Made by a program: the position numbers and the translations under genes
Notes under the pieces: generated by a model
The model's input: the letters and a program-made list of their open reading frames with translations, nothing else
Databases searched by the model: none
What the model was told of the DNA's origin: nothing
Assembly: GCA_000739535.1 (NCBI GenBank)
Contig: DF820463.1
Span: forward strand, 604,956-668,955
From: Candidatus Vecturithrix granuli
GTDB taxonomy: Bacteria > Moduliflexota > Moduliflexia > Moduliflexales > Moduliflexaceae
Length of the DNA stretch: 64,000 nucleotides
Reading direction: 5' to 3'
Part shown: in pieces, positions 1-64,000 of the stretch
How positions within the stretch are numbered: the first letter of the stretch is position 1
How the letters are laid out: every line of letters begins with the position of its first letter

Positions 1-60
1 TCAGAATTACGTCTTTTCAAAGAACAGGCAGAATCGACAATCTCGGTCAATTTTGCGTAA
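1..60 (+). pseudogene. Detached 5' segment of the adjacent chemotaxis receptor gene
   Basis: Frame 1 is open from the window edge to a TAA at 58-60 and reads like the stretch linking a first membrane helix to a Cache sensor domain (it ends ...QAESTISVNFA). The sequence that would naturally follow (LIENQYAHLDKKEW...) starts at 66 in a different frame. Two extra bases, for example the T at 58 and one A near 65, would account for the break, since removing them gives a continuous ...FANMLIENQYAHL. This is inference from reading-frame continuity. An assembly or sequencing error is equally possible, and the true gene start lies left of the window. Confidence 0.45.
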
Positions 61-110
61 CATGACTGATTGAGAATCAATATGCTCATCTGGACAAAAA
101 AGAATGGGAT

Positions 111-2504
111 GTGCGGGATGTGAGAAAAATGATGCCGCATGTCAGCACCATTGTGAATGAAATCCGAAAATTTCATAATCTGGTGGATGCCTTGGAGATT
201 TTGATTTATGATCGACACAAACAACTGATGGCGCTCTATCGCAAGAACGAAGACGAAGAAATTGCAGCCGCATATTTTCCGCAGATTTACGATCAGACGC
301 TTATCCCGATTGGCCTGAAAGATGACTGGTTTGTCCGCATAAAAACGCTGGAAGATATTCCACAGCAGCCGTTACTTCCGACAATCAGCGCGACGTATCA
401 GCAAGAAATTCCGGAAAACATGACGGTGCACTTGATCGCAAAGGACCAGCGCGTCTTCCTGTCATTTATGACACCCATTCGGCAACACGATGAACTGGAA
501 GGGATGGGGATTGTCAATATTGCCATCCGCGAGGAAGATGTTGAACGCTATGCCCGTCTGACGCAAACCAGGATTAATGTGTTTGCTGAGAATTCGTTAA
601 GCGTCGGCACATTCCCCGAATTTTCTTCCCTCCCAGAACAGAGCATGTCTCCACGCCAGTTGCCGGATATCGCTCACCTACAGCAATTGCCTGTCATTGA
701 ATTTTCAGAGGTGACTATCGCCAAACAGCAATATTATCAAGGAATAGTCACCCTGGGCACTGAAAAAGACATGTTGGGCGCGATTACAGTTCATTTTCCT
801 CGCGCCATGGAAGCAGCGGGACGTAAAAGATTTTTTGAAATTATCCTGATTACAGCCGTGATCTTTGCTATTCTTGGCGGCGGCGGCGCATTTTTCCTGA
901 GTGAAATCATTGTCCGTCCGATCAGAACGCTGACCAACCTGCTCCAGCGTTTGACAAAAGGGGATTTGGCCGGAATTGATCGCTCAAAACCTTTCTCGCG
1001 TACAAAAAACGAAATGGATTTGTTGCTGGCTTCATTTTATAGTATGGTGCAATATTTGCGTGAGATGGCGGACGCCGCCGATCATATTTCGCGGGGAGAA
1101 ATTGCACAAGGTATTGCTCCTCGCTCTGAGCATGATGTTCTGGGAAAGGCGTTTCATCGAATGATCGGGTATGTACAAGAAATCGGTGTTGTGGCAAATC
1201 ATGTGGCTCAGGGGGATCTGCGCGGACAGATTGCCTTGCGTTCCCCACAGGATCAATTGGGGAACGCTTTTATGCACATGCAAGAAGGGCTGATTGCTCT
1301 GATTGCCCAGATTCGCGCGGGCGAGAATCAAATTATGTCCATTAGCAGCCAGGTGCTCCAGGCTTCTGTGAAAAGCTCAGACATCATGGAACAGGTAGGA
1401 TCTACGGCTGAGGTCACGTCTTCGGCCATGCGTGAAGTTGACGCCAGCGCAGAAGAAGTGCGGATGAACACCAGTCATCTGGCTTCGGCCGTGGAAGAAA
1501 CCAGCGCATCGATCAGCCAAATGGTATCTTCGATTACGCATGTAGCTGACAATTCTCGTAAGCTTTCGAATTTTGCCGATGAAACCTCAAACACTGTGGT
1601 CAATATCGTCAATTCTCTGGAAAAGGTGGCAGAACAGGCCGAACATTCAAAGACCTTCGCCGAAACCACGACCCGTGATGCAGTTTCTGGACAGGCTTCT
1701 GTGGAACAAATGATTCACCGCATGAATGTCATTTCTGAAGTCACGGAAAATATATCTAATATCATTATGCGGCTTCAAAGCCGCTCAACGGAAATCGGCA
1801 CGATTCTCGACGTGATCAATGACGTGGCGGAACAAACTTCTCTGTTGGCCCTGAATGCCTCAATTATTGCAGCCCAGGCCGGCACCCAGGGACGCGCCTT
1901 TGCTGTGGTGGCGGATGAAATTAAAAGCCTGGCCACGCGCGTACATAGTTCCACCAAAGAAATTGCCGCGATTGTCAAAGCTGTGCAGCACGATTCCTCT
2001 GACGCGGTCAAAACGATTGAACAGGGGCAACAGGAAGTAGAGCATGGGGTGGTTGATGCGCACAGTGCGGGCGAAGCCCTGTCGCAAATTCGTCAGAGCG
2101 CTGAGGAATCCTCGAAAGTGGCTGCTGAAATGGCGGTTTCTGTCCATCAGCAAACGATCGCGCATACGCATATTGTTGAATCAATTCGCGATGTGACCAA
2201 CATGATTAGCGAGATCACCCGCGCCACCCAGGAGCAGGAAAAGAATTCTTCCCAACTTTTCGGGGTGGTCGAAAATATGCAGGAACTCGCGTCGCATGTT
2301 TCTCACGCCACGGAAGAACAACAGAAAAGCACACACCATGTCACGAATTTCATGGAAGATGTGCAAATCCTGGTGGAAGAAAATGTGCGTACCGTCAGTG
2401 AACTGGCTCAATCATCACAATCCCTGACAAGAGAAGCCGAACTCCTGAAAACTCAAGTCAAACAATTCATGCTGCCGGAAAAAGAGAGAGCCTTTATCAA
2501 ATAA
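111..2504 (+). CDS. Methyl-accepting chemotaxis protein, 5' end apparently broken
   Basis: Chemoreceptor that would sense a periplasmic ligand and control CheA. From the GTG at 111 (797 aa) the visible order is: a Cache-like extracytoplasmic domain (about 1-235), one membrane helix (about 241-264), a HAMP domain (about 266-320), two further HAMP-like units (about 320-355 and 357-400), and a long signalling coiled coil with its hairpin tip near 572-605. The tip reads QTSLLALNASIIAAQAG instead of the commoner NAAIEAARAG; this variant keeps the core. The expected N-terminal membrane helix is missing, the GTG has no convincing ribosome site, and the reading frame continues upstream to 66 without a better start. 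The Cache domain therefore probably begins in the disrupted segment before it. Family assignment is firm; the start is not. Confidence 0.9.
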   Translation: MRDVRKMMPHVSTIVNEIRKFHNLVDALEILIYDRHKQLMALYRKNEDEEIAAAYFPQIYDQTLIPIGLKDDWFVRIKTLEDIPQQPLLPTISATYQQEIPENMTVHLIAKDQRVFLSFMTPIRQHDELEGMGIVNIAIREEDVERYARLTQTRINVFAENSLSVGTFPEFSSLPEQSMSPRQLPDIAHLQQLPVIEFSEVTIAKQQYYQGIVTLGTEKDMLGAITVHFPRAMEAAGRKRFFEIILITAVIFAILGGGGAFFLSEIIVRPIRTLTNLLQRLTKGDLAGIDRSKPFSRTKNEMDLLLASFYSMVQYLREMADAADHISRGEIAQGIAPRSEHDVLGKAFHRMIGYVQEIGVVANHVAQGDLRGQIALRSPQDQLGNAFMHMQEGLIALIAQIRAGENQIMSISSQVLQASVKSSDIMEQVGSTAEVTSSAMREVDASAEEVRMNTSHLASAVEETSASISQMVSSITHVADNSRKLSNFADETSNTVVNIVNSLEKVAEQAEHSKTFAETTTRDAVSGQASVEQMIHRMNVISEVTENISNIIMRLQSRSTEIGTILDVINDVAEQTSLLALNASIIAAQAGTQGRAFAVVADEIKSLATRVHSSTKEIAAIVKAVQHDSSDAVKTIEQGQQEVEHGVVDAHSAGEALSQIRQSAEESSKVAAEMAVSVHQQTIAHTHIVESIRDVTNMISEITRATQEQEKNSSQLFGVVENMQELASHVSHATEEQQKSTHHVTNFMEDVQILVEENVRTVSELAQSSQSLTREAELLKTQVKQFMLPEKERAFIK

Positions 2505-2506
2505 TA

Positions 2507-2607
2507 TACTTAACGTGAGTCACAGTCCCAGGGCTGACACCCTGGGCTACCAGATTCCGCCCCTTCGGGGCTTAAAAGCATATCCCGATCTCGCGTTACT
2601 TAACGTG
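2507..2607 (+). repeat. Small hairpin element flanked by an 11-bp direct repeat
   Basis: TACTTAACGTG occurs at 2507-2517 and again at 2597-2607. Between the copies lie two hairpins: CCCAGGG/CCCTGGG (2527-2533 and 2540-2546) and GCCCC/GGGGC (2559-2563 and 2567-2571). The flanking repeat resembles a target-site duplication around an inserted non-coding element of about 79 bp. It sits between the receptor stop and the ggt leader. Confidence 0.5.
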
Positions 2608-2718
2608 TTACTTCAGAGAAGCCCAAGAAAGATATTGTTTACTTCACACCGACAAAGAAATGTTAGCAGAGATTTATCTTTTCAGAGTTTGTTGAGTTCT
2701 GATCAATCGGAGGTGATT

Positions 2719-4299
2719 ATGTTTACCTGGGATTTTCCATATCCATCGCAACGAATGCCAGTGATTGCCGAAAATGTGGTGGCAACATCTCAGCCGCTGG
2801 CAGCGCAGGCCGGGTTACGCATGATCTTGAAAGGCGGTAATGCCGTGGATGCCGCGCTTGCTGCGGCGATTACCTTGACTGTGGTTGAACCTACCAGTAA
2901 TGGAATTGGCAGCGATGCCTTTGCTTTGATCTGGGACGGCGGGCAGCTATACGGTTTGAATGGTTCAGGGCATTCTCCAGCCGCCTGGTCTCCGGAGTAT
3001 TTTGCCAAATATCAGGAATATCCTTTAGTTGGATGGGATACTGTCACTGTGCCTGGCGCAGTATCGGCCTGGCGCGCCTTATCAGAACGCTTTGGCAGAC
3101 TGCCGTTTGCCGATCTCTTTGACCCGGCAATATTCTATGCCGAACAGGGCTATGGGGTCTCGCCAATTACTGCCAGAAGCTGGCAGCTCGCCCAACAGAA
3201 ATATCAAAAATTTCCGGAATTTGCCAAAATCTTTCTGCCGGCCGGACGCGCTCCCCATGCAGGTGAACGTTTTCGCTGCGCTGCCATGGCGCGAACGTTA
3301 CAGGAAATTGCCGAAACCAATGCAGAATCCTTTTATCGAGGACGATTGGCAGAAGCGATTGTACATCATGCTCAAGCAACCGGCGGGTTGTTGATTTTCG
3401 AAGATCTGGCGCAGCAGCAGGCGGATTGGGTGACGCCAATTTCTCATAATTTCCTGGAGTATACTCTGCATGAAATTCCACCCAACGGTCAGGGGATTGC
3501 GGCCTTGATGATGCTGGGTATCCTTTCCCACACCAACATTGCTGACTACGCCGTAGATTCAGCAGATAGCCTGCATGTACAGATTGAAGCCATGAAACTC
3601 GCCTTTGCCGACGTTCACCACCATGTCGCTGACCCGGCCTGGATGCACATCGACGCTCACGCGCTTTTAGAACCTGAGTACCTGCGTCAAAGGGCAAAAA
3701 GCATTGACATGCGACATGCCCATTTTCCAAAATATGGGATGCCCCAGGATAAAGACACCGTCTATCTGACGGCGGCGGACGCTTCAGGGATGATGGTTTC
3801 GTATATTCAATCGAACTACATGGGATTTGGTTCAGGCATCGTTATTCCCAATACCGGTATCAGTTTGCAAAATCGCGGCTGTGGCTTCAGCCTGGAACCC
3901 GGACACCCGAATCAGGTTGCCGGTGGGAAGCGTCCGTATCATACCATTATTCCGAGCTTTGTCACCAGAGATAGACAGCCGGTGATGAGTTTCGGCGTCA
4001 TGGGAGGTCATATGCAACCCCAGGGACATGCGCAGATGATGCTTCGTATCTTCAAAGAGCATCAGAATCCGCAAGCCGCTAATGATGCGCCGCGCTGGCA
4101 CTTGTTTCAAAATTTTCAGGTTGGCGTCGAACCAGGTTTTGATCCTGATGTGCTCAATGAACTGGCTGCACGCGGTCATAAGATTGTGACTGAATGTGCG
4201 GAAGGACTTTTCGGCGGAGCGCAATTGATCTACAAACACAATAATGTATACGTCGCTGCCTCTGATCCGAGAAAAGATGGACAGGCGGTTGGTTTTTAA
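2719..4299 (+). CDS. ggt: Gamma-glutamyltransferase family protein (Ntn hydrolase)
   Basis: Hydrolyses or transfers gamma-glutamyl groups, for example from glutathione, after self-cleavage into a large and a small subunit. The 526-residue chain shows the family hallmarks: an N-terminal block (ENVVATSQPLAAQAGL, GNAVDAALAAA), the autoprocessing site with predicted nucleophile Thr347 in DKDTVYLT, GSGI in the small subunit, and GGKRPYHTIIPSF. The pattern is closest to YwrD-type homologues. I chose ATG 2719 because CGGAGG ends five bases upstream and homology starts there; the open frame reaches back to 2515 through hairpin repeats with no coding look. No signal peptide is evident, which suggests a cytoplasmic enzyme, unlike classical periplasmic GGT. 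It is followed by a hydroxyacid dehydrogenase; a shared pathway is not obvious. Confidence 0.9.
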   Translation: MFTWDFPYPSQRMPVIAENVVATSQPLAAQAGLRMILKGGNAVDAALAAAITLTVVEPTSNGIGSDAFALIWDGGQLYGLNGSGHSPAAWSPEYFAKYQEYPLVGWDTVTVPGAVSAWRALSERFGRLPFADLFDPAIFYAEQGYGVSPITARSWQLAQQKYQKFPEFAKIFLPAGRAPHAGERFRCAAMARTLQEIAETNAESFYRGRLAEAIVHHAQATGGLLIFEDLAQQQADWVTPISHNFLEYTLHEIPPNGQGIAALMMLGILSHTNIADYAVDSADSLHVQIEAMKLAFADVHHHVADPAWMHIDAHALLEPEYLRQRAKSIDMRHAHFPKYGMPQDKDTVYLTAADASGMMVSYIQSNYMGFGSGIVIPNTGISLQNRGCGFSLEPGHPNQVAGGKRPYHTIIPSFVTRDRQPVMSFGVMGGHMQPQGHAQMMLRIFKEHQNPQAANDAPRWHLFQNFQVGVEPGFDPDVLNELAARGHKIVTECAEGLFGGAQLIYKHNNVYVAASDPRKDGQAVGF

Positions 4300-4366
4300 G
4301 GAGTTATTCATGTGTTTTGGCAAACGCACCACAACGCATGAAAATTCTCTGTTCAGGAGAGATGGG

Positions 4367-4431
4367 ATGTACCGCGAAACTCCAGTTTCACGGGTATCAA
4401 CGATGCGCGAAACTGGAGTTTCGCGCTACAT
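4367..4431 (+). repeat. Two-hairpin palindromic element (class 1)
   Basis: The outer ATGTA/TACAT ends (4367-4371 and 4427-4431) enclose two hairpins built on GAAACT/AGTTTC. The 17-bp segments 4373-4389 and 4409-4425 are perfect reverse complements of each other. The element can fold as one long hairpin or as two small ones. It lies in the 150-bp gap before the dehydrogenase start. A related single hairpin occurs at 23319-23345. Confidence 0.7.
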
Positions 4432-4449
4432 TTTCAGGGGAGAAAAATT

Positions 4450-5427
4450 ATGTCAAAACCGAGTGTATATGTCACACGCTTGATTCCCCAAGTGGGAATT
4501 GATCTACTGCAAGCTGAATGTCAGGTGGAAATCAATCCTCATGATCGTCCGTTAACCCATCAGGAACTCCTGGAAAACGTGCAAGGACGCGATGGCATTC
4601 TCTGTTTGTTAACGGATAAAATTGACGCTGAAGTATTTGACGCGGCGCAAGGCGTCAAAGGGATTGCCAATTATGCGGTCGGCTATGATAATATTGACGT
4701 GCCAGAAGCAACGAAACGTGGCATTCCGGTTTCCAATACGCCCGGTGTGCTCACAGACGCCACCGCCGAAATGGCCTGGGCCTTGTTGTTTGCCGTCTGC
4801 CGCCGGGTGGTGGAATCGGACGCTGTGATGCGTTCCGGGCAATGGCCAGGCTGGGGACCATTACAATTTATCGGCGGCGATGTAACCGGTGCAACGCTTG
4901 GCATTGTTGGCGCAGGTCGTATCGGCACGGCTATGGGGCTGAAGTCCAAAGGATTTCAGATGAAGGTGTTGTATAGCGATGCCATCCGCAACGAGGTGCT
5001 TGAGCAACAGCTCCAGGCCGAAAAAGTTGATTTTGACACATTACTCGAACACTCCGATTATGTGAGCATTCATGTGCCGCTCATGCCGGAAACTCGCCAT
5101 CTGTTTGGGAAAAACGCCTTTCAACGCATGAAAAAAACGGCGTATCTCATCAACACCTCTCGCGGCCCGGTGGTGAATGAAGCAGAATTGGTGGACGCGT
5201 TGCAAGCCGGTGAAATTGCCGGGGCCGCGCTTGATGTGTACGAAAAAGAGCCTGTGATGGCCGAAGGTCTCAAAGACCTTAAAAACGTTGTGATCACGCC
5301 TCATACCGCGTCTGCTACCATCTCTTCTCGCGGCGGGATGGCGCGTCTGGCCGCCACCAATCTGCTGGCCATGCTCAAAGGCGCAAAAGCCCCTAATTGC
5401 TTGAATCCGGAAGTGTATAAACAATAA
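4450..5427 (+). CDS. D-2-hydroxyacid dehydrogenase (glyoxylate/hydroxypyruvate reductase-like)
   Basis: NAD(P)-dependent reduction of a 2-oxoacid such as glyoxylate or hydroxypyruvate to the D-hydroxyacid, in the cytoplasm. At 325 aa it has the usual length. The dinucleotide fold carries GAGRIGTAMG from residue 154. The catalytic triad of the family is present as Arg238 (TSRGP), Glu267 (EKEP) and His285 (TPHTASAT). The N-terminal part (NYAVGYDNIDVPEA, TDATAEMAWALLFAVCRR) fits the GyaR/GhrB branch better than SerA, and there is no ACT domain. The start at 4450 follows AGGGGAGA eight bases upstream. It runs co-directionally after ggt but is separated from it by a palindromic repeat. Substrate is not determined by the sequence. 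Confidence 0.9.
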   Translation: MSKPSVYVTRLIPQVGIDLLQAECQVEINPHDRPLTHQELLENVQGRDGILCLLTDKIDAEVFDAAQGVKGIANYAVGYDNIDVPEATKRGIPVSNTPGVLTDATAEMAWALLFAVCRRVVESDAVMRSGQWPGWGPLQFIGGDVTGATLGIVGAGRIGTAMGLKSKGFQMKVLYSDAIRNEVLEQQLQAEKVDFDTLLEHSDYVSIHVPLMPETRHLFGKNAFQRMKKTAYLINTSRGPVVNEAELVDALQAGEIAGAALDVYEKEPVMAEGLKDLKNVVITPHTASATISSRGGMARLAATNLLAMLKGAKAPNCLNPEVYKQ

Positions 5428-5441
5428 GGCGATTCCGCATC

Positions 5442-5500
5442 GTACCGGTGAACAGCCGTGTTCACCGAACCTGCCGACGAACACGGCTGTTCGTCGGTAC
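5442..5500 (+). repeat. Two-hairpin palindromic element (class 1)
   Basis: Outer GTACC/GGTAC (5442-5446 and 5496-5500) encloses an 8-bp hairpin (5447-5466, loop GCCG) and a 10-bp hairpin (5474-5497, loop CGGC). The loops are exact reverse complements, and both stems share GAACA/TGTTC. It lies between two convergent genes but has no T-run, so a standard terminator is unlikely. Confidence 0.75.
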
Positions 5501-5520
5501 ATCTATGGGGCAACAGAGAC

Positions 5521-5919
5521 TTACTGGCCCGGCATATTCATGGTTTTCACATAAGGCGGTTTTACTTCATCTTCTGCGCCGCAAGGGATGACGCAAATGA
5601 TGCCTAAGGGTTCATTGTATGGATTGAGCCATTGATGATCTTCGTTACCAGGAATAAAAATCGCCTGTCCCGGTTTCAGTTCAACTTCACAGGGTTGCCC
5701 ATCCTGAATCCCTTGCAAGATGCCGCGTCCTTTGACGATAAAGACTTCATGTTCATGCGGATGATTTGGAGAACCAGATGGAGGCACGTTGGGCGGAATT
5801 TCTACATAGCGCAGTTCAAAATTTGGGGCGCCGACTTCCGCCGGAATCAGCCAATGAATTTTTTTTCCAGAGCGAGTCGTCCACAGAATGTCATCATTTG
5901 ACAGATCGGTGATATACAT
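5521..5919 (-). CDS. Small single-domain cupin protein
   Basis: A 132-residue beta-barrel protein with the two cupin motifs. His53, His55, His57 and Glu58 (HPHEHE) and the late His95 (GNEDHQW) form a typical metal site. The N-terminal part reads ILWTTRSGKKIHWLIP. Such proteins are often isomerases, dioxygenases or sensor-like binding proteins; the sequence does not settle which. A GGGAGAG ribosome site precedes the ATG at 5919. It faces the dehydrogenase convergently and stands upstream of nothing obvious on its own strand, so it is probably transcribed alone. The 97-bp gap to the response regulator holds no recognisable site. Confidence 0.8.
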   Translation of the reverse strand: MYITDLSNDDILWTTRSGKKIHWLIPAEVGAPNFELRYVEIPPNVPPSGSPNHPHEHEVFIVKGRGILQGIQDGQPCEVELKPGQAIFIPGNEDHQWLNPYNEPLGIICVIPCGAEDEVKPPYVKTMNMPGQ

Positions 5920-6017
5920 TAATTCTCTCCCGTATTAACGTTGAACGCGTCAAAAAACATAATGCTGACGCTTCAACACGCGCAACCTAAACAGAAGACA
6001 GCTATTATCAAAATCAA

Positions 6018-6377
6018 CTACTGACCGAGCAATTCTTTCACTCGGGCTTTTAGTTCTGATAAATCTGACGTTTTGACCGAATAGCCGCTAGAAAGCCAGG
6101 CGCTGAAATCCTGCTGTACGTAATCCCCATACGCGGTGGAGATCAAGATCGGGAGGTCTTTATTGAACTGCCGGATGCGCCTCAGAAATTCAGAGCCATC
6201 CATCTCTGGCATTTTAATATCGAGGATCACCAAATCGATCTCCGGATGCTGTTCAATAATTCCTAGGGCTTCCAGGCCGTTTGATGCGGTTAATACAGTG
6301 TAACCCTCATCTTTAAATTCTTCTTCATATAACATACGAATATGTTTTTCATCATCCACAATTAACAGCGTTTTCAT
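6018..6377 (-). CDS. Stand-alone response regulator receiver domain
   Basis: CheY-like phosphoreceiver with no output domain (119 aa). The acidic pocket is at residues 8-10 (VDDE), the phosphoacceptor is Asp53 (LVILDIKMPEMDG), the switch residue is Thr81, and Lys102 is the conserved lysine. It lies directly downstream of, and on the same strand as, the GAF-type histidine kinase, so the two are a likely phosphorelay pair. The C-terminal part is slightly unusual: the segment after the switch (DYVQQDFSAWLSSGYSVKTSD) replaces the usual GADDYL.KPF, as in the receivers of many delta-proteobacterial and candidate-phylum kinases. The gap between the two genes is filled by a degenerate repeat tract. 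Output partner unknown. Confidence 0.92.
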   Translation of the reverse strand: MKTLLIVDDEKHIRMLYEEEFKDEGYTVLTASNGLEALGIIEQHPEIDLVILDIKMPEMDGSEFLRRIRQFNKDLPILISTAYGDYVQQDFSAWLSSGYSVKTSDLSELKARVKELLGQ

Positions 6378-6389
6378 AATGGATTTCCC

Positions 6390-6528
6390 AAATGTTAGAT
6401 ATTGGATGCTAAATGTTGAATGTTAAATGTTCGATATTAAATGATAAATATTCGCTCACCAATAATTCAACATTCAACACCTAACATCTAACATCCAACA
6501 TCTAACATTCAACACCCAGCATTCACCA
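6390..6528 (+). repeat. Degenerate 7-10 bp repeat tract in inverted blocks
   Basis: The left block (6390-6446) is made of variants of AATGTT(A/G) and the right block (6462-6528) of the complementary AACAT(C/T) units. The two blocks can pair into a long AT-rich stem. The tract fills nearly all of the gap between the kinase stop and the receiver start. No coding sense is seen in it. Confidence 0.7.
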
Positions 6529-8937
6529 TTAGATATTTCTGGGATCATTAGGTAAATTGATGACAAACGTAACGCCAACTCCCGGGCGGTTTCTCACATT
6601 GATATTGCCTTTATGGTTATCGATGATCTTACGAATAATCGCCAACCCAAGGCCCGTGCCGCTCCCTTTCGTAGTAAAGAAAGGATTGAAGATATTATCA
6701 ATGATTTCCGGTGCAATTCCGCCTCCGTTGTCTGTCACTTCGATCGTGACGCCGCCTTTCAGCGATAACGTGTTATAGGTCATGATGTTGATCATGCCTT
6801 TTTTCTCTGGTACTTGTTGCAAAGCATTGGTGAGCAGATTAATAAAGACCTGTTTCAATTGTCTGGTATCAGCGATAATCAGATCAATATCTCTGTAAAA
6901 ACAGGGGTTCACGTCAATTTCCCGATCAAGAATTTCAAGCCCTACCACATCTAAGGCACCTTTAATCACATCGTTGATATTACACTCTTCAAAGCGTATA
7001 GGGGTCTCTTTTGAGAAGATCAGAATATCCTGCAAGATCGTCTCAAGGCGCGTGGCTTCTTCAGAAATAATGTTCACATATTTTTTATTTTTTTCGCTGA
7101 GGGTTTCATCATTGAGTAATCGGCGCGCAAATCCGCCGACACAGATGATAGGATTCCGAATTTCATGGGCAACATCAGCCGACATTTTTCCCAGAGCGGT
7201 GAATTTCTCCGTCTGCACCAATTGATCCTGGGCTTCCCGCAATTCGCGATTCCGTTTTTCCAAATTGGCATACAACATCGTGTTATCAATCGCCAGGGCG
7301 GCCTGATTCGCAAACATTTGCAGGAAATTCATATCATCTTCACTGATCGGGACGTTATTATATTTGTTATCCACATAGATAACCCCAATCACCTTATCTC
7401 TATAGATCAGGGGGACTGTCGCAAAACGCGTTGTTTCCAGTAAACTAGCAATAGCATGACAATCTTCGAGGTGCTGGTTGGCATCGAGAATGTTGAATGC
7501 TCGTTTTTCTAAGACTGTCCGGGCAAACAACCCCTGATCCGGGACAAGCGGTATCCAGATACTTTTGGCTAACTTTTCAAAGGCAGTTTCCTCATACTCT
7601 CCTTCATCCGGAACCTCAGTAATCATTTCCACCAGAGATTTTTGTTTGTTCACCTTGCTCTGCCAAATCTGGTGGGCTTCTTCGCCCGATCCCGGTCCCA
7701 CGCCAAGCTTTCCCTTAAGAGTTTGGCTATGCTCATCTACCATCAACAGCATCGCCCGGTTAAACCCCAAACCGCCGCCAATCGTAACCCCGGTTAAAAT
7801 AATCCGCAGCAATTTACTGAGTTTGACCGTTGACCGCATAGCCGTATTGATATGATACAAGATAGATAATTCGCGTAATCTCAGCAAATTATCCAGCGCC
7901 AACTCTTCCATGCGTTCGTAAAACCGGGCATGTTCAATTGCAATGGCGGCATGTCCAGCAAACGAGGTTAAGAGATTGCTATCTTCCTCGGAAAAGCGGT
8001 GATTTTCTCCATCCGGATTTTTATCAAAGGTTGCAATCGTCCCGATCACCCCTTCTTTGCCTGTGATCGGCACGCAGATAAGCGAATGGCGTACGGATTT
8101 AATCACCTCGTGTTCCAATAATTCCGGAGTCACTTCATCAAGCCGGATTGGTTCCCCTCGCTGGGCGACAAGACCGGCAATACCATCGCCAATTTTGCGC
8201 TCCGGGGCGATTGCCATATCGGTGACGACATCGCCATAAGACGACTTAATTTCCAGTAGCGTCTGTTCTCGATTGAGCAAACGTAAGACACAGCCGCGAG
8301 AATTCGTCAGTTCAACGCTGGTTTTGGCAATTAAATCTAACAACTCATCAAGATTCAGGGTCGAACTGAGAGCTTTGCCAACCTCGTAAATTCTGGTTTG
8401 CTCTTCCTGTTTGCGGATAAGTTGATGTCGAAGGGAAGAGTTACTCACAAGCCCGAATACTTGAGAACTCAGAATTGATGTCAGGGTGAATTCAGCAGGC
8501 GTATATACTCTTGTCTCAAGGTTCCAAAGTACTAATGTACCGGTACAACCATGGTGTTCATTGAAAATCGGAGTCGCCAGTACTGATTCAAATCGTTCAG
8601 AGCCAGTCGTAGGATCGTGAAGCGTCTGCGTGAGCATCATGGCATCCATGGCCGTCCAGGCGGACAGAGATCCTGGAGGCATCAGATCACCATTCAACGG
8701 AGTCAATTGCGACCATGCAGTTTCTAACTGATCAGACGTCTTGCCATATACAGCTTTATAGATCCGCAGATCGCCTTGCTGAATGTAAATTGAGCAGGCA
8801 TCCGACTGGAGAAACTCAGCGATCAATTGCGCAATCTGCTGCAAACACTCATGGAGTTCAAGCGATGCATAGCTCAGGCGTCCAACGCGATCTAAAACCT
8901 CAAGTTCCCTGTTCTGGTTTATCATTTCGTGGCACAT
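6529..8937 (-). CDS. Sensor histidine kinase with three GAF domains
   Basis: Cytoplasmic (no membrane helix) sensor kinase that autophosphorylates on His591 of the H-box (VAHEIRNPI). Order of domains from ATG 8937: GAF1 (about 20-165), GAF2 (about 190-335), GAF3 (about 365-540), a short coiled coil, the HisKA dimerisation helix, then HATPase_c with N-box (LLTNAL), G1 (DNGGGI), F (FNPFFTTK) and G2 (GSGTGLGLAI) boxes. The open frame extends to a TTG at 8982, but that extension would cover a perfect 22-bp palindrome and lacks a ribosome site. Methionines at 8937 and 8925 are both reasonable starts. It probably phosphorylates the receiver encoded just downstream. Its position after glgA, galT and the pfk genes hints at a role in carbon or energy sensing, which is inference. 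Confidence 0.92.
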   Translation of the reverse strand: MCHEMINQNRELEVLDRVGRLSYASLELHECLQQIAQLIAEFLQSDACSIYIQQGDLRIYKAVYGKTSDQLETAWSQLTPLNGDLMPPGSLSAWTAMDAMMLTQTLHDPTTGSERFESVLATPIFNEHHGCTGTLVLWNLETRVYTPAEFTLTSILSSQVFGLVSNSSLRHQLIRKQEEQTRIYEVGKALSSTLNLDELLDLIAKTSVELTNSRGCVLRLLNREQTLLEIKSSYGDVVTDMAIAPERKIGDGIAGLVAQRGEPIRLDEVTPELLEHEVIKSVRHSLICVPITGKEGVIGTIATFDKNPDGENHRFSEEDSNLLTSFAGHAAIAIEHARFYERMEELALDNLLRLRELSILYHINTAMRSTVKLSKLLRIILTGVTIGGGLGFNRAMLLMVDEHSQTLKGKLGVGPGSGEEAHQIWQSKVNKQKSLVEMITEVPDEGEYEETAFEKLAKSIWIPLVPDQGLFARTVLEKRAFNILDANQHLEDCHAIASLLETTRFATVPLIYRDKVIGVIYVDNKYNNVPISEDDMNFLQMFANQAALAIDNTMLYANLEKRNRELREAQDQLVQTEKFTALGKMSADVAHEIRNPIICVGGFARRLLNDETLSEKNKKYVNIISEEATRLETILQDILIFSKETPIRFEECNINDVIKGALDVVGLEILDREIDVNPCFYRDIDLIIADTRQLKQVFINLLTNALQQVPEKKGMINIMTYNTLSLKGGVTIEVTDNGGGIAPEIIDNIFNPFFTTKGSGTGLGLAIIRKIIDNHKGNINVRNRPGVGVTFVINLPNDPRNI

Positions 8938-8952
8938 GAACAACGATGCGGG

Positions 8953-8974
8953 AAGCGTGATCGAGATCACGCTT
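8953..8974 (-). promoter_or_regulatory. Perfect palindrome upstream of the histidine kinase
   Basis: AAGCGTGATC (8953-8962) and GATCACGCTT (8965-8974) form a perfect inverted repeat around a 2-bp centre, 15 bases before the kinase ATG and 38 bases after the glgA stop. No T-run follows on the minus strand. It could be an operator or an RNA hairpin; the function is inferred from position only. Confidence 0.4.
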
Positions 8975-9011
8975 TCTCTCAATTGGTATAAAGGAGATCA
9001 TCAGAGCGTAT

Positions 9012-10487
9012 TTATCTATGCACTTTTTCATACGCTTTTTTATAGAGTTTTTCGTATTCTTTCGCGGACGCGCTCCAGGAAAAATCTTCCTGCATCCCCC
9101 TTATCATCAGAGCTTCCCAACTTTTTTTCTCCTTATAGGCTTTCAGCCCATTTTTAATCGCGCTGAGCAGATTCTCCGCTTTATAGGCATTGAATTTGAT
9201 GCCGGTGCCCAGCCCTGCTCCTTTATTAGCGTTCGGTTGGAAAGTTTTAATCGTATCATTCAGACCGCCTGTGGCCCGAACAATCGGAACTGTTCCGTAT
9301 CTCAGGCTATAAATCTGGTTCAACCCGCAGGGTTCATAGCGGGAAGGCATCAGAAACATATCGGCCCCGGCCTCGATTTTATGTGCCAGCTTGGCGTTAA
9401 ATTCGAGGCGAACGCCAAATTTTTTCGGATATTTTTCTGCGATGTGGCTGAAGAGCTTATGATAGCGTTCATGCCCAGTACCTAAGATGAGGAAATACAA
9501 ATTCTGTCTCATATTCATCAGCGTATCAACGATTTCAGCTACTAAATCGAACCCTTTTTGATCATCAAGGCGCGAAATCATGGCGAGCACAGGCCAACTG
9601 TCATTCACTGGCAGTCCGAATTCTTTCAATAAATCTCTTTTACACGCCAGTTTGCCTGAAAGATCATCAACACTGTAATTTTGAACTATATGCGGATCGG
9701 TTTCAGGATTCCAGAGCGAATAATCGACGCCATTGATAATCCCGTACAGATCAGCACTGCGAAATTGCAACACCCCTTCCAGACCATGCCCATATTCTTT
9801 GGTTTGAATTTCTTCACTGTATTTCTGGCTGACCGTGGAAATCAGGTCTGCCCAGAGCAACCCACCCTTCATAAGGTTGATCTTCCCATAATATTCGAGA
9901 CCATTCGGGGTAAATAAGTCCCATCCCAGGCCGGTGAGGTGCATGTCATAGTGCCAGAATAAGCCCTGATAGCCAAGATTGTGTACCGTATAGACTGAGG
10001 CTGTTCGAGCAAAGACTGGCTCGTTTTGATAGATTTTACGCAGATAGACCGGGGCTAACCCTGTTTGCCAATCGTTGCAATGGAGAATATCCGGGGCAAA
10101 ATTGACGGCTTTGCAGGCTTCCAGGATACTTCTGGAAAAATAGATAAAGCGTTCGGCGTTATCAGGATAATCGCCTTGTGAATCACCGTACAAGTGATCG
10201 CGATGGTAATAATTATCGTTTTTGATAAAATAGACTGGTACGGCGTCTCCCAGAGTACCTTCTAAAATCGAACAGGTCTCCATCCGATTGGAAATCGGAA
10301 CATCCAAACTTTCAACAACAGGCGTTAAGTGAAAGGTTTTGCCGTCGGTGACTTTGTATTTTGGAGTAATCACCCGTACGTCATGCCCGAGTTGTTTTAA
10401 CGCCACTGGCAGAGAACCGGCAACATCGGCTAACCCTCCAGTTTTCGCAAATGGGACAACTTCCGGAGAAGCAAACAATATGTTCAT
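9012..10487 (-). CDS. glgA: Glycogen synthase (ADP-glucose type)
   Basis: GT5 enzyme that extends alpha-1,4-glucan from ADP-glucose. The 491-residue chain has the substrate-binding KTGGLADVAGSLP at the N-terminus (Lys15) and the C-terminal acid-rich signature PSRYEPCGLNQIYSLRYG followed by VRATGGLNDT. Both match GlgA rather than sucrose or trehalose synthases. Length is normal (about 475-500). The ATG at 10487 starts exactly at the conserved MxILFASPEVVPFAKTGG. It lies in a minus-strand run with galT and two phosphofructokinases, so glycogen build-up and glycolysis are grouped here. No branching enzyme or ADP-glucose pyrophosphorylase is in the window. Confidence 0.96.
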   Translation of the reverse strand: MNILFASPEVVPFAKTGGLADVAGSLPVALKQLGHDVRVITPKYKVTDGKTFHLTPVVESLDVPISNRMETCSILEGTLGDAVPVYFIKNDNYYHRDHLYGDSQGDYPDNAERFIYFSRSILEACKAVNFAPDILHCNDWQTGLAPVYLRKIYQNEPVFARTASVYTVHNLGYQGLFWHYDMHLTGLGWDLFTPNGLEYYGKINLMKGGLLWADLISTVSQKYSEEIQTKEYGHGLEGVLQFRSADLYGIINGVDYSLWNPETDPHIVQNYSVDDLSGKLACKRDLLKEFGLPVNDSWPVLAMISRLDDQKGFDLVAEIVDTLMNMRQNLYFLILGTGHERYHKLFSHIAEKYPKKFGVRLEFNAKLAHKIEAGADMFLMPSRYEPCGLNQIYSLRYGTVPIVRATGGLNDTIKTFQPNANKGAGLGTGIKFNAYKAENLLSAIKNGLKAYKEKKSWEALMIRGMQEDFSWSASAKEYEKLYKKAYEKVHR

Positions 10488-10567
10488 ACATCATGAGAAC
10501 GGGAAGCATAAAGCGATAGAATTGCGGAACGCAATTCCATAACTTGACGATCCCATTCTTCCATAGC

Positions 10568-11569
10568 TTAGATGTCAATTTCTCGTAAAAACGTTGCAGC
10601 ATCTTCAGGAGGGGTCGGATTGATATAAAATCCGGTGCCCCATTCAAACCCTGCAACCTTGGTGAGTTTTGGCATAATTTCGATATGCCAGTGATAATAT
10701 GGCACCTCATGCTCTTCGTGCAGTGGAGCGTTGTGAATAATAAAGTTATACGGTGGATCCTGAAGGACTTTATCCATGCGAGTAATGGTTTGCTGAAGTG
10801 CCCTGGCCAGATTCGTGTATTCTCCTTTCCGGCAATCTTCAAACACCGATGAATGATGCTTTGGTAAGACCCAGGTTTCAAATGGAAAACGCGGGGCGTA
10901 AGGGCAAATCACAATAAAATCGTCATTTTCACTAACAAGGCGAGCCTGCATCGTTTGTTCCTGATGAATAATATCACAAAACACACAACGATCTTTATAA
11001 TTATAGTACGTACTGGCGCCCTCCATTTCGGTCTGGACTACCAGTGGCACAATAGGAAGCGCAATCAGTTGCGAATGGGGATGTTCCAAGGAAGCTCCGG
11101 CCGCCGAGCCATGATTTTTAAAGACCATGATATATTTGAAGCGTTCATCTTTTTTTAAATCCAGAATTCTATCCCGGAAACCCCAAAACATATTTTCGAC
11201 ATCCTTCAATTCCATCTGCGGAATAGTCATGTCATGCTTTGGAGTCTCAATCAGGACTTCATGTGCTCCAACCCCATTCATTTTATCAAACATTCCCTCG
11301 CCGACTTTGTGCAGCCCTCCTTCGATTTGCAAAGCTGGAAATTTATTCGGTACCACTCGCAGCGACCATCCGGCAGTGTTAGGAAGGCTGTTGGGATTCC
11401 GATAGGCAAGCACTTCAGGCGGAGTTGTCGCTTCATTTCCTCCACAAAACGGACAAAATCCCCCGCGTCGTTCTTCAATAGTACGCCCGAAATCTGAAGG
11501 TCGCTTTCCTCGATTCGTCGAAATGATAACCCATCTGCCGCTAATCGGATCTTTTCGTAACTCTGGCAT
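10568..11569 (-). CDS. galT: Galactose-1-phosphate uridylyltransferase
   Basis: Transfers UMP from UDP-glucose to galactose-1-phosphate in the Leloir pathway. The 333-residue chain carries Cys39/Cys42 (CPFCGG) for metal binding and the HPHSQ active site with nucleophile His165, preceded by NHGSAAGASLE. The C-terminal part has the paired histidine block YHWHIEIMPKL. This is a full-length, intact member of the HIT superfamily branch. It lies 80 bases upstream of glgA on the same strand, a pairing seen in other bacteria that link galactose entry to glycogen. No galK or galE is in the window. In some lineages this branch acts as a broader nucleotidyltransferase, for example on ADP-sugars, and that cannot be excluded. 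Confidence 0.94.
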   Translation of the reverse strand: MPELRKDPISGRWVIISTNRGKRPSDFGRTIEERRGGFCPFCGGNEATTPPEVLAYRNPNSLPNTAGWSLRVVPNKFPALQIEGGLHKVGEGMFDKMNGVGAHEVLIETPKHDMTIPQMELKDVENMFWGFRDRILDLKKDERFKYIMVFKNHGSAAGASLEHPHSQLIALPIVPLVVQTEMEGASTYYNYKDRCVFCDIIHQEQTMQARLVSENDDFIVICPYAPRFPFETWVLPKHHSSVFEDCRKGEYTNLARALQQTITRMDKVLQDPPYNFIIHNAPLHEEHEVPYYHWHIEIMPKLTKVAGFEWGTGFYINPTPPEDAATFLREIDI

Positions 11570-11669
11570 GTTTATAACCTCAGTGATGATACGTCGTGGA
11601 CAGTAAGTTTGGACAACACTCGTTATTCTGATTCATAAGCAGTTCGACAATGTTACCACGTCGAGTTCT

Positions 11670-12704
11670 TTATCCAAAAAAGACTTCGGCAATATCATAG
11701 AGATCTGCATCAACCGGTTTGACTTTATCAATCAGTTCTGACAATTTCACCGTCACAAGATGATTGCCCTTCAAACTCACCATTTTGCCAAATTCGCCGG
11801 CATCAGCCATTTCTGCCGCTTTGACGCCAAAGAGCGTCGCCAAAGTCCGATCATAAGCTGTTGGCGCTCCACCACGCTGGACAGGGCCTAAAATCGTGAC
11901 CCGCGTTTCGAACCCGGTTAAGCGTTCAATTTCTTCAGCAATATAACTTCCAATACCGCCTAATTGTTTATGGCCGAATTCATCCACCCGATTCGTTTTG
12001 ACGACAAAATGGTCAATTTCTTTGGGACGTGCGCCCTCGGCCACCACAATAATGCTGAAATCCTTTCCGCGCTGATGCCGCCGCCGAATTAAGGCACACA
12101 CATCTTCAATGCTAAAGGGTTTTTCCGGAACCAGAATGCAATCGGCGCCCCCGGCAATTCCTGCATACGTGGCAATCCAGCCGGTATAGCGTCCCATGAC
12201 TTCCATAATAATGACCCGATCATGCGATTCAGCGGTCGAATGAACGCGATCTATGGCTTCTGTGACCGTCGAAATCGCGGTGTCAAACCCAAAGGTACGA
12301 TCGGTTAATGGTAAATCATTATCAATGGTTTTGGGAATACCGATGACCGGACACCCGCGTTCATAGAGTTTTTCAGCCACCATGAGGGTATCAATGCTTC
12401 CCACAGCGACCAGCACGTTCACATTCAAATCGCGGAGATGGCGCACGACTTTTTCAGGTCCATCCTCATATTTAAACGGATTCGTGCGCGAACTTCCGAG
12501 AATTGTTCCTCCTTTTCCAATAATATCAGAGACAGAATTAATGTCGAGCGGATAAATATCTTTTTCTAGAATCCCTTTCCAGGATTTCCGAAACCCAATT
12601 ACTTCATTCCCCAGATTCAGCGATTTTCTGACAACCGCGCGGATCACCGCATTGATCCCCGGGCAGTCACCATCACCCGTTAATATGCCAATAATTTTAT
12701 TCAT
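11670..12704 (-). CDS. Phosphofructokinase family protein with altered active-site loops
   Basis: The fold and most signatures are those of 6-phosphofructokinase: PKTIDNDL with catalytic base Asp128, MGRYTGW, and a C-terminal VQRGGAP. The KTIDND form matches the PPi-dependent/group III branch. Two key loops depart from the family. The first reads TGDGDCPG (residues 9-16) where TGGGDCPG is usual. The metal/phosphate loop that is GGDGS or GGEDT elsewhere reads GSIDT (102-106), so the acidic residue equivalent to E. coli Asp103 is Ile104. Asp105 sits at the position that tells PPi from ATP enzymes. Length (344 aa) and frame are intact. It is adjacent to a second, canonical PPi-type gene upstream. 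It may be a modified kinase or a regulatory paralogue. Confidence 0.85.
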   Translation of the reverse strand: MNKIIGILTGDGDCPGINAVIRAVVRKSLNLGNEVIGFRKSWKGILEKDIYPLDINSVSDIIGKGGTILGSSRTNPFKYEDGPEKVVRHLRDLNVNVLVAVGSIDTLMVAEKLYERGCPVIGIPKTIDNDLPLTDRTFGFDTAISTVTEAIDRVHSTAESHDRVIIMEVMGRYTGWIATYAGIAGGADCILVPEKPFSIEDVCALIRRRHQRGKDFSIIVVAEGARPKEIDHFVVKTNRVDEFGHKQLGGIGSYIAEEIERLTGFETRVTILGPVQRGGAPTAYDRTLATLFGVKAAEMADAGEFGKMVSLKGNHLVTVKLSELIDKVKPVDADLYDIAEVFFG

Positions 12705-12717
12705 GCGTTACTTGCTC

Positions 12718-12745
12718 ATAAGGGCACACTTGCGTGTGCCCTTAT
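12718..12745 (-). repeat. Strong 12-bp hairpin between the two pfk genes
   Basis: ATAAGGGCACAC and GTGTGCCCTTAT (12718-12729 and 12734-12745) pair perfectly around a 4-base loop. On the minus strand it follows the pfp stop by 38 bases and precedes the next start. Without a T-run after it on that strand, attenuation or mRNA 3'-end protection is more likely than classical termination. Confidence 0.55.
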
Positions 12746-12783
12746 TGTATTGTTAGGTTAAAGCTTTCATTCTCACCAGAGAC

Positions 12784-14049
12784 TTAGAAATCTCCGGCGG
12801 TATATTCGAACAAGTTTTTGAACTCTCCCGGCGTGAGATGGGCGACCTCTGCCAGGCGAGTGAGGCGTTCAGGATCTCGAAAATCCTCTTTTGTTAAACG
12901 AATCATATATTGTCGCGCCACTTCATAGGAGTTCGATTTCACGTTCAGCATCCGGATTTTGGTTTTATTCGTTTTGGGATCGAGCACATCTGCAAAATAC
13001 ATCGGGACAAATTCTCCGGCCTGCACTGTAATAATCGCTCCGGTACCGCCGCCGAGAAGAAAACTGATCGCTCCATAGCCCAAATCGCGAGTATAGTCGC
13101 AATCAAATGGAATCGGTGGCGCGCAGCGCAATTCGTACCCGACGTTTTTGGAAATAACGGTCATCTTAATGCCCATTTCTTTCAGGCGCGCCTGAATATT
13201 TTTCTTGAGCACATCACCAAAATCGACTTCTGCCAGACGAATGTGTCCAAATTCATCGCGTTCAGCGGTTACAAGGTCGTGTAAATCTTCTTCAGCAATG
13301 ATTTCCGCCACCCCTTCAGCAATTACGACAACGCCATTCGGGCGTCCCATCACCAGGCGTTTAATAATTGAGCCAAGAATAATATCAGAGACTTCTTTGA
13401 GGCGAATTTTCTCACCATTTCTTTCAAGCTCTTCGCGTACAATCGTAAGCGTGGCTGCAGCGGCTTTTCCGATTCCCAGGGCAAGATGTCCGGCATGGCG
13501 TCCCATAGCGACCACAAAGTACCAGCGATTCGCGGTTTCAGCGTCTTCCATGAGGTTTTGAATAATCTGCGCTCCGATATGACGAGCGGTTTGAAAACCA
13601 AAGGTATAGACATAATTGGGTAATGGCAAGTCATTATCAATGGTTTTGGGCACATGAGCTACCTTGATTTTTCCCTTGGCGTGAACGCTCACCTGGCTGG
13701 CCGAATATGCGGTGTCATCTCCGCCAATCGTGATTAAATAGTCAACATTCAAATCCAGAAGACTTTTTACCACATTTTCCATTTTCTTTGGATCTTTGGT
13801 AGGATTTTCTCGCGAGGTTCTCAACACAGAGCCGCCCTGAAAATGAATACGAGAGACATCCTGAATCGTTAACTCTTTTACATGGCTGGTCTCCCCTTTC
13901 GCGAGCCAATGGAACCCATCGTAAATGCCAATCACGCGCATCCCTTCATTAATCGCTTCAATGGTTGCTGCGCTGATCACGCCATTAATCCCTGGCGCAG
14001 GTCCTCCTCCGACAATAATGGCTAAAGTTTTTTTCTGAGTTTCTGACAT
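12784..14049 (-). CDS. pfp: Pyrophosphate-dependent phosphofructokinase
   Basis: Reversible phosphorylation of fructose-6-phosphate with PPi. The decisive loop is GGDDT (residues 109-113), in which Asp112 replaces the glycine of ATP enzymes. It is followed by PKTIDNDL with catalytic Asp138, and MGRHAGH. At 421 aa it is of the longer PFP type with insertions in the C-terminal half. I chose ATG 14049 because AGGGGA lies seven bases upstream; an upstream TTG at 14073 would add eight residues. It is first in a minus-strand run with the atypical pfk paralogue, galT and glgA. The promoter must lie in the 315-bp gap before it, which is largely occupied by an inverted repeat. Confidence 0.93.
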   Translation of the reverse strand: MSETQKKTLAIIVGGGPAPGINGVISAATIEAINEGMRVIGIYDGFHWLAKGETSHVKELTIQDVSRIHFQGGSVLRTSRENPTKDPKKMENVVKSLLDLNVDYLITIGGDDTAYSASQVSVHAKGKIKVAHVPKTIDNDLPLPNYVYTFGFQTARHIGAQIIQNLMEDAETANRWYFVVAMGRHAGHLALGIGKAAAATLTIVREELERNGEKIRLKEVSDIILGSIIKRLVMGRPNGVVVIAEGVAEIIAEEDLHDLVTAERDEFGHIRLAEVDFGDVLKKNIQARLKEMGIKMTVISKNVGYELRCAPPIPFDCDYTRDLGYGAISFLLGGGTGAIITVQAGEFVPMYFADVLDPKTNKTKIRMLNVKSNSYEVARQYMIRLTKEDFRDPERLTRLAEVAHLTPGEFKNLFEYTAGDF

Positions 14050-14077
14050 AGATTCTCCCCTTTTTTCCCTCAAATCT

Positions 14078-14200
14078 ATAGTTTTTCATAAAAACTTGCA
14101 CGTATCTCGACCCTTTGATACCGCGCAGGTATCGTTCCGCTTGACAATCGTTGTGCACTAAGCGAAGTCGAAACGTGCAATGTAATTTCTGAAAAACTAT
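14078..14200 (+). repeat. Long imperfect inverted repeat in the 315-bp pfp upstream gap
   Basis: The arms 14078-14103 and 14173-14200 share ATAGTTTTTCA at the ends and ACGTGCAA/TTGCACGT at the inner sides, with a few mismatches. The centre contains a smaller GATACC/GGTATC hairpin. The rest of the gap 14050-14364 (AT-rich right part) shows no open frame I believe and no clear promoter. The repeat may be a degraded miniature mobile element lying over the pfp control region. Confidence 0.5.
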
Positions 14201-14364
14201 ATTTATCAGTATGCTACCTTTTGAAGAGCAATGTCAAGAGGCAGCATAAAATTTTCTTCTGTTTGTCATCAACAGATCAACACGCTTCAGATTTTTTGGA
14301 CAAAATCAAAAATACTTCTTCCAGGGGACGCAGAATTGTCAATGAAAAAGTTTTTTTGCAAAAA

Positions 14365-15531
14365 TTACGGTTCTGATTTGGCTTCTGTCAGCATTTGTTC
14401 TAAAGTGGTAATTTGCCGTTCTGTCATCTGTAATTGAGAGTCAAAATAAGGATTTTCTTCTTCATTGCTACATGGAAGCCAATAAGGGCGCTGGCGTTGA
14501 ATAAGTTTCATGCGCAAACGCAGATAGCGGATTTGTAACTCAGGATCTTCACCGGACATTTGGATTTTTCCCGTTTGATCTTGTGCTGCTTCGCCTTCCA
14601 TCTGTTGGATAATTTGTTTGGCTTCGTCTTCTGCTTTGCCATCGAGCAGGGAATTGAGCGCCGCATAAAATAGCCCTAATGAAAGTGCATCCGGATTGTT
14701 GATAAATCCCAGTCGTAAGACCCGTTCAGCGTCAATCAAATTGCCGTTGTATAAAAAAATCTGGCTTAACCGATAATAAGTTTCATAGTCATGGGGATCG
14801 GCGCATAAGGCGTGTTGAAAATGCTGGATAGCAGGAATTTCCTGACCTTCTTCAGCGTACAGTCCAGCCAGAATAACATGTGCTTCCGCATTATCGGGCG
14901 CGTACTGTACCGCCTGTTCTGCCAATTCTATTCCCTCTGTCGTTTGTCCCTGGCGATAAAGTAATTGCCCAAGATGAGAGGACACTCTGGGAGATTCTGG
15001 CTGTAGAGTGAGCAAACGCTGATAGATCGGGATCGCTTGTTCAGGAGCGTCGCTTTCTTCATACAACGCAGCTTGTAACAGCAACGCTTCCGGGTAATCG
15101 GACTTCATGGCGGTAGCGGTCGTCAAGGCCGTCATCGCTTGATTCTGAAAGTATTCCCGCCGCTTTGAAAAATAGGTGTGAGAATCAAAGTCCGTATTAG
15201 GGATAATTTCCGCACCCTGAGGTAAAGAAGCGGCTTTTTCATAATAGGCTTTTCCCAACAAATATTGGATGTCCGGGGTATCCGACGCATTTTGTTGAGC
15301 AAGCATAGCGTCGAGAATATCGCCGTAAAGATAACGCAGATTACTGGTGCAGATTTGTCTGAAACTGGGGTTTTTCACCCGTTGATAGTAATCGAACGCT
15401 CCGATGTAATCGCCTTGTTCTTCAAGAGCACGGCCTTGCATCAGGGTCGCCTCTTGTACAGGCTTCCCGCACGAAATCAGGCTGCCCCCAAGTACGCAAA
15501 GTCCGAGCATGAATAGCAGATACCGTTTCAT
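14365..15531 (-). CDS. TPR-repeat lipoprotein
   Basis: Predicted outer- or inner-membrane lipoprotein. The first 21 residues form a lipoprotein signal (MKRYLLFMLGLCVLGG, lipobox LISC, lipidated Cys21). The remainder is helical with at least five tetratricopeptide-like units between about residues 140 and 290 (e.g. PEALLLQAALYEESDAPEQA, AEAHVILAGLYAEEG), typical of protein-protein scaffolds. The C-terminal 100 residues are charged and have no family I recognise. GGAGGAG stands upstream of the ATG at 15531. It is last in the minus-strand order after the SDR gene but 188 bases away. It resembles the TPR lipoprotein at 35795 in build but has no DUF1566 domain. Function unknown. Confidence 0.85.
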   Translation of the reverse strand: MKRYLLFMLGLCVLGGSLISCGKPVQEATLMQGRALEEQGDYIGAFDYYQRVKNPSFRQICTSNLRYLYGDILDAMLAQQNASDTPDIQYLLGKAYYEKAASLPQGAEIIPNTDFDSHTYFSKRREYFQNQAMTALTTATAMKSDYPEALLLQAALYEESDAPEQAIPIYQRLLTLQPESPRVSSHLGQLLYRQGQTTEGIELAEQAVQYAPDNAEAHVILAGLYAEEGQEIPAIQHFQHALCADPHDYETYYRLSQIFLYNGNLIDAERVLRLGFINNPDALSLGLFYAALNSLLDGKAEDEAKQIIQQMEGEAAQDQTGKIQMSGEDPELQIRYLRLRMKLIQRQRPYWLPCSNEEENPYFDSQLQMTERQITTLEQMLTEAKSEP

Positions 15532-15647
15532 ATCTTACTCCTCCGTGCATAAGGGTGAATATGCGTTTCATCATGAAAGGCATTCTCCATAATGATAGAG
15601 AATGAGAAAAATAGCAAGCCTTTTTCGCGGGAAAATTCATTTAGAGC

Positions 15648-15690
15648 GGTCTCCACCCTGGTTACTCTTATCCTTGCCAGGATGGAGGCC
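15648..15690 (-). repeat. Inverted repeat between SDR gene and TPR lipoprotein gene
   Basis: GGTCTCCACCCTGG (15648-15661) pairs with CCAGGATGGAGGCC (15677-15690) with two mismatches, forming a GC-rich stem with a 15-base loop just after the SDR stop. It is a possible 3'-end structure for the SDR transcript; no T-run is seen. Confidence 0.4.
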
Positions 15691-15719
15691 GCCTGAACAA
15701 GACCTTTGTTATTCCGGCG

Positions 15720-16493
15720 TTATTCCTGATCTAATCCCTTTAAATATTGTCCTGAAGTTCCGCCGCCGTCAATTGCCAGAGCCTGACCTGTAATATAGGG
15801 CGCTTGATTCGAGGCGAGAAAGGCAAAAAAGGCCGCAATTTCTTCAGGGGCTGCATGGCGATTCATGGGAATGTCTGCGTTCACTGCGTCCATCATTTCC
15901 TGGGTATATTCCGTTTTCTGCATAGGGGTTAAGGTATAACCCGGACAGACCGCATTCACGCGCAGCCAGGGAGCAAACTCTAAGGCCAAAGTTTTCGCCA
16001 TAAGAATAATCCCGGCTTTTGAAGCGTTATAATCAGTATAAAGCGGATGCCCTTCCAGTCCATTGACAGAGGCTGTGAAAAGCACCACACCCTCCCGTTG
16101 TTTTTTCATGCGCCGAATCGCTTGCTGCGCGCACAAAAACATGCCATCCAGATTGATGCGCAAGATCCGCGACCACTGGGCATATTCAATCTCTAAAAAG
16201 GGCTTGCGCACGCTGATCCCCGCATTGGAAATGAGCACGTCAATCCCGCCGACTAATTCATCTACCTGCTCAAATCCTGCCTGCACTTGTTCGGGCGAGC
16301 TGACGTCAACCATCAGGCCAGCTTTGAGATCAGGCACGAGCGCAAGCGCCTGATCTAGGGCACCCTGATTCCAATCAAAAATGATCACCTGCGCTTCTTC
16401 CTCGACGAAACGCTGTGCAGTGGCAAAACCAATACCGCTTGCGGCTCCGGTAATCACAATTCGTTTTCCTTTCAAATCTTGATAAATTCCCAT
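15720..16493 (-). CDS. SDR-family NAD(P)-dependent oxidoreductase
   Basis: Classical short-chain dehydrogenase of 257 aa. The cofactor loop is TGAASGIG (residues 15-22), followed by NAG at 90-92 and the catalytic set Ser142, Tyr155 and Lys159 (YNASK). An aspartate after the second beta strand (IIFDWN) suggests preference for NAD over NADP. It starts at ATG 16493 with a consensus AGGAGG site. It is downstream of the ProC-like and B12-binding genes on the same strand, separated by a 270-bp gap that carries a palindromic element, so it may belong to the RpiR-controlled set or be independent. Substrate unknown; sugar alcohols, aldonates and hydroxyacids are typical for such contexts. Confidence 0.92.
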   Translation of the reverse strand: MGIYQDLKGKRIVITGAASGIGFATAQRFVEEEAQVIIFDWNQGALDQALALVPDLKAGLMVDVSSPEQVQAGFEQVDELVGGIDVLISNAGISVRKPFLEIEYAQWSRILRINLDGMFLCAQQAIRRMKKQREGVVLFTASVNGLEGHPLYTDYNASKAGIILMAKTLALEFAPWLRVNAVCPGYTLTPMQKTEYTQEMMDAVNADIPMNRHAAPEEIAAFFAFLASNQAPYITGQALAIDGGGTSGQYLKGLDQE

Positions 16494-16604
16494 CTTATAA
16501 CCTCCTGAGAACTACTACATGACCAAATTCATTCTGACAGATTCGGAGTTCTCGCTTTAGCGAGTTTCCGCCTGAAGGTGAGACTACGAACATGACACCT
16601 CCTA

Positions 16605-16713
16605 TGAAACTACAAGGATGTTGTGTAGGGAGGATTCTTGACGACGAATGGGTCGGCGTGGAACCAACCCCTACCCCTGAGAATCCTTCCTACACGAAAT
16701 CCTTATAATTTCA
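16605..16713 (+). repeat. 109-bp palindromic element, copy A
   Basis: Terminal inverted repeats start TGAAACTACAAGGAT and end ATCCTTATAATTTCA. Each arm is about 35 bp and also contains GTGTAGG.AGGATTCT and its complement. The core GACGACGAAT.GGTCGGC is shared with copy B at 23390-23498. It contains no gene and is compatible with a miniature inverted-repeat element. Just left of it (16551-16564) is a small CTCGC/GCGAG hairpin. Confidence 0.75.
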
Positions 16714-16763
16714 TTTCTGGTATCATCCTTTGCTTATCTCTTCTCCGTGTAGCTACAAAGCAA

Positions 16764-17579
16764 TTAAAACGACTCGCTGAATCCTGTAGCTTTTTGCGCG
16801 CCGCGTTCAATCGCTTCTTTGATTGCGGCCTGAAAGGCATATTGATCCAGCGTAAACAAGCACTCGACCGACACTCCGCCCGGGGTACTGGCCTCGGCCA
16901 GTAAATCCGAGGGCGGAATTTGACGCGCCTTCCACACTTCCATTGATCCTGCAATGGTTTGATAGACAATTTTGGTCGAAGTGTTACGATCAATGCCGCA
17001 CCGGATACCTGCATCCACCAACGCTTGAAAAAACAGATAGACCGGGGCCGGACTGCTGAGCGCGGTGACAACATTGATCAACTCTTCCGGCAGCACTACA
17101 TATTCGCCTAACGATTCAAACAAGGCGGCAACCATACTGCGCTGTTCAGCACTCACATACGGATTATAGGCTAAAGCAGCAATACCCCATCCGATTTGAC
17201 TCGGAGGATTGGGAAGTGCCCGGACAATCGGCAGTTGCTCACCTAACACCGCATATTTCTTCATCGGAATTCCGGCCGCAATGCTAATCAGCAATTTTTC
17301 CGATGAAAACGTGAATTGGCGTAGTTCCTGAATCACGACATCCACGACCTGGGGAATCACGTTAATAAAAATCAGATCCCCCTGTATGACCGCATCCAGA
17401 TTATCCTGCGCGATGCGCAGAACGTATTTGTCCTCTAAAACTTGCAGCCTATCCCGGTTTGGATCGCTGACCAGCAATTGATCGGGGGCGACGGTATGCG
17501 TACGAATCAGATTGCTGACAAGAATTTCCGTGATATGTCCTCCGCCAATAAACGCCAGGGTCTTATCCTTCAATACCAT
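16764..17579 (-). CDS. Pyrroline-5-carboxylate reductase family protein
   Basis: NAD(P)-dependent reductase of the ProC family (271 aa from ATG 17579). It has the N-terminal dinucleotide motif LAFIGGGHITEIL, the central block VRALPNPPSQIGWGIAAL in place of the usual R.MPN.p...G.G, and the C-terminal ASTPGGVSVECL, which corresponds to SPGGTT of true ProC enzymes. These changes leave the fold clear but make the classical substrate uncertain; relatives act on ketimines or amino-acid-derived semialdehydes. A TTG at 17591 would add four residues and has no better ribosome site. The gene is wedged between an SDR gene and a cobalamin-binding mutase-like gene, unlike housekeeping proC, which supports a catabolic role in this locus. 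That is inference. Confidence 0.82.
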   Translation of the reverse strand: MVLKDKTLAFIGGGHITEILVSNLIRTHTVAPDQLLVSDPNRDRLQVLEDKYVLRIAQDNLDAVIQGDLIFINVIPQVVDVVIQELRQFTFSSEKLLISIAAGIPMKKYAVLGEQLPIVRALPNPPSQIGWGIAALAYNPYVSAEQRSMVAALFESLGEYVVLPEELINVVTALSSPAPVYLFFQALVDAGIRCGIDRNTSTKIVYQTIAGSMEVWKARQIPPSDLLAEASTPGGVSVECLFTLDQYAFQAAIKEAIERGAQKATGFSESF

Positions 17580-17600
17580 GATTAATGTCAATCTAAGTCT

Positions 17601-17647
17601 GTAGTAAACGCTTCAGCGTTTCATAACGCCGCTAAAGCGGCTACTAC
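17601..17647 (+). repeat. Two-hairpin palindromic element (class 1)
   Basis: Outer GTAGTA/TACTAC (17601-17606 and 17642-17647) encloses AAACGC-TTCA-GCGTTT and GCCGC-TAAA-GCGGC, giving a compact three-way junction. It lies between the B12-protein gene and the proC-like gene. Confidence 0.75.
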
Positions 17648-17686
17648 GAGCCTGATTTTCATTCTGCCATATTCGTTGTATTCGTA

Positions 17687-19477
17687 TCATTCGATGACTT
17701 CTTTATCCTCATTCGCGGCCAGCATTTTCCGAATGCCGCCTTCCAGGGCAACGCAGGGATACATGCCTAATTCTTTTAGCGATTGCGTGACGTCCACGGG
17801 TAGAGCCTGATTTTCGAATTTCTGATTCAAAACTCCTCCCATGAGCACCGGAAGCTCGACCTGATGCTTGCGGAGTTCTGTTTTCAATCGTTTCGCATAC
17901 TCGAGCGCCATGCCATTATGGGTACTGATCAGGATCGCCTCGACATTGCGGGCGCAGGCCTCGGCTGCTATCTCATCAGGATTTTTTTCAGGACCTAAAT
18001 TGATCATTTCGACCCCGGCTTCTGAGAGCAGTTGATGAATTACCAGAATCGCGTGTTCATGCACATCAGTTGAAGCGATCAGCATACGCCGCCCTTGCAA
18101 ACGCTGTTTGACCTGAGGTTGGTTAAAGAGCGGGCGATATTGCTCCACGCAAGCCAGCGACATTTCAAACACATCGGTCGGAACCAGCGGCTGCCGTCTG
18201 CGGATATTTGCCTCATCAACCTTGCCTGCGCCGAACATTTCTTCAAAGATCGCCGGACCTAAACGTTTGAGCACATACAGCAATTGAACCGGATTCTGCG
18301 TGTCAACTCCAGCTTCTTGCAGTCCATCTAACGCGCTTGTGAAGACTGTTTTTCCCGCTGATGTCACCTTCTCTGCAAAGACGCGCGACGCGCTGAAATC
18401 AATGTAAGGCCAGAGCCGGCGAGCGGTCTCTTCGATCCGATGCCCAAAAATCTGGATTTCTGCGATTTCTTCGGCCGAAGGCACGCGCACTGCTTCTGTC
18501 ACTGGCAGCGGATGAACCGCGTGACCGGTCGGGCACTCAATCTGCGCCAGGATATCCCACAGCAGATACTCGGCGACCAGCCCTCGATTCAACGCGAAAT
18601 CGCGGCTGAACGAGATCGTATCGCCGTAAAACATGGAGCCGATGCAGTTGTGGTCGTGAATCGCGTCCAGCGCGAAGACCCATCCGGCGCGTTTAACCGG
18701 ATTGCTGGTCAATCCACCGATACAATGCGCAAGCTTCGCGTCAAGCAGTTGTTCGACAATGTAGCGTTCCAGATAGGCCCAACCGGCTACGGTGGCGCAA
18801 TCGTGAAAAAGGGCCGCAAACCCATCTTCCAAATACGAATGAATCAGTGTGCCCTGTTCGCGCAGCGCGCCCATCAGCGCCATGGCGCGCACGGTTTCAA
18901 CGGTCGTCGTGACCTGATCGCGCCACATCGGAACTTCATGCGCGAAAAATTGCGACAGATTCCCGATGGTTGTCACTCCGGCGTTGAGGGCGTTGATCGT
19001 GTTCTCTGTCGCGGCCGGAAACCCGATCATAAAATCCCCGGTGTGAGCCTGAATCGGGACAACCTGACCGATCTGCCGCCAATCTTCAGGCGACTCCAGC
19101 AGCGGACCTGTTTCGGCCGGAGCCTGTTTTCTGTATTCCTGCGGCAGCCCCATACGCCGATCAAGGCAAATTCCGGCGCGGTCAATCACAAAATGGTGAT
19201 CTTCGGCCGTCTGATACAAATGTTGTAACGCCTCAGCCGTGGCTTGCCATGAACTCATGCCGATATGGGCATGGTACATGATCTTTTTTTCGCGGATACA
19301 GCGTCGTTTATACTCCGCTTCCGAGACCACCCCCATCTCATCAAAAAAAGCTGTTCTGCCAATATGCAGATCTTTTGCAATGGCGCGCCCCTGCGAGATG
19401 ATTGCCTCAGCAGCCGGAAGTTCAGTCGTCAAAATTGTCTGCACCTGCGTCTGAAAGTGTGAAAAATTCATGGTCAT
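17687..19477 (-). CDS. Cobalamin-binding protein with mutase-like N-terminal domain
   Basis: A 596-residue protein in two parts. The C-terminal 130 residues are a B12-binding Rossmann fold: DVHEHA with lower-axial ligand candidate His473 and Asp471, then STHNGM, then MGG. The canonical motif is DxHxxG...SxL...GG, so the first Gly is Ala here. The N-terminal 450 residues look like an alpha/beta barrel (QAHTGDFMIGFPAATENTI, HCIGGLTSNPVKR, HPLPVTEAVRVPSAEEI) and recall the catalytic chain of B12-dependent carbon-skeleton mutases such as glutamate mutase, but I cannot place it in a named subfamily. ATG 19477 (or 19471) is the likely start; an ATG at 19534 would extend through a palindromic repeat. 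It lies next to the RpiR regulator gene. Predicted role: radical rearrangement of a catabolic substrate. Confidence 0.75.
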   Translation of the reverse strand: MTMNFSHFQTQVQTILTTELPAAEAIISQGRAIAKDLHIGRTAFFDEMGVVSEAEYKRRCIREKKIMYHAHIGMSSWQATAEALQHLYQTAEDHHFVIDRAGICLDRRMGLPQEYRKQAPAETGPLLESPEDWRQIGQVVPIQAHTGDFMIGFPAATENTINALNAGVTTIGNLSQFFAHEVPMWRDQVTTTVETVRAMALMGALREQGTLIHSYLEDGFAALFHDCATVAGWAYLERYIVEQLLDAKLAHCIGGLTSNPVKRAGWVFALDAIHDHNCIGSMFYGDTISFSRDFALNRGLVAEYLLWDILAQIECPTGHAVHPLPVTEAVRVPSAEEIAEIQIFGHRIEETARRLWPYIDFSASRVFAEKVTSAGKTVFTSALDGLQEAGVDTQNPVQLLYVLKRLGPAIFEEMFGAGKVDEANIRRRQPLVPTDVFEMSLACVEQYRPLFNQPQVKQRLQGRRMLIASTDVHEHAILVIHQLLSEAGVEMINLGPEKNPDEIAAEACARNVEAILISTHNGMALEYAKRLKTELRKHQVELPVLMGGVLNQKFENQALPVDVTQSLKELGMYPCVALEGGIRKMLAANEDKEVIE

Positions 19478-19506
19478 GAGTGTTCGTAGTTCTCGCTTGA
19501 ACGATA

Positions 19507-19600
19507 ATTTTTGCCACAGAGGCACAGAGAACATAGAGTTTCACTCATTTTCTTTTCTCTTCACTTCTTCTCTGTGTTCTCTGTGCCTCTGTGGCAAAAT
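19507..19600 (+). repeat. Inverted repeat with 31-bp near-perfect arms
   Basis: TTTTGCCACAGAGGCACAGAG in the left arm (19508-19538) is mirrored by CTCTGTGCCTCTGTGGCAAAA in the right arm (19570-19600). Each arm also has internal CACAGAG direct repeats. It fills the gap between the RpiR gene stop and the B12-protein start, and can form a large hairpin in the joint transcript. Confidence 0.8.
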
Positions 19601-19621
19601 TACGGGAATCATCAAAGAGTC

Positions 19622-20467
19622 TTAATATTTCAGATACGAAAGCACTTGTTTGGTCTTGCCTAACTGTTCCCAGGCTTGCTGCCCGCTTCTCAGGCCGATC
19701 GCGGTGTAGAGCGTGTCAACGACCACAAATTGCACAAGACGCGAGAGCATCGCATCTGTCCGATAATCTACTTCTTCGGAAATCGTGGAAATACAGACAT
19801 CGGCAATTTTACTTAAATGAGAATCAGACACCCCGGTCAGGGCAATCACTTTGGCCGGAGGTTTGGCATGTTCCACCGGAATGACCAAATCTTTACTCTC
19901 GCCGGATTGGGAAATGCAGAAAATCACATCCCCTTCCTGCGGATTCGCCATGACCATCGCATTAATGTGCGAATCCTGGGTATAATGGCAATGCAAGCCC
20001 AGACGGGAAAATTTAAGAAAGGCATGATGGGCCACGACGCCGGAGGGCGCGTAACCTAAAATGATCACGCGCCGGGCATAGCGGATCATTTCGGCGGCTT
20101 TCTCCATCGCCTCGGTACTGATCCAGGTTAAATTATCATGCAGGATTTGCATTCCCCCCTGAAAAATTTTCTCTTTGATCGTTTCCATGTTATCATTTTC
20201 GGTAATATCGCTATAGGTATGATAGAAGGTATTGCCTGCGATTTCGGTCGCTAGATTGACTTTGAAATCGTGGTATCCTGAGAATCCGAGGGTGCGATAA
20301 AATTTGACGATGGACGCTTCGCTTTTCACATGACACGCCGCAGCGAATTCAGTAATTGACATTTTGATCACCGCGGTCGGCTGTTCGAGTACGAACCTGG
20401 CAATCTTACGCTGCATAGGCGTCATCGAATCAAGTTTTTGGCGTATTGTCGGTAATACTACGGCCAT
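19622..20467 (-). CDS. RpiR/MurR-type transcriptional regulator with SIS domain
   Basis: DNA-binding regulator of 281 aa. Residues about 1-77 form the RpiR helix-turn-helix (IARFVLEQPTAVIKMSITEFAAACHVKSEASIVKFYRTLGFSGYHDFK), and about 105-250 form a SIS phosphosugar-binding domain (ILGYAPSGVVAHHAFLKFSRLG, CISQSGESKDLV). Effectors of this family are usually sugar phosphates or sugar acids. ATG 20467 was chosen because GGAAG lies six bases upstream and homology begins there; the open frame continues to a GTG at 20539. The gene is divergent from the FGGY kinase/TRAP operon over a very AT-rich gap, and leads the B12/ProC/SDR genes. It is the obvious regulator of both arms. Confidence 0.9.
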   Translation of the reverse strand: MAVVLPTIRQKLDSMTPMQRKIARFVLEQPTAVIKMSITEFAAACHVKSEASIVKFYRTLGFSGYHDFKVNLATEIAGNTFYHTYSDITENDNMETIKEKIFQGGMQILHDNLTWISTEAMEKAAEMIRYARRVIILGYAPSGVVAHHAFLKFSRLGLHCHYTQDSHINAMVMANPQEGDVIFCISQSGESKDLVIPVEHAKPPAKVIALTGVSDSHLSKIADVCISTISEEVDYRTDAMLSRLVQFVVVDTLYTAIGLRSGQQAWEQLGKTKQVLSYLKY

Positions 20468-20579
20468 AACATCTTCCATTCCTTTGTCTTCTGGTACTGT
20501 TGTGTGCAGTACAAATGCGCTCGTAAAAGAAGTGATCACTTATCGGATACAGATGGAATGAGTAGTGGTTTTTGTCAAA

Positions 20580-20679
20580 CGAAATCTTTTATTGAATAAA
20601 AATATTTTTTTACTTTTAATGTTTTTAAATAAAAAAATAAAAAAATTTTATTGACAAAATTTCCTATATTCTCCATAAG
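20580..20679 (+). promoter_or_regulatory. AT-rich divergent control region with a candidate promoter
   Basis: Between the RpiR gene and the FGGY kinase gene lies a stretch of almost pure A/T (20583-20650) with small palindromes such as AAAAATATTTTT. It ends in TTGACA (20651-20656), which with a 17-base spacer gives CATAAG (20674-20679) as a possible -10 for the rightward operon. The A/T tract is the natural place for an RpiR operator. Both assignments are by inspection. Confidence 0.45.
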
Positions 20680-20731
20680 GTATTTCACGCTGACAGCAGC
20701 ATCTTAACAATCCTTATCACAATGCACACGT

Positions 20732-22231
20732 ATGAAAACACAACAATGGATACTGGCAATAGACATGGGCACAAGCGCAACCAAGGGCGTTTTGTTTGAT
20801 CTGCAAGGAAAGGTGAAGAGCGTTGCGCGGAAATCATACCCCATGCTTTCTCCTCAGATTGGTTGGAGCGAGCAGGAACCGGAGCTTGTATTTGAGGCGG
20901 TTTTAGAAGTCTTGCGCGAAACTTACGCTTCTAAACCGGCTGAAGTAGAGATTCCTGGTATCGCCTTCAGCTCGCAGATGTACAGTATTTTGGCGATTGA
21001 TCGGGAAGGAAAACCGTTGAGCAATTCGTTGACCTGGGCCGATAGACGCAGCGCGGAGATTGCCAGCGCGTTCCGGCAGCATCCTGATGCACGAGAATTG
21101 TACCAGCGCACTGGCTGTCCGCTTGATGCGATCTATCCGTTTTCAAAAATTAAGTGGCTGCAAGCACAGGCAAACAACGATCAGATTGCGCGTTTTATCT
21201 CGATTAAAGAATATGTGCTCCACAATCTGCTCGGAGAATATGTGGTGGACTGGTCAACGGCTTCAGCCACCGGAATGTTCGACATCCGGCAGCATATCTG
21301 GAATCCGCTCGCGCTTGAACTGCTGGATATTTCTGAGCAGCAGCTTTCCGCAGTGGTCCCGCCCGGACAAATCTTGAGCGACTGGAAACCGGATATTTTG
21401 ACTTATACGCAGATTCCCGCTGGAACGCCCTGTATCATCGGCGGCGGCGACGGTCCCATGGCAAGTCTTGGAGTCGGAGCCGTGCAATCTGATATATTAG
21501 CCGTGAATGTCGGCACAAGTGCGGCCGCTCGCTCTATTCTTCCTGCACCTGTGATTGATTCGCATGGCAATTTATGGACGTACGCGCTTGATGGAGATTC
21601 CTGGGTAATCGGCGGAATTACCAGCAGCGGCGGGATTTTGTATGATTGGTTTACCACAACTTTCGCAACTGGAGTCTCTCATGTGGATATTAACAATCAG
21701 GTAGCGACGATTGCCCCTGGTGCAGAGGGGTTGACCTTTATTCCTTACCTCGGCGGGGAACAATGTCCGGTCTGGAATCCAAACACGCGCGGAAGTTTTC
21801 TGGGGATGACCTTCACACACACTTACGCCCATTTCATCCGGGCTGTGCTTGAAGGAATCACGCGCTCCATTTATCGCATGACGAAAAGCATCGAGCTGAC
21901 GATTCAGCAGCCCTTTCAGGAAATCCGTGTGACCGGAGGGTTAACATCATCTTCAACCTGGCTTCAGATAGCGGCTGATATGTTTGGATGTCGCGTCGTC
22001 ATTCCTGACACGCCCGAAGGCTCCGCCAGAGGCGCGGCGTTCATGGCGTTGAAGGTGCTGGGAATGACAACAGCAAAAACTCTGATTTCAGAAAACCAGG
22101 CTGCACAAACACGGATTGAACCGAATGTACAGGTCCATCAATTTTACATGGAACAGGATGAACAGTTCGACCAAAGTCTTGCTGCGACCAAATCGCTCGA
22201 TTACACTGAATGTAAGGTAAAATTTCCATAA
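20732..22231 (+). CDS. FGGY-family carbohydrate kinase, gluconokinase-like
   Basis: ATP-dependent sugar or sugar-acid kinase, 499 aa, normal length. It has the phosphate loop DMGTSATKGVLFD near the N-terminus, SLTWADRRS, and the catalytic base Asp240 in GGGDGPMASLG, followed by NVGTSAAARS and GGITSSGGILYDW, which is characteristic of the gluconokinase/xylulokinase branch. The C-terminal half has VTGG for the ATPase fold. It is first in the rightward operon, 46 bases after a candidate promoter; no strong ribosome site is visible before the ATG. With the secreted royal-jelly-like protein, TRAP importer and DapA-like lyase downstream, a sugar-acid substrate is the best guess. Confidence 0.9.
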   Translation: MKTQQWILAIDMGTSATKGVLFDLQGKVKSVARKSYPMLSPQIGWSEQEPELVFEAVLEVLRETYASKPAEVEIPGIAFSSQMYSILAIDREGKPLSNSLTWADRRSAEIASAFRQHPDARELYQRTGCPLDAIYPFSKIKWLQAQANNDQIARFISIKEYVLHNLLGEYVVDWSTASATGMFDIRQHIWNPLALELLDISEQQLSAVVPPGQILSDWKPDILTYTQIPAGTPCIIGGGDGPMASLGVGAVQSDILAVNVGTSAAARSILPAPVIDSHGNLWTYALDGDSWVIGGITSSGGILYDWFTTTFATGVSHVDINNQVATIAPGAEGLTFIPYLGGEQCPVWNPNTRGSFLGMTFTHTYAHFIRAVLEGITRSIYRMTKSIELTIQQPFQEIRVTGGLTSSSTWLQIAADMFGCRVVIPDTPEGSARGAAFMALKVLGMTTAKTLISENQAAQTRIEPNVQVHQFYMEQDEQFDQSLAATKSLDYTECKVKFP

Positions 22232-22241
22232 TCGTGTTTTA

Positions 22242-22288
22242 ACCCCACCCCCGGCCCCTCCCCAAAGGAGAGGGGCCGGGGGTGGGGT
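22242..22288 (+). repeat. GC-rich hairpin after the kinase gene
   Basis: ACCCCACCCCCGGCCCCTC (22242-22260) pairs with GAGGGGCCGGGGGTGGGGT (22270-22288) almost perfectly. The stem lies 11 bases past the kinase stop, with no T-run. It may stabilise the kinase mRNA end or partly uncouple the downstream genes. Confidence 0.6.
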
Positions 22289-22306
22289 CTTTCAAGAAAT
22301 TTCAGT

Positions 22307-23278
22307 ATGAAAAATGCCACTGTAATCGTTTCAGCCCGCTCTTTCGGACAAATTATACCGGAACCGATGCAACGGCTTCAAGAACAGGGATGCGCAATTA
22401 TCGAGTGTCGCGAAGGCAAAGACGTACCGCATGAACGCCTGAAACAGGCTGTTCAGACAGCAGATGCCTGGATCGTCTCGTTCTATCCGATTACGCGTGA
22501 ACTTCTCGAATCAGCCCGCAATCTCAAAGTGATCGTGAAGCATGGGGTGGGATTAGACAACATCGATCTTGAAGCCGCTACTGCACGTGGAATTCTGGTG
22601 GTAATCGCTCCGGGTGCCACTGAACACTCTGTACCTGAATTAACTCTCGGAATGTTGCTGTGCCTGGCCAGGAGAATTCACGAAGCTCATCAGACGGTCG
22701 TTGCCGGACAATGGAATCGTTTTCCCGGCGTGGGACTGTATGGCAAAACCCTGGGAATTTTGGGATTAGGGCGGATCGGTGTCAATATTGCGAAGAAAAT
22801 AGCCGGTTTCGGCTTGCGCCTCTTAGGATACGACCCATACATCACGCCCGAAAGCCTCTCATTCCCAGATATTCGGTTGGTTTCGCTGGCAGAGTTATAT
22901 GCTGAATCGGATTTTATCTGTGTGTGCGCCCCATTGACCCGGGAGACCGAACACATTCTCAACCAACAAGCGTTTCGGCAGATGAGAGATGGCGTGATTA
23001 TCGTGAATACGGCGCGAGGCAAAATTGTGGATGAAGACGCCATGTACGCCGCACTAGAATCGCACAAAGTCGGGGGATATGCGACCGATGTGTTCGAAAC
23101 AGAGCCGCCGATCGGGAGTCCGCTGCTGACTCATCCCAATGTGTTGTGTACACCGCACATTGGCTCCTATACTCTCGATTCATTACGCTTGATCGGGGAA
23201 CGGGCAGCGCAAGGAGTGCTTGACGCTTTACAGGGAAAAATCCCTGAGTTTTTGGTCAATAAGGAAGTTTGTTTGTAG
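22307..23278 (+). CDS. D-2-hydroxyacid dehydrogenase (phosphoglycerate dehydrogenase-like)
   Basis: NAD-dependent D-2-hydroxyacid dehydrogenase, 323 aa, without ACT domain. The Rossmann loop is GLGRIGVNIA from residue 153; catalytic residues are Arg237 (NTARGKIVDE), Glu266 (ETEPP) and His284 (TPHIGSYT). The front part (VIVKHGVGLDNIDLEAATARG, HSVPELTLGMLLCLARR) is of the PGDH-like subfamily often found in sugar-acid loci. It follows the kinase gene after a GC-rich hairpin and precedes the DapA-family gene. It is distinct from the paralogue at 4450, with only motif-level similarity by eye. Likely oxidises or reduces an intermediate of the same pathway. Confidence 0.9.
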   Translation: MKNATVIVSARSFGQIIPEPMQRLQEQGCAIIECREGKDVPHERLKQAVQTADAWIVSFYPITRELLESARNLKVIVKHGVGLDNIDLEAATARGILVVIAPGATEHSVPELTLGMLLCLARRIHEAHQTVVAGQWNRFPGVGLYGKTLGILGLGRIGVNIAKKIAGFGLRLLGYDPYITPESLSFPDIRLVSLAELYAESDFICVCAPLTRETEHILNQQAFRQMRDGVIIVNTARGKIVDEDAMYAALESHKVGGYATDVFETEPPIGSPLLTHPNVLCTPHIGSYTLDSLRLIGERAAQGVLDALQGKIPEFLVNKEVCL

Positions 23279-23318
23279 TCATACTGAGTAGTTACAGAAT
23301 TTATTCATAATCACTCAG

Positions 23319-23345
23319 CCGCGAAACTGAAGTTTCGCGCTACAT
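23319..23345 (+). repeat. Single GCGAAACT/AGTTTCGC hairpin
   Basis: CGCGAAACTGAAGTTTCGCG (23320-23339) followed by CTACATTTTC is nearly identical to the right half of the class-1 element at 4406-4434, so it is a half-copy of that element. Confidence 0.65.
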
Positions 23346-23389
23346 TTTCTTCACAGGCGTTAACATGAGCTAACGCTCACCCGACACAA

Positions 23390-23498
23390 TGAAACTACAA
23401 GGATTTGGTGTAGGAAGGATTCTTGACGACGAATTGGTCGGCATGACACCGAACCATGTCTCTGAGCATCCTTCTTACACACAATCCTTGTAGTTTTA
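23390..23498 (+). repeat. 109-bp palindromic element, copy B
   Basis: It begins TGAAACTACAAGGAT and ends ATCCTTGTAGTTTTA, with the same internal GTGTAGGAAGGATTCTTGACG and core as copy A at 16605-16713. The right end abuts the ribosome site of the DapA-like gene, so it forms most of that gene's leader. Confidence 0.8.
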
Positions 23499-23512
23499 TA
23501 GGAGAACATACC

Positions 23513-24451
23513 ATGATCCAAGGATCGCTTGTCCCCAATATTACGATATTTGATGAACATGGCAGCATTGACCGCGAAAAAACCGGCTGGCATATCCGCT
23601 GGATGTTTGAAAAGGGGTTGGATGGCCTCTTTCTCACCGGTTCTTATGGGGCCGGCCCCATGATGACGACTGAAGAACGGATTGGGATCTTCAAACTTGC
23701 CAAAGAGGCGGCTTCGGAATTTTCCGGGAAATTCCTGCTGCCGCATGTTGGCTGTATTGATACGAAATCCACCGTCGAATTGGCAAAAGCGGCAGACACG
23801 ATCGGCGTAGATGCGATTGGTGCGGTTCCTCCGTTCTATTACAAACATGAGGAAAAACTGATTATCCAATATTACAAAGAAATCATCGAGAGCGTCAACA
23901 CACCGGTCTATGCCTATAATAATCCTGAAACCTCGCGGTTCACCTTTAGTTTTAATACCGTGCTAAAACTTCAGGAACTCGGCCTGAAAGGGTTAAAAGA
24001 CAGCCCATTAAATGTCGGGTTTCTGAGCCGGGTCAACTACGATGCCAAAGTCAATAAGAAGGATTTTCAGATTATTATCGGCACGTCAACCGGCTGGCTG
24101 CCGTTCTATTACATGGGAGTCAGAGCCACCATCGGCGGTATGAATAACTGGGCGCCGGAAATCATGACAGAAATGATCAAAGCGACCTTTGAAGGGAATA
24201 TGGAACGCGCGGAAAGGGCCTATCTGGTGATGCTGGATCTCAGCGCCAAAATGCACTTCACCGACAGCACCATCGCCTCGCATATTGCCTTATATGCCAG
24301 GGGATTCAACGCTGGTTTCCCAAGAAAACCGATGATGCTGCCGCCATTTGATGATCAGAAATACAAAGAAATCAGAGGGTGGCTGGCGCGAGGATTCGAA
24401 ACGCTTGGGCTGGAGATGGAAACCGGCAATGATTCTCCGATTAAGGATTAG
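23513..24451 (+). CDS. DapA/NanA-family lyase or aldolase
   Basis: Class I (Schiff-base) aldolase of the dihydrodipicolinate synthase family, 312 aa. Schiff-base Lys162 lies in GLKGLKDS and the partner Tyr135 in YAYNNPETS. The substrate loop reads GSYGAGPMMTTEE where DapA has GTTGE, arguing against housekeeping DapA and for a catabolic member acting on a 2-oxo-3-deoxy acid or similar. ATG 23513 has AGGAG eight bases upstream; the open frame extends to 23456 through the palindromic repeat. The position between a hydroxyacid dehydrogenase and a TRAP transporter supports cleavage or dehydration of an imported acid. The precise reaction is not decided by sequence. Confidence 0.88.
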   Translation: MIQGSLVPNITIFDEHGSIDREKTGWHIRWMFEKGLDGLFLTGSYGAGPMMTTEERIGIFKLAKEAASEFSGKFLLPHVGCIDTKSTVELAKAADTIGVDAIGAVPPFYYKHEEKLIIQYYKEIIESVNTPVYAYNNPETSRFTFSFNTVLKLQELGLKGLKDSPLNVGFLSRVNYDAKVNKKDFQIIIGTSTGWLPFYYMGVRATIGGMNNWAPEIMTEMIKATFEGNMERAERAYLVMLDLSAKMHFTDSTIASHIALYARGFNAGFPRKPMMLPPFDDQKYKEIRGWLARGFETLGLEMETGNDSPIKD

Positions 24452-24567
24452 ACGAAAGAGGAGCAATTGATTGAATCCCTGATAAATTTCCCTCCAGGGA
24501 GGTTGGTAGGGGGTTATGTTACCATTGTTGTGATAACTCACATGTAATTTTCAGGGGGAGGGCAAAG

Positions 24568-25050
24568 ATGATCAAACAAATCGATCGATACATGAACCAA
24601 TTGATGCGATTTCTCATTGGCGCGTGTCTTGCTGTCATGACAATCTTGACTCTGTTAGCGGTGTTCAACCGGTATGTATTAAATGCGCCAATTTCATGGG
24701 CGGAAGAAGTAGTGCGATATCTGATGATTTGGATGGCGATGATGGGCCTGGGCATTGCGTTCCGCGAGAATAGATTGGTCGCCATCGTGATGTTTCAGGA
24801 TCTCTTGCCGGCGCGGCCCAAAAAGTTTGTCAACCAACTGATCTGGGCGCTAATCCTCTTTTTCAGCGTGATGGCGATTATCCTGGGGATTCAATTGGTC
24901 CATCTGGCCAGAAATGATGAGACCGCGGCGTTGGGGATTTCGATGATTTATCCGTATCTTTCTGTCCCGGTTGGGTTTGCATTTCTAATTCTGCAAATGG
25001 TCTTTATGGCGTTAGAAGCCCGCGAGTTGCAACAGGCAAAACCAAAGTGA
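24568..25050 (+). CDS. dctQ: TRAP transporter small permease (DctQ type)
   Basis: Small membrane subunit of a tripartite ATP-independent periplasmic transporter, 160 aa. It shows four hydrophobic segments (about 14-34, 48-66, 88-110, 130-150) and the DctQ signature FNRYVLNAPISWAEEVVRYLMIW. It pairs with the large permease encoded nine bases downstream and with the DctP binding protein after it, to import an organic acid using the sodium or proton gradient. GGGGGAGGG precedes the ATG. The 116-bp gap after the lyase gene contains a short CCTCCAGGGAGG palindrome and nothing else of note. Confidence 0.94.
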   Translation: MIKQIDRYMNQLMRFLIGACLAVMTILTLLAVFNRYVLNAPISWAEEVVRYLMIWMAMMGLGIAFRENRLVAIVMFQDLLPARPKKFVNQLIWALILFFSVMAIILGIQLVHLARNDETAALGISMIYPYLSVPVGFAFLILQMVFMALEARELQQAKPK

Positions 25051-25059
25051 GGTGAGAGT

Positions 25060-26346
25060 ATGGTCGCATTCGTAATTATCTTGTTCATCGTGTTGCTGGT
25101 CATAGGGGTTCCCATTGCTTTAATGTTGGGGTTGTGCTCGCTCATTCCCCTGATGGTTGCGCACAAAATTCCGGCCATTGTGGTGGCGCAAAAACTGTTC
25201 AATGGCATTGACTCCTTTCCCATGACCGCCATCCCCTTCTTTATTCTGGCCGCGGATTTAATGTCTGGCGGCGGGATTACCAACCGGCTGATGAAATTCT
25301 CCAATGCGCTGCTCGGACATTTGCGCGGCGGTCTGGCGCATGTGACGGTGATGCTGAGCATGTTGTTTGCCGGTATCAGCGGCTCGGCGCTGGCCGACGC
25401 CGCCGGTCCCGGGGCCGTCATGATGCGGATTATGAAAGAGGCCGGATATGACGAGGATTTTAGTGGCGCGCTGGCGGCCGTGGCCGCGGTTATCGGCCCA
25501 ATCATTCCGCCCAGTATTATCATGGTTGTATATGCGATTACAGAGCCTTCGGTTTCGATTGCCGCGTTATTTATCGCCGGAATAATTCCCGGAGTACTTA
25601 TCGGACTGGCGTTAATGGGCTGTAATTATGTTCTGGCGGTCAAGCGGAATTACCGATTCAGCCAATCACGCCTGTCGGTGAAGGAGATGGCGGTACACAC
25701 CTGGCGAGCGATCCCGGTTCTGCTCCTGCCGGTGATTATCATCGGCGGGATTTTAAGCGGAATTTTCACGGCGACAGAAGCAGCGGCGACGGCGACGGCC
25801 TACGCCTTGCTGGTCGGGTTGGTCACACGTGAGCTGAAACTGAAACAATTGCCGAAAATATTAATCCAAAGCGCGGTGACCTCCTCGTCAGTGCTCATCA
25901 TTGTGTCCACGGCGTCCGCATTTGCCTGGTTAATCACGGTGCTCCGCATCCCGCAAAACTTAGCGAGCGTGGTCGCACAGTTCTCCTCAAGTACCTATGT
26001 ATTTCTGTTTGTGGTGAATATTCTTTTACTGATCGCCGGGACCGTGATTGATACCCTGCCGGCCGTGTTGATCTTTTTGCCGGTGTTGGCGCCGGTGGCA
26101 CAGCAGTTTCACGTTCATCCGCTGCACTTTGCCATTATTTTCTGCGTCAACTTGTGCATCGGCATGGTTACGCCGCCGCACGGCCCGGTGCTCTTCGTCA
26201 TCAGTTCCATTTCGAAAGTCTCGATTGAGCGGCTTACGAAAGCAGAATTGCCCTTGTTACTGGCGACGATTGTCATTCTGTTTCTCATCACGTATATACC
26301 CGGGTTAGTGTTGATTCTTCCAAGGCTGTTTGGGTTAATTCGATGA
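25060..26346 (+). CDS. dctM: TRAP transporter large permease (DctM type)
   Basis: Main translocating subunit of the TRAP system, 428 aa with about 11-12 hydrophobic segments. Family signatures include IPFFILAADLMSGGGIT, HVTVMLSMLFAGISGSALADAAGPG, IGPIIPPSIIMVVYA and the late CIGMVTPPHGPVLFV. A GAGGTGAGAG ribosome site overlaps the end of dctQ, indicating translational coupling. Substrate specificity lies with the DctP partner. Intact and of normal length. Confidence 0.95.
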   Translation: MVAFVIILFIVLLVIGVPIALMLGLCSLIPLMVAHKIPAIVVAQKLFNGIDSFPMTAIPFFILAADLMSGGGITNRLMKFSNALLGHLRGGLAHVTVMLSMLFAGISGSALADAAGPGAVMMRIMKEAGYDEDFSGALAAVAAVIGPIIPPSIIMVVYAITEPSVSIAALFIAGIIPGVLIGLALMGCNYVLAVKRNYRFSQSRLSVKEMAVHTWRAIPVLLLPVIIIGGILSGIFTATEAAATATAYALLVGLVTRELKLKQLPKILIQSAVTSSSVLIIVSTASAFAWLITVLRIPQNLASVVAQFSSSTYVFLFVVNILLLIAGTVIDTLPAVLIFLPVLAPVAQQFHVHPLHFAIIFCVNLCIGMVTPPHGPVLFVISSISKVSIERLTKAELPLLLATIVILFLITYIPGLVLILPRLFGLIR

Positions 26347-26507
26347 GAAATGACTCATGCGATTGAGGAGGTGGTGTGCGTCAAAACCATGCAACAAATG
26401 ATTGACAGGTAGTTAAGAGTTGTCGGCGATTACTAACACAGCAAGGGGGAGGGTTTGAAGCATCAGATCAAATGCTTCCCGGAAACCTGGAATGGGAGGA
26501 ATATCCT

Positions 26508-27539
26508 ATGCAAAAGAAAATGTTGCTTTGGAGCATAGCAGTGGTTATGATGACGGCTATGCTTGGAATACCAAATATGGTGATGGGGGCTGATTTTCTC
26601 ATTAAATTTGCGCATTTTCAACCAGCGCAGATGGATCAGCCGCAACACGTGGCGGCCGTGGCGTTCAAAAATTTCGTGGAACAGCAGTCGGGTGGGAAAA
26701 TTCAAGTTGATATCTATCCGGCTGGCCAGTTAGGCGCGGAAAAAGAGATTCTGGAAGGTCTCCGCGCTGGAACGATTGAGATGACCAATATCCATGACGG
26801 GCCGATTCCGACTGTGTTTAAGCCAGCAGTTATTCTCGGCATCCCGTATGCGTTTGAGTCTCCGCCGATTGCCTGGGGCGTCATGGATGGGTGGTACGGA
26901 CAAAAATTCAACGAGGCGATGTTGAAGGAAACCGGGATCAGAATCTTAGCCTGGTCGGACAATGGTGTGCGCAATTTCAGCGCCAACAAACCACTCAAAT
27001 CACCAACGGACTTGAAAGGGCTGAAAATGCGCGTAATGGTCAGTGAAGTGTACTTGAAGATGGTTCAGGCGATGGGCGGCAATCCGACGCCGATTCCATG
27101 GGGGGAACTATATACCGCACTCCAGCAAGGCGTGGTGGACGGTCAGGAAAATGGTGTGACCAATATGCTGGCCGCCAAGCTGTATGAAGTCCAGAAATAC
27201 TATACACTCGACGGCCATATTTATAGTTGGCACATCGTGATGGTCGGGAACAAATTCTTTGAATCGCTGCCGCCGGATTTGCAAGTGATCGTCAAAAAAG
27301 GCGTGGAAATCGGGAAGGTAATTGAACGCGGTCTGGTTACCACGCAAGACCTGATGGCGGCGAACATCCTCGGCGACAAGGGGATGGACGTGGTCTCGCT
27401 CACGCCTGCTGAAAAGGACGAATTCCGGAAGCTTTCCCAACAACCGGTGGTTGATTGGGCCAAGACCCAAACTGATCCCCAATGGATCGACGATCTGTTT
27501 AAAGCGATTGCCGAAGTTCAAGACCAGTTGAAAAAATGA
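26508..27539 (+). CDS. dctP: TRAP transporter substrate-binding protein (DctP type)
   Basis: Periplasmic receptor that delivers an acidic substrate to DctQM, 343 aa. The signal peptide is MQKKMLLWSIAVVMMTAMLG with likely cleavage after ...NMVMG. The mature part has the DctP hallmarks: FKNFVEQQSGGKIQVDIYPAGQLG, a conserved arginine in LKGLKMRVMVS that usually salt-bridges the substrate carboxylate, and GELYTALQQGVVDGQENG. ATG 26508 follows GGGAGGAA; the frame is open from 26472 but the extension would spoil the signal peptide. A 7-bp hairpin (26457-26478) lies just upstream in a gap that may help raise its expression over the permeases. Confidence 0.95.
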   Translation: MQKKMLLWSIAVVMMTAMLGIPNMVMGADFLIKFAHFQPAQMDQPQHVAAVAFKNFVEQQSGGKIQVDIYPAGQLGAEKEILEGLRAGTIEMTNIHDGPIPTVFKPAVILGIPYAFESPPIAWGVMDGWYGQKFNEAMLKETGIRILAWSDNGVRNFSANKPLKSPTDLKGLKMRVMVSEVYLKMVQAMGGNPTPIPWGELYTALQQGVVDGQENGVTNMLAAKLYEVQKYYTLDGHIYSWHIVMVGNKFFESLPPDLQVIVKKGVEIGKVIERGLVTTQDLMAANILGDKGMDVVSLTPAEKDEFRKLSQQPVVDWAKTQTDPQWIDDLFKAIAEVQDQLKK

Positions 27540-27642
27540 ACGAAATCGTATAACGTAGTATCAAAAGGAGTGGAACGTGGCGGTGGTTCCGGTCAGTGAA
27601 GAGCTATACGCCACTTTGCCACTCGAAAAACGGAGAAAATGT

Positions 27643-28863
27643 ATGGTACGAAGGGCGTTGAAACAAACAAGTGTGCTGATGTCTGTGGTTGTGCTGATGG
27701 CCAGTATGAGCGTTTTGTGGGCCAGCGCCGCCCCAAAAGTGGGCGATTATGAAATTTTGTTTCAGTGGAATCATTTGGATTGGAAATTGGCTGATGAGGC
27801 TATGAAAGCCGATTTTGAGAAAAATGAGTACTGGAAAGGCGCGATGCCTGCCGGATTTAAAGTTGATGCAGAAGGCAATTATTATCTTTCAGTTCCGCGC
27901 TGGGCGCCCGGAATTCCGGCAACCCTCAATAAAGTTGTCATGGCTGACGGTAAACCAGTCTTGGAAGCCTTTCCCAGTTGGGAGATGAACGAGGTTGGAA
28001 ATCCCGACGCCATCCAATCCGTGTTGGGCTATGAAATTGATGAAAACGGCGTAATGTGGATTTTGGATCAGGGCCATGTGAATGGCGCGCCTTCGATTGA
28101 CGGCTCCCAGAAACTGGTGCTGTGGGATCTCAAGGCTAACACACTGATTGAATCCGTGAAAATTCCCACTGAAATCGCGCCGTATGCCGCATCGTTCCTG
28201 AACGATTTAGCGGTAGATAATCAAGATGGTTTCGTTTATATCGCGGATTCCGGGATTTTTTCCGATCCGTTGCAAGGCGGCCTGATCGTGTACAACATGC
28301 AAACCAAACAACTACGACGCGTGTTAAATCAACATGAAAGCGTGCAGGATGTGCCCGGCTTCTGGTTCAAAATCGCCGGCAAAAAAGTCTGGAAAGATAC
28401 GCCGATGCGTACCGGCGCGGATGGAATTGCGCTGTCAGCCGATCGCAAGACCCTGTACTGGTGTCCGCTGACCGGCCGGAATCTCTATGCAATTGAAACC
28501 GCCTTCTTGCAAGATTTCAATACGCCAATGTCCATGATCAAGGATGCTGTCCGTAACCTGGGAAGCAAAGGCACCAATACGGACGGTATGACCGCCGACA
28601 ATCAGGGTAACATCTACTATACCATGCTGGAAGAACAAGGGGTTGGGATCTACAATCCGGCAACCGGTTTCAAAAAATTCATCACTGATGACAGAATGGT
28701 GTGGGTTGACGGAATCTGCTTTGATAATAAAGGCTATATTCTTTTCAACAATAACCGCCTGCACGAACTCTTCGGCGGCGAGCTAGACTGGAACGATCCG
28801 ACAAACTTGATTATCTGGAAAGCGTATGTCGGTGAAGGAGTAAAATCATACTTGCTGAAATAA
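27643..28863 (+). CDS. Secreted major royal jelly/Yellow-family protein (beta-propeller, lactonase-like)
   Basis: Exported six-bladed beta-propeller, 406 aa. The signal peptide is MVRRALKQTSVLMSVVVLMA with cleavage near WASAAPK. The body shows the family hallmarks YEILFQWNHLDW, VPRWAPGIPATLNKV, SVLGYEIDENGVMWILDQG, NDLAVDNQDGFVYIADSG and GADGIALSADRKTLYW. Bacterial relatives resemble SMP-30/gluconolactonase hydrolases. It may open a sugar lactone in the periplasm to give the acid taken up by the adjacent TRAP system. I prefer ATG 27643 for the signal peptide (GGAG upstream); GTG 27577, with a good AAGGAG, would add 22 residues ahead of it. Last gene of the operon, closed by a terminator. Confidence 0.85.
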   Translation: MVRRALKQTSVLMSVVVLMASMSVLWASAAPKVGDYEILFQWNHLDWKLADEAMKADFEKNEYWKGAMPAGFKVDAEGNYYLSVPRWAPGIPATLNKVVMADGKPVLEAFPSWEMNEVGNPDAIQSVLGYEIDENGVMWILDQGHVNGAPSIDGSQKLVLWDLKANTLIESVKIPTEIAPYAASFLNDLAVDNQDGFVYIADSGIFSDPLQGGLIVYNMQTKQLRRVLNQHESVQDVPGFWFKIAGKKVWKDTPMRTGADGIALSADRKTLYWCPLTGRNLYAIETAFLQDFNTPMSMIKDAVRNLGSKGTNTDGMTADNQGNIYYTMLEEQGVGIYNPATGFKKFITDDRMVWVDGICFDNKGYILFNNNRLHELFGGELDWNDPTNLIIWKAYVGEGVKSYLLK

Positions 28864-28897
28864 GGTTGATATAAACGATGAGAATTTGTTCTGAGGA

Positions 28898-28931
28898 AGA
28901 GCACAGGGATATTTTCCTGTGCTCTTTTTTT
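28898..28931 (+). terminator. Rho-independent terminator of the TRAP operon
   Basis: AGAGCACAGG (28898-28907) pairs perfectly with CCTGTGCTCT (28916-28925), followed by a run of T to 28931. It lies 35 bases after the last stop. The remaining 200 bases to the pilB start show no clear element. Confidence 0.93.
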
Positions 28932-29129
28932 GTCATAATATTTTTCTCTTGACACAAGTCCTGGAACAAGGTACGTTTTAGTCATTTCTTACGGGATTCA
29001 ATTTTTGTGTTATTCCCCACGCGAGATAATCATCGGAAATCCAGAGTTTCCCTGTGAACATGGAGAACTGACGCAAACCAGAGCGATAAACAGATAATTG
29101 AAATGGAAGATGAATTGAGAGCGTAGGCT

Positions 29130-31316
29130 ATGATGCTGAAAAATACGAAAGAAGTCAACTTAGGCGAGATTCTTCGAGATGCTGGTCTCATTTCTCCTGT
29201 ACAACTAACAAAAGCGTTACAGGAGCAAAAAAATACCGGATCGAGCCTGGTTGAGATCCTGACTAAAAAACGCTATATCTCTATGCAGAGTCTTGTTGAT
29301 TTGCTCACATACGAAATTCCTCTGCCATTCGGAACAAGAGATGCAGACAAAGCATTACGAAACTTTTTGCTGGATACGGGACTGACCACAGAGGACGAAC
29401 TTCAGAAATTGATTGATGAATCCGAGTTGGGAAAGACCCTAGTTCAGGAAGGGTATATCAAAAAATTTCAATTGGAACTGGCGCGCCAGGAACAACAACA
29501 CACCGGACACCCGCTGTGGCGAACATTGGTGAATCTGCGATTTATCTCTCCCGAGCAGATGAATGCGATCTTAAAACATCACATGTATCGTTCCCAATAT
29601 ACGGATTTGGATGAACTTGTTGGCGAGATTCTGGTCAATACGAAACAAATTACGAAAAAACAGCTCCAACAGGCCAAACAGAAAAAAAAGAGTACTCACG
29701 AAGCGTTAGGCGAAATTTTAACCAGGGAAGGGATTATTTCAGCCACACGGGTGGCAAAAGCTCTGGGAGATTATCTGAATATTCCGTTTGTGGATCTGCA
29801 CAAAACACAGATTGATCGTAAAGTGGCGATGATGCTGCCGGAGAGTTTTATTCGGGAACATAAAGTGCTGCCTATCAAACAAGAACAAGGTTTAGATGGT
29901 TTGCCGCCGCGTCTGTTTCTCTCTGTGATCGATCCGCTGGATATTTCAACCCGTGACAATATTCGCATGATGACCGGATGTGAGGTTGTTCCTCTGCTCG
30001 CCACAGAAAAAGCTCTAACAGAAATGACCGATCAAATCTTTCTCTTTGATCGCGCGGATGAGGAGTTTGCCATTGATTCCGTTGAAAAAAAAGAGCTTGT
30101 CCCTGGACCAGGCAAAGCCGTTCCGTTTGCTGCTCTCAGCGTCAAAAACATGGGCGAAGACCTTTCAACTGTCAAACTGGTCACGTCGCTCATCGAAGGG
30201 GCGATCAATGCGAATGCAACTGATATTCACCTTGAACCATCGGCCAATGAGGAACTGCGCATACGCTACCGGGTTGATGGGATGCTGCACGACGTGATGA
30301 ACATTTCGGAGCAGGCGCATTCAACGGTGATTTCTCGGATTAAAGTGCTGGCAGATATGGATATTACGGAACGACGCCAGGCTCAGGACGGACATATTAC
30401 GATGAAAATCGCCGGGACGGAATATTACATGCGGATTGGGACCTTGCCGACTAAACTCGGGGAGCGTCTGGTGATTCGATTATTGGATGAACGCCGCGTC
30501 ATCACCGGATTACGCCAATTAGGCTTAGAATTTCAAGATTTGAAGCAAGTGGAAGAATTTATCTCAACCCCCTATGGCATGATTCTGGTAACCGGACCTG
30601 TGGGAAGCGGCAAAACAACCACACTCTATTCCGCCCTCAATGAAATTAATATTTTGACCAAAAATATTATCACGATTGAAGATCCGGTAGAATACCAGTT
30701 ACCGGGAATCAGTCAGGTCGAAGTGGATGCCAAGATCGGATTAACTTTTGCTGCCGGCTTGAGAGCGATTTTGCGGCAGGACCCGAATACTCTGATGGTT
30801 GGCGAAATTCGCGATCCGGAAACCGCATCAGTCGCCATTCGAGCAGCTCTCACCGGACAACAACTGTTTAGCACACTGCACACTCAGGACGCCGCAGGCG
30901 CGATCACCACCCTGTCCTATTTAGGCGTCCAACCTTTTTGGATTGCCAGTGCATTAATTGGGGTGATCGCTCAACGTCTTGTGCGGAAGATTTGTCCATA
31001 TTGTAAAGAACCGTATACACCGGATAGTCGTTTATTGAACTTACTCAATCTTGAGAAAGAGGCTGAGCATACCCAATTTTACCATGGTAAAGGCTGTGAT
31101 CGTTGTTTTCATTCCGGGTATTCAGGACGAACCGGAATCTTTGAAGTGATGAAGGTTAATGGATATGTGCGAGAATTGATTGTGAATCAGGCGCCTGAGG
31201 CGAAGTTGAAAGAAGAGGCGATTGCAAGGGGAATGAATACATTAAAAGTTAGTGGGATCAAAAAAATTATCCGTGGAGAGACCACCCTTGAAGAAACATT
31301 ACGAGTTATTCTGTAA
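29130..31316 (+). CDS. pilB: Type IV pilus/type II secretion assembly ATPase
   Basis: Hexameric motor that drives pilus extension or secretion at the inner membrane, 728 aa. The N-terminal 240 residues hold three consecutive MshEN-like units (LGEILRDAGLISPVQLTKAL, LGKTLVQEGYIKKFQLELA and VGEILVNTKQITKKQLQQAK) before the standard LGEILTREGIIS unit; such units bind c-di-GMP in characterised relatives. The motor domain has Walker A GPVGSGKTTTLYS (Lys495), VGEIRDPETA, the STLHT His box, and a zinc tetracysteine motif (Cys622, 625, 656, 659). All key residues are intact. First gene of a plus-strand set with pilC, a degenerate paralogue and pilT. No strong ribosome site before the ATG. Confidence 0.95.
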   Translation: MMLKNTKEVNLGEILRDAGLISPVQLTKALQEQKNTGSSLVEILTKKRYISMQSLVDLLTYEIPLPFGTRDADKALRNFLLDTGLTTEDELQKLIDESELGKTLVQEGYIKKFQLELARQEQQHTGHPLWRTLVNLRFISPEQMNAILKHHMYRSQYTDLDELVGEILVNTKQITKKQLQQAKQKKKSTHEALGEILTREGIISATRVAKALGDYLNIPFVDLHKTQIDRKVAMMLPESFIREHKVLPIKQEQGLDGLPPRLFLSVIDPLDISTRDNIRMMTGCEVVPLLATEKALTEMTDQIFLFDRADEEFAIDSVEKKELVPGPGKAVPFAALSVKNMGEDLSTVKLVTSLIEGAINANATDIHLEPSANEELRIRYRVDGMLHDVMNISEQAHSTVISRIKVLADMDITERRQAQDGHITMKIAGTEYYMRIGTLPTKLGERLVIRLLDERRVITGLRQLGLEFQDLKQVEEFISTPYGMILVTGPVGSGKTTTLYSALNEINILTKNIITIEDPVEYQLPGISQVEVDAKIGLTFAAGLRAILRQDPNTLMVGEIRDPETASVAIRAALTGQQLFSTLHTQDAAGAITTLSYLGVQPFWIASALIGVIAQRLVRKICPYCKEPYTPDSRLLNLLNLEKEAEHTQFYHGKGCDRCFHSGYSGRTGIFEVMKVNGYVRELIVNQAPEAKLKEEAIARGMNTLKVSGIKKIIRGETTLEETLRVIL

Positions 31317-31397
31317 GTCCACAGAGAGCAACAAACGACTGATAAGGCGATGAAGCCGGTATGATAAGCCTATCATTCATAAAAAGGAGGGAATGCT

Positions 31398-32531
31398 ATG
31401 AACGGAGAACATGAAGTCAAAGAAACACCACAAGATCTTGTCACGGAAACCGAACAGGTTTCTGAAGATGTTCGAGGAAGATTGAAGTTAAAAACGATCG
31501 GAGTGGATGCGGTGTCGCTTTTTTGTCGCCAGTTATCAACGCTAGTAGATGTTGGCATCCCACTGCTGAAGTGCTTGCAGATCTTACATCAGCGCACCAG
31601 TCATCCGAAATTACAGGCGATTATTCATTCATTGTCAAACGAAATTGAACAAGGCTCGGCGTTTTCAGTTGCCCTGGAAAAATTTCCCCACGTCTTTTCA
31701 CCGTTTTTCATTAATATGACGAAAGTCGCGGAAAAAGGCGGAAATTTAGATGAATCGCTCAAAGTGGTGGCCGATGTGATGGAGAAGGAAGAACTAATGA
31801 AACAAAAAGTGCGGGATGCTTTGATTTACCCATTGACGACGCTCCTGGTCGGGTTGTTTGTCGTGGGAGTGTTATTAATTGTGGTCATCCCGATGTTTGG
31901 AGATTTATATTCGCAACAGAATTTTGACCTCCCCTGGCCAACGCGAGTGCTCCTTGCCCTGGGAGATCCTAAAATTTTTTGGATCTGGTTGCTTCTGATT
32001 GTAGGAGCCGTGCTGTTTATTGTCGCTTATGCTAAAAGTCCGGAAAGCAAAGCGTTTTTTGATCGGTATAAATTGAAACTGCCAGTGTTTGGTCCGCTGT
32101 TTACGAAATTGTACGTTTCCAGATTTTCCCGTAATTTTGGGACGTTGATTCGAGGAGGAGTACCAATGTTACAGTCGCTCGATGTCGTCAAGGAAACGTC
32201 AGAAAATATGGTGGTTGAAGAAGCCGTTGAGAAAATAACTCAACATGTCGAACGAGGCGGTCGGTTAGAACAGCCCTTGCGCGAAGCAGATATTTTCCCT
32301 GATGTTGTCGTTGATATGATTGCGATTGGCGAAGAGGCCGGGAAACTTGATCTGATGTTGTTTAAAGTCGCGGATTTGTATGATGGCGAAATTGACCGAT
32401 CCATCAATACGCTGGCATCTTCTCTACAGCCTATTTTAATCGTTATCATGGGATTTTTAACGGCCTTTGTTGCAACGGCCATGTTCTGGCCGTATTTCAG
32501 AATGGCGAAAATTTTAGGGGCAGGATTTTAA
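31398..32531 (+). CDS. pilC: Inner-membrane platform protein of the pilus machine
   Basis: GspF/PilC platform on which the assembly ATPase acts, 377 aa. It has two T2SSF repeats (about 35-155 and 235-360), each with the helical pattern FCRQLSTLVDVGIPLLKCLQ / FSRNFGTLIRGGVPMLQSLD, and membrane segments near 145-170, 190-215 and 345-365. AAGGAGG precedes the ATG. The gene is 81 bases after pilB and 109 bases before the degenerate PilB paralogue. Family firm; whether the system is a pilus or a secretion pseudopilus depends on pilins not present here, though pilT nearby favours a retractable pilus. Confidence 0.94.
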   Translation: MNGEHEVKETPQDLVTETEQVSEDVRGRLKLKTIGVDAVSLFCRQLSTLVDVGIPLLKCLQILHQRTSHPKLQAIIHSLSNEIEQGSAFSVALEKFPHVFSPFFINMTKVAEKGGNLDESLKVVADVMEKEELMKQKVRDALIYPLTTLLVGLFVVGVLLIVVIPMFGDLYSQQNFDLPWPTRVLLALGDPKIFWIWLLLIVGAVLFIVAYAKSPESKAFFDRYKLKLPVFGPLFTKLYVSRFSRNFGTLIRGGVPMLQSLDVVKETSENMVVEEAVEKITQHVERGGRLEQPLREADIFPDVVVDMIAIGEEAGKLDLMLFKVADLYDGEIDRSINTLASSLQPILIVIMGFLTAFVATAMFWPYFRMAKILGAGF

Positions 32532-32640
32532 CGCCGAACGTTGGATCTTTTAAGGATAAAGAACAACGGGAACGAAGGTAAGGAAAAAAGAACAAGAAGA
32601 GTGTCACGCTTTTTCTTTATTTCCTTTTGCCGAGAAGCTT

Positions 32641-34548
32641 ATGAGACAAGCAAAATCAATTGGTTCTATTCTGGTTGATGTCGAATTAGTGACGCAGGAT
32701 GATATTGAAAAGGCTCTGGAACTGCAAAAGCAGACTGGAAAACGCCTGGGAGAAGTCCTGGTAATGATGGGCGCGGTATCGGATGATGATATCCGCTGGG
32801 CTCTTGCGGAACAATTAAACCTCCCGTATGTCAATATCCGTAAAGATCAGATTGATCCAGACGTGGCGCAATTGCTCCCTGAAAAAATTGCCCGGCGTTA
32901 CCATGTCATTCCGATTTTGAAGATTGAGAACGAATTGACCGTCGTGGTTGATGATCCATTAAATACGACGATTATTAAAGATATTGAGAAAATGACCAAA
33001 TCAGAAGTGAAAATCTCGTTAGGACGGATCTCAGATATCTTACTCGCAATTGACGAGATCTACGGAACGGTCGAAGAACAAGAAATTCCTGAACAGCAGC
33101 CTCCGCCGAAATTTGTATCTTCCTGGTTTCATGAGGAGGATATGCAAAAAATTCTCAATGATCCCTCAGGTCATGTGTTGATGGAACGCATTGTGACCAC
33201 CGCCCTGGATCATGGCATTTCTCGGATCTATTTTCAACCCGGGAGCGATCTCTGCCACGTGAGTTATCGGGTTAATGGGGTGTTACAAGAACAAATTCAA
33301 CTCAGCCTGGAATGGTATTCTATTTTACTCTTTCGTTTAAAGATCAGCGCTGACTTTGAAATCCCGGAAACGTCATTACCTCAATATCGGGAATTCTTCT
33401 ATAAAGAACATCTCTCGACAAGTTCCGCTTATCCGGCTGGAGAACCCGTAGTCTTTGCGCTTTCTATTCTTCCGACAACCACCGGTGAATCTGCCGTCCT
33501 CAGTGTGGTGAAGAAATCAATCGAACACCTTTGGCTGCAAGAAGACGAAGAAAAAGGAAGCTTGCTTCAAAAACAGGAACTTCTGGTGGTGCGTCAACTT
33601 CAGACAAAACTTCAACATTGCAGTTATGGCGCAGTTTTTTTGGGAGGGAGGGGCTATCTCGAAAAAATGACAACACTCTATGGATTGCTCAGAACCTTTG
33701 ATCCGATCCAGAAAAAAATTGTCATCTTCGAAGCGCATTCTGAATATCTGGCTGATAAATGCTATCAGGTTCGATATGGGAGGGAAGATTTGATTAAACT
33801 TCATCACGCGCTTCATCTTGCGCAAACAGCAACTTCTGGCCCCGAACAACAGGAACAGCAAGAGGCCCAGCCTGAGGATTCCGCACAACAGAAATTTTCA
33901 GGGTTGCGTCAAGATTACCCGATCCCTGGCTTCCAAAGAGTTACTCAGATTCTTCAACCAGAACAATGTGTGCTTTCAAATTGGTTATCTGGGCTAAATG
34001 CCCATGATCCGGATGTGTTATTGATCGATCATATTGCCAGTGAAGTTGTGTTGGCTCAAAGTTTGGATTTTGCCGCAAATGGCGTGATGTTTGCGTCTCT
34101 TGAGCTTCCAACAGCGTTTCTTATGCTGGCATATATGTTAGAATGCCAGACAAAACCGTCGGTGATCGCATCACGCGTTCTGGCATTGATGGCGCAATAC
34201 TCGCTCCGCGTTCTCTGTCAGGAATGTAAGCAAAAAGATGACAGCGAGTTAGGAAAACAGATGATGGATCGGCTTCAGCCGACAGGCGAAAACACGGTTC
34301 CGGAAATCTACAAAGCTGTCGGCTGTCCTGCTTGCAACAGGAGTGGATACGTTGATCAGATAACGCTGTTCGAGATATTACCGATGGAGTCCTGGCTCAA
34401 AGAGCTATTGTTGGCCGGAGCTCCGCTTGCTGAGATCCGGCAAACAGCTTGCAACACAGGCTTTCATTCACTTGAAAAAAAGGGGAGCGCGCTCTTATTT
34501 TCAGGACAGACTTCCCTGGAAGAAGTCTTTTCATTGCTATCATACTAA
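32641..34548 (+). CDS. Degenerate PilB-like protein (pseudo-ATPase)
   Basis: A 635-residue paralogue of PilB. The N-terminal part is well kept, with MshEN-like IGSILVDVELVTQDDIEKAL and LGEVLVMMGAVSDDDIRWAL followed by the T2SSE N-domain. The motor part is eroded: the Walker A position reads LGGRGYLEKMTTLYGLL (334-350), with Lys342 kept but Glu341 where Gly is needed and Met343 instead of Thr/Ser. VGEIRDPETA has become LIDHIASEVV and the STLHT box reads ASLEL. The C-terminal zinc region (CQECK, CPACNRSGY) is kept. The frame is intact over 1.9 kb, so the protein is probably made and selected. It may join PilB in a mixed ring or act as a c-di-GMP-responsive adaptor. ATG 32641 lacks a clear ribosome site. 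Confidence 0.85.
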   Translation: MRQAKSIGSILVDVELVTQDDIEKALELQKQTGKRLGEVLVMMGAVSDDDIRWALAEQLNLPYVNIRKDQIDPDVAQLLPEKIARRYHVIPILKIENELTVVVDDPLNTTIIKDIEKMTKSEVKISLGRISDILLAIDEIYGTVEEQEIPEQQPPPKFVSSWFHEEDMQKILNDPSGHVLMERIVTTALDHGISRIYFQPGSDLCHVSYRVNGVLQEQIQLSLEWYSILLFRLKISADFEIPETSLPQYREFFYKEHLSTSSAYPAGEPVVFALSILPTTTGESAVLSVVKKSIEHLWLQEDEEKGSLLQKQELLVVRQLQTKLQHCSYGAVFLGGRGYLEKMTTLYGLLRTFDPIQKKIVIFEAHSEYLADKCYQVRYGREDLIKLHHALHLAQTATSGPEQQEQQEAQPEDSAQQKFSGLRQDYPIPGFQRVTQILQPEQCVLSNWLSGLNAHDPDVLLIDHIASEVVLAQSLDFAANGVMFASLELPTAFLMLAYMLECQTKPSVIASRVLALMAQYSLRVLCQECKQKDDSELGKQMMDRLQPTGENTVPEIYKAVGCPACNRSGYVDQITLFEILPMESWLKELLLAGAPLAEIRQTACNTGFHSLEKKGSALLFSGQTSLEEVFSLLSY

Positions 34549-34572
34549 CTATTGGAAAGAAAATAACAGATT

Positions 34573-35637
34573 ATGGCAGAAATTGATGCGCTGCTTGAAA
34601 AGGCGGTTAAAATAGGAGCATCGGATGTGCACTTAACAGTTGGGGCTCCCCCGATTTACCGATTAAATGGGGAACTCCAGATCTCAGAAGACGCTGATTT
34701 GCTTACTGATCAGGATACAAGGCGTTTGTTGCGAGAGCTGATGACAGAACAGCAAAGGCTGAAATTTGATCAGTTGAATGATATTGATTTTGCCTATCAA
34801 GTTGAGGGAATCGGACGTTTTCGAGGAAATGTGTTTTTACAAACTCGCGGAATGGGAGCCGTGTTTCGGATTATTCCACAGCAGATCACCCCCTTGGAAG
34901 AACTGCGACTGCCACGGGCCGTCCATGAATTTACGCGATTAAGCCGAGGATTGGTGCTTGTGACAGGGCCAACAGGCAATGGAAAGTCAACAACTCTGGC
35001 CTCCATGATTGATTATATCAATCGTTATCGCAAAGCGCACATCATCACGATCGAAGATCCACTTGAATTTATCCATAGCAACAACAAAAGCTTAATTAAC
35101 CAACGAGAAATCGGGACGCACAGCTCGTCGTTTGCCAGCGCCTTGCGGTCGGCTTTCCGAGAGGATCCGGATGTCATTCTGATTGGGGAGATGCGCGATT
35201 TGGAAACCATTGCTCTGGCAATTACGGCTGCGGAAACTGGTCATCTCGTGTTTGGTACCCTTCATACCAGCAGCGCGGCGAAAACGATTGACCGAATTAT
35301 CGATGTGTTTCCCACAACCCAACAAGCGCAAGTGCGAACTCAATTATCAGAGTCATTGAGCGGTGTGATTGCTCAACAATTGCTCAAACGCATGGATGGA
35401 AAAGGCCGTGTCGCGGCGGTTGAAATTTTAGTCGGAGTGCCAGCCCTGGGGCATTTGATTCGAGATGGGAAGACGTATCAAATTCCTTCAATTATCCAAA
35501 CCGGACGACGAGAAGGGATGCAGACCATGGATCAGGCGATTGTCGATTTATTAAAACAGGGCGCGATTTCCCCGGAAGAAGCCCATGATAAATGCGTCGA
35601 TCGGGAAACATTTCAACGCTATCTGGGAAAGCTCTGA
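34573..35637 (+). CDS. pilT: Pilus retraction ATPase
   Basis: Motor that depolymerises the pilus, powering twitching, 354 aa. Walker A is GPTGNGKSTTLASM (Lys138), followed by EDPLEFIH, the Walker B block DVILIGEMRDLETI and the HTSSAAKTIDRI His box. The C-terminal AIRA-type helix region seen in PilT is replaced by MDQAIVDLLKQGAISPEEA, the usual end of this family. No N-terminal MshEN unit, as expected for PilT. It starts 24 bases after the degenerate PilB paralogue, so these two are probably one transcript. Confidence 0.95.
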   Translation: MAEIDALLEKAVKIGASDVHLTVGAPPIYRLNGELQISEDADLLTDQDTRRLLRELMTEQQRLKFDQLNDIDFAYQVEGIGRFRGNVFLQTRGMGAVFRIIPQQITPLEELRLPRAVHEFTRLSRGLVLVTGPTGNGKSTTLASMIDYINRYRKAHIITIEDPLEFIHSNNKSLINQREIGTHSSSFASALRSAFREDPDVILIGEMRDLETIALAITAAETGHLVFGTLHTSSAAKTIDRIIDVFPTTQQAQVRTQLSESLSGVIAQQLLKRMDGKGRVAAVEILVGVPALGHLIRDGKTYQIPSIIQTGRREGMQTMDQAIVDLLKQGAISPEEAHDKCVDRETFQRYLGKL

Positions 35638-35794
35638 TGCGGGTAGTGCCGACATTCCATGTTAGTGGTTGAATGGTAAGTGACCTCTGCTTGTTGAGTG
35701 AAGTCGAAATGAGCCATTTTATGTTTCTTGCGACTCTGTTCAGGAAACAGTATCATTTATCATTATGACCACTACCGAAGAAGGATATGAGGTT

Positions 35795-37483
35795 ATGAAC
35801 GATCTGGTGAAAAAATCTATGCTGTTCATTATAGGAATCTGTTGTGTGCTGAGCGGCTGTGTTGAGTGGCGTCATCCTGATGCTCTCTATGGAGAAGCCC
35901 CGCGCCCCCCGCTTGAAAAAGGTCGTGAACATGAACGCAAGCACCGGTATGCAGAAGCGGAACAAGAATATTTACAAATTACCGATGAAGCCGTCAAAGA
36001 AATGACGCTCAATCAACTGGCCTCTGCCTGGGATAGTGTGAACGCCAACATTATTCGCGCTCAAGAACTGGTGAAGCAACAGCCGACGCTCGCCAGAGCC
36101 AGGTTACAATTAGCCCGGGAATACTACAATAAAGGGCTGTTGTGCGCTCGCTATTGGAAAGAGTCTATGGGAGATTATCCTCGCGATTTTGTGCTGGAAG
36201 AACAAGAATATTTTTTTACCGCATCGCTTGAACAGGCCAAAAAAGCCCTCCAATTTCAACCCGTTTTTCCTGAAGCTCGACTGTTGATGTCAGAGATTTA
36301 TCTGGTGAATCGCTTGCACAATGAGGGCCTGAAAGAACTGAAACAACTTATTCGCAAACACCCGGACTACGCCAAAGGCTATTATGCCATCGGGAACGCC
36401 TATCTTGAGATGAAGCAGTACGATAAGGTGGAGCGGTATTATATCCGCGCGATTAAACTGGACCCCGATTTTCTTGACGCGTATTACATGCTGGGGAAAT
36501 TTTACTTTGAACGGCAATGGTACGATTATGCAGTCTATACATACTTAGAGCTTTTACGTAAAAATCCCAAAGATTGGCCATCCTTTGATATGTTGATTGA
36601 CGCCTGTCATCAACTTGGCAACTATTATGTGGAACAGGAACAATACAACCAGGCCATCGGGATTTTTCAGGCCATCCTGGAAGTCAAGTCTTCGTATCCG
36701 GTACACCAAAGCCTGCTGCAAGCGCGTAAGAAAAGGGACGAAGCCGCATTAATGGCCGCAGAACAGGAAAGCCAGGGTCAGGCGCCTGTTCCTTCCGGAG
36801 AAATCCATGCGCCAGCAGCAGAAGTTGGGTCAGCCCCCTCCCTCCCTGAACACATCTTGCCGGTCGCATTGCAACCGGCACAAGTTCCTTCGCCTGAGGC
36901 AGTTCCTCCAACGCCGCCCGAAGAAAGCTTTCCGGGAGCAGAGGAAACATCGGCAATCCCTGTTGCCCAGGTTCAACTTCGTAATACGCCCGCCACGCTT
37001 TCGAATCAAGATATTATCCATATAATCCAACAGCGTGGGTTCAATCATCCCAACAATTTAACGAATTGGGGCTTATCAGGCAGTGTTCAAGGCACCTTTC
37101 AACACGCCTACCAACCCCAAACACGCAATAATGATTCCGTGGTGGTCGATCAAAGTACGGGACTGGTATGGCAGCAAGCGGGATCTACGAATCAAATGAC
37201 CTGGAACGAGGCCAAAGCCTATATCCAACAATTGAACCAGAATGAATTCGCAGGCTTTGCAGACTGGCGGCTGCCGACAGTTGAAGAACTCGCTTCATTA
37301 TTGGAGTTTCAGAAGAAAAACGGCAATTATTATATTGATCCTGCTTTCGATGTGACTCAGGGATTTTGTTGGAGTGTGGACATGGCAGCAGGCGCCAACG
37401 CAGCCTGGGCTGTGGCTTTTCACAGCGGTCATGTGTATTACGATCCTCTTGATCGCACGAATTATGTCCGCGCCGTACGCTGA
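35795..37483 (+). CDS. TPR lipoprotein with C-terminal DUF1566 (Lcl_C) domain
   Basis: A 562-residue lipoprotein. It has a lipoprotein signal with lipobox LSGC, a TPR-rich helical region (about 40-320, e.g. GYYAIGNAYLEMKQYDKVER, DAYYMLGKFYFERQWYDYAV), a Pro/Ala/Glu-rich linker (about 325-405), and a C-terminal DUF1566 domain (VVDQSTGLVWQQ, TWNEAKAYIQQLN, FADWRLPTVEEL, FCWSVD). DUF1566 is a C-type-lectin-like fold in surface adhesins. ATG 35795 is preferred for the signal peptide; 35765 would add ten residues. It follows pilT, so it may be a pilus-associated or surface-display lipoprotein, which is inference from position. Confidence 0.88.
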   Translation: MNDLVKKSMLFIIGICCVLSGCVEWRHPDALYGEAPRPPLEKGREHERKHRYAEAEQEYLQITDEAVKEMTLNQLASAWDSVNANIIRAQELVKQQPTLARARLQLAREYYNKGLLCARYWKESMGDYPRDFVLEEQEYFFTASLEQAKKALQFQPVFPEARLLMSEIYLVNRLHNEGLKELKQLIRKHPDYAKGYYAIGNAYLEMKQYDKVERYYIRAIKLDPDFLDAYYMLGKFYFERQWYDYAVYTYLELLRKNPKDWPSFDMLIDACHQLGNYYVEQEQYNQAIGIFQAILEVKSSYPVHQSLLQARKKRDEAALMAAEQESQGQAPVPSGEIHAPAAEVGSAPSLPEHILPVALQPAQVPSPEAVPPTPPEESFPGAEETSAIPVAQVQLRNTPATLSNQDIIHIIQQRGFNHPNNLTNWGLSGSVQGTFQHAYQPQTRNNDSVVVDQSTGLVWQQAGSTNQMTWNEAKAYIQQLNQNEFAGFADWRLPTVEELASLLEFQKKNGNYYIDPAFDVTQGFCWSVDMAAGANAAWAVAFHSGHVYYDPLDRTNYVRAVR

Positions 37484-37519
37484 ACGTGGAAAAGGATCTT
37501 TTGAAAGTCTCTATACCCG

Positions 37520-38386
37520 ATGAATGCTCAAGTAATTAGTGGACAGAACAGAACCAAAGGCGAAACCGTTCCAGTCCTGATTATCCAACCGACAAAAGGC
37601 TGGGGACGTTTGGCCCTGCACGAAGTCTGGGAATACCGGGATTTGCTCTATTTTCTGCTCTGGCGTGATGTGAAAGGCCGCTATAAACAGATGGCTTTAG
37701 GCCCGCTATGGATCGTCTTGCATCCATTAGTCAATATGGTGATGTTTACGTTGATTTTTGGCGTGGTGGCGAAACTCCCCTCAGATGGAGTGCCGTATCC
37801 GATTTTCACCTATACGGCCCTCCTGCCCTGGACATTTTTTTCCGGTGCCGTCATGGCTGCCGCCAACAGTTTGTTGAATCATCGCCATCTCATCGCAAAA
37901 GTCTATTTTCCCCGCCTTATCGTGCCCATTGTTGGGGTCATCTCTGGCTTGATTGACTTCAGCATCTCTCTCCTGATCTTATTGGGGATGATGATGTTTT
38001 ATGGCTATGGCCTGAGTTGGAGAATCCTCACGATTCCGGGTTTTCTTCTCATCGCCGCCATGGTTGCCTTAGCGGTTGGCTTATGGTCGGCCTCCTGGAT
38101 TGTACATTACCATGATGTCAATGAAATCCTGAGTTATGTCGTGCGCGGATGGATGTATGTGACGCCAGTGGTCTATGCCATCAGCATCGTTCCTGACCGA
38201 TGGCGCATGCTTTATCGTTTGAATCCGATGACCAATGTAATTGAAGGGTTTCGGTGGGCCTTATTAGGAACAGGGCAAGCCCCGGATAGTCTATTTTTAA
38301 TTTCGTCGCTCTGCATCATTCCGATGTTAATTTCCGGAGCCTTTTATTTTCGACGAACAGAACGAACAATTGTTGATATTGCGTAG
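37520..38386 (+). CDS. wzm: ABC-2 type polysaccharide export permease
   Basis: Inner-membrane permease of a Wzm/Wzt or TagGH-like exporter for O-antigen, capsule or similar polymers, 288 aa, six hydrophobic segments. Signatures include YFLLWRDVKGRYKQMALGPLW at the N-terminal amphipathic helix and LNPMTNVIEGFRWALLG near the C-terminus. Its ATPase partner gene is not adjacent: the intact wzt is at 44819, 6.4 kb downstream, and a wzt 5' remnant is at 42298. It opens the polysaccharide cluster. No strong ribosome site before ATG 37520. Confidence 0.93.
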   Translation: MNAQVISGQNRTKGETVPVLIIQPTKGWGRLALHEVWEYRDLLYFLLWRDVKGRYKQMALGPLWIVLHPLVNMVMFTLIFGVVAKLPSDGVPYPIFTYTALLPWTFFSGAVMAAANSLLNHRHLIAKVYFPRLIVPIVGVISGLIDFSISLLILLGMMMFYGYGLSWRILTIPGFLLIAAMVALAVGLWSASWIVHYHDVNEILSYVVRGWMYVTPVVYAISIVPDRWRMLYRLNPMTNVIEGFRWALLGTGQAPDSLFLISSLCIIPMLISGAFYFRRTERTIVDIA

Positions 38387-38393
38387 GAGGATT

Positions 38394-38653
38394 AACCACG
38401 AAACACACGAAACACACGAAAGATGTAATGAAGCGTTCACACGAGTATTCTTTCAATGTTAAAGTGACGAGTAACACTGTACCCCGGACAGCCTTGTCTG
38501 GGCAGATACGGACAGGGCTGTCCGAGGTACGAATTCGTCAGTCAAATCTTGAAAGAACACTATAACGCTGTCTCACCTGAAAAACCTCAAACGTTTCGCG
38601 TCTTCGGGTGAGTTTTACTAAGATTTTCGTGTGTTTCGTGTGTTTCGTGGTTT
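38394..38653 (+). repeat. 260-bp nested palindromic element
   Basis: The outer arms are AACCACGAAACACACGAAAC-type repeats (38394-38421) and their complement (38624-38653), each with tandem CGAAACACA units. Nested inside is a class-1 two-hairpin element at 38479-38530 (outer GTACC/GGTAC; hairpins 38484-38501 and 38509-38524, loops GCCT and GGGC), with TTCTTTCAA/TTGAAAGAA around it. It fills the whole gap between wzm and the GDP-fucose synthase gene. Confidence 0.8.
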
Positions 38654-38659
38654 CCCATA

Positions 38660-39595
38660 ATGGAAAAAGATGCCAAGATTTTTATTGCCGGTCGCTACGG
38701 GTTGGTCGGATCAGCCATAGAACGCGCCTTACGAAGAGCAGGCTATGCTAAAATTGTCGGCTTGCCGCACGCCGAACTCGAACTCACTGTTCAGGCGGAA
38801 GTTGAAACCTATTTTAAAATTGAAAAACCGCAGTATGTGTTTCTGGCGGCCGCCAAAGTCGGCGGTATTTATGCCAATAATACCTATCCGGCCGAATTTA
38901 TTTATTCCAATCTGGAAATTCAGAATAATATCATTCATGCCTGCTATCAATTTCACGTGAAAAAACTGATGTTTCTTGGTTCAGCCTGCATTTATCCCAA
39001 ATTTTCCCAACAGCCGATTTCCGAAGATGAATTGCTCAACGGCAAATTAGAACCGACGAATGAACCGTATGCCATTGCGAAAATTGCGGGAATTACGATG
39101 TGCCAGAGTTATAATCGCCAATACGGCACGAACTTTATCTCGGTTATGCCCACCAATCTCTATGGATTGAATGATAATTATCACCCTGAAAATTCCCACG
39201 TCATTCCGGGATTAATTCGACGCTTTCATGAGGCTAAAACGCGGAATCTTTCCGAAGTCGTGGTATGGGGCACAGGCGCGCCGAAACGTGAATTCCTGTT
39301 TTCAGAAGATCTGGGGGATGCCTGCGTTTTCGTGATGCAACATTATTCTGGAAATGAAATTATCAATATCGGGTGCGGAAGCGAAATCTCGATTAAAGAA
39401 CTGATCGAACTCATCAAAAAAACTGTCGGCTATGAAGGGGAAATACGCTTTGACGACTCAAAACCCGATGGCATGCCGCGCCGCTTACTCGATGTCTCCA
39501 AACTCCACGCCCTCGGCTGGCAGCACAAGACCAGACTGGAAGACGGGTTGAACATAGCGTATCAGGATTTTTTGAAAAAATATAAGGCCGCTTGA
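38660..39595 (+). CDS. fcl: GDP-L-fucose synthase
   Basis: Epimerase/reductase that makes GDP-L-fucose from GDP-4-keto-6-deoxymannose, 311 aa. The NADP loop is GRYGLVGS (11-18; GHRGMVGS is more usual). The catalytic set matches the E. coli enzyme with an offset of one: Ser108, Cys110, Tyr137, Lys141 and His180. Further blocks [26 protein letters not shown] and the C-terminal [14 protein letters not shown] confirm it. The partner GDP-mannose 4,6-dehydratase gene is not in the window. It supplies fucose for the polymer built by the cluster. It sits between wzm and the accessory genes. Confidence 0.95.
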
Positions 39596-39711
39596 AGACG
39601 AGCTTGAAAAATGATGACAACCAAAAAACCTGCTTATATTCTACTTGACAAATTTCGGAGGATGGGCAACAAATAATTAATAAAAGACGCTGCAAGGAGG
39701 TGAGTATTTTT

Positions 39712-40563
39712 ATGGCAGTGACGGCAATGAATACGGCTGAGCTCCATGATTATTTAGTCGAAACACTTCCGATAATCCTGGAAGAAAACAAGGATATACA
39801 GCGCGCGATTTTCCGCATTTCGAGGCGCAGATTTGCGGACACAGACGAGACGAATCTCCGTTTCGATCGGATGTTCGAAGAACTCCAACAGGAGCGAGAA
39901 CTTTCAGAAAAACGTTGGGAAGAAAACCATCAACGCTGGCAAAAAAATCAGGAAGAGTTAGCAGCGATGCGGCGCGAATCTGATGAACGCTGGAAAGAAA
40001 GTCAGCAACGGTGGGAAGAAAACCAGCAAGAGTTGACAGCGATGCAGCGCGAATCCAATGAACGCTGGGAAAAAAATCAGCAAGAGTTGGCAGCGATGCG
40101 GCGCGAATCAGATGAACGTTTTGAGCGTCTGATGCAAGAAATTAAAAATGTGCGTATAAAGCACGAAAGCTCGATCGGGGCGTTGGGAGCACGCTGGGGG
40201 ATTGCGGCAGAATCCTCGTTTCGAGATGGCTTGAAAGACTTGTTAGAACAGGATTTCGGTGTCCAGGTACTCAACATTACTGAATATGATGACGCTGGTG
40301 AGGTCTTCGGACAACCGGATCAAATAGAACTGGATCTGATCATCAAGAACGGGACGCTCATCATTTGCGAAATCAAATCATCCATCAGTCGTTCGGAGAT
40401 GTATGCCTTTTACCGCAAAGTACAATTCTACGAAAAACGTCACCAACGTAAAGCCACGAAACTGATGGTCATTTCTCCGATGGTGGACCAACGCGCCAAA
40501 GCCGTGGCCGACAAACTTGGCATCATTGTCCATGCGTATGCCGACGAGGTGGAATTGTGCTAA
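39712..40563 (+). CDS. Coiled-coil protein with C-terminal PD-(D/E)XK nuclease-like domain (DUF3782-like)
   Basis: A 283-residue soluble protein. Residues about 45-150 are a charged coiled coil made of repeated ERWEENQQELAAMRRESD-like units. Residues about 155-283 have the PD-(D/E)XK arrangement: FGQPDQIELDLII, then ICEIKSS (E-x-K), then KVQFYEKR. Such proteins are common as multi-copy families in cyanobacteria and candidate phyla; substrate and role are unknown. AAGGAGG (39694-39700) lies 11 bases before ATG 39712; the GTG at 39700 overlaps that site. It lies in the accessory block between fcl and wzt and next to a Uma2 gene, another PD-(D/E)XK family, so it is probably mobile cargo rather than polysaccharide machinery. 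Confidence 0.8.
   Translation: MAVTAMNTAELHDYLVETLPIILEENKDIQRAIFRISRRRFADTDETNLRFDRMFEELQQERELSEKRWEENHQRWQKNQEELAAMRRESDERWKESQQRWEENQQELTAMQRESNERWEKNQQELAAMRRESDERFERLMQEIKNVRIKHESSIGALGARWGIAAESSFRDGLKDLLEQDFGVQVLNITEYDDAGEVFGQPDQIELDLIIKNGTLIICEIKSSISRSEMYAFYRKVQFYEKRHQRKATKLMVISPMVDQRAKAVADKLGIIVHAYADEVELC
39946..40122 (+). repeat. In-frame 48-bp repeats in the coiled-coil region
   Basis: Three copies of a 48-bp unit begin at 39946, 40021 and 40075 (spacing 75 and 54, multiples of three). Each contains AGCGATGCGGCGCGAATC or a close variant. They encode the repeated coiled-coil heptads of the surrounding gene. Confidence 0.75.
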
Positions 40564-40572
40564 TTGATAAAA

Positions 40573-40641
40573 CTACAACGGATTTTAGAATTGAACGGAT
40601 AATGAACCGGACAATTCGTTCTATTCTTTAATCCGGTGTAG
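40573..40641 (+). repeat. Imperfect palindrome, possibly a diverged copy of the 109-bp element
   Basis: CTACAACGGATT at the left end and AATCCGGTGTAG at the right end (40630-40641) pair; the inner parts GAATTGAACGG and CCGGACAATTC also pair. The ends resemble CTACAAGGAT of the elements at 16605 and 23390, but the core differs. It lies in the 104-bp gap before the Uma2 gene. Confidence 0.45.
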
Positions 40642-40667
40642 TGCTTGACCGAAAGATTTAGAGAATA

Positions 40668-41306
40668 ATGATACACGATATTTCCGCGTTAGATACGAAT
40701 AAAATTTATACATACTCCGATTATTTGACCTGGCAGGTGCAGGAACGGCTTGAGCTGATCAAGGGACGCTTGTTTAAAATGTCTCCTGCCCCGATGCGTT
40801 ATCATCAGGAATTATCGGGCGCGTTATTCGGAGAATTTCGGAACTATTTGAAGGGGAAGCCGTGTAAAGTCTTTCATGCGCCTTTTGATGTACGCTTGCC
40901 GAAAAGTCAAATCGAGCTCCGCGATAAACAGATTTATACGGTTGTGCAGCCTGATATTGTTGTGGTCTGCGATCACGCCAAATTAGATCGCAAAGGCTGT
41001 CTTGGCGCTCCTGACTTGATCGTCGAAATTTTATCGCCCTCAACCGCTGCGAAAGACGTCAAAGACAAATTTGTGGTATATGAAGAAGCGGGCGTTCAAG
41101 AATATTGGATTGTGTATCCCGGAGAACATGTCCTGGAAGTTTTCAAACTCGATGAACACAGAAAATATCAGTTAGAGCGCATTTATACCCGTGAGGATAC
41201 GGTCGAGGTCGGCATCTTTAAGGATTTTTCGATTGATCTGCGCGAGATTTTCGAAGAAGCCGTGGATGAAATGTCTGAGGATAAGGCAAATGAACACCGG
41301 TTGTGA
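40668..41306 (+). CDS. Uma2-family (DUF820) restriction-endonuclease-fold protein
   Basis: Putative PD-(D/E)XK nuclease of unknown role, 212 aa, normal length. Recognisable blocks are YTYSDYLTWQVQERLELIKG, a VQPDIVVVCD strand, GAPDLIVEILSPST with the catalytic-type acidic pair, and the helix KDKFVVYEEAGVQEYWIVYP. The family is abundant and multi-copy in cyanobacteria, Chloroflexi and candidate phyla, with mobile-element habits. It sits in the accessory block between fcl and the MNT gene. The start at 40668 has only a weak purine-rich site. Confidence 0.9.
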   Translation: MIHDISALDTNKIYTYSDYLTWQVQERLELIKGRLFKMSPAPMRYHQELSGALFGEFRNYLKGKPCKVFHAPFDVRLPKSQIELRDKQIYTVVQPDIVVVCDHAKLDRKGCLGAPDLIVEILSPSTAAKDVKDKFVVYEEAGVQEYWIVYPGEHVLEVFKLDEHRKYQLERIYTREDTVEVGIFKDFSIDLREIFEEAVDEMSEDKANEHRL

Positions 41307-41357
41307 GTAGAGGGGATGACAGGATGGCTACACAAGAAGAATGGGGGGCAATACAGG

Positions 41358-41609
41358 ATGGCAACATTACTGATTGATAAGGTCAATGAACGGATTCCGG
41401 CGCTGTACGAAACTGCATCGGAAGCAGAAAAACAGCAGATCAGACAGGTGATAGAAGACATCTTCCGGCTGTTCACCCGGCGGCAAAACGCCGACGCAAT
41501 GAACGACCAATTACGCAGGAAGGCCATTGCGTTTGCCCGCAATCACTGGACTTTTCCACTAGATTGGAGCCGCCACAAACTGACCCGTGAGGAATTGAAT
41601 GTACGCTGA
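41358..41609 (+). CDS. Small conserved-looking hypothetical protein
   Basis: An 83-residue, mainly helical, charged protein (MATLLIDKVNERIPALYETASEAEKQQIRQ... FARNHWTFPLDW). I do not recognise the family. ATG 41358 has GGGGGG about nine bases upstream; the frame is open from 41316. Its last 11 bases overlap the start of the nucleotidyltransferase gene, and GAGGAATTGA inside it serves as that gene's ribosome site, so the two are translationally coupled. By size and position it could be a third component or a separate antitoxin-like protein. Confidence 0.55.
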   Translation: MATLLIDKVNERIPALYETASEAEKQQIRQVIEDIFRLFTRRQNADAMNDQLRRKAIAFARNHWTFPLDWSRHKLTREELNVR

Positions 41610-42012
41610 GAGTCCTTGCATGAAAGACGTGATGAAGACGATGCCCCATACAACATTGCAAGCCCCGACAGTCAGTTTGATAAGAAAAAAACCTCATCAA
41701 CTGAAACTGATTGAACAGATTGTCACGGAACTGAAACAACAAGTGACAACAAAATACCCTGTCCTTGAGATGCGTTTGTTTGGCTCTGTCGCACGAGGAG
41801 AAGATACGCCAAACTCCGATATTGATATTTTTGTCCGACTCCCAACAGTGACGAGAAGCACTGAAGAAGACCTCTTTGATACCGCTTATGATATTGAACT
41901 GAAATATAATTGCCTGATTGACATGATTATTTTTGCCGATAACATGTTACGCACGTATGCTGAACAGGTACCGATCTATCAAAATATCGCCAGGGAGGGC
42001 ATCCTGTCATGA
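41599..42012 (+). CDS. MNT-type nucleotidyltransferase (antitoxin of a HEPN/MNT pair)
   Basis: Minimal nucleotidyltransferase of 137 aa. The active site is complete: GSVARGEDTPNSDIDIF with Asp74 and Asp76, plus a third acidic residue Asp108 (CLIDMIIF). In characterised pairs such proteins AMPylate or otherwise silence a HEPN RNase toxin encoded next to them. Here the stop overlaps the start of a HEPN gene (ATGA at 42009-42012), the usual coupling, but that toxin gene is ruined. The start is at 41599, supported by GAGG six bases upstream; methionines at 41620 and 41641 are alternatives. It now appears to be an orphan antitoxin. Confidence 0.85.
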   Translation: MYAESPCMKDVMKTMPHTTLQAPTVSLIRKKPHQLKLIEQIVTELKQQVTTKYPVLEMRLFGSVARGEDTPNSDIDIFVRLPTVTRSTEEDLFDTAYDIELKYNCLIDMIIFADNMLRTYAEQVPIYQNIAREGILS

Positions 42013-42291
42013 CTGAAGCAGAGTGGCAGACATGAATCACCTATAGAATGGAACGCTCCCGTGAATCAATGCAAGCCGCGCGGCAGAGAATTCATTAAGC
42101 CGGGGATATTTCCCATGCAATTTGGTAAATTGCACAACACAATATTTGAGTATCGGCAAAAGTTTGATTACGTAGATTTTGCTGTTCCGGAATCCGGCAT
42201 GGTTGGCGATTACTTGCAAGAAGCCACAGAATTTCTTGCATGTATAGAGCAGTATTTACAAAAAAACACAAGAGGTAATCAATTTTTGTGA
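42009..42291 (+). pseudogene. Remnant of a HEPN-domain toxin gene
   Basis: From ATG 42009 the frame reads MTEAEWQT, a TGA, then ITYRMERSRESMQAAR and a stop at 42096-42098. The first part is a typical HEPN N-terminus with a Trp codon turned to stop. In another frame the sequence continues as REFIKPGIFPMQFGKLHNTI and ends YLQEATEFLACIEQYLQ, the HEPN C-terminal helices, stopping at 42291. About 40-50 residues between the two parts, including the N-R-A-Y-Y helix typical of the family, are absent. So the gene has a nonsense mutation, a frameshift and an internal deletion and cannot make an active toxin. Confidence 0.8.
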
Positions 42292-42297
42292 TTGACT

Positions 42298-42405
42298 ATG
42301 GGAAATATCGCTATCTCGGTTGAAAATTTGGGAAAACGCTACCGCATCGGCCAGGCTGCCAAACGCCCGAACAATCTGCGCGAGGCATTGAGCGCGTATA
42401 TTTGA
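42298..42405 (+). pseudogene. 5' fragment of a second wzt ATPase gene
   Basis: This segment encodes 35 residues (MGNIAISVENLGKRYRIGQA...) and a stop. Over the first 31 codons, 27 residues match the start of the intact Wzt at 44819, and 19 of 93 bases differ, mostly at third positions. After the stop, LIA-V can be read in another frame, as in the intact copy. Nothing of the Walker motifs remains. The level of divergence argues for an old paralogue rather than a fresh duplication. Confidence 0.85.
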
Positions 42406-42467
42406 TCGCTGTTGATGAATAAGTGAGAGATTAACGAGCATTTTTACAGTTTATAAGGAGAGGCGTA

Positions 42468-42911
42468 GTGCAAAAGTCTGTTGAAAAAATTATGGAGCAG
42501 ACTTCGCTGATAGCCGTCATTGTCAGGGCATCTTACCAGCATGATGGCATCGAGTTTTTTACTTCACATGAGTTATCACAACAATTAGCCTATATGCACC
42601 ATGCGCCAGGAAAAGTTATTGATCCGCATGTCCATAATCCGGTATCCAGAGAGGTGTTTTATACCCAGGAAGCCCTTTTTATTCGGAAAGGAAAGCTACG
42701 AGTAGATTTTTACGGCGAGGACAAAAAGTATTTGGAAAGTCGTATTTTAGAAGCAGGAGATGTGATTCTATTGGTCGCAGGCGGACATGGTTTTGAAGTG
42801 CTCGAAGAAATTGAAATGATCGAAGTCAAACAGGGGCCGTATTTTGGCGATCAAGATAAAACCCGTTTTAAAGGGGTTTCTCAAGAAACCAGTACTATTA
42901 AAAACTCATGA
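42468..42911 (+). CDS. Cupin-fold protein of the polysaccharide cluster
   Basis: A 147-residue cupin with His54, His56, Glu62 (DPHVHNPVSRE) and His107 (GGHGFE) as metal-site candidates. The pattern EVFYTQEALFIRKGKLRVDFY is like cupins found beside nucleotide-sugar enzymes, some of which are sugar isomerases or epimerases. The start is GTG 42468 with AGGAGAGG upstream. Its stop overlaps the aminotransferase start, so the two are co-translated and it probably acts on the same nucleotide sugar. Exact reaction unknown. Confidence 0.82.
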   Translation: MQKSVEKIMEQTSLIAVIVRASYQHDGIEFFTSHELSQQLAYMHHAPGKVIDPHVHNPVSREVFYTQEALFIRKGKLRVDFYGEDKKYLESRILEAGDVILLVAGGHGFEVLEEIEMIEVKQGPYFGDQDKTRFKGVSQETSTIKNS

Positions 42912-44026
42912 TATTTCCAATTCCTGTAAACCAACCATTACTGAACGGTGATGAAAAAAATTTTTTAACTGAATGCATTGATTCTGGCTGGATTTCCTCT
43001 GAAGGTCCATTTGTCAAGCAATTTGAAGAGCAATTTGCAGCAAGGGTAGGGCGTAGATATGGAATTGCCGTGAGTAATGGTTCGGCTGCCCTTGAAGTTG
43101 CAATTGCTGCTTTGGAAATTGGACAGGGAGATGAAGTCATTCTTCCAACATTTACAATCATCTCCTGTGCGGCAGCGATTGTTCGCGCCGGAGCGACTCC
43201 AATCGTGATAGATTGCGATCCTGAAACCTGGAATATGGATACTCGTCAAATAGAGCAGCATATTACAAAGAACACAAAGGCGATCATGGTTGTCCATATT
43301 TACGGCTTTCCGGTTGATATGAATCCGGTCATGGCATTAGCTGAGAAATATGGGTTACATATCATAGAGGATGCCGCCGAAGTAATTGGGCAAACGTATC
43401 ACGGTCGGCCCTGCGGCAGTTTTGGAAATGTCAGCACATTTAGTTTTTATTCTAACAAACATGTCACCACAGGCGAAGGGGGAATGCTTGTTACCGACGA
43501 CGCCGCACTTGCAGAACGATGCCAATCATTGCGGAATCTCTGCTTTCTGCCTGAACAACGCTTTGTTCATGAAGAATTAGGGTGGAATTTTCGCATGACT
43601 AATTTACAAGCGGCTTTAGGGGTGGCGCAATTAAAACGACTTGATGAACTTATCGTTCGCAAACGCCAGATGGGACAATATTATTCTGAGTTGTTAGCTG
43701 ATGTCACTGAGATACAACTCCCTCTTCCTTATACAGCATACTCCGACAATATCTATTGGGTGTATGGCATTGTTCTCAAACAGCACGTGTCGTTTGACGC
43801 GAAAGAAGCGATGCGGCGATTAGCGCAGAAGAACATAGGTACGCGCCCATTTTTCTGGCCAATGCATGAACAGCCCGTGTTTCAAAAAATGGGATTATGT
43901 GAGGGAATTTCATGTCCCAATGCCGAATATATTGCGCGCCGCGGTTTTTATCTTCCCAGCGGACTAGCCCTTACGAAACATCAAATGGAACAAGTCGTTC
44001 TTACACTCAAGGAAATCCTCCGATGA
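42908..44026 (+). CDS. DegT/DnrJ/EryC1/StrS sugar aminotransferase, perosamine synthase-like
   Basis: PLP-dependent transamination of a keto-sugar nucleotide, 372 aa. It has the N-terminal PVNQPLLNGDEKNFLTECIDSGWISSEGP, the phosphate-binding SNGSAALEVA, the cofactor aspartate in EDAAEVIGQTYHGRPCGSFG, and the Schiff-base Lys184 in SFYSNKHVTTGEGGML. The latter resembles GDP-perosamine synthase (SFYGNKTITTGEGGM), which would use the same GDP-4-keto-6-deoxymannose intermediate as the fcl product upstream. It overlaps the cupin gene by four bases and the methyltransferase gene by four (ATGA), so the three form a tight module. Confidence 0.92.
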   Translation: MIFPIPVNQPLLNGDEKNFLTECIDSGWISSEGPFVKQFEEQFAARVGRRYGIAVSNGSAALEVAIAALEIGQGDEVILPTFTIISCAAAIVRAGATPIVIDCDPETWNMDTRQIEQHITKNTKAIMVVHIYGFPVDMNPVMALAEKYGLHIIEDAAEVIGQTYHGRPCGSFGNVSTFSFYSNKHVTTGEGGMLVTDDAALAERCQSLRNLCFLPEQRFVHEELGWNFRMTNLQAALGVAQLKRLDELIVRKRQMGQYYSELLADVTEIQLPLPYTAYSDNIYWVYGIVLKQHVSFDAKEAMRRLAQKNIGTRPFFWPMHEQPVFQKMGLCEGISCPNAEYIARRGFYLPSGLALTKHQMEQVVLTLKEILR

Positions 44027-44799
44027 AAGTGTTTGAAAAGTATGCCCGATATTATGATCTCCTGTATCAGGATAAAGATTATGCGAAGGAAGTTGGATAT
44101 ATTCACCAATTGTTACAACGGTATGCGCCAGGCAGCCAATCTGTTCTTGAATTAGGGTGTGGCACGGGGGTTCATGCGTGTTTTCTGGCCGAATTGGGGT
44201 ATCGCATTCACGGAATTGATGCGAGTGAAGAAATGCTTCGTCAAGCCAGGGAACATGTTGTGCAACGGTTTCCGCAATGTGCATCACAGGTGACTTTTCA
44301 ACAGGGCGATATTCGAAATATTCGATTAGGCAAACAGTTTGATGCTATTCTTTCCCTGTTTCATGTGATCAGCTATCAGACCAGCAATGAAGATTTACGG
44401 GCTGTGTTTGAGGTGATACATCATCATTTAAATCCAAGTGGTGTATGTATTTTTGATTTCTGGTATGGGCCGGCAGTATTGACCGACCGACCGGTTGTAC
44501 GCGTGAAACGGTTGGAAAATGAACAGAACCTTGTCACTCGCATAGCAGAACCTGTGATGTATCTGAATCAAAATCTTGTGGAAGTGAACTATGAAGTGTT
44601 GATAGAGGATAAAAAAACGCATCGCCTTGAAAAACTTTCCGAAACCCATAAGATGCGCTATTTATTTTATCCTGAATTGGAATATATGCTCCCCTATACC
44701 GGACTAAAGATCGCTGCTTCTCTGAAATGGATGGATCTACACGCCAATTTAGGAGAGGATTCCTGGTATGGAGTATTAGTTGTGCAAAAACAGGGGTAA
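44023..44799 (+). CDS. Class I SAM-dependent methyltransferase
   Basis: A 258-residue methyltransferase with motif I VLELGCGTGVHACFLAELGY and post-I acidic IDASEEML. The N-terminal MKVFEKYARYYDLLYQDKDYAKE is typical of methyltransferases acting on sugars or nucleotide sugars. ATG 44023 overlaps the aminotransferase stop (ATGA). Likely N- or O-methylates the amino sugar made by the previous two enzymes, which is inference from the tight module. Confidence 0.9.
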   Translation: MKVFEKYARYYDLLYQDKDYAKEVGYIHQLLQRYAPGSQSVLELGCGTGVHACFLAELGYRIHGIDASEEMLRQAREHVVQRFPQCASQVTFQQGDIRNIRLGKQFDAILSLFHVISYQTSNEDLRAVFEVIHHHLNPSGVCIFDFWYGPAVLTDRPVVRVKRLENEQNLVTRIAEPVMYLNQNLVEVNYEVLIEDKKTHRLEKLSETHKMRYLFYPELEYMLPYTGLKIAASLKWMDLHANLGEDSWYGVLVVQKQG

Positions 44800-44818
44800 C
44801 AACCCTTGATGAAACTGT

Positions 44819-46093
44819 ATGGGAGACATCGCTATCTCGGTCGAGAATTTAGGCAAACGCTATCGGATCGGTCATGCTGCTAAACGACCGGAAAATTTGC
44901 GGGAAGCGTTTTACTCATTGATCGCCGCACCGTTTCAGTATCTCCATTCTCGTCTGCGTGAGCCGTCGGGAGACGAGCTTTTCTGGGCATTGAAGGATGT
45001 TTCCTTTGAAGTCAAACATGGCGAAGTACTCGGGATTATCGGGCGAAATGGTGCTGGAAAAAGCACGTTGCTCAAGATTTTGTCTCGCATTACCGAGCCA
45101 ACAACAGGCTGTGCAAAGGTATATGGTCGGGTCGGGTCGTTGTTGGAAGTTGGGACTGGCTTTCATCCCGAATTGACCGGACGTGAGAATATTTACTTGA
45201 ATGGCACGATCCTCGGCATGAAACGCACCGAGATTGACAAAAAATTTGATGAGATAGTTGATTTTTCCGGTATTGAAAAATTTCTGGACACCCCAGTTAA
45301 ACGTTATTCAAGTGGCATGTATGTTCGTTTGGCGTTTGCGGTGGCGGCGCACTTAGAACCGGAGATTTTGTTGGTAGATGAAGTATTAGCTGTAGGGGAT
45401 GCGGAGTTTCAAAAGAGATGTCTATGCAAAATGGATACAATAGCCCAGGAAGGGCGTACTGTTTTGTTTGTAAGCCATGCGATGCAGACAATTCAAGCAT
45501 TATGTTCCAAAGGAATTGTGTTACATGACGGAACTATCATTTTTCATGGAACTTCTGATGAAGCGATTGAAGAGCATTTAACGCTTGCAGCATCCAACCT
45601 CCAAAAGAGAAACTCTCTTGAAAACCGGCAAGATCGGCGTGGAACCCAGATCGTTCGCCTTGTGAATGTTCGTTTTATTGACGGCAATACCAGGCAGGAA
45701 AGAGAATTTCTTATTTCAGGGAAACCGGTTCTTATAGAAATTAGTTATACTTCTTCTCATCCCCAAGAAGTTAAACATTTTGATATTGGTATCGCTTTTT
45801 ATACTACAATGCAAAGTTTTCTATTTGCTTGTCGAAGTTCATCTGTCGGGGTAGATTTTAGTCAACTACAACATGAGGGGAAATTGTATTGTTGGGTACC
45901 AAAATGGCCTTTAAACAAAGGTTCTTATACATACAACCTCTATTCCGAAGCCAATGGTGGTGTTTCTTGCGATTGGATTCAGAATGCTGGTAGAATTGAT
46001 GTAGAAGCAGGAGATTTTTATAATACAGGCAAACTCCCGGCAAGTAGTATGCAAGGAGTTTTCATTGATTATACTTGGCAGGAAGGTCTTTAG
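44819..46093 (+). CDS. wzt: ABC transporter ATP-binding protein of the polysaccharide exporter (with Wzt C-terminal domain)
   Basis: ATPase partner of the Wzm permease, 424 aa. Residues 1-250 are the nucleotide-binding domain: Walker A GRNGAGKSTLLKIL (Lys81), signature YSSGMYVRLAFAVA and Walker B ILLVDEVLAVGD. Residues about 265-424 are a Wzt-type beta-sandwich that recognises the modified non-reducing end of the polymer (LINVRF-like start VRLVNVRFIDGN, late SYTYNLYSEANGGVSCDW). That implies a polymer capped by a methyl or sulfate group, fitting the methyl- and sulfotransferases around it. It is 6.4 kb from wzm; a remnant of a paralogue lies at 42298. Confidence 0.95.
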   Translation: MGDIAISVENLGKRYRIGHAAKRPENLREAFYSLIAAPFQYLHSRLREPSGDELFWALKDVSFEVKHGEVLGIIGRNGAGKSTLLKILSRITEPTTGCAKVYGRVGSLLEVGTGFHPELTGRENIYLNGTILGMKRTEIDKKFDEIVDFSGIEKFLDTPVKRYSSGMYVRLAFAVAAHLEPEILLVDEVLAVGDAEFQKRCLCKMDTIAQEGRTVLFVSHAMQTIQALCSKGIVLHDGTIIFHGTSDEAIEEHLTLAASNLQKRNSLENRQDRRGTQIVRLVNVRFIDGNTRQEREFLISGKPVLIEISYTSSHPQEVKHFDIGIAFYTTMQSFLFACRSSSVGVDFSQLQHEGKLYCWVPKWPLNKGSYTYNLYSEANGGVSCDWIQNAGRIDVEAGDFYNTGKLPASSMQGVFIDYTWQEGL

Positions 46094-46134
46094 ACTGCAC
46101 ACGTTATCCATAAGACCTTCTCTCAATCATTGAA

Positions 46135-47814
46135 ATGCTGGCAGGAAAAAATATCAGGTTATTTATAATTTCTACAGGACGTTCTGGCTCTCAAAGCATT
46201 GCTCAAATGTTAAATCAACATCCTGAGATTCTCTGTAAGCATGAGAGTTATCCTGAGTTGATCCGTATTTCCACTGAATTTGCTCATAGGATCAAGTCAT
46301 GGGAAACAATCAAACATGAGCTTCTCCAATTATTTGAAATAAGCCCGATAAACAAAGTATCCATCGTTGGCGAATCAGATCAAAAATTAGGTAATTTAAT
46401 CCCGATATTAAATGAGATCTTTCCTGATTGTAAATTTATCTGGTTGTTAAGAAAAGGGACGGATGTGGTGGCGTCAACGTTTGCAAGAGGATGGTTCTCA
46501 GAGTATGAACAGCATATTTGTGATTTACAGACACAGGATATTGGATATCAGTGGATCTTACATAGATTGAAGGGAAATCTCTGTGGAGCCATGTCTGCAA
46601 CAGAGTGGGATTGCCTCTCAGATTTTGAAAAAAATTGTTGGTATTGGACATATTGGAATACCGTTATATATGACAATTTGCACCTGATAGATCAGAATAG
46701 ATGGAAATTAGTCAAATTAGAGCAAATTGAATCTTCAATCGATGACATTCTTGAGTTTCTGCATGTAGAAAAAATGCCCTTAACAGTCTCATATAAAAAT
46801 CGCGCAAAACAGGTTCCCGGGTGGAAACACTATCACTTACCGGTTTACTGGTCTCAATGGGGAAATACACGTCGAACGGCCTTCAATAAATGGTGTGGAG
46901 ATTTGATGAATCAACATTATGAAGAATGGGAAAGAGATAGCAAGGCTCAATGTTCCACCAAGGAAAGCGAGGTGGAAGATAATCTGCGTTTTTCCCCGAA
47001 TACATTGATGCCTCAGCCTAAATTACTGCGCATGTATCAGAAAATAAAACAGTATCGACCATTCTTGTTTTTTAAGCATTGGATAAAATATTGGATATCA
47101 TCTTGTTTTAATACTTTTGGGTATGAACTCCGAAAAAAGTATATTGATGGCGCTGGCTATATTGATGCTGATGAAACGGTCAAAACAGCTCAAACAAAGG
47201 GACAATGTGTACGAGATTATGTAGAAACCATCTGGGATCAGAAAGGCCGTACACAACAAATCGTCAAAGAAATGAAAAATGCAGGGAGTTTGATTCCCTG
47301 TCATCGTGTGTGTGAAATAGGTCCGGGCACAGGGCGGTATCTTGAACTCATTATACAACAGGTACAGCCTGCGCAGTACGATATTTATGAAATTGCCGAT
47401 GATTGGGCTGCCTGGTTAGAACGGACATATAGCCCGGTGGTAGTACGTCAACCTACGGATGGACATACCTTGCAGCATACTCCGAATGAGTGCTGTGGTT
47501 TAGTTCACGCTCATGGCGTGTTCGTATGTCTTCCTCTTGTATATGCTTTTGAGTACTTTAGAGACATGATCAGGGTATGTCATTACGGAGGGTATGTCGT
47601 GTTCGATTTTTATCCGGAAAGCGCGATTGACAATCATGCGATTGAAATGTGGCTTGCTTCCCATAGATATTATCCGGTCATTCTGCCTCGAGTAGCAGTG
47701 ATTGACTATTTTAGCAAACACAATTTTGTCCTAATTCATGAATTTTCTACCAAGCATGGCCATAGTTTTTCACATTATGTCATATTCCGCAAACAAGGTG
47801 AGGCAAACCGATGA
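46135..47814 (+). CDS. Sulfotransferase-methyltransferase fusion protein
   Basis: A 559-residue two-domain protein. Residues about 5-280 are a PAPS-dependent sulfotransferase: 5'-phosphosulfate loop ISTGRSGSQSIAQML, and the 3'-phosphate region FIWLLRKGTDVVASTFARGW. Residues about 355-555 are a class I methyltransferase with motif I VCEIGPGTGRYLELI near 391 and a late HEFSTKHGHSFSHYVIFRK strand. The two are joined by a basic linker. If both domains work, one protein adds sulfate and methyl groups to the polymer, possibly at its end. The stop overlaps the next start (ATGA at 47811). No signal peptide, so it is cytoplasmic. I do not know a characterised protein with this arrangement. Confidence 0.85.
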   Translation: MLAGKNIRLFIISTGRSGSQSIAQMLNQHPEILCKHESYPELIRISTEFAHRIKSWETIKHELLQLFEISPINKVSIVGESDQKLGNLIPILNEIFPDCKFIWLLRKGTDVVASTFARGWFSEYEQHICDLQTQDIGYQWILHRLKGNLCGAMSATEWDCLSDFEKNCWYWTYWNTVIYDNLHLIDQNRWKLVKLEQIESSIDDILEFLHVEKMPLTVSYKNRAKQVPGWKHYHLPVYWSQWGNTRRTAFNKWCGDLMNQHYEEWERDSKAQCSTKESEVEDNLRFSPNTLMPQPKLLRMYQKIKQYRPFLFFKHWIKYWISSCFNTFGYELRKKYIDGAGYIDADETVKTAQTKGQCVRDYVETIWDQKGRTQQIVKEMKNAGSLIPCHRVCEIGPGTGRYLELIIQQVQPAQYDIYEIADDWAAWLERTYSPVVVRQPTDGHTLQHTPNECCGLVHAHGVFVCLPLVYAFEYFRDMIRVCHYGGYVVFDFYPESAIDNHAIEMWLASHRYYPVILPRVAVIDYFSKHNFVLIHEFSTKHGHSFSHYVIFRKQGEANR

Positions 47815-48674
47815 GTCTTGTCTCGATAATCATCCCGACTTTTAATCGCGGCAATGCCATACACAACGCGATCCAAAGCATTATACATCAAACATACGAG
47901 GATGTTGAAATCATCATTGTTGATGATGGTTCTACAGATGATACCAAAACTGTTGTTGCGGCTTTTTCCCAAAAAGATCAACGAATTCATTATGTCCAAA
48001 GTACGACTAATAGGGGAGCACAGGCGGCACGCAATATGGGGATTCGCGCTGCGCGTGGCGAATGGATCGCGTTTCTTGATTCAGATGATCGATGGCTGCC
48101 CAACAGTCTCCAGAAACGCCTTGAAGTTGCATTAAAAGCGGGGGTTAACGTTGTTCATTCGGAGTGCTGGGTGCTCCGAAATCATGAAGAGAAAGAATAT
48201 TTTGGTATTCCACCTTTAGAAGGGAATATTTATCGCGAACTCCTTCAACAGCCAGGCCCCCTGTTTCCAAGCCTCCTGATTGCCAAAAAAGCCCTTCAAC
48301 AGATTGGCGATTTAGATGAACATCTTCTGGCATATCAAGAATGGGATACAGCTATTCGACTTGCGAAACGGGAGGCATTTTGTTTTGTCCCCCTCCCGAC
48401 CTTTATTTATGATTGTCGAGGAAAAGATAGGATCTCCGCCAATGCGCTCCGTGACGCCAGGGGTTATCAACAAGTTGTGCGCAAATATCGCCTGCCGATA
48501 CTCTATCATGCTGGCCTTCTGGCATTAGCCGAACATTATCAGACCACCTCGACATTGTTTTACGCAGCAGGAGAAGTTACTCTTGCGCAATCGGAGATGA
48601 AACGAGCTTCTTTATATAGAACATTAAAACAGCTCTTGTCCAAACTTCCGGTATTAAGCCATGTGAAACACTGA
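47811..48674 (+). CDS. Family 2 glycosyltransferase
   Basis: Inverting GT-A glycosyltransferase, 287 aa. It has the N-terminal nucleotide-binding VSIIIPTFNRGNAIHNAIQS, the first acidic motif VDDGSTDDT and the DXD-like metal site FLDSDDRW. The C-terminal part carries YQEWDTAIRLAKRE as acceptor-side motif. Translation is coupled to the sulfotransferase-methyltransferase fusion by an ATGA overlap. One of the sugar-adding enzymes of the cluster; donor and linkage cannot be read from the sequence. Confidence 0.93.
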   Translation: MSLVSIIIPTFNRGNAIHNAIQSIIHQTYEDVEIIIVDDGSTDDTKTVVAAFSQKDQRIHYVQSTTNRGAQAARNMGIRAARGEWIAFLDSDDRWLPNSLQKRLEVALKAGVNVVHSECWVLRNHEEKEYFGIPPLEGNIYRELLQQPGPLFPSLLIAKKALQQIGDLDEHLLAYQEWDTAIRLAKREAFCFVPLPTFIYDCRGKDRISANALRDARGYQQVVRKYRLPILYHAGLLALAEHYQTTSTLFYAAGEVTLAQSEMKRASLYRTLKQLLSKLPVLSHVKH

Positions 48675-48694
48675 ACAGATCGGAGAATATTCTC

Positions 48695-49720
48695 ATGACG
48701 CTCCTCAAAAAATTCCAGCATTCCTGGCAAACAGATGGTTTGCTGATGACAGGCAGACGGTGTTATCAGTATTTAAAAGTGCATTTCTTCATTCGGAAGT
48801 CTTCTGAAAATACAAGAAAGGCGGATCAATTGCGCTCTCCCTGGGGATTTCATCGCCCTTTCAACACACAGACACTTACTCCACATGCATTGAAAATGGC
48901 TCAAACCTATAGAGGGGGGCCCCATCCACCAACTGTTTTTTTACATGGAGTGACTCCTCGTTCAGGAACAGGCTATGTGAGTCACCTTATCGGCCTTCAT
49001 CCTGATATCCATAAACATCCCCAGGACATTTGGGAAGTTCCTTTTCTCAAGCATAGCGATGATCTCATCGCTTTTCGTGATCATTTTTTTGACACGTACC
49101 CGTATAATCGAGGAAAAATTGGCGATGATGATTTTTTCGTCCTGTTTGGTTCGGCGTTTATTGGATATATGTATGCTCTAACGAATCCACAACAGCGACT
49201 TCTGTTAACGGAACCAGGCGTTGAATTTCTTCAATATTTCTATCGTTTTTTTCCCCATGAACAACTCTTGTTGTTGATGCGTGATGGACGGGATGTAGTC
49301 GAATCGCACATCAAAACCTGGTCCAATGGTTCCTTTGCAGATTATTGCTCTTATTGGGCCCAGAGTGCGCGTTTGATGCTCCAGTTCTATGAAGCTTCTA
49401 AAAATACGCCGTACCAGTGTTGGATGGGGAAATACGAGGAGGCGTTTTTTCAGCCGGAAGATTTTGTGAAACGAATTTGTACATATCTGGGGTTGGAACC
49501 TTCGAAATATCCCTATGAACGAATTGCCGATATTCCTGTCATCGGTTCATCTACCTTTCAAGAAGTACAAAAGGGAAATTGGGTATCAAAACCCAGGCAT
49601 GAAAACTTTAAACCGATTGGGCGGTGGCAGCAATGGTCGGAAGTGCAAAAGGATATCTTCAAAAAAATCGCTGGTCAAACGCTTATCGAAGCAGCGTATT
49701 GTCATAACCTGGATTGGTAA
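48695..49720 (+). CDS. Sulfotransferase family protein
   Basis: PAPS-dependent sulfotransferase, 341 aa. The 5'-phosphosulfate-binding motif is HGVTPRSGTGYVSHLIGLHP and the 3'-phosphate motif is LLLMRDGRDVVESHIKTW; both are complete. The remaining domain (ALTNPQQRLLLTEPGVEFLQYFYRFFP) has the helix-rich pattern of bacterial carbohydrate sulfotransferases. It is the second sulfotransferase in 3 kb and independent in sequence from the fused one. No signal peptide. It probably sulfates a lipid-linked or nascent oligosaccharide inside the cell before export. Confidence 0.9.
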   Translation: MTLLKKFQHSWQTDGLLMTGRRCYQYLKVHFFIRKSSENTRKADQLRSPWGFHRPFNTQTLTPHALKMAQTYRGGPHPPTVFLHGVTPRSGTGYVSHLIGLHPDIHKHPQDIWEVPFLKHSDDLIAFRDHFFDTYPYNRGKIGDDDFFVLFGSAFIGYMYALTNPQQRLLLTEPGVEFLQYFYRFFPHEQLLLLMRDGRDVVESHIKTWSNGSFADYCSYWAQSARLMLQFYEASKNTPYQCWMGKYEEAFFQPEDFVKRICTYLGLEPSKYPYERIADIPVIGSSTFQEVQKGNWVSKPRHENFKPIGRWQQWSEVQKDIFKKIAGQTLIEAAYCHNLDW

Positions 49721-49732
49721 AAGGGGAATACT

Positions 49733-51685
49733 TTGAACGAGAAAAAAAAAGAAGCTACTTCAGAACCAACGCCCCTCGGCACAGTGGCTCTGGTGGTCCC
49801 GCTAGTTCACACGGGTATTGTGCAATCGGTTCTAAATACCGCGAAATTCCTTGCAATAAAAGGATATGCGGTTGATTTATTCACATTTTTTGATCCACGT
49901 TTCCCACTCCCCAGATTTGATGATCAGAAAATTGCTGTACATATTATCCGGTGTCCAATCACAGCGACCCTTATCTCTACTCAATGTCTTTTCTACCGTT
50001 ATACCCGCTATATTCAAATCTTTCTCCTTACCCTTGAATTTGCAGTGTATGAGTGGTTTCGACCACATACTTACGTTTTCATGATCGGTTTTGAACCGGA
50101 AGGGAGCATCATGGCCGGAATCCTGAGCAGATTGTGGGGCGTTCCGTATGTGTATCACTCCTTAGAAATTTATGAATTCAATCCGACGGCGTCTCGATTT
50201 CAGCGATTTTTGAAATATTTAGAAAACTGGTTTACGCAACGTGCCATCTTTTGTTTAATTCAGGATGAAAACCGGGCAGCGATTTTCGCCCAGGAAAATC
50301 ATGTGCAACGTAATAACGTGCTGATTGCCTATCATAGTCCGCTTGGACAGCAGGTATTTCCTGAAAAAAGCTCATATTTACGGGATCGCTTCCAAATCAG
50401 TCGTGATAAAATCATAGTGCTTGTTGTCGGATCGCTCATGATTGACCATTGCGTGGATCAAATTATCCGGTCGGTCGATTCCTGGCCAGAACAATTTGTG
50501 TTGGTTTTGCATGGCTGGTTTGGTACGCCTGAAGATCAAGCTGTAATTTCCCCTGAAATTGAGCGCCGGAAACATCGTGTGTTTTTATCTACCGAAGTGC
50601 TTGAAGAAGAGCACAAATACGTCATCTTTCAATCGGCGGATATTGGACTGATATTTTATAACCCAACAGATAAAAATTTAAAATTTGCTGCCGGATCATC
50701 AGGAAAATTATTCGATTTTATGCGAACCGGGATACCAGTGATTGCGAACAATTTGCCAGGGATGCAGAGATTGGTTGAAGACTCCGGCTGTGGCAAAATA
50801 GTAGAAACAGCAGAGCGGATTGGACAGACCCTGCCACACATTCTCACGCATTATGCATATTATCGGGAACATCTCTTGCAATCCTATCCCCAATATGAAT
50901 TTGGGACATGTTATGCAATCGTCTTAGACCAAATTACTGCTAAAATCGGAGATTTTTCAGGGCATAATAGACGTCTATGCTATGAGAAGGTTTCTCTTCA
51001 TAAAATCATGGAAATTTTTCGTACGTTTTTAAGAAAATCGAAAATTGCTGTCGCACGTATGCGTATGACAATAGGTGTTGCTCCACTGAGTTATTTATGG
51101 GCACATGATCGCGGTTTCCCGATTCACCGGTATTATGTGGAAATGTTTCTCAAAACATGGGCGGCTGATATTCGCGGTCATTGCCTGGAGTTTCAGGAAG
51201 ATTCTTACACATCGCGTTTTGGCGGGAAGGCAGTACAGAAGCTCGACATTCTCCATCAAGATGCACAAAATCCTCGTGCGACTCTGGTTGCCGATTTGAC
51301 CCAACCCAACACCTTACCATCAGCGACCTTCGATTGCATCATCTGCACACATGTGTTGCACGTAATTTTTGAGGTAGAAAAGGCATTGACTGAAATGTAT
51401 CGGATTCTGAAACCTGAAGGGGTACTGCTGGTAGCTGTGCCTCAAGTGAGCATGTGTGACCCTGACTGGCATGAATTGTGGCGTTTTACCCCGGAAGGCT
51501 TACAACGACTTCTGGAAAATGTTTTTGGGGAGGGGAATGTTCTTGTATGCGGATATGGGAACTCTCTCCTGGCGGCGGGCGAAATTCGAGGTCTTAGTGC
51601 TTATGAGTTTAGCCAGAAAGAGATCACTGTCAACGATCCACGGTTTGCGGTAGAAGTGTGCGGCCGCGCAACTAAACATATATAG
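49733..51685 (+). CDS. Glycosyltransferase-methyltransferase fusion protein
   Basis: A 650-residue protein with an N-terminal GT-B glycosyltransferase (about 15-400; VALVVPLVHTGIVQSVLNTAKFLA, GSSGKLFDFMRTGIPVIANNLPGMQRLVEDSGCG) and a C-terminal class I methyltransferase (about 470-640; FDCIICTHVLHVIFEVEKAL, YRILKPEGVLLVAVPQ, ELWRFTPEGLQRLL). The methyltransferase motif I is poorly conserved, so its activity is less sure. The start is TTG 49733, preceded by AAAGGGGAA at good spacing. It is the second fusion in the cluster joining a polymer-modifying transferase to a methyltransferase. Confidence 0.85.
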   Translation: MNEKKKEATSEPTPLGTVALVVPLVHTGIVQSVLNTAKFLAIKGYAVDLFTFFDPRFPLPRFDDQKIAVHIIRCPITATLISTQCLFYRYTRYIQIFLLTLEFAVYEWFRPHTYVFMIGFEPEGSIMAGILSRLWGVPYVYHSLEIYEFNPTASRFQRFLKYLENWFTQRAIFCLIQDENRAAIFAQENHVQRNNVLIAYHSPLGQQVFPEKSSYLRDRFQISRDKIIVLVVGSLMIDHCVDQIIRSVDSWPEQFVLVLHGWFGTPEDQAVISPEIERRKHRVFLSTEVLEEEHKYVIFQSADIGLIFYNPTDKNLKFAAGSSGKLFDFMRTGIPVIANNLPGMQRLVEDSGCGKIVETAERIGQTLPHILTHYAYYREHLLQSYPQYEFGTCYAIVLDQITAKIGDFSGHNRRLCYEKVSLHKIMEIFRTFLRKSKIAVARMRMTIGVAPLSYLWAHDRGFPIHRYYVEMFLKTWAADIRGHCLEFQEDSYTSRFGGKAVQKLDILHQDAQNPRATLVADLTQPNTLPSATFDCIICTHVLHVIFEVEKALTEMYRILKPEGVLLVAVPQVSMCDPDWHELWRFTPEGLQRLLENVFGEGNVLVCGYGNSLLAAGEIRGLSAYEFSQKEITVNDPRFAVEVCGRATKHI

Positions 51686-51726
51686 CTTTATTCCCTAAAA
51701 TAACCAGGTATCTTTTCTGAAGAACG

Positions 51727-52776
51727 ATGAAGATTTTCAGACACATCAAACAACGGGTTTACCAGTGGCGGCAACGTTTTCAACCAAATGGTATGATCTT
51801 GCTTTATCACAGGATTACAGAACTTCAATGTGATCCACAACTGTTAAGCGTCTCTCCCCAGCATTTTGAAGACCATCTGCAAATTATTACGCAATTCTAT
51901 CGCCCACATCATCTTACCAATATCACCCAATGCCTTTCTCTCGGGCATGTGCTTCCTCGTCGTTCTGTTATTATTACCTTTGACGATGGTTACGCTGACA
52001 ATTTACATCATGCTAAACCCCTGTTAGAGCAGTACCAAATCCCGGCAACAATGTTTGTAAGCTCGGGAGAAACAGATCGTTCCAGAGAATTCTGGTGGGA
52101 TGCCCTGGAATATATCTTGCTGCATCCCCATCATCTTCCGGAACATCTTGAGTTAACGATACAAGGCAGCGCAAATTCCTGGTCTCTTGGCGACGCTGTT
52201 CGATATCCCCAGGACAGCTATCAATGCTACCGTGATTGGAATGTTCTACATTCAGACACGCCAACGCTGCGCCATCAACTCTACCGATCTTTGTGTTCGA
52301 TTTTTCGCTGTCTCCCAGTTAACGAACGCACAGCACACCTGGAAGCATTATTTCAGTGGGCAGGGCTTGAACCAACTGCCCGTTTGACCCACTGCCGCTT
52401 GACGCCAACAGAGATTCCATTGCTTGTCACCGGGGGCCTGATTACAATTGGCGCGCATACTGCTCATCATCTGGTTCTTTCGACACTCTCGCCTGAACAG
52501 CAGCGCCAGGAAATTTGGCAAAATAAGCAACAATTAGAACTCTTGAGCGGCCAATCCGTTGAAGCTTTTGCTTATCCCTACGGCACCCCCGGTGATTATA
52601 ATCAAGATTCTATCACGATACTTCAAGAACTCGGTTTCAAAGCTGTCTGTTCTAATTTTCCGGGTCTTCTGACCGAGAAAATAGATCGGTTTCAATTACC
52701 GCGCTTCATCGTTCGCAATTGGCCCAGAGATCAATTTGCGCACCAATTGCAAACCTGGTTTAAGGGGGAACAGTGA
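51727..52776 (+). CDS. Polysaccharide deacetylase family protein
   Basis: NodB-homology (CE4) enzyme that removes N- or O-acetyl groups from sugars, 349 aa. Motif 1 is TFDDGYADN with catalytic Asp86 and metal Asp87; a His motif HTAHH follows near residue 240; the late AFAYPYGTPGDYN block fits motif 3. No signal peptide is seen, so it may act on a cytoplasmic lipid-linked sugar. The start MILLYHRI is preceded by an N-terminal basic segment. The stop overlaps the next gene's GTG start by four bases. Confidence 0.92.
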   Translation: MKIFRHIKQRVYQWRQRFQPNGMILLYHRITELQCDPQLLSVSPQHFEDHLQIITQFYRPHHLTNITQCLSLGHVLPRRSVIITFDDGYADNLHHAKPLLEQYQIPATMFVSSGETDRSREFWWDALEYILLHPHHLPEHLELTIQGSANSWSLGDAVRYPQDSYQCYRDWNVLHSDTPTLRHQLYRSLCSIFRCLPVNERTAHLEALFQWAGLEPTARLTHCRLTPTEIPLLVTGGLITIGAHTAHHLVLSTLSPEQQRQEIWQNKQQLELLSGQSVEAFAYPYGTPGDYNQDSITILQELGFKAVCSNFPGLLTEKIDRFQLPRFIVRNWPRDQFAHQLQTWFKGEQ

Positions 52777-54164
52777 CTATTCTTCAGGTAAATACATACG
52801 ATCTTGCTGGTGGAGCGGAAAAAATCGCCTATACGCTTCACGAGCAATATCAACAACAGCACCATCATGCCTTCCTGGCGGTTGGATATAAACGCTCTCA
52901 AGCCCCTAACATTTTCAGCATTCCTCATGAAATGTACCAGGGGCGATGGGAACGTACGTGGAACCGATTAGCCCAGAGTTTGTCGCCATTTATTTGGAAA
53001 ATTCGCGGAGTCAAACAAATGTATCACTTGTGCTGCCAGTTACGTGAACTTCCACATTCATGGAGAATAACCCTCGGTCACGAAGATTTTTATTTTCCGG
53101 GAACACGCCATTTACTCGAGATCCCTCCCACCAAGCCTGCTCTTGTCCATGCTCATAATTTACATGGCAATTATTTTGATTTGCGCGTTCTCCCCTGGTT
53201 AAGCAGTCAACTCCCAGTAATCCTGACCCTCCACGATGCCTGGTTGTTAAGCGGGCATTGTGCGCATTCGTTCGACTGCGAGCGTTGGAAAATCGGATGC
53301 GGACAGTGTCCGGATCTTTCAATTTATCCGGCAATTCACCGAGATGCCACGACATATAACTGGCGCAGAAAACAAACAATTTATACAAAATCGCAGTTAT
53401 ATGTGAGCACTCCTTCTCACTGGCTAATGCGGAAAGTTGAACAATCTATGCTATCCCAGGCAATAGTCAGCAAAAAAGTTATTCCCAATGGCATAGATCT
53501 TTCATTGTTCCATCCGGCTGACAAAATAACAGTAAGACAAAAACTAGGAATCCCTCTTGATACGGATGTTTGCCTGTTTGTTGCTCATGGAATCCATCAA
53601 AATCGCTGGAAAGATTCTCAGCTATTGCAAACGGTCATCATCAAAGTGGCGAATTCGCGGGAAAGCAAGAAGAATTGCCTCTTCATTGCGTTAGGAGCAA
53701 CAGAAAAAGAAGACTATATGGAACACTATGGACGAGCAAAATTCCGATTTGTTCCCTTCGAAAAAGAAACGGCGTCTGTCACGAATTACTATCAGGCCGC
53801 GGATATTTATGTTCATGCTGCAAGAGTTGATACGTTTCCAACGACAATATTGGAAGCTTTGGCCTGTGGAATCCCTGTAGTTGCAACAGCAGTAGGAGGA
53901 ATTCCAGAACAAATAGAGCAAGGGAACACAGGGTTTTTGATTCCTCCTGGGAATTCTGAAGCAATGGCAGCAGCGATTCAAGAATTATTGTATAATCACA
54001 AACGTTGTCATGACATGGGAATACAGGCTGCAAAGATGGCTCGGGAGCGATTTGATGTAAAACGGATGATTGCTGACTATCTTACGTGGTATGAAGAAAT
54101 ACTCAACAACTCTTCTAAAACATCGTTGTGTCCTTATGGTCAAACGGATGAACTGAGGAGATAA
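52773..54164 (+). CDS. Family 4 glycosyltransferase
   Basis: Retaining GT-B glycosyltransferase, 463 aa. It has the N-terminal LQVNTYDLAGGAEKIAYTL, the histidine-rich LTLHDAWLLSGHCAHS typical of WcaC/colanic-type enzymes, and the donor-site EALACGIPVVATAVGGIPEQ with preceding VHAARVDTFPTTILE. The start is GTG 52773, overlapping the deacetylase stop and preceded by AGGGGGAA. Sugar specificity unknown. Confidence 0.93.
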   Translation: MTILQVNTYDLAGGAEKIAYTLHEQYQQQHHHAFLAVGYKRSQAPNIFSIPHEMYQGRWERTWNRLAQSLSPFIWKIRGVKQMYHLCCQLRELPHSWRITLGHEDFYFPGTRHLLEIPPTKPALVHAHNLHGNYFDLRVLPWLSSQLPVILTLHDAWLLSGHCAHSFDCERWKIGCGQCPDLSIYPAIHRDATTYNWRRKQTIYTKSQLYVSTPSHWLMRKVEQSMLSQAIVSKKVIPNGIDLSLFHPADKITVRQKLGIPLDTDVCLFVAHGIHQNRWKDSQLLQTVIIKVANSRESKKNCLFIALGATEKEDYMEHYGRAKFRFVPFEKETASVTNYYQAADIYVHAARVDTFPTTILEALACGIPVVATAVGGIPEQIEQGNTGFLIPPGNSEAMAAAIQELLYNHKRCHDMGIQAAKMARERFDVKRMIADYLTWYEEILNNSSKTSLCPYGQTDELRR

Positions 54165-54200
54165 TGACAATGCTAAAGTAAGGTTAGTTCCAAATGAAAT

Positions 54201-55877
54201 ATGAATAAACGTATTCAACGAATTTTTTACTATTGGATGCCGTATATTACCTATACCTTGCTGTTATTGAGTTCTGTTCTGGTTCAGCATGTTGATTCAG
54301 GCTTCTTTTCTAAGCGCATACTTCTTTTGTCAGGTATTTTGGGCCTATCTGGATTCTTGTTCGGGCAACATATCTTTTTATGCTTCCGCGCGTCATCAAA
54401 ACAAGAAAGACATGAAGCCAGATTCAGTCTATTTATAACAACCTTAGGATTTTTTCTGTTGCTAACAATTATTGAATTGTTCCTTCCTACGCCCCATTCT
54501 GAGTATTCTGCAACCCAGAAAGCTCTTCAGTTACAATTTGAGAGAAGAAATCAGGTAGTTGAATATCTCTTTCGGGATATACAGATGAAGTTATCATACA
54601 ATAATCTCGGGTGGGCAGATGATTCAAAAGAATATGTACCAAAACCTCAGTATCGGATAATATTTATTGGAGATTCGTTCCTTGAAGTGCATTCCTCAAA
54701 GAATTTATCGAGACGCATAGAAGATTTATTAAAAAACAATGGAACTGAAATAGAGGTGATAAACTTCTCTAAAGATGATACAGGACCGGAACAATATCGG
54801 CATAAATTCTATGAATTTGCTCTTGAATTACAACCAGAGCAGATCATCTTTTTTTTGTATGAAGCCAATGATCTTTCTATCGGTTATCGTTATACTCCCT
54901 ATATGCATCCCCCTTTTCGTATCACGGACAACGCGTTAAAACATTTAGATACGATAGAAATTCCAGAGTACGCCCAAAAATATTTACAGAACGTCAACCA
55001 GGAAAAAATTATATTCCATAATAAAATGGAATTATTTAGAACTTTACAGAATATGGGCTTGACAGTAGAGCAAAAAAATCTGATTTATTTGGCAGCTTAC
55101 GGATATTTTCATAATGAACATCATAAGAAGCGTTTATTTCAAAAAACTTTGATCGCCTTAAATAAACTTTCTGGCAAGTTGATAGACTATGTCAGAACCG
55201 AATGGTATCATAAATTGCCTGATCAACGCCGTCATGATGAAGAGCTTTATCGACGATATCGAGAAATTTTTAAACTCCCACAAAGCGAACGGCTCGAAGC
55301 GATTGCTAAATTTATGGCGCAAGAATATTTGTTAATTCAAGATTATCGTCTTTGTTTACAACTTTTACAACAGCAGGATGAACGGTTTATCTCTTTGTTA
55401 ATCGCTCAACAAGATATGCTCTATTATTTATTTCCGGCTATTGAGCATGCTTTGCAAGGAAATGTGCTTACTCAAAAAAAACCAGTTAATCATGAAGTTA
55501 TAGAGCGGGCAACGGATGAATACATGAAATTATTTGATGAAATGGGAGCCATCGCTGAGGACAATGATATTACTTTAATATTCGTTCTTATCCCGGAAGC
55601 CTCGTATGCTGATGAAGATTTCCACCAATTCTGGCTGCCGATGATTGATTTTCAACAATATTTTTCCGAACAGCATGCCTTGTATTTATCCCTCAAAAAT
55701 AAATTGATCAAAAAATTTTTTGTCATTGATCTTGCAGAATCTTCTTCTCAACTCCGAAATAACTATTGGAAATTTGATGGACATTGGAATGAAACAGGTC
55801 ATCAACACATTAGTAACATCCTTGCGACAGAAATTTTATCCCATAAGTCACCAAAGGAGTTGAGCACCAAATGGTAG
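54201..55877 (+). CDS. Membrane-anchored SGNH-fold protein
   Basis: A 558-residue protein. The N-terminal 100 residues contain three hydrophobic segments (about 10-30, 36-55, 70-92). Residues about 150-558 have SGNH hydrolase features: block I FIGDSFLEVHSS (Gly157, Asp158, Ser159), a mid-region FFLYEANDL with the Asn of block III, and block V FDGHWNETGHQHIS with Asp526 and His528. Such proteins in polysaccharide loci are O-acetyltransferases or esterases (compare the AlgJ/AlgX type). The long insert between the blocks is helical and unfamiliar. Its stop overlaps the following glycosyltransferase start. Confidence 0.78.
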   Translation: MNKRIQRIFYYWMPYITYTLLLLSSVLVQHVDSGFFSKRILLLSGILGLSGFLFGQHIFLCFRASSKQERHEARFSLFITTLGFFLLLTIIELFLPTPHSEYSATQKALQLQFERRNQVVEYLFRDIQMKLSYNNLGWADDSKEYVPKPQYRIIFIGDSFLEVHSSKNLSRRIEDLLKNNGTEIEVINFSKDDTGPEQYRHKFYEFALELQPEQIIFFLYEANDLSIGYRYTPYMHPPFRITDNALKHLDTIEIPEYAQKYLQNVNQEKIIFHNKMELFRTLQNMGLTVEQKNLIYLAAYGYFHNEHHKKRLFQKTLIALNKLSGKLIDYVRTEWYHKLPDQRRHDEELYRRYREIFKLPQSERLEAIAKFMAQEYLLIQDYRLCLQLLQQQDERFISLLIAQQDMLYYLFPAIEHALQGNVLTQKKPVNHEVIERATDEYMKLFDEMGAIAEDNDITLIFVLIPEASYADEDFHQFWLPMIDFQQYFSEQHALYLSLKNKLIKKFFVIDLAESSSQLRNNYWKFDGHWNETGHQHISNILATEILSHKSPKELSTKW

Positions 55878-56749
55878 AACTTTCCTCACATATCGCCTGG
55901 CCTAAAATTAGTATCACCACTCCATCTTATAATCAAGCTGCTTTTTTGGAAACCACAATTCAAAGCATTCTCTCGCAGAATTATCCAAATCTTGAATATA
56001 TTATTATAGATGGCGGGTCAACCGATGGAAGTGTTGACATTATCAAAAAATATGCACAGCATTTGCATTTTTGGTGTAGCGAATCGGATGATGGGCAATA
56101 TAATGCTATAAACAAGGGGTTTTCCCTTTCTTCCGGCGAAATTATGGCCTGGTTGAATAGCGATGATATGTATTTTCCCTGGGCGTTAAAAACGGTCGCG
56201 AGTATTATGGCGGAACTCCCCCAAGTAGAATGGCTGACAACTCTCGAGCGCGGAAAATGGGATTGGCAGGGGTTTTGCCTTCAATATTATCCGGTGCCAG
56301 GATATTCCAGGGAAGCCTTTTTAGACGGATGCTATCTGCCGGCTATGAAGGAAAAGGATATGGGCTGTATTCAGCAGGAATCGACGTTTTGGCGTCGTTC
56401 CCTCTGGAACAAAATCGGAGGAAAAATCCCATTAACATTTCCGTTAGCCGCTGATTTTAATCTCTGGGCGCAGTTTTACTGTCATGCGGAACTATATGCG
56501 ACTCGTTCTCCTTTAGGTGGATTCCGATGCCAGGAAGATCAGCGCAGCTCTCATATAGAACGCTACATTTCGGAAGCCAATAAAGCGCTTGACAATATAC
56601 GAGAAATTTTACATTGGATGCCACGTAACAGAGGAAAACTCATGGAGCAATGGTTTGCATCCAGGTATTATTCTGCAAAACAAGTGTATCGTCAACATCC
56701 TGACAGACCTGACGGCACATGGGCAATAAAGGAATATCGTTTTTTATGA
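55871..56749 (+). CDS. Family 2 glycosyltransferase, paralogue 1
   Basis: GT-A glycosyltransferase, 292 aa: ISITTPSYNQAAFLETTIQ, then IDGGSTDGSVDII, then AWLNSDDMYFPW as the metal site, and QQESTFWRRSLWNKIGG. It is closely similar along its whole length to the enzyme at 59420 (identical stretch TIQSILSQNYPNLEYIIIDG in both), including the unusual C-terminal HPDRPDGTW tail. Start and stop overlap its neighbours by 7 and 4 bases, so it is part of a tightly packed transcript. Confidence 0.93.
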   Translation: MVELSSHIAWPKISITTPSYNQAAFLETTIQSILSQNYPNLEYIIIDGGSTDGSVDIIKKYAQHLHFWCSESDDGQYNAINKGFSLSSGEIMAWLNSDDMYFPWALKTVASIMAELPQVEWLTTLERGKWDWQGFCLQYYPVPGYSREAFLDGCYLPAMKEKDMGCIQQESTFWRRSLWNKIGGKIPLTFPLAADFNLWAQFYCHAELYATRSPLGGFRCQEDQRSSHIERYISEANKALDNIREILHWMPRNRGKLMEQWFASRYYSAKQVYRQHPDRPDGTWAIKEYRFL

Positions 56750-57678
56750 ATCATCATCATGCTAACCAACAACCGCTAATTTCTATAGTGATTCCATCGT
56801 TTAATCAGGGACAATTTATCGAACAGGCCATAACGTCTGTATTGGGACAAAATTATCCGAATATCGAACTTATCGTGATTGATGGCGGGAGTAGTGATCA
56901 GACGCTTCAAATTGTTGAAAAATACCAGCATTCGATCCGTCATTGTATTTCTGAACCGGATCATGGGCAGGCTGAGGCGATTAATAAGGGATTTCGCCTG
57001 GCACAAGGAGATATCTTGGCCTGGCTCAATTCTGATGATATGTACTTACCATGCACCTTGTCGAAAATAGCTGCTGCCATAGGAAACACGACAGAACCTG
57101 CGCTTGTCTATGGAGGCGCGTTATACTTTTATGAAAAGACAACCTATACATTTGGCGAATTGCCGCCTGAGTTTGATCCTGACCAGTTGACATATTTCGA
57201 TTATATGATCCAGCCCAGCACTTTTTGGAACAGGAGGGTATGGGAAACGGTCGGCGAATTAAACGAAATGTATTGTTATGTGTTAGATTGGGACTGGTTC
57301 ATCAGGGCTTCAAAAATCTGCCAGTTTACCCGTCTCGAAGGCGAGTATCTGGCAATATATCGACTGCATGGATCCCATAAAAGCGGTACAGGCAAAGATG
57401 CGCGTCAGGAAGAAATTCTGCGTGTTGTCGAGACGTATGCCAGCCAGGAATGGATTGCTGCGTATCACGATGTCTACAAAGTAATCACGCCGTTACGGAC
57501 ATGGTTGTATCGCTTATCTCGGTTGAAGTTATACTGGCTGCGATATGGCTTGTACCCTCGATTATATCTCAAATATGGGAAACATTGTATCGAGGATATT
57601 ATCTTGAGTTTATTAATTGTTCCACATATTTCCACAGAACCCCGGTTTAACCGATTGAAACCGTATCCTTCTTTTTAA
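56746..57678 (+). CDS. Family 2 glycosyltransferase, paralogue 2
   Basis: GT-A glycosyltransferase, 310 aa, same subfamily as its neighbours but more distant: ISIVIPSFNQGQFIEQAITS, IDGGSSDQTLQIV, LAWLNSDDMYLP and MIQPSTFWNRRVWETVGEL. ATG 56746 overlaps the previous stop (ATGA); the frame is open from 56719. The C-terminal 60 residues are basic and aromatic, possibly a membrane-surface helix. Donor sugar unknown. Confidence 0.92.
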   Translation: MNHHHANQQPLISIVIPSFNQGQFIEQAITSVLGQNYPNIELIVIDGGSSDQTLQIVEKYQHSIRHCISEPDHGQAEAINKGFRLAQGDILAWLNSDDMYLPCTLSKIAAAIGNTTEPALVYGGALYFYEKTTYTFGELPPEFDPDQLTYFDYMIQPSTFWNRRVWETVGELNEMYCYVLDWDWFIRASKICQFTRLEGEYLAIYRLHGSHKSGTGKDARQEEILRVVETYASQEWIAAYHDVYKVITPLRTWLYRLSRLKLYWLRYGLYPRLYLKYGKHCIEDIILSLLIVPHISTEPRFNRLKPYPSF

Positions 57679-57701
57679 AGAAATGGAGAGAGAGCTGCTT
57701 G

Positions 57702-59387
57702 ATGATGGAAAATCACCTCAGAAATCGCATGGCGTTTTTTAGAAAATATATCAAAACGGCTAAACATGATCTGTTTATGATCGGGGTTTTATGTGTAGCT
57801 GCCTGGAAATTAACCTGCGGTCTTGAGTATTTCATGGATATAAAACTATCTGACGAGAGCCTCTATCTCTATTCCGGAATACAAATCTCAGACTATGGTA
57901 TTCCAAAATTTGCCGAGTATAGTCCGTTATATGCGTTCTGGTATTATCTGCTTTCATTATTTCAACCGGATAAAATTCAATTATACTATCTCAATTATAA
58001 GGTATTAGCAGGATTATTACCAATTTTGATGTATCTTTTATTCAGAAGATATCGTGTTTCTGTCGCTGAATCCGGATGTCTCGCAGGATTTGTCTTGCTT
58101 GCTCATGCCAACCTACCAGTATGGCCTAAAGTCGGTCATCTGGCAGTTTTACTATCATTGTTATTCTTTCTTATTGCGACATGTACCAATTCTTTTGACA
58201 GGGCAACATTAATTTTAAGTATAGGCGCTTTATTGAGTTCTTATGTCAGACCTGAGTTTTTCATGACTTATGTGTTATTGATTGGTCTATCTCTTATTAT
58301 TGCTGTAATCAAGAAACATTTTACTGGAAAAGATATGTATTTGTTTGTGATGGTCATACTTCTTTCAATAGTATGTATCATTCTTTTAGGAGTACCCGCG
58401 TTTAGTAGAAACGGAGAGAGAAGTTTCTTTGCATTCAGTCAGCATTTTGCTGTAAACTGGGTAACATGGACCAGGAGTGACATCAATCCCTGGACAAATT
58501 GTGAAGAAATTGTGACAGATAATTTTGGTCTAGTCCGGAGTATCCCTGAGGCTTATGAAAATAATCCATCTGTATTTCTGAAGCACGTTGTCTCCAACCT
58601 GAAAAACACAGGGAAAACGTTGACGAAGTTATTAACGCCAAAGTATAATAAAATATTTTTACCGAATAATAAATTATTTCATCTTATTGAAATAACTTTT
58701 TTGTTTGGGATGATAGGACTCTATTTACATTCGATAAAAAAAAGGTGGTTAGGAAAGCTCAGCTCGAAATTTCAACAACATAAAAATCTTTTCGTTCATT
58801 TCGGTTTATATTCAATCCCTGGTTTTATCGCAGCAATTATCATCTTCCCAAGAGACCATTATTTATTGCTGCAAAGTATATTCTTCCTTATCGTCATCGC
58901 TTGTATTCTCATAAAAAATCCTTGTGAAAATCATATTATAATCGATAGACAACACGTATATATTCTTGGATTTCTTATCATAGCTTTCACGCCAACTCCT
59001 GAAAATACACACCCATACCAGCTTCCCGGGCAATATCAATATAACTTAAAAACGATTCATTTTCTGAACTCTCTGAAAATTAAAGAGCAGGTGAACTTAC
59101 TTGAAACAGAAGGAGGAGGATATAGTATTTATGTGGGAGAGAATTATAATACGATACTGGAAGTTGAGAAAAATACTTCCTATGAAATGTTCATGCAAGA
59201 AAAGAATCTGAATATGATTATTTTAAATGATACATTAAAAGAAGATACCAGATTCAAAGATGACAAAGAATGGCAACTTTTTTTAACCAAATATGAAAGT
59301 TTCGGGTTCATAAAAATAGCAATTGATGGGACTCCTTTCAAGTTGCTCGTAAAGAAAGATCTGTTATATTCCTCTGAAAATACATAA
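57702..59387 (+). CDS. Polytopic membrane protein, GT-C glycosyltransferase-like
   Basis: A 561-residue protein with about ten hydrophobic segments between residues 25 and 430 and a soluble C-terminal tail of about 120 residues. An acidic motif in the first periplasmic loop (DIKLSDESLYLYSG) and the overall layout resemble GT-C enzymes of the PMT/ArnT type, which use lipid-linked sugars. I do not recognise a named family. GGAGAGAGAG lies before the paired ATG codons at 57702/57705. The base composition is visibly AT-richer than the upstream part of the cluster. Confidence 0.7.
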   Translation: MMENHLRNRMAFFRKYIKTAKHDLFMIGVLCVAAWKLTCGLEYFMDIKLSDESLYLYSGIQISDYGIPKFAEYSPLYAFWYYLLSLFQPDKIQLYYLNYKVLAGLLPILMYLLFRRYRVSVAESGCLAGFVLLAHANLPVWPKVGHLAVLLSLLFFLIATCTNSFDRATLILSIGALLSSYVRPEFFMTYVLLIGLSLIIAVIKKHFTGKDMYLFVMVILLSIVCIILLGVPAFSRNGERSFFAFSQHFAVNWVTWTRSDINPWTNCEEIVTDNFGLVRSIPEAYENNPSVFLKHVVSNLKNTGKTLTKLLTPKYNKIFLPNNKLFHLIEITFLFGMIGLYLHSIKKRWLGKLSSKFQQHKNLFVHFGLYSIPGFIAAIIIFPRDHYLLLQSIFFLIVIACILIKNPCENHIIIDRQHVYILGFLIIAFTPTPENTHPYQLPGQYQYNLKTIHFLNSLKIKEQVNLLETEGGGYSIYVGENYNTILEVEKNTSYEMFMQEKNLNMIILNDTLKEDTRFKDDKEWQLFLTKYESFGFIKIAIDGTPFKLLVKKDLLYSSENT

Positions 59388-59419
59388 AAATAACCCTATT
59401 TGATTCATTGGCTGCTTAT

Positions 59420-60334
59420 ATGAAATCTTTACACAATACGAAGACACTTCCTAAAATTTCGATAGCGACTCCTTCTTTCAATCAGGCCCAATTTCTTGAA
59501 GCCACAATTCAAAGTATCTTATCACAAAATTATCCAAATCTTGAGTATATTATTATTGATGGGGGCTCAACTGATGGGAGTGTAGACATTATCAAAAAAT
59601 ATGAAAAATATGTGCATTTTTGGTGCAGCGAACCTGATAATGGACACTATGCTGCGCTTAATAAAGGTTTTTCACGAACAACTGGTGAAATTATGGCGTG
59701 GTTAAACAGCGATGATATGTATTGTCCGTGGGTGCTAAGAACTGTCGCCAGCATATTTTCAACATGCCCACAAGTGGAATGGTTGACTACTTTGAGCCCG
59801 TGTATTTGGGATTATTACGGATTTTGTGAGAAAGTAGAGCATATTGCCGGCTATTCAAAGGAAGCTTTTTTAGAGGGACGCTGTCTTGCCTGGGTTCCGG
59901 AATCTCTCGGCTGGATCCAACAGGAATCGACATTCTGGCGTCGGAGCTTATGGGAAAAAGCTGGCGGCTACGTATCTACAGATTTTGCTTTAGCAGGTGA
60001 TTTTGAATTATGGTCACGTTTTTATATGCATGCGGAGTTATATGGAGTTCCTTCGCCATTAGGAGGATTTCGATATCAACATACTCAGAAAACATTTCAT
60101 CAAAAACAATATGTGCAGGAAGCACGGCAGATAGTGAAAAAAGTTAGATCCCCTGCTAACTGGACTCCAAACTTCAAAAGACGTATTATTGTATTCTTGA
60201 AGCTTCATAAGATCCCAAAATTAAAAAATTATTTCTGGCCAACCTACAGATATTCTGGTAAGAAAGTCGTCAGAAGACATCCAGAAACTCCTGATGGTTT
60301 TTGGGAGATTGAAACGTACCATTTTTATGATTAA
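59420..60334 (+). CDS. Family 2 glycosyltransferase, paralogue 3
   Basis: GT-A glycosyltransferase, 304 aa. Blocks: ISIATPSFNQAQFLEATIQS, IDGGSTDGSVDIIKKY, AWLNSDDMYCPW and QQESTFWRRSLWEKAGGY. It is a near copy of the enzyme at 55871, including the ending HPETPDGFWEIETY, and the two probably arose by local duplication. ATG 59420 is chosen over TTG 59408, which lacks a ribosome site. The gap of 32 bases after the membrane-protein gene suggests a common transcript. Confidence 0.92.
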   Translation: MKSLHNTKTLPKISIATPSFNQAQFLEATIQSILSQNYPNLEYIIIDGGSTDGSVDIIKKYEKYVHFWCSEPDNGHYAALNKGFSRTTGEIMAWLNSDDMYCPWVLRTVASIFSTCPQVEWLTTLSPCIWDYYGFCEKVEHIAGYSKEAFLEGRCLAWVPESLGWIQQESTFWRRSLWEKAGGYVSTDFALAGDFELWSRFYMHAELYGVPSPLGGFRYQHTQKTFHQKQYVQEARQIVKKVRSPANWTPNFKRRIIVFLKLHKIPKLKNYFWPTYRYSGKKVVRRHPETPDGFWEIETYHFYD

Positions 60335-60399
60335 TACTTTCTCCCTGAATGGGGCTAATTTTTGAGGGAAATGCAAGAGGTAGAGAGGATCCAGGATAT

Positions 60400-61488
60400 A
60401 TGCAAGTAAAAGGAGCAGTATCGTTATGGTTAAGAAAAACATTGCGTCCGGCATTACGGGAATTTTCATACTATACGTCTTTTCCTGTTGTTCGCCCTAC
60501 AAATGTCGTGATTTATATCACCGACCGTTGTCAACTACGATGCACGACCTGTTCGAAGTGGACAACGCCGGATGCGATCCAAGACAAAGAGTTGACAACG
60601 AGCGAGTGGAAAAAAATTCTTTTAGATTTAAAAAATTGGTTAGGCTTTTATGCCGTTTTTTTCTGTGGAGGAGAGCCGTTTTTGCGGAAAGATCTTCTCG
60701 AATTAATTGACTTTGCTGCCGAGCAGAACATTCCTTCCTCGGTGATTACAAATGGTTATAATATAGAACCTTTTGCAGAACAAATTGTCCAGTCTCGTTT
60801 AGCTTCGCTTCATGTCTCTCTCAATGGAATAACTCCAGAGATACATGATGTGACAAGAGGAACACCAGGAAGTTTGGAAAATACCATGAGTGCTCTTCTC
60901 AAAATTCATCAGCTGAAAAAACAGAGACGGGGAGAAAAGTTGTGGCTGAATATTGAAACCATCCTTATGCCCCAAAATGTTCAAGAAATTCTTCCACTCA
61001 TCGCCTGGGCCAAAGAACATGAGTTGGATAGCATTGATGTGCAAATTCTTGAAGACACGCAAACCTTTTATTCTTTTTCCAGGGGAAAAAGTGTTCAAAA
61101 GCCAGATGATTATCAACGACCATCCTCTTTAGAACAGCCCTGGAAAGACGGAAAAGGTGAGCTTCTTCTGGATGTTCTTGATGAACTTATCCGACAAAAA
61201 CGAGAGGGAGGTTTTATTGCTACTCCAGAAGCGCAACTTCATGCAACAAAAACATATCTTCGAAATCCTGATGACATCTTACGGATTCAATGTCGAGTTG
61301 GTGTTGATAGCTTTATCATTGATCCGTATGGAAATGTTCGACTATGTATGAATATGTCTCCGATTGGCTCTTTACTCGAAGAATCTCCAAAAGAGCTATG
61401 GTTTTCTCGATCTGCTCGTTTTCAAAGAAAGAATATTAAGAAATGTAAAATGTTTTGCCGGTTATTAACGTGCAATTTTTCCGATTGA
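60400..61488 (+). CDS. Radical SAM enzyme with SPASM-like C-terminus
   Basis: Iron-sulfur enzyme that makes a 5'-deoxyadenosyl radical, 362 aa. The CxxxCxxC motif is Cys44, Cys48 and Cys51 (DRCQLRCTTCSKW), followed by GGEPFLRKD. The C-terminal part has Cys residues in IQCRVGVD, VRLCMNM and KKCKMFCRLLTC, compatible with an auxiliary cluster. ATG 60400 with AGGAT upstream is preferred; ATG 60349 would add 17 residues without a ribosome site. In polysaccharide clusters such enzymes modify sugars or lipids, but the substrate cannot be read here. Confidence 0.9.
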   Translation: MQVKGAVSLWLRKTLRPALREFSYYTSFPVVRPTNVVIYITDRCQLRCTTCSKWTTPDAIQDKELTTSEWKKILLDLKNWLGFYAVFFCGGEPFLRKDLLELIDFAAEQNIPSSVITNGYNIEPFAEQIVQSRLASLHVSLNGITPEIHDVTRGTPGSLENTMSALLKIHQLKKQRRGEKLWLNIETILMPQNVQEILPLIAWAKEHELDSIDVQILEDTQTFYSFSRGKSVQKPDDYQRPSSLEQPWKDGKGELLLDVLDELIRQKREGGFIATPEAQLHATKTYLRNPDDILRIQCRVGVDSFIIDPYGNVRLCMNMSPIGSLLEESPKELWFSRSARFQRKNIKKCKMFCRLLTCNFSD

Positions 61489-61507
61489 ATAGCGTCTTGA
61501 AAATTTT

Positions 61508-62779
61508 ATGGGAAATTTTTTGCCGAAGATTTCAATCCAAATTGTCAGTCGTTACGTTCCTGCTGAAAATAAATCCGGGCCGTTTACCTATTTGTTTGAC
61601 ATCATGCGCTATCTTCATCGGATTGGTTGTCACCTTGAATTGAATATTCTTGATCCGTGGTTTCAAGTCCGGAATATCCCTGGAGCAGTGCAAGAAATGG
61701 CAAACGTGGTGATTATGCCGGCTTTACCGGAAGCCAATCAGCGGCAATTCTCAATAAAAACTCTGTTTCGGCCAATTTATACACGATTGCCAAACTCTGT
61801 CCTTCATCCTGTCAGGAAAGCGTTTTATGACCTACAAGGTAAACCATTGCCCGGAATTCATCCGCATGACGCCCCTGCTACCCAAGAAGAAATCGCGTTT
61901 ATTGCCGAACGAATGACAGCTTTTCGTCCTGATGTGCTTATCACCAATCACACCTGTTTAGGGAATACTTTTGAGATGAAAACATTCGAGAATGCCTCAA
62001 TTTTGAAAATCATCCTGACTCATCATATCGAATCACAAAGAACACACGATTTCAACCGGGCGCGGTTATCATCACGGGATTCTTTATGGAATCGAGAATA
62101 CGAAGCAAATCTCTTACAGCATGCCGACGTGCTGCTTGCAATTCAAAAAGAGGACGCCACGGTTTTAAAAGAGATGGCTCCTCAATGTGAGGTGTTATAT
62201 GCCCCCATGTCTGCGACATATCATCCCCATGAACCTGCGGAGCAAGTTGCAGGACGCTGCTTGTTTGTGGGCAGCGATATTGATCATAATGTACATGGCA
62301 TGACCTGGTTTTTACACGAGGTCTGGCCACTCGTTTTACAACAGCATTCGCAAGCGACGCTGCATGTGTGCGGTACGGTCTGTTCAAAAATTGACCATAC
62401 TTTTCCGAAAGTGCAATTATTAGGACGAGTGGAACAAATCGAGACAGAGTATGCGGCGACGGAGGTTTGCCTTATTCCTTTAGTGGTAGGAAGTGGCTTG
62501 AAAATCAAACTGGTAGAGGCCCTTTCGCATGGTCGCGCCTGTGTAGCGACCTCAGTAGGCGTTCAGGGCGTGCAAGAACTCAGGGGGAAGGCAGTGTTGG
62601 TGGCGGATACGCCATACGATTTTGCCCGGGACGTGATTTCGGTCTTGGCAAATGCTGATCAACGATGCAAGATGGAAGAAGAGGCGCGGCGCTATGTCAT
62701 CGAAAAGCTCTTGCCTGAAAAGACGTATCAACCCTTTATCAAGAGAATTTATGAGCATCTTACCCAATTGGTTCGATAG
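61508..62779 (+). CDS. Family 4-like glycosyltransferase
   Basis: GT-B glycosyltransferase, 423 aa. The N-terminal half (QIVSRYVPAENKSGPFTYLF, ILTHHIESQRTHDFNRARL) is divergent. The C-terminal half is typical: LFVGSDIDHNVHGMTWFL, LIPLVVGSGLKIKLVEALSHG and VATSVGVQG. The SGLKIKLVEAL block belongs to the branch often annotated Glyco_trans_1_4. It starts 20 bases after the radical SAM gene. Specificity unknown. Confidence 0.9.
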   Translation: MGNFLPKISIQIVSRYVPAENKSGPFTYLFDIMRYLHRIGCHLELNILDPWFQVRNIPGAVQEMANVVIMPALPEANQRQFSIKTLFRPIYTRLPNSVLHPVRKAFYDLQGKPLPGIHPHDAPATQEEIAFIAERMTAFRPDVLITNHTCLGNTFEMKTFENASILKIILTHHIESQRTHDFNRARLSSRDSLWNREYEANLLQHADVLLAIQKEDATVLKEMAPQCEVLYAPMSATYHPHEPAEQVAGRCLFVGSDIDHNVHGMTWFLHEVWPLVLQQHSQATLHVCGTVCSKIDHTFPKVQLLGRVEQIETEYAATEVCLIPLVVGSGLKIKLVEALSHGRACVATSVGVQGVQELRGKAVLVADTPYDFARDVISVLANADQRCKMEEEARRYVIEKLLPEKTYQPFIKRIYEHLTQLVR

Positions 62780-62905
62780 CTCAGATAGATCCCTATCCAA
62801 TGGGGAATTGCCGGATAGAAATATCATAACATACATTTGTTTTTGGAATCATGTTCGACTAATATACACCATTCCCCAAAAAAGTGTCGAAGACTCTAAA
62901 CCATA

Positions 62906-64000
62906 ATGAAAAAGATCTCCTTAAAACAATGGATTTCTGAAGCAATATTCCCTAAAACAAGGTATAGCCGTATTTTTTTACTATTAGTGATATTTAAAGC
63001 ATTAAGTTATTGGCTGATGGCAATGTGGTATTACCCAGCACAACCACTATCTGTCATCGCTCTGTATCGTTCTGGCGAGAGTATGAATTACTACCCTATC
63101 ATGGCGGCTCTCTCAAGTTTCGAATTTGGAGAAACTGTTGTGGTTGAACATTTAGGAAAAGGAGTACAAGCTTTTCCATTTGCCTCTATTGCATTTCATG
63201 CCTTTGCCTTTCGTTTGTTTCATGTCTATGGGATTATCCTCGCTGATATTATTATTGCGCTGTTGCATTATCTCATTTTTTGTACGTTTCTTCGTGTCAT
63301 TGGTATTCCTAAATTGTTAGCAGAATGTTGTAGTCTTCTTATTGTTACACAAGGAATAGATCGAGTTCTTTTCCAATTCACTCGACTTTATAATATATTC
63401 CCACGAAATATTTTTTTTATAGTATTATTACTATTCTGTATCTTGACTATAGGGATGCTAATTTATTTGTCATGTAGAAAAACCATTCCCCCCTTCCGTA
63501 CCTCATTTTTGATAACTACGATATTTTTCACAGGACTTTTATTACTATCTCTCGGTGTTATAGGATATAGCCATTGGAATTGGCGCATTCCACGACCATT
63601 TGTAACTGATGTCTATTTCTTTTTGTGTGTCTGCCTCGTAACAACACTCTTAAATTCTAGTGAGGAGTGTAATGACACAGAAGGTTATGGACACGCTCTC
63701 CGGAGTGCGCAAGCTCTGCTTGCGCGGCCAAAGCAGAGCTTTGGCACTCCGAAAAATGTCCATAACCTTGTATGTCAATACAAGGGGGATTATCAAAGAA
63801 AAATTTTGAGGGTAATATGGGCATGTTTAGGGGGAAGTTTTGCGTTTTTGTTACAAGGAGAAATTTATTTAACAATTTCTACAAGCCTTATGATCGGAGG
63901 AGTAATGATCCATTTGCTCACAAGAACTCACAGTACAAGAGAGCAGAAAATACAATGTTTTAAGGGATTTCTTCTATTTTCTATAACTGCAATGATAGGG
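62906..64000 (+). CDS. Polytopic membrane protein of unknown function, cut by the window end
   Basis: An uninterrupted frame of 365 codons runs from ATG 62906 to the last base. At least eight hydrophobic segments are seen (e.g. FLLLVIFKALSYWLMAMWYY, ILADIIIALLHYLIFCTFL, IVLLLFCILTIGMLIYL, VIWACLGGSFAFLLQGEIYL). I do not recognise the family; GT-C or polymerase-type membrane proteins are usual in this setting. Residues about 259-288 (EGYGHALRSAQALLARPKQS...) interrupt the hydrophobic pattern and are encoded by a palindromic DNA element, so they look like an in-frame insertion. No strong ribosome site. The 126-bp gap before it shows nothing notable. Confidence 0.7.
   Translation, partial: MKKISLKQWISEAIFPKTRYSRIFLLLVIFKALSYWLMAMWYYPAQPLSVIALYRSGESMNYYPIMAALSSFEFGETVVVEHLGKGVQAFPFASIAFHAFAFRLFHVYGIILADIIIALLHYLIFCTFLRVIGIPKLLAECCSLLIVTQGIDRVLFQFTRLYNIFPRNIFFIVLLLFCILTIGMLIYLSCRKTIPPFRTSFLITTIFFTGLLLLSLGVIGYSHWNWRIPRPFVTDVYFFLCVCLVTTLLNSSEECNDTEGYGHALRSAQALLARPKQSFGTPKNVHNLVCQYKGDYQRKILRVIWACLGGSFAFLLQGEIYLTISTSLMIGGVMIHLLTRTHSTREQKIQCFKGFLLFSITAMIG
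63681..63769 (+). repeat. Palindromic element inside a reading frame (class 1 core)
   Basis: AAGGTTATGGACA (63681-63693) pairs with TGTCCATAACCTT (63757-63769). Inside, CGGAGTG/CACTCCG (63701-63707 and 63745-63751) encloses two hairpins, CGCAAGC-TCT-GCTTGCG and GCCAAAGC-AGA-GCTTTGGC, with complementary loops. A further palindrome CCTTGTAT/ATACAAGG overlaps the right end (63766-63785). The host reading frame stays open through it. Confidence 0.85.

Follow-up and report, generated by a model that had tools for sequence, protein, structure and literature searches.

Probable REPINs of four families, some of them nested in larger palindromic repeats, in Candidatus Vecturithrix granuli

REPINs have been described mainly from Proteobacteria, and with tags of the GTAG type. 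They are doublets of REP sequences, and it is the doublet that acts as the replicating unit (PMC3116915). In the literature consulted, the tags described for REPs are GTAG, GTGG or CGTC. REP inserts within reading frames are known, REP dimers within longer palindromes are reported, and protection from SbcCD-type cleavage is proposed for heterodimers (PMC3733652).

The window analysed here is a stretch of 64,000 nucleotides from Candidatus Vecturithrix granuli (contig DF820463.1, positions 604,956 to 668,955). An earlier note had picked out five small elements in it, and sequence inspection and folding bear out their positions and their common form, an outer stem and two hairpins. We consider it highly probable that these elements belong to four families of REPINs (REP dimers in head-to-head arrangement, the BIME unit), most likely spread by RAYTs, with part of the copies arising by hitch-hiking. 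This reading is drawn from inverted doublets found in hundreds of copies, from the neighbourhood of the RAYT genes linked to one family (f2) and to a subtype of another (f1), from GGAG-tagged hairpins beside relatives of the f2 RAYT, from compensatory changes within f2, and from the location of most copies outside open reading frames (ORFs).

Element 1 (4367..4431, plus strand) is an f1 REPIN by profile match (E 3e-20) and folding, with a GTAC tag on the left, a GTAG tag on the right and loops CC/GG. It lies 18 bp upstream of a 2-hydroxyacid dehydrogenase gene (ATG at 4450), inside a leader-like repeat, frame R (4300..4452, plus strand, limits approximate), which exists in many copies with other centres and here runs AGGAG, ATG, ...CGCATGAAAAT, REPIN, TTTCAGGGGAG, ATG. 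Element 2 (5442..5500, plus strand), located between convergent ORFs, is an f3 REPIN by profile match and by its copies in the genome; its tags are GTAC and its loops GCCG/CGGC. Element 3 (17601..17647, plus strand; f4 profile match, E 8e-14) is an f4 REPIN with GTAG tags and the hairpins AACGCTTCAGCGTT and CCGCTAAAGCGG. Element 4 (38479..38530, plus strand; f3 profile match, E 9e-12) is a second f3 REPIN with GTAC tags, surrounded by a weaker outer inverted repeat, AGTATTCTTTCAA / TTGAAAGAACACT. Two further features are additions to the earlier set: a degenerate f4 copy at 16542..16589 (plus strand; f4 profile match C21:621497-621544) and half an f1 element, a single REP, at 23315..23345 (minus strand; f1 profile match C21:628270-628300).

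Element 5 (63701..63751, minus strand; 49-bp core 63702-63750) is an f2 REPIN by profile match (E 1e-15) and folding, with GGAGT tags and loops TCT/AGA. It sits at the centre of a 115-bp MITE-like element with TGTAATGACACAGAAGGTTATGGACA ends (63668..63782, plus strand), designated type A, whose frame occurs in seven copies in a 1.26-Mb sample of the genome. The composite in turn lies within an ORF (62906..64000, plus strand, continuing past the window end) that stays open through it, as judged from an ORF listing with open ends and from the DNA that follows; hydrophobic sequence on either side of the composite suggests that the product is a membrane protein.

The half-unit of each family is a short tag followed by a short hairpin, and an element consists of two halves in inverted orientation; all four families thus show the inverted, closely spaced pair of REPs that characterizes REPINs. 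That the five sequences are unrelated, as had been supposed, was an overstatement: elements 2 and 4 belong together. Merged profile matches in the 1.26-Mb sample number 58 for f1, 79 for f2, 14 for f3 and 32 for f4, about 180 in all, and a fifth family, f5, adds seven. The further copies expected genome-wide are there: exact searches of the 8.4-Mb genome give 289 occurrences of the f1 half-unit and 336 of the f2 half-unit, against none in the reversed control. In 58 relatives the f2 half-unit gave one exact match and the f1 half-unit none. The assembly has an estimated contamination of 10.75%; the families are nonetheless on most of the contigs sampled. Tags differ from family to family: GGAG at 106 of 110 f2 ends, GTAC at 24 of 26 f3 ends, GTAG at 51 of 58 f4 ends, and a mixture in f1 (38 GTAG and 34 GTAC ends). 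The GTAG at the hairpin foot that marks the GTAG-tagged REP superfamily is accordingly present in f4, present in part in f1, and missing from f2 and f3. The absence of this canonical tag from two families counts against a REPIN/RAYT origin.

Four RAYT-like genes scoring at least 60 bits were found in the genome, along with IS200-like genes and fragments. One of them (C18:825665-826210) belongs to the RAYT family NF047646 (94.5 bits, cut-off 80); among solved structures TnpA-REP 4er8 is the nearest to it, and its sequence contains NHYH and YLLYNP, corresponding to the HUH motif and the catalytic tyrosine region. One f2 doublet stops 8 bp short of the gene's start codon, further f2 doublets follow its stop codon, and the surrounding 20 kb hold 23 f2 matches. 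A second gene, on C13, has GTAC-tagged GTACCGCGAACCTCCCGGTTCGCGG repeats on either side, which belong to a subtype of f1 and not to f1 itself; at 73.5 bits the gene falls below the NF047646 cut-off of 80, while it passes for Y1_Tnp (26.4, cut-off 23) and has the HUH and tyrosine motifs. Gene neighbourhood therefore links repeat and RAYT for f2 and for the f1 subtype, so that f2 has a cognate RAYT lying between copies of its own repeats, and f1 has one only through the subtype repeat. This REPtron arrangement favours one of the two ideas raised in the earlier note, namely that a single kind of transposase, such as a Y1/RAYT enzyme, moves several families. A third RAYT, which scores 120.9 bits and lies on C16, has its own GTAGCCCCGCC repeats. 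Near the fourth (C16:16510) no repeats of this sort were seen in the stretch read; RAYT subclasses with no recognisable REPs do exist (PMC6006769). Among the matches examined, from an incomplete sample and an incomplete genome, no RAYT was flanked on both sides by f3 or f4, which, like the presence of a subtype rather than f1 itself at C13, counts against the REPIN/RAYT reading.

On the model of E. coli and other TnpA-REP systems, which is our guide to cutting, copying and movement (insertion direction likewise being inferred), the RAYT, an HUH/Y1 single-strand transposase, would most likely recognise tag and hairpin on single-stranded DNA, cut beside them, and then spread the doublet. A further share of copies would come from REPINs that lodge in the centres of other palindromic repeats and are copied along with them.

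The GGAGT tag is matched by a clade of RAYTs. Relatives of the f2 RAYT were collected from named genomes, with hosts that include Chloroflexi, Desulfonema, Thiomargarita, Methylobacter, KSB1, Kapabacteria and Cloacimonadota records. In 69 of these 80 relatives the gene has a GGAG-tagged hairpin no more than 250 bp away, and in 12 a GTAG- or GTGG-tagged one, the loci being related and so not 80 independent events. Relative to hairpins more than 1.5 kb away, the most enriched tetramers near these genes are GAGT (7.7-fold) and GGAG (6.9-fold), and many of the GGAG-tagged hairpins form full doublets near the gene ends. Relatives of the C13 RAYT have GTAG or GGAG tags; its GTAC tag thus looks, from these sequences, like a local change.

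Copies travelling inside larger repeats were not foreseen in the earlier work. The flanks of 17 of 34 isolated f2 copies and 21 of 33 isolated f1 copies are common to other copies, so the spread of many copies need not be by RAYT. Four MITE-like elements contain f2. Several copies of type A have 6-bp duplications; type B is 127 bp long, and three of its five copies show 3-bp TNA duplications; type C measures about 125 bp or more, one copy having an 8-bp duplication; and type D is flanked by TA. All these target duplications were judged by eye. The subfamilies of type D share one frame and differ in their central hairpins, which include two non-REP hairpins, a single ‘double-foot’ f3 REP, an f3 REPIN and an f2 REPIN. 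Frame R (AGGAG, ATG, ..., ATGAAAAT, centre, TTTCANAGGAG) likewise holds, at one position, f1, f3, f4 or long non-REP hairpins, and two of its copies look empty. Both sides of frame R are found at 26 of 48 full f1 copies, compared with 6 of 4000 positions drawn at random. For the hitch-hiking copies, common flanks and target duplications are thus seen directly; the enzymes that move the carriers we infer. Clean empty sites were not found in relatives, the same order being represented by three other genomes, and a search filtered for self-matches yielded nested repeats instead; this too counts against the REPIN/RAYT reading.

These carriers could account for everything if the doublets are no longer self-mobile and now spread only as passengers of MITEs and leader-like repeats, which transposases of other kinds would move. 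The shared flanks and target duplications of types A to D and the regular presence of f1 in frame R are what such a history would leave, and of the alternatives this survives best. We nevertheless regard it as unlikely: flanks are unique in 17 of 34 isolated f2 copies and in 17 of 28 f4 copies, f2 arrays cluster around the f2 RAYT, and the RAYT frames at the f2 and f1-subtype loci are open. A mixed account, in which RAYTs spread REPINs and carriers add to their number, is preferred here. It has a stronger form, which we offer tentatively and would not yet wager on: REPINs might be exchangeable central hairpin modules that RAYTs prefer to place at the tips of existing hairpins, MITE types A to D and frame R might acquire, swap and amplify them, and a clade of GGAGT-reading RAYTs, distinct from the readers of GTAG, might extend over several phyla. 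Insertion at hairpin tips was set aside as a general rule: strong flanking complementarity was found at 12% of sites, a minority though an enriched one (4.5% with re-paired flanks and 0.9% at random sites, related flanks removed).

Another perspective supposes that the elements act in RNA and are retained because they serve the host, as terminators, as stabilisers of mRNA or in the control of translation. Gene context, judged from simple open frames of at least 100 codons, lends this something: 138 of 190 matches lie outside ORFs, which make up 86% of the sample, a mainly extragenic location that, like the high copy number, is expected of REPINs as well. Intergenic copies are somewhat commoner between convergent genes (24 of 134, where intergenic length predicts 13%) and rarer between divergent ones (19 of 134, 24% predicted), and f1 often stands directly ahead of AGGAG and a start codon. 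A tie of f1 to gene starts in general was rejected (33 of 44, where random positions give 58%; the test is weak, its ORFs being loosely defined). Against a host function stand the occurrence of copies in both orientations, their near absence from the 58 relatives, and the association with RAYTs. An RNA-level role in place of mobility is thus improbable; as a side effect it would be compatible with mobility.

The structural claims of the earlier note fared unevenly. Under the REPIN reading, the outer stem arises because inverted REP tags pair, and the loops are complementary because one REP loop is read in both orientations. Kissing loops are accordingly unnecessary, and were rejected as a selected trait, since inversion alone gives complementary loops. 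That each element could fold either as one long hairpin or as a three-way junction holds in part: with DNA parameters element 5 forms the three-way junction, element 3 forms two hairpins with the outer stem open, and elements 1, 2 and 4 prefer the single long hairpin over the double-hairpin form. ‘Selection on shape’ is also only partly right, as it is the hairpins of f2 that keep their own pairing. Their stems are never identical (in none of 18 distinct 49-mers and none of seven REPtron 57-mers), while their loops are complementary in 15 of the 18 and in all seven; pairing within a hairpin holds at 265 of 288 positions, that between hairpins at 224 of 288, and several pairs have changed on both sides, as in compensation. 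It is therefore the single hairpin, and not the long one, that is conserved in f2. The long hairpin as the selected form was rejected for f2 on the same grounds; f1, roughly a homodimer, reveals little in this test.

Paired hairpins, complementary loops and an outer stem would also suit attC-type recombination sites, or structures selected for loop-loop pairing; the copies, however, are dispersed, mostly intergenic and single, with no array, the complementarity is explained by inversion, and loops of just 2-4 nt would seem to argue the same way, so that either reading is very hard to credit.

Chance can be dismissed outright: a purpose-built, scored search for an outer stem with two adjacent hairpins found five structures at a score of exactly 17 both in 864 kb of the same genome and in its Markov shuffle, but 58 against seven at 17 or more and 38 against none at 20 or more, and copy number, with hundreds of exact copies, already refutes it. 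Most high-scoring structures group into repeat families, and some are unrelated terminators. In the window itself the search recovers elements 2, 3 and 5 at scores of 18-22, where first-order Markov shuffles reach at most 16; elements 1 and 4, with imperfect stems, are recovered by profile as family members. The observation is real and non-random.

What appears new is, first, the GGAGT and GTAC tags, with the GGAGT tag matched by a RAYT clade across several phyla, and second, the use of REPINs as interchangeable centres in other palindromic repeats. No description of a GGAG tag linked with RAYT or TnpA-REP was found in the open-licence literature, which does not settle priority. A deep-branching lineage with coexisting families, these tags and a matching clade supplies natural test pairs for the reading of tags by RAYTs, and unrelated palindromic frames that exchange REPINs supply a concrete test of RAYT insertion sites.

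The closest described systems are alike in design and differ in detail. With the REPINs of Pseudomonas fluorescens SBW25 (PMC3116915) the elements share a pair of inverted REPs separated by a short spacer, over-represented doublets, the possibility of folding as a single hairpin, and associated RAYTs; here the units are far shorter (47-67 bp), three of four families have GGAGT or GTAC tags, and f2 conserves single hairpins rather than the long one. With the GTAG- and CGTC-tagged dimers of PMC3733652 they share a head-to-head arrangement, as homodimers or heterodimers, a mostly intergenic location, and some copies that lie in reading frames or within longer palindromes; f2 and f3 have neither tag, and for several REP families in one larger frame, as seen here, we found no description in the parts consulted. 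With the TnpA-REP/RAYT REPtrons of E. coli and others (PMC8266576, PMC6006769, PMC2817692; PDB 4er8) they share a RAYT gene lying between its own REPs, matches to NF047646 and Y1_Tnp, and the ‘double-foot’ single REP, here MITE subtype D3; the tags in those papers are GTAG/GTGG, whereas that of the f2 RAYT clade is GGAGT. The whole is best explained as a known kind of system, in which several REPIN families coexist with RAYTs.

The element at 4367-4431 lies in frame R, a repeat that resembles a leader and includes a motif of the ribosome-binding-site kind (TTTCANAGGAG, ATGAGC....GCTCACCCG and ATGAAAAT); examples are found at 4300-4452 of the window and at 171993 of contig C16 of the same genome. 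Many genes are preceded by a copy, and the hairpins carried within the frame are exchangeable. Frame R may supply translation starts to genes.

Type D, one of four MITE-like element types with REPIN centres, has a single TA-flanked frame whose centre is occupied by one of five or more distinct hairpins, of which two do not derive from REPs (examples at C14:530936-531054, C9:175844-175980 and C18:537708-537810). At 63668-63782 of the window, a REPIN and a MITE-like element lie together within a reading frame, which is uninterrupted and gains about 38 codons. Repeated doublets of REPIN family f2 apparently form a tandem array at C3:26066-26567, also in this genome, with a period of about 94 bp.

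Matches to the Rfam family Acido-Lenti-1 may represent a dispersed DNA repeat here, not an sRNA gene. The copy in the window (2527-2572) extends over the beginning of an ORF for a gamma-glutamyltransferase; at locus L075, outside the window, two copies (5142-5187, minus strand; 5283-5328, plus strand) are inverted relative to each other, with about 95 bp between them.

A third RAYT gene, C16:206181-206642 (minus strand), is the genome's top match to the RAYT profile NF047646 and has its own GTAGCCCCGCC repeats in its flanks. In another genome (locus L219), a REP-like hairpin with a GTAG tag lies within the span of a RAYT relative, an arrangement like that reported for RAYT subclass 2.4 (PMC6006769).

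Follow-up and report, generated by a model that had tools for sequence, protein, structure and literature searches.

The pilus motor operon carried by the window (the whole stretch of 64,000 nucleotides that was analysed) includes a degenerate PilB paralogue, here named pse, which probably encodes a maintained regulator of retraction rather than a decaying gene, because relatives with the same losses adjoin pilT in distantly related bacteria. Our preferred reading, to which we assign a probability of roughly 0.5, is that the pse product is a PilB-derived pseudo-ATPase dedicated to PilT that would provide MshEN input for retraction in trans. How cells time pilus retraction is an open question; extension motors with MshEN domains can sense c-di-GMP, and PilT lacks this domain. 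A conserved, apparently enzymatically dead MshEN partner encoded beside pilT would constitute a direct and testable route of control, and genes labelled 'MshE/PilB family ATPase' may need new names.

The pse gene and its operon

The pse frame (32641-34548, + strand) begins with ATG and is open over 635 codons according to the ORF check of the window; its product combines a pair of MshEN units with an N2D and a CTD, and carries four zinc cysteines. The gene is flanked by pilC, ending at 32531, and pilT, starting at 34573. The operon and the regions of pse discussed below are as follows.

29130..31316, + strand: pilB, extension ATPase, 728 aa; P-loop GPVGSGKT, GE, and His box intact; extra MshEN-type motifs N-terminally
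31398..32531, + strand: pilC, platform protein (T2SSF)
32641..34548, + strand: pse, Trp-type pseudo-PilB, 635 aa
32641..33078, + strand: pse MshEN domain, aa 1-146; most conserved part, 82% identity with the copy in genome G001
32797..32799, + strand: pse Trp53 codon, MshEN motif II position 19
33646..33678, + strand: pse eroded P-loop GRGYLEKMTTL, aa 336-346; Lys342 retained
33820..33909, + strand: pse Gln/Glu-rich insertion, about aa 394-423, between the Asp box and the Walker B strand; poorly conserved
34006..34041, + strand: pse Walker B strand, aa 456-467; GE replaced by DH
34216..34341, + strand: pse zinc tetracysteine region CQEC...CPAC; retained
34573..35637, + strand: pilT, retraction ATPase, motifs intact; starts 24 bases past the pse stop codon

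Pse is matched by the Pfam T2SSE model with E=3e-29 (102 bits, over a cut-off of 24.9; E=7e-122 for the window PilB), by Pfam MshEN with E=1e-19, and by a PilF chain in the PDB with E=8e-65; solved PilF and PilB chains match it in two stretches, aa 3-294 and about 425-631. It scores 187.9 bits against the NCBIfam PilB model TIGR02538, under the cut-off of 675.65, which is a weak test because the PilB of the same operon, at 554.5 bits, also falls below it. Domain order, MshEN-type motifs, and the zinc tetracysteine are common to pse and the PilB/MshE extension ATPases (TIGR02538; MshEN plus T2SSE), whereas pse is linked to pilT and lacks the P-loop, the catalytic Glu, the His box, and the N2D arginines. 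A structure prediction covering the window proteins and L045 reached a pLDDT of 44 and was discarded.

The P-loop of the window PilB, GPVGSGKTTTLY, corresponds in pse to GRGYLEKMTTLY, with GRGYLEKM in place of GPVGSGKT, so that the last Gly is replaced by Glu341 and the Thr/Ser by Met343, while Lys342 is retained; residual nucleotide binding by the window protein is possible for this last reason. The Asp box changes from EDPVE to EAHSE and the His box from STLHT to ASLEL. The Walker B strand is present (DPDVLLIDHIAS, as compared with DPNTLMVGEIRD in the window PilB), but its catalytic Glu is replaced by His. A preliminary description of this DNA had proposed a degenerate PilB paralogue with an intact 1.9-kb frame between pilC and pilT, one that kept c-di-GMP-type N-terminal units and a zinc region and had lost the Walker A Gly and Thr/Ser and the His box, all of which agrees with our results, although it did not mention the retained Lys342; its statement that the Walker B region was lost holds for the catalytic residue and not for the strand.

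Measured against the 24-residue RLG...Q consensus of MshEN domains (PMC5013675, PMC11731258), motif I of pse, SIGSILVDVELVTQDDIEKALELQ, matches at 7/11 key positions, its first Arg being replaced by Ser, and motif II, RLGEVLVMMGAVSDDDIRWALAEQ, at 9/11; both MshEN Gln residues are present. With the NCBIfam model NF053729, a c-di-GMP motif domain whose cut-off is 38, pse scores 60.7, and this cut-off was passed by all nine Trp-type proteins (see below) that were tested. Binding of c-di-GMP by the Trp-type family is nevertheless uncertain, since the first Arg of motif I is absent in most members and both Gln are absent in those of genomes G002 and G003.

Near residues 10 and 99, the window PilB carries additional c-di-GMP-type motifs, and both Gln are gone from its core-proximal MshEN. 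Directly 3' of pilT, positions 35765-37483 encode a TPR protein that has an Lcl_C domain at its C-terminus and is 572 aa long in the window and much shorter in G001 (349 aa; L046:3612-4661). Positions 39700-40563 (L046:190-1266 in G001) encode a coiled protein that contains ERWEENQQELAAMRRES-like repeats; it measures 287 aa in the window and 358 aa in G001, apparently as a result of repeat expansion.

A family marked by a Trp residue and linked to pilT

The comparison covered four genomes of the phylum to which the window genome (8.4 Mb) belongs. The sole other genome of the same family among them, G001, has the order pilB-pilC-pse-pilT, and its pse is 55-56% identical to that of the window and has the same motif losses, which was the orthologue check proposed in the preliminary description; because the losses are fixed in a gene in the same order at this level of identity, they reflect more than chance. 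In the sister family, both genomes possess a pilB-pilC-pilT operon without pse, and a different pse-like gene immediately before another pilT pair (L099, L100).

More distant relatives bring the Trp-type pseudo-PilB family to 15 sequences analysed, from five phylum-level groups, none of which (0/15) contains a P-loop. Their alignment revealed an invariant Trp at residue 53 of the window protein; this residue, at position 19 of MshEN motif II, is found in 15/15 members and in 0/98 distinct intact PilBs, and every member examined after it was noticed (from G305, G241, G415, G417, and G403) shows the Trp together with the absence of a P-loop. Window pse matches the relatives in G123 and G126, both of the phylum of G038, with 195 and 160 bits, as against 67 and 43 bits for the window PilB. 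A relative is encoded in all seven genomes compared from the phylum of G038, and at least four members were recognised among 59 genomes sampled from that of G305; the latter count is a lower bound, as three candidates were scored per genome in the wide survey. A survey of 116 genomes with PF00437 was confined to the strongest PilBs, a scan of genome contigs returned one ordinary PilB, and a search of viral contigs yielded nothing useful.

Directly downstream of the gene lies a pilT in 13 of the 14 members with a readable flank (the window included), compared to 23/91 intact PilBs (p=2e-6); the latter fraction is a rough baseline because the comparison PilBs were drawn from similarity searches, and since related members are not independent such p-values serve only as guides. 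In G038, G127, and G128 the two genes abut or overlap, and outside the family of the window genome pse accompanies pilT without pilB or pilC. Such adjacency does not prove that the predicted proteins are in contact. The member in G403 (L210:9048-10751) is the sole case seen without an adjoining pilT. In G125 (contig C1; L125, L126), frameshifts split both pse and pilT, and because both genes are broken an assembly error is probable.

In a tree built from full-length sequences, a single branch with a support of 98 sets the first 12 Trp-type rows off to one side, a grouping to be read cautiously because long branches could produce it. The Trp-type rows are not long-branched in a tree of the MshEN domain built without the Trp column, which places all 15 members together with one intact PilB, L194 (97/94), and groups the window, G001, G052, G305, G415, G417, and the phylum of G038 at 98/86. 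This fits a single origin of the family, either by itself or supplemented by one or two changes.

Constraint on the probable pseudo-ATPase and its possible role

Between the window and G001, pse differs with pS 0.78 and pN 0.31; as synonymous sites are saturated, dN/dS could not be computed for this pair, and the member shared by G002 and G003 was used instead. Its dN/dS is 0.159 over 550 gap-free codons in this one unsaturated pair, with 58/152 changes nonsynonymous as against a neutral expectation of 77% (p=4e-24); the adjoining pilT has a dN/dS of 0.03. Selection on the family is purifying, looser than on an enzyme and far from neutral. Conservation is also distributed differently from that in PilB: the MshEN domain of pse is 82% identical between the window and G001 and the P-loop region 38%, whereas PilB is most conserved in its catalytic domain (79%, compared to 58-72% for MshEN).

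A functionless, decaying gene could account for the fast evolution of the core and for the lack of pse at this locus in the sister family. However, reading frames are open in nearly all members, the losses are shared, and the Trp and the MshEN domain are fixed across phylum-level distances, which together with a dN/dS of 0.16 makes decay very improbable. Neither neutral change nor frameshifts, the signs of decay named in the preliminary description, were found in relatives, save for the probable assembly error in G125; its idea of a selected pseudo-ATPase gains support from the gene order and losses shared with G001, the open frames, and the dN/dS.

To separate what is kept from what is lost, we considered positions with a conservation of 90% or more among intact PilBs (window PilB numbering). 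The fold glycines G444, G483, and G716, as well as R381, are retained in 14/15 members, and the zinc cysteines in 11-12/15. By comparison, the P-loop Gly, the Walker B Arg, and the box His are each retained in 0/15, the catalytic Glu in two, and the N2D arginines R416, R435, and R450, which are invariant in intact PilBs, in one or two. The P-loop Lys site is occupied by Lys in 5/15 members and by Arg in 7/15, and the Walker B Gly column by Asp or Glu in 12/15. These last substitutions could mean that pse still binds nucleotide, or is a weakly active ATPase acting through altered residues such as Lys342 and the acidic residue of Walker B, but with the Gly, the Glu, the His box, and the N2D arginines lost to this extent, and with the P-loop region among the least conserved parts of the protein, we regard residual activity as quite improbable.

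The same residues bear on whether pse is instead a subunit or cap in PilB rings, lowering or tuning extension, as the mixed rings of the preliminary description would imply. Pse belongs to the same fold family, has pilB and pilC as operon partners both in the window and in G001, and largely retains the fold residues and the zinc region. Some N2D arginines of this ATPase class contact nucleotide across the ring interface, and because they are lost, pse could not complete the active site of a neighbour in the usual way. Moreover, other lineages pair pse with pilT in the absence of pilB and pilC, and the sister family has a pilB-pilC-pilT operon without it. A mixed ring is therefore less favoured than dedication to PilT, and we consider it unlikely.

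If pse is dedicated to PilT, it may bind c-di-GMP or another MshEN ligand, and its ATPase-like body could dock on the PilT ring or the PilC platform and set when PilT may engage; PilT would thereby gain a second-messenger input in trans. A dead, PilB-like body bearing MshEN could bring such control because PilT has no MshEN domain, and the strong conservation of MshEN fits the signal adaptor suggested in the preliminary description. In Vibrio cholerae, c-di-GMP acting via MshE shifts both extension and retraction (PMC7096442). Extended to the family as a whole, the proposal would be that dead PilB paralogues act in at least five phylum-level groups as a c-di-GMP-type receptor for PilT, a docked pseudo-subunit gating retraction, which we put forward only tentatively. 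Alternatively, pse may be a platform or polar-targeting adaptor that binds PilC or a signalling protein and recruits PilT with catalysis unaffected. The conserved MshEN, the pseudoenzyme body, and the linkage with pilT would all suit this role, which sequence cannot separate from dedication to PilT; we judge it to be a doubtful alternative.

PilU is a PilT-type ATPase that is catalytically competent and has no MshEN domain, and in these respects it is unlike pse, which it resembles in the position of its gene beside pilT. Accessory retraction ATPases of the PilU/PilT type, encoded adjacent to pilT, are thought to modulate retraction (PMC6762196). FimX and PilZ of Xanthomonas and Pseudomonas supply c-di-GMP or regulatory input to the pilus motor in trans (PMC8389850, PMC5595344), but they have EAL/GGDEF and PilZ folds and target PilB, whereas pse is an apparently dead motor paralogue encoded near pilT. 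No catalytically dead or degenerate PilB was described in the literature searched, outside of which lie most subscription papers.

From its published description, the Geobacter 'mshE' gene GSU0435 can be likened to pse as a PilB-like gene directly before a pilT, and it may be a candidate member of the Trp-type family. Its product, called an ATPase, is 26% identical to PilB, and the gene lies immediately 5' of pilT3, an order conserved in other Geobacter species; both proteins are abundant on Fe(III) oxide, and the two genes are unlikely to be co-transcribed (PMC5065972, PMC8557921).

Other degenerate PilB paralogues in the phylum

Seven other degenerate PilB paralogues occur in the phylum of the window genome. 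They lack the Trp, have an adjacent pilT in 0/8 unique entries with a readable flank, and have a separate origin in the tree; we set them apart from the Trp-type family on these grounds.

Two other degenerate PilB paralogues, mutually adjacent and with neither pilT nor Trp, form a conserved pair found in both families of the phylum (L101:7827-11383 in G000, contig C12; L116:7042-10640; L117:7252-10850), and dN/dS for this type of pair is about 0.09-0.10 between G002 and G003. A further row, L102:7060-12390 (G000, contig C15), encodes a PilB, a degenerate PilB whose P-loop is altered (EPSSPENGKMAT), and a 337-aa pse/PilB-like protein; the degenerate PilB is the sister of the intact PilB in the same row.
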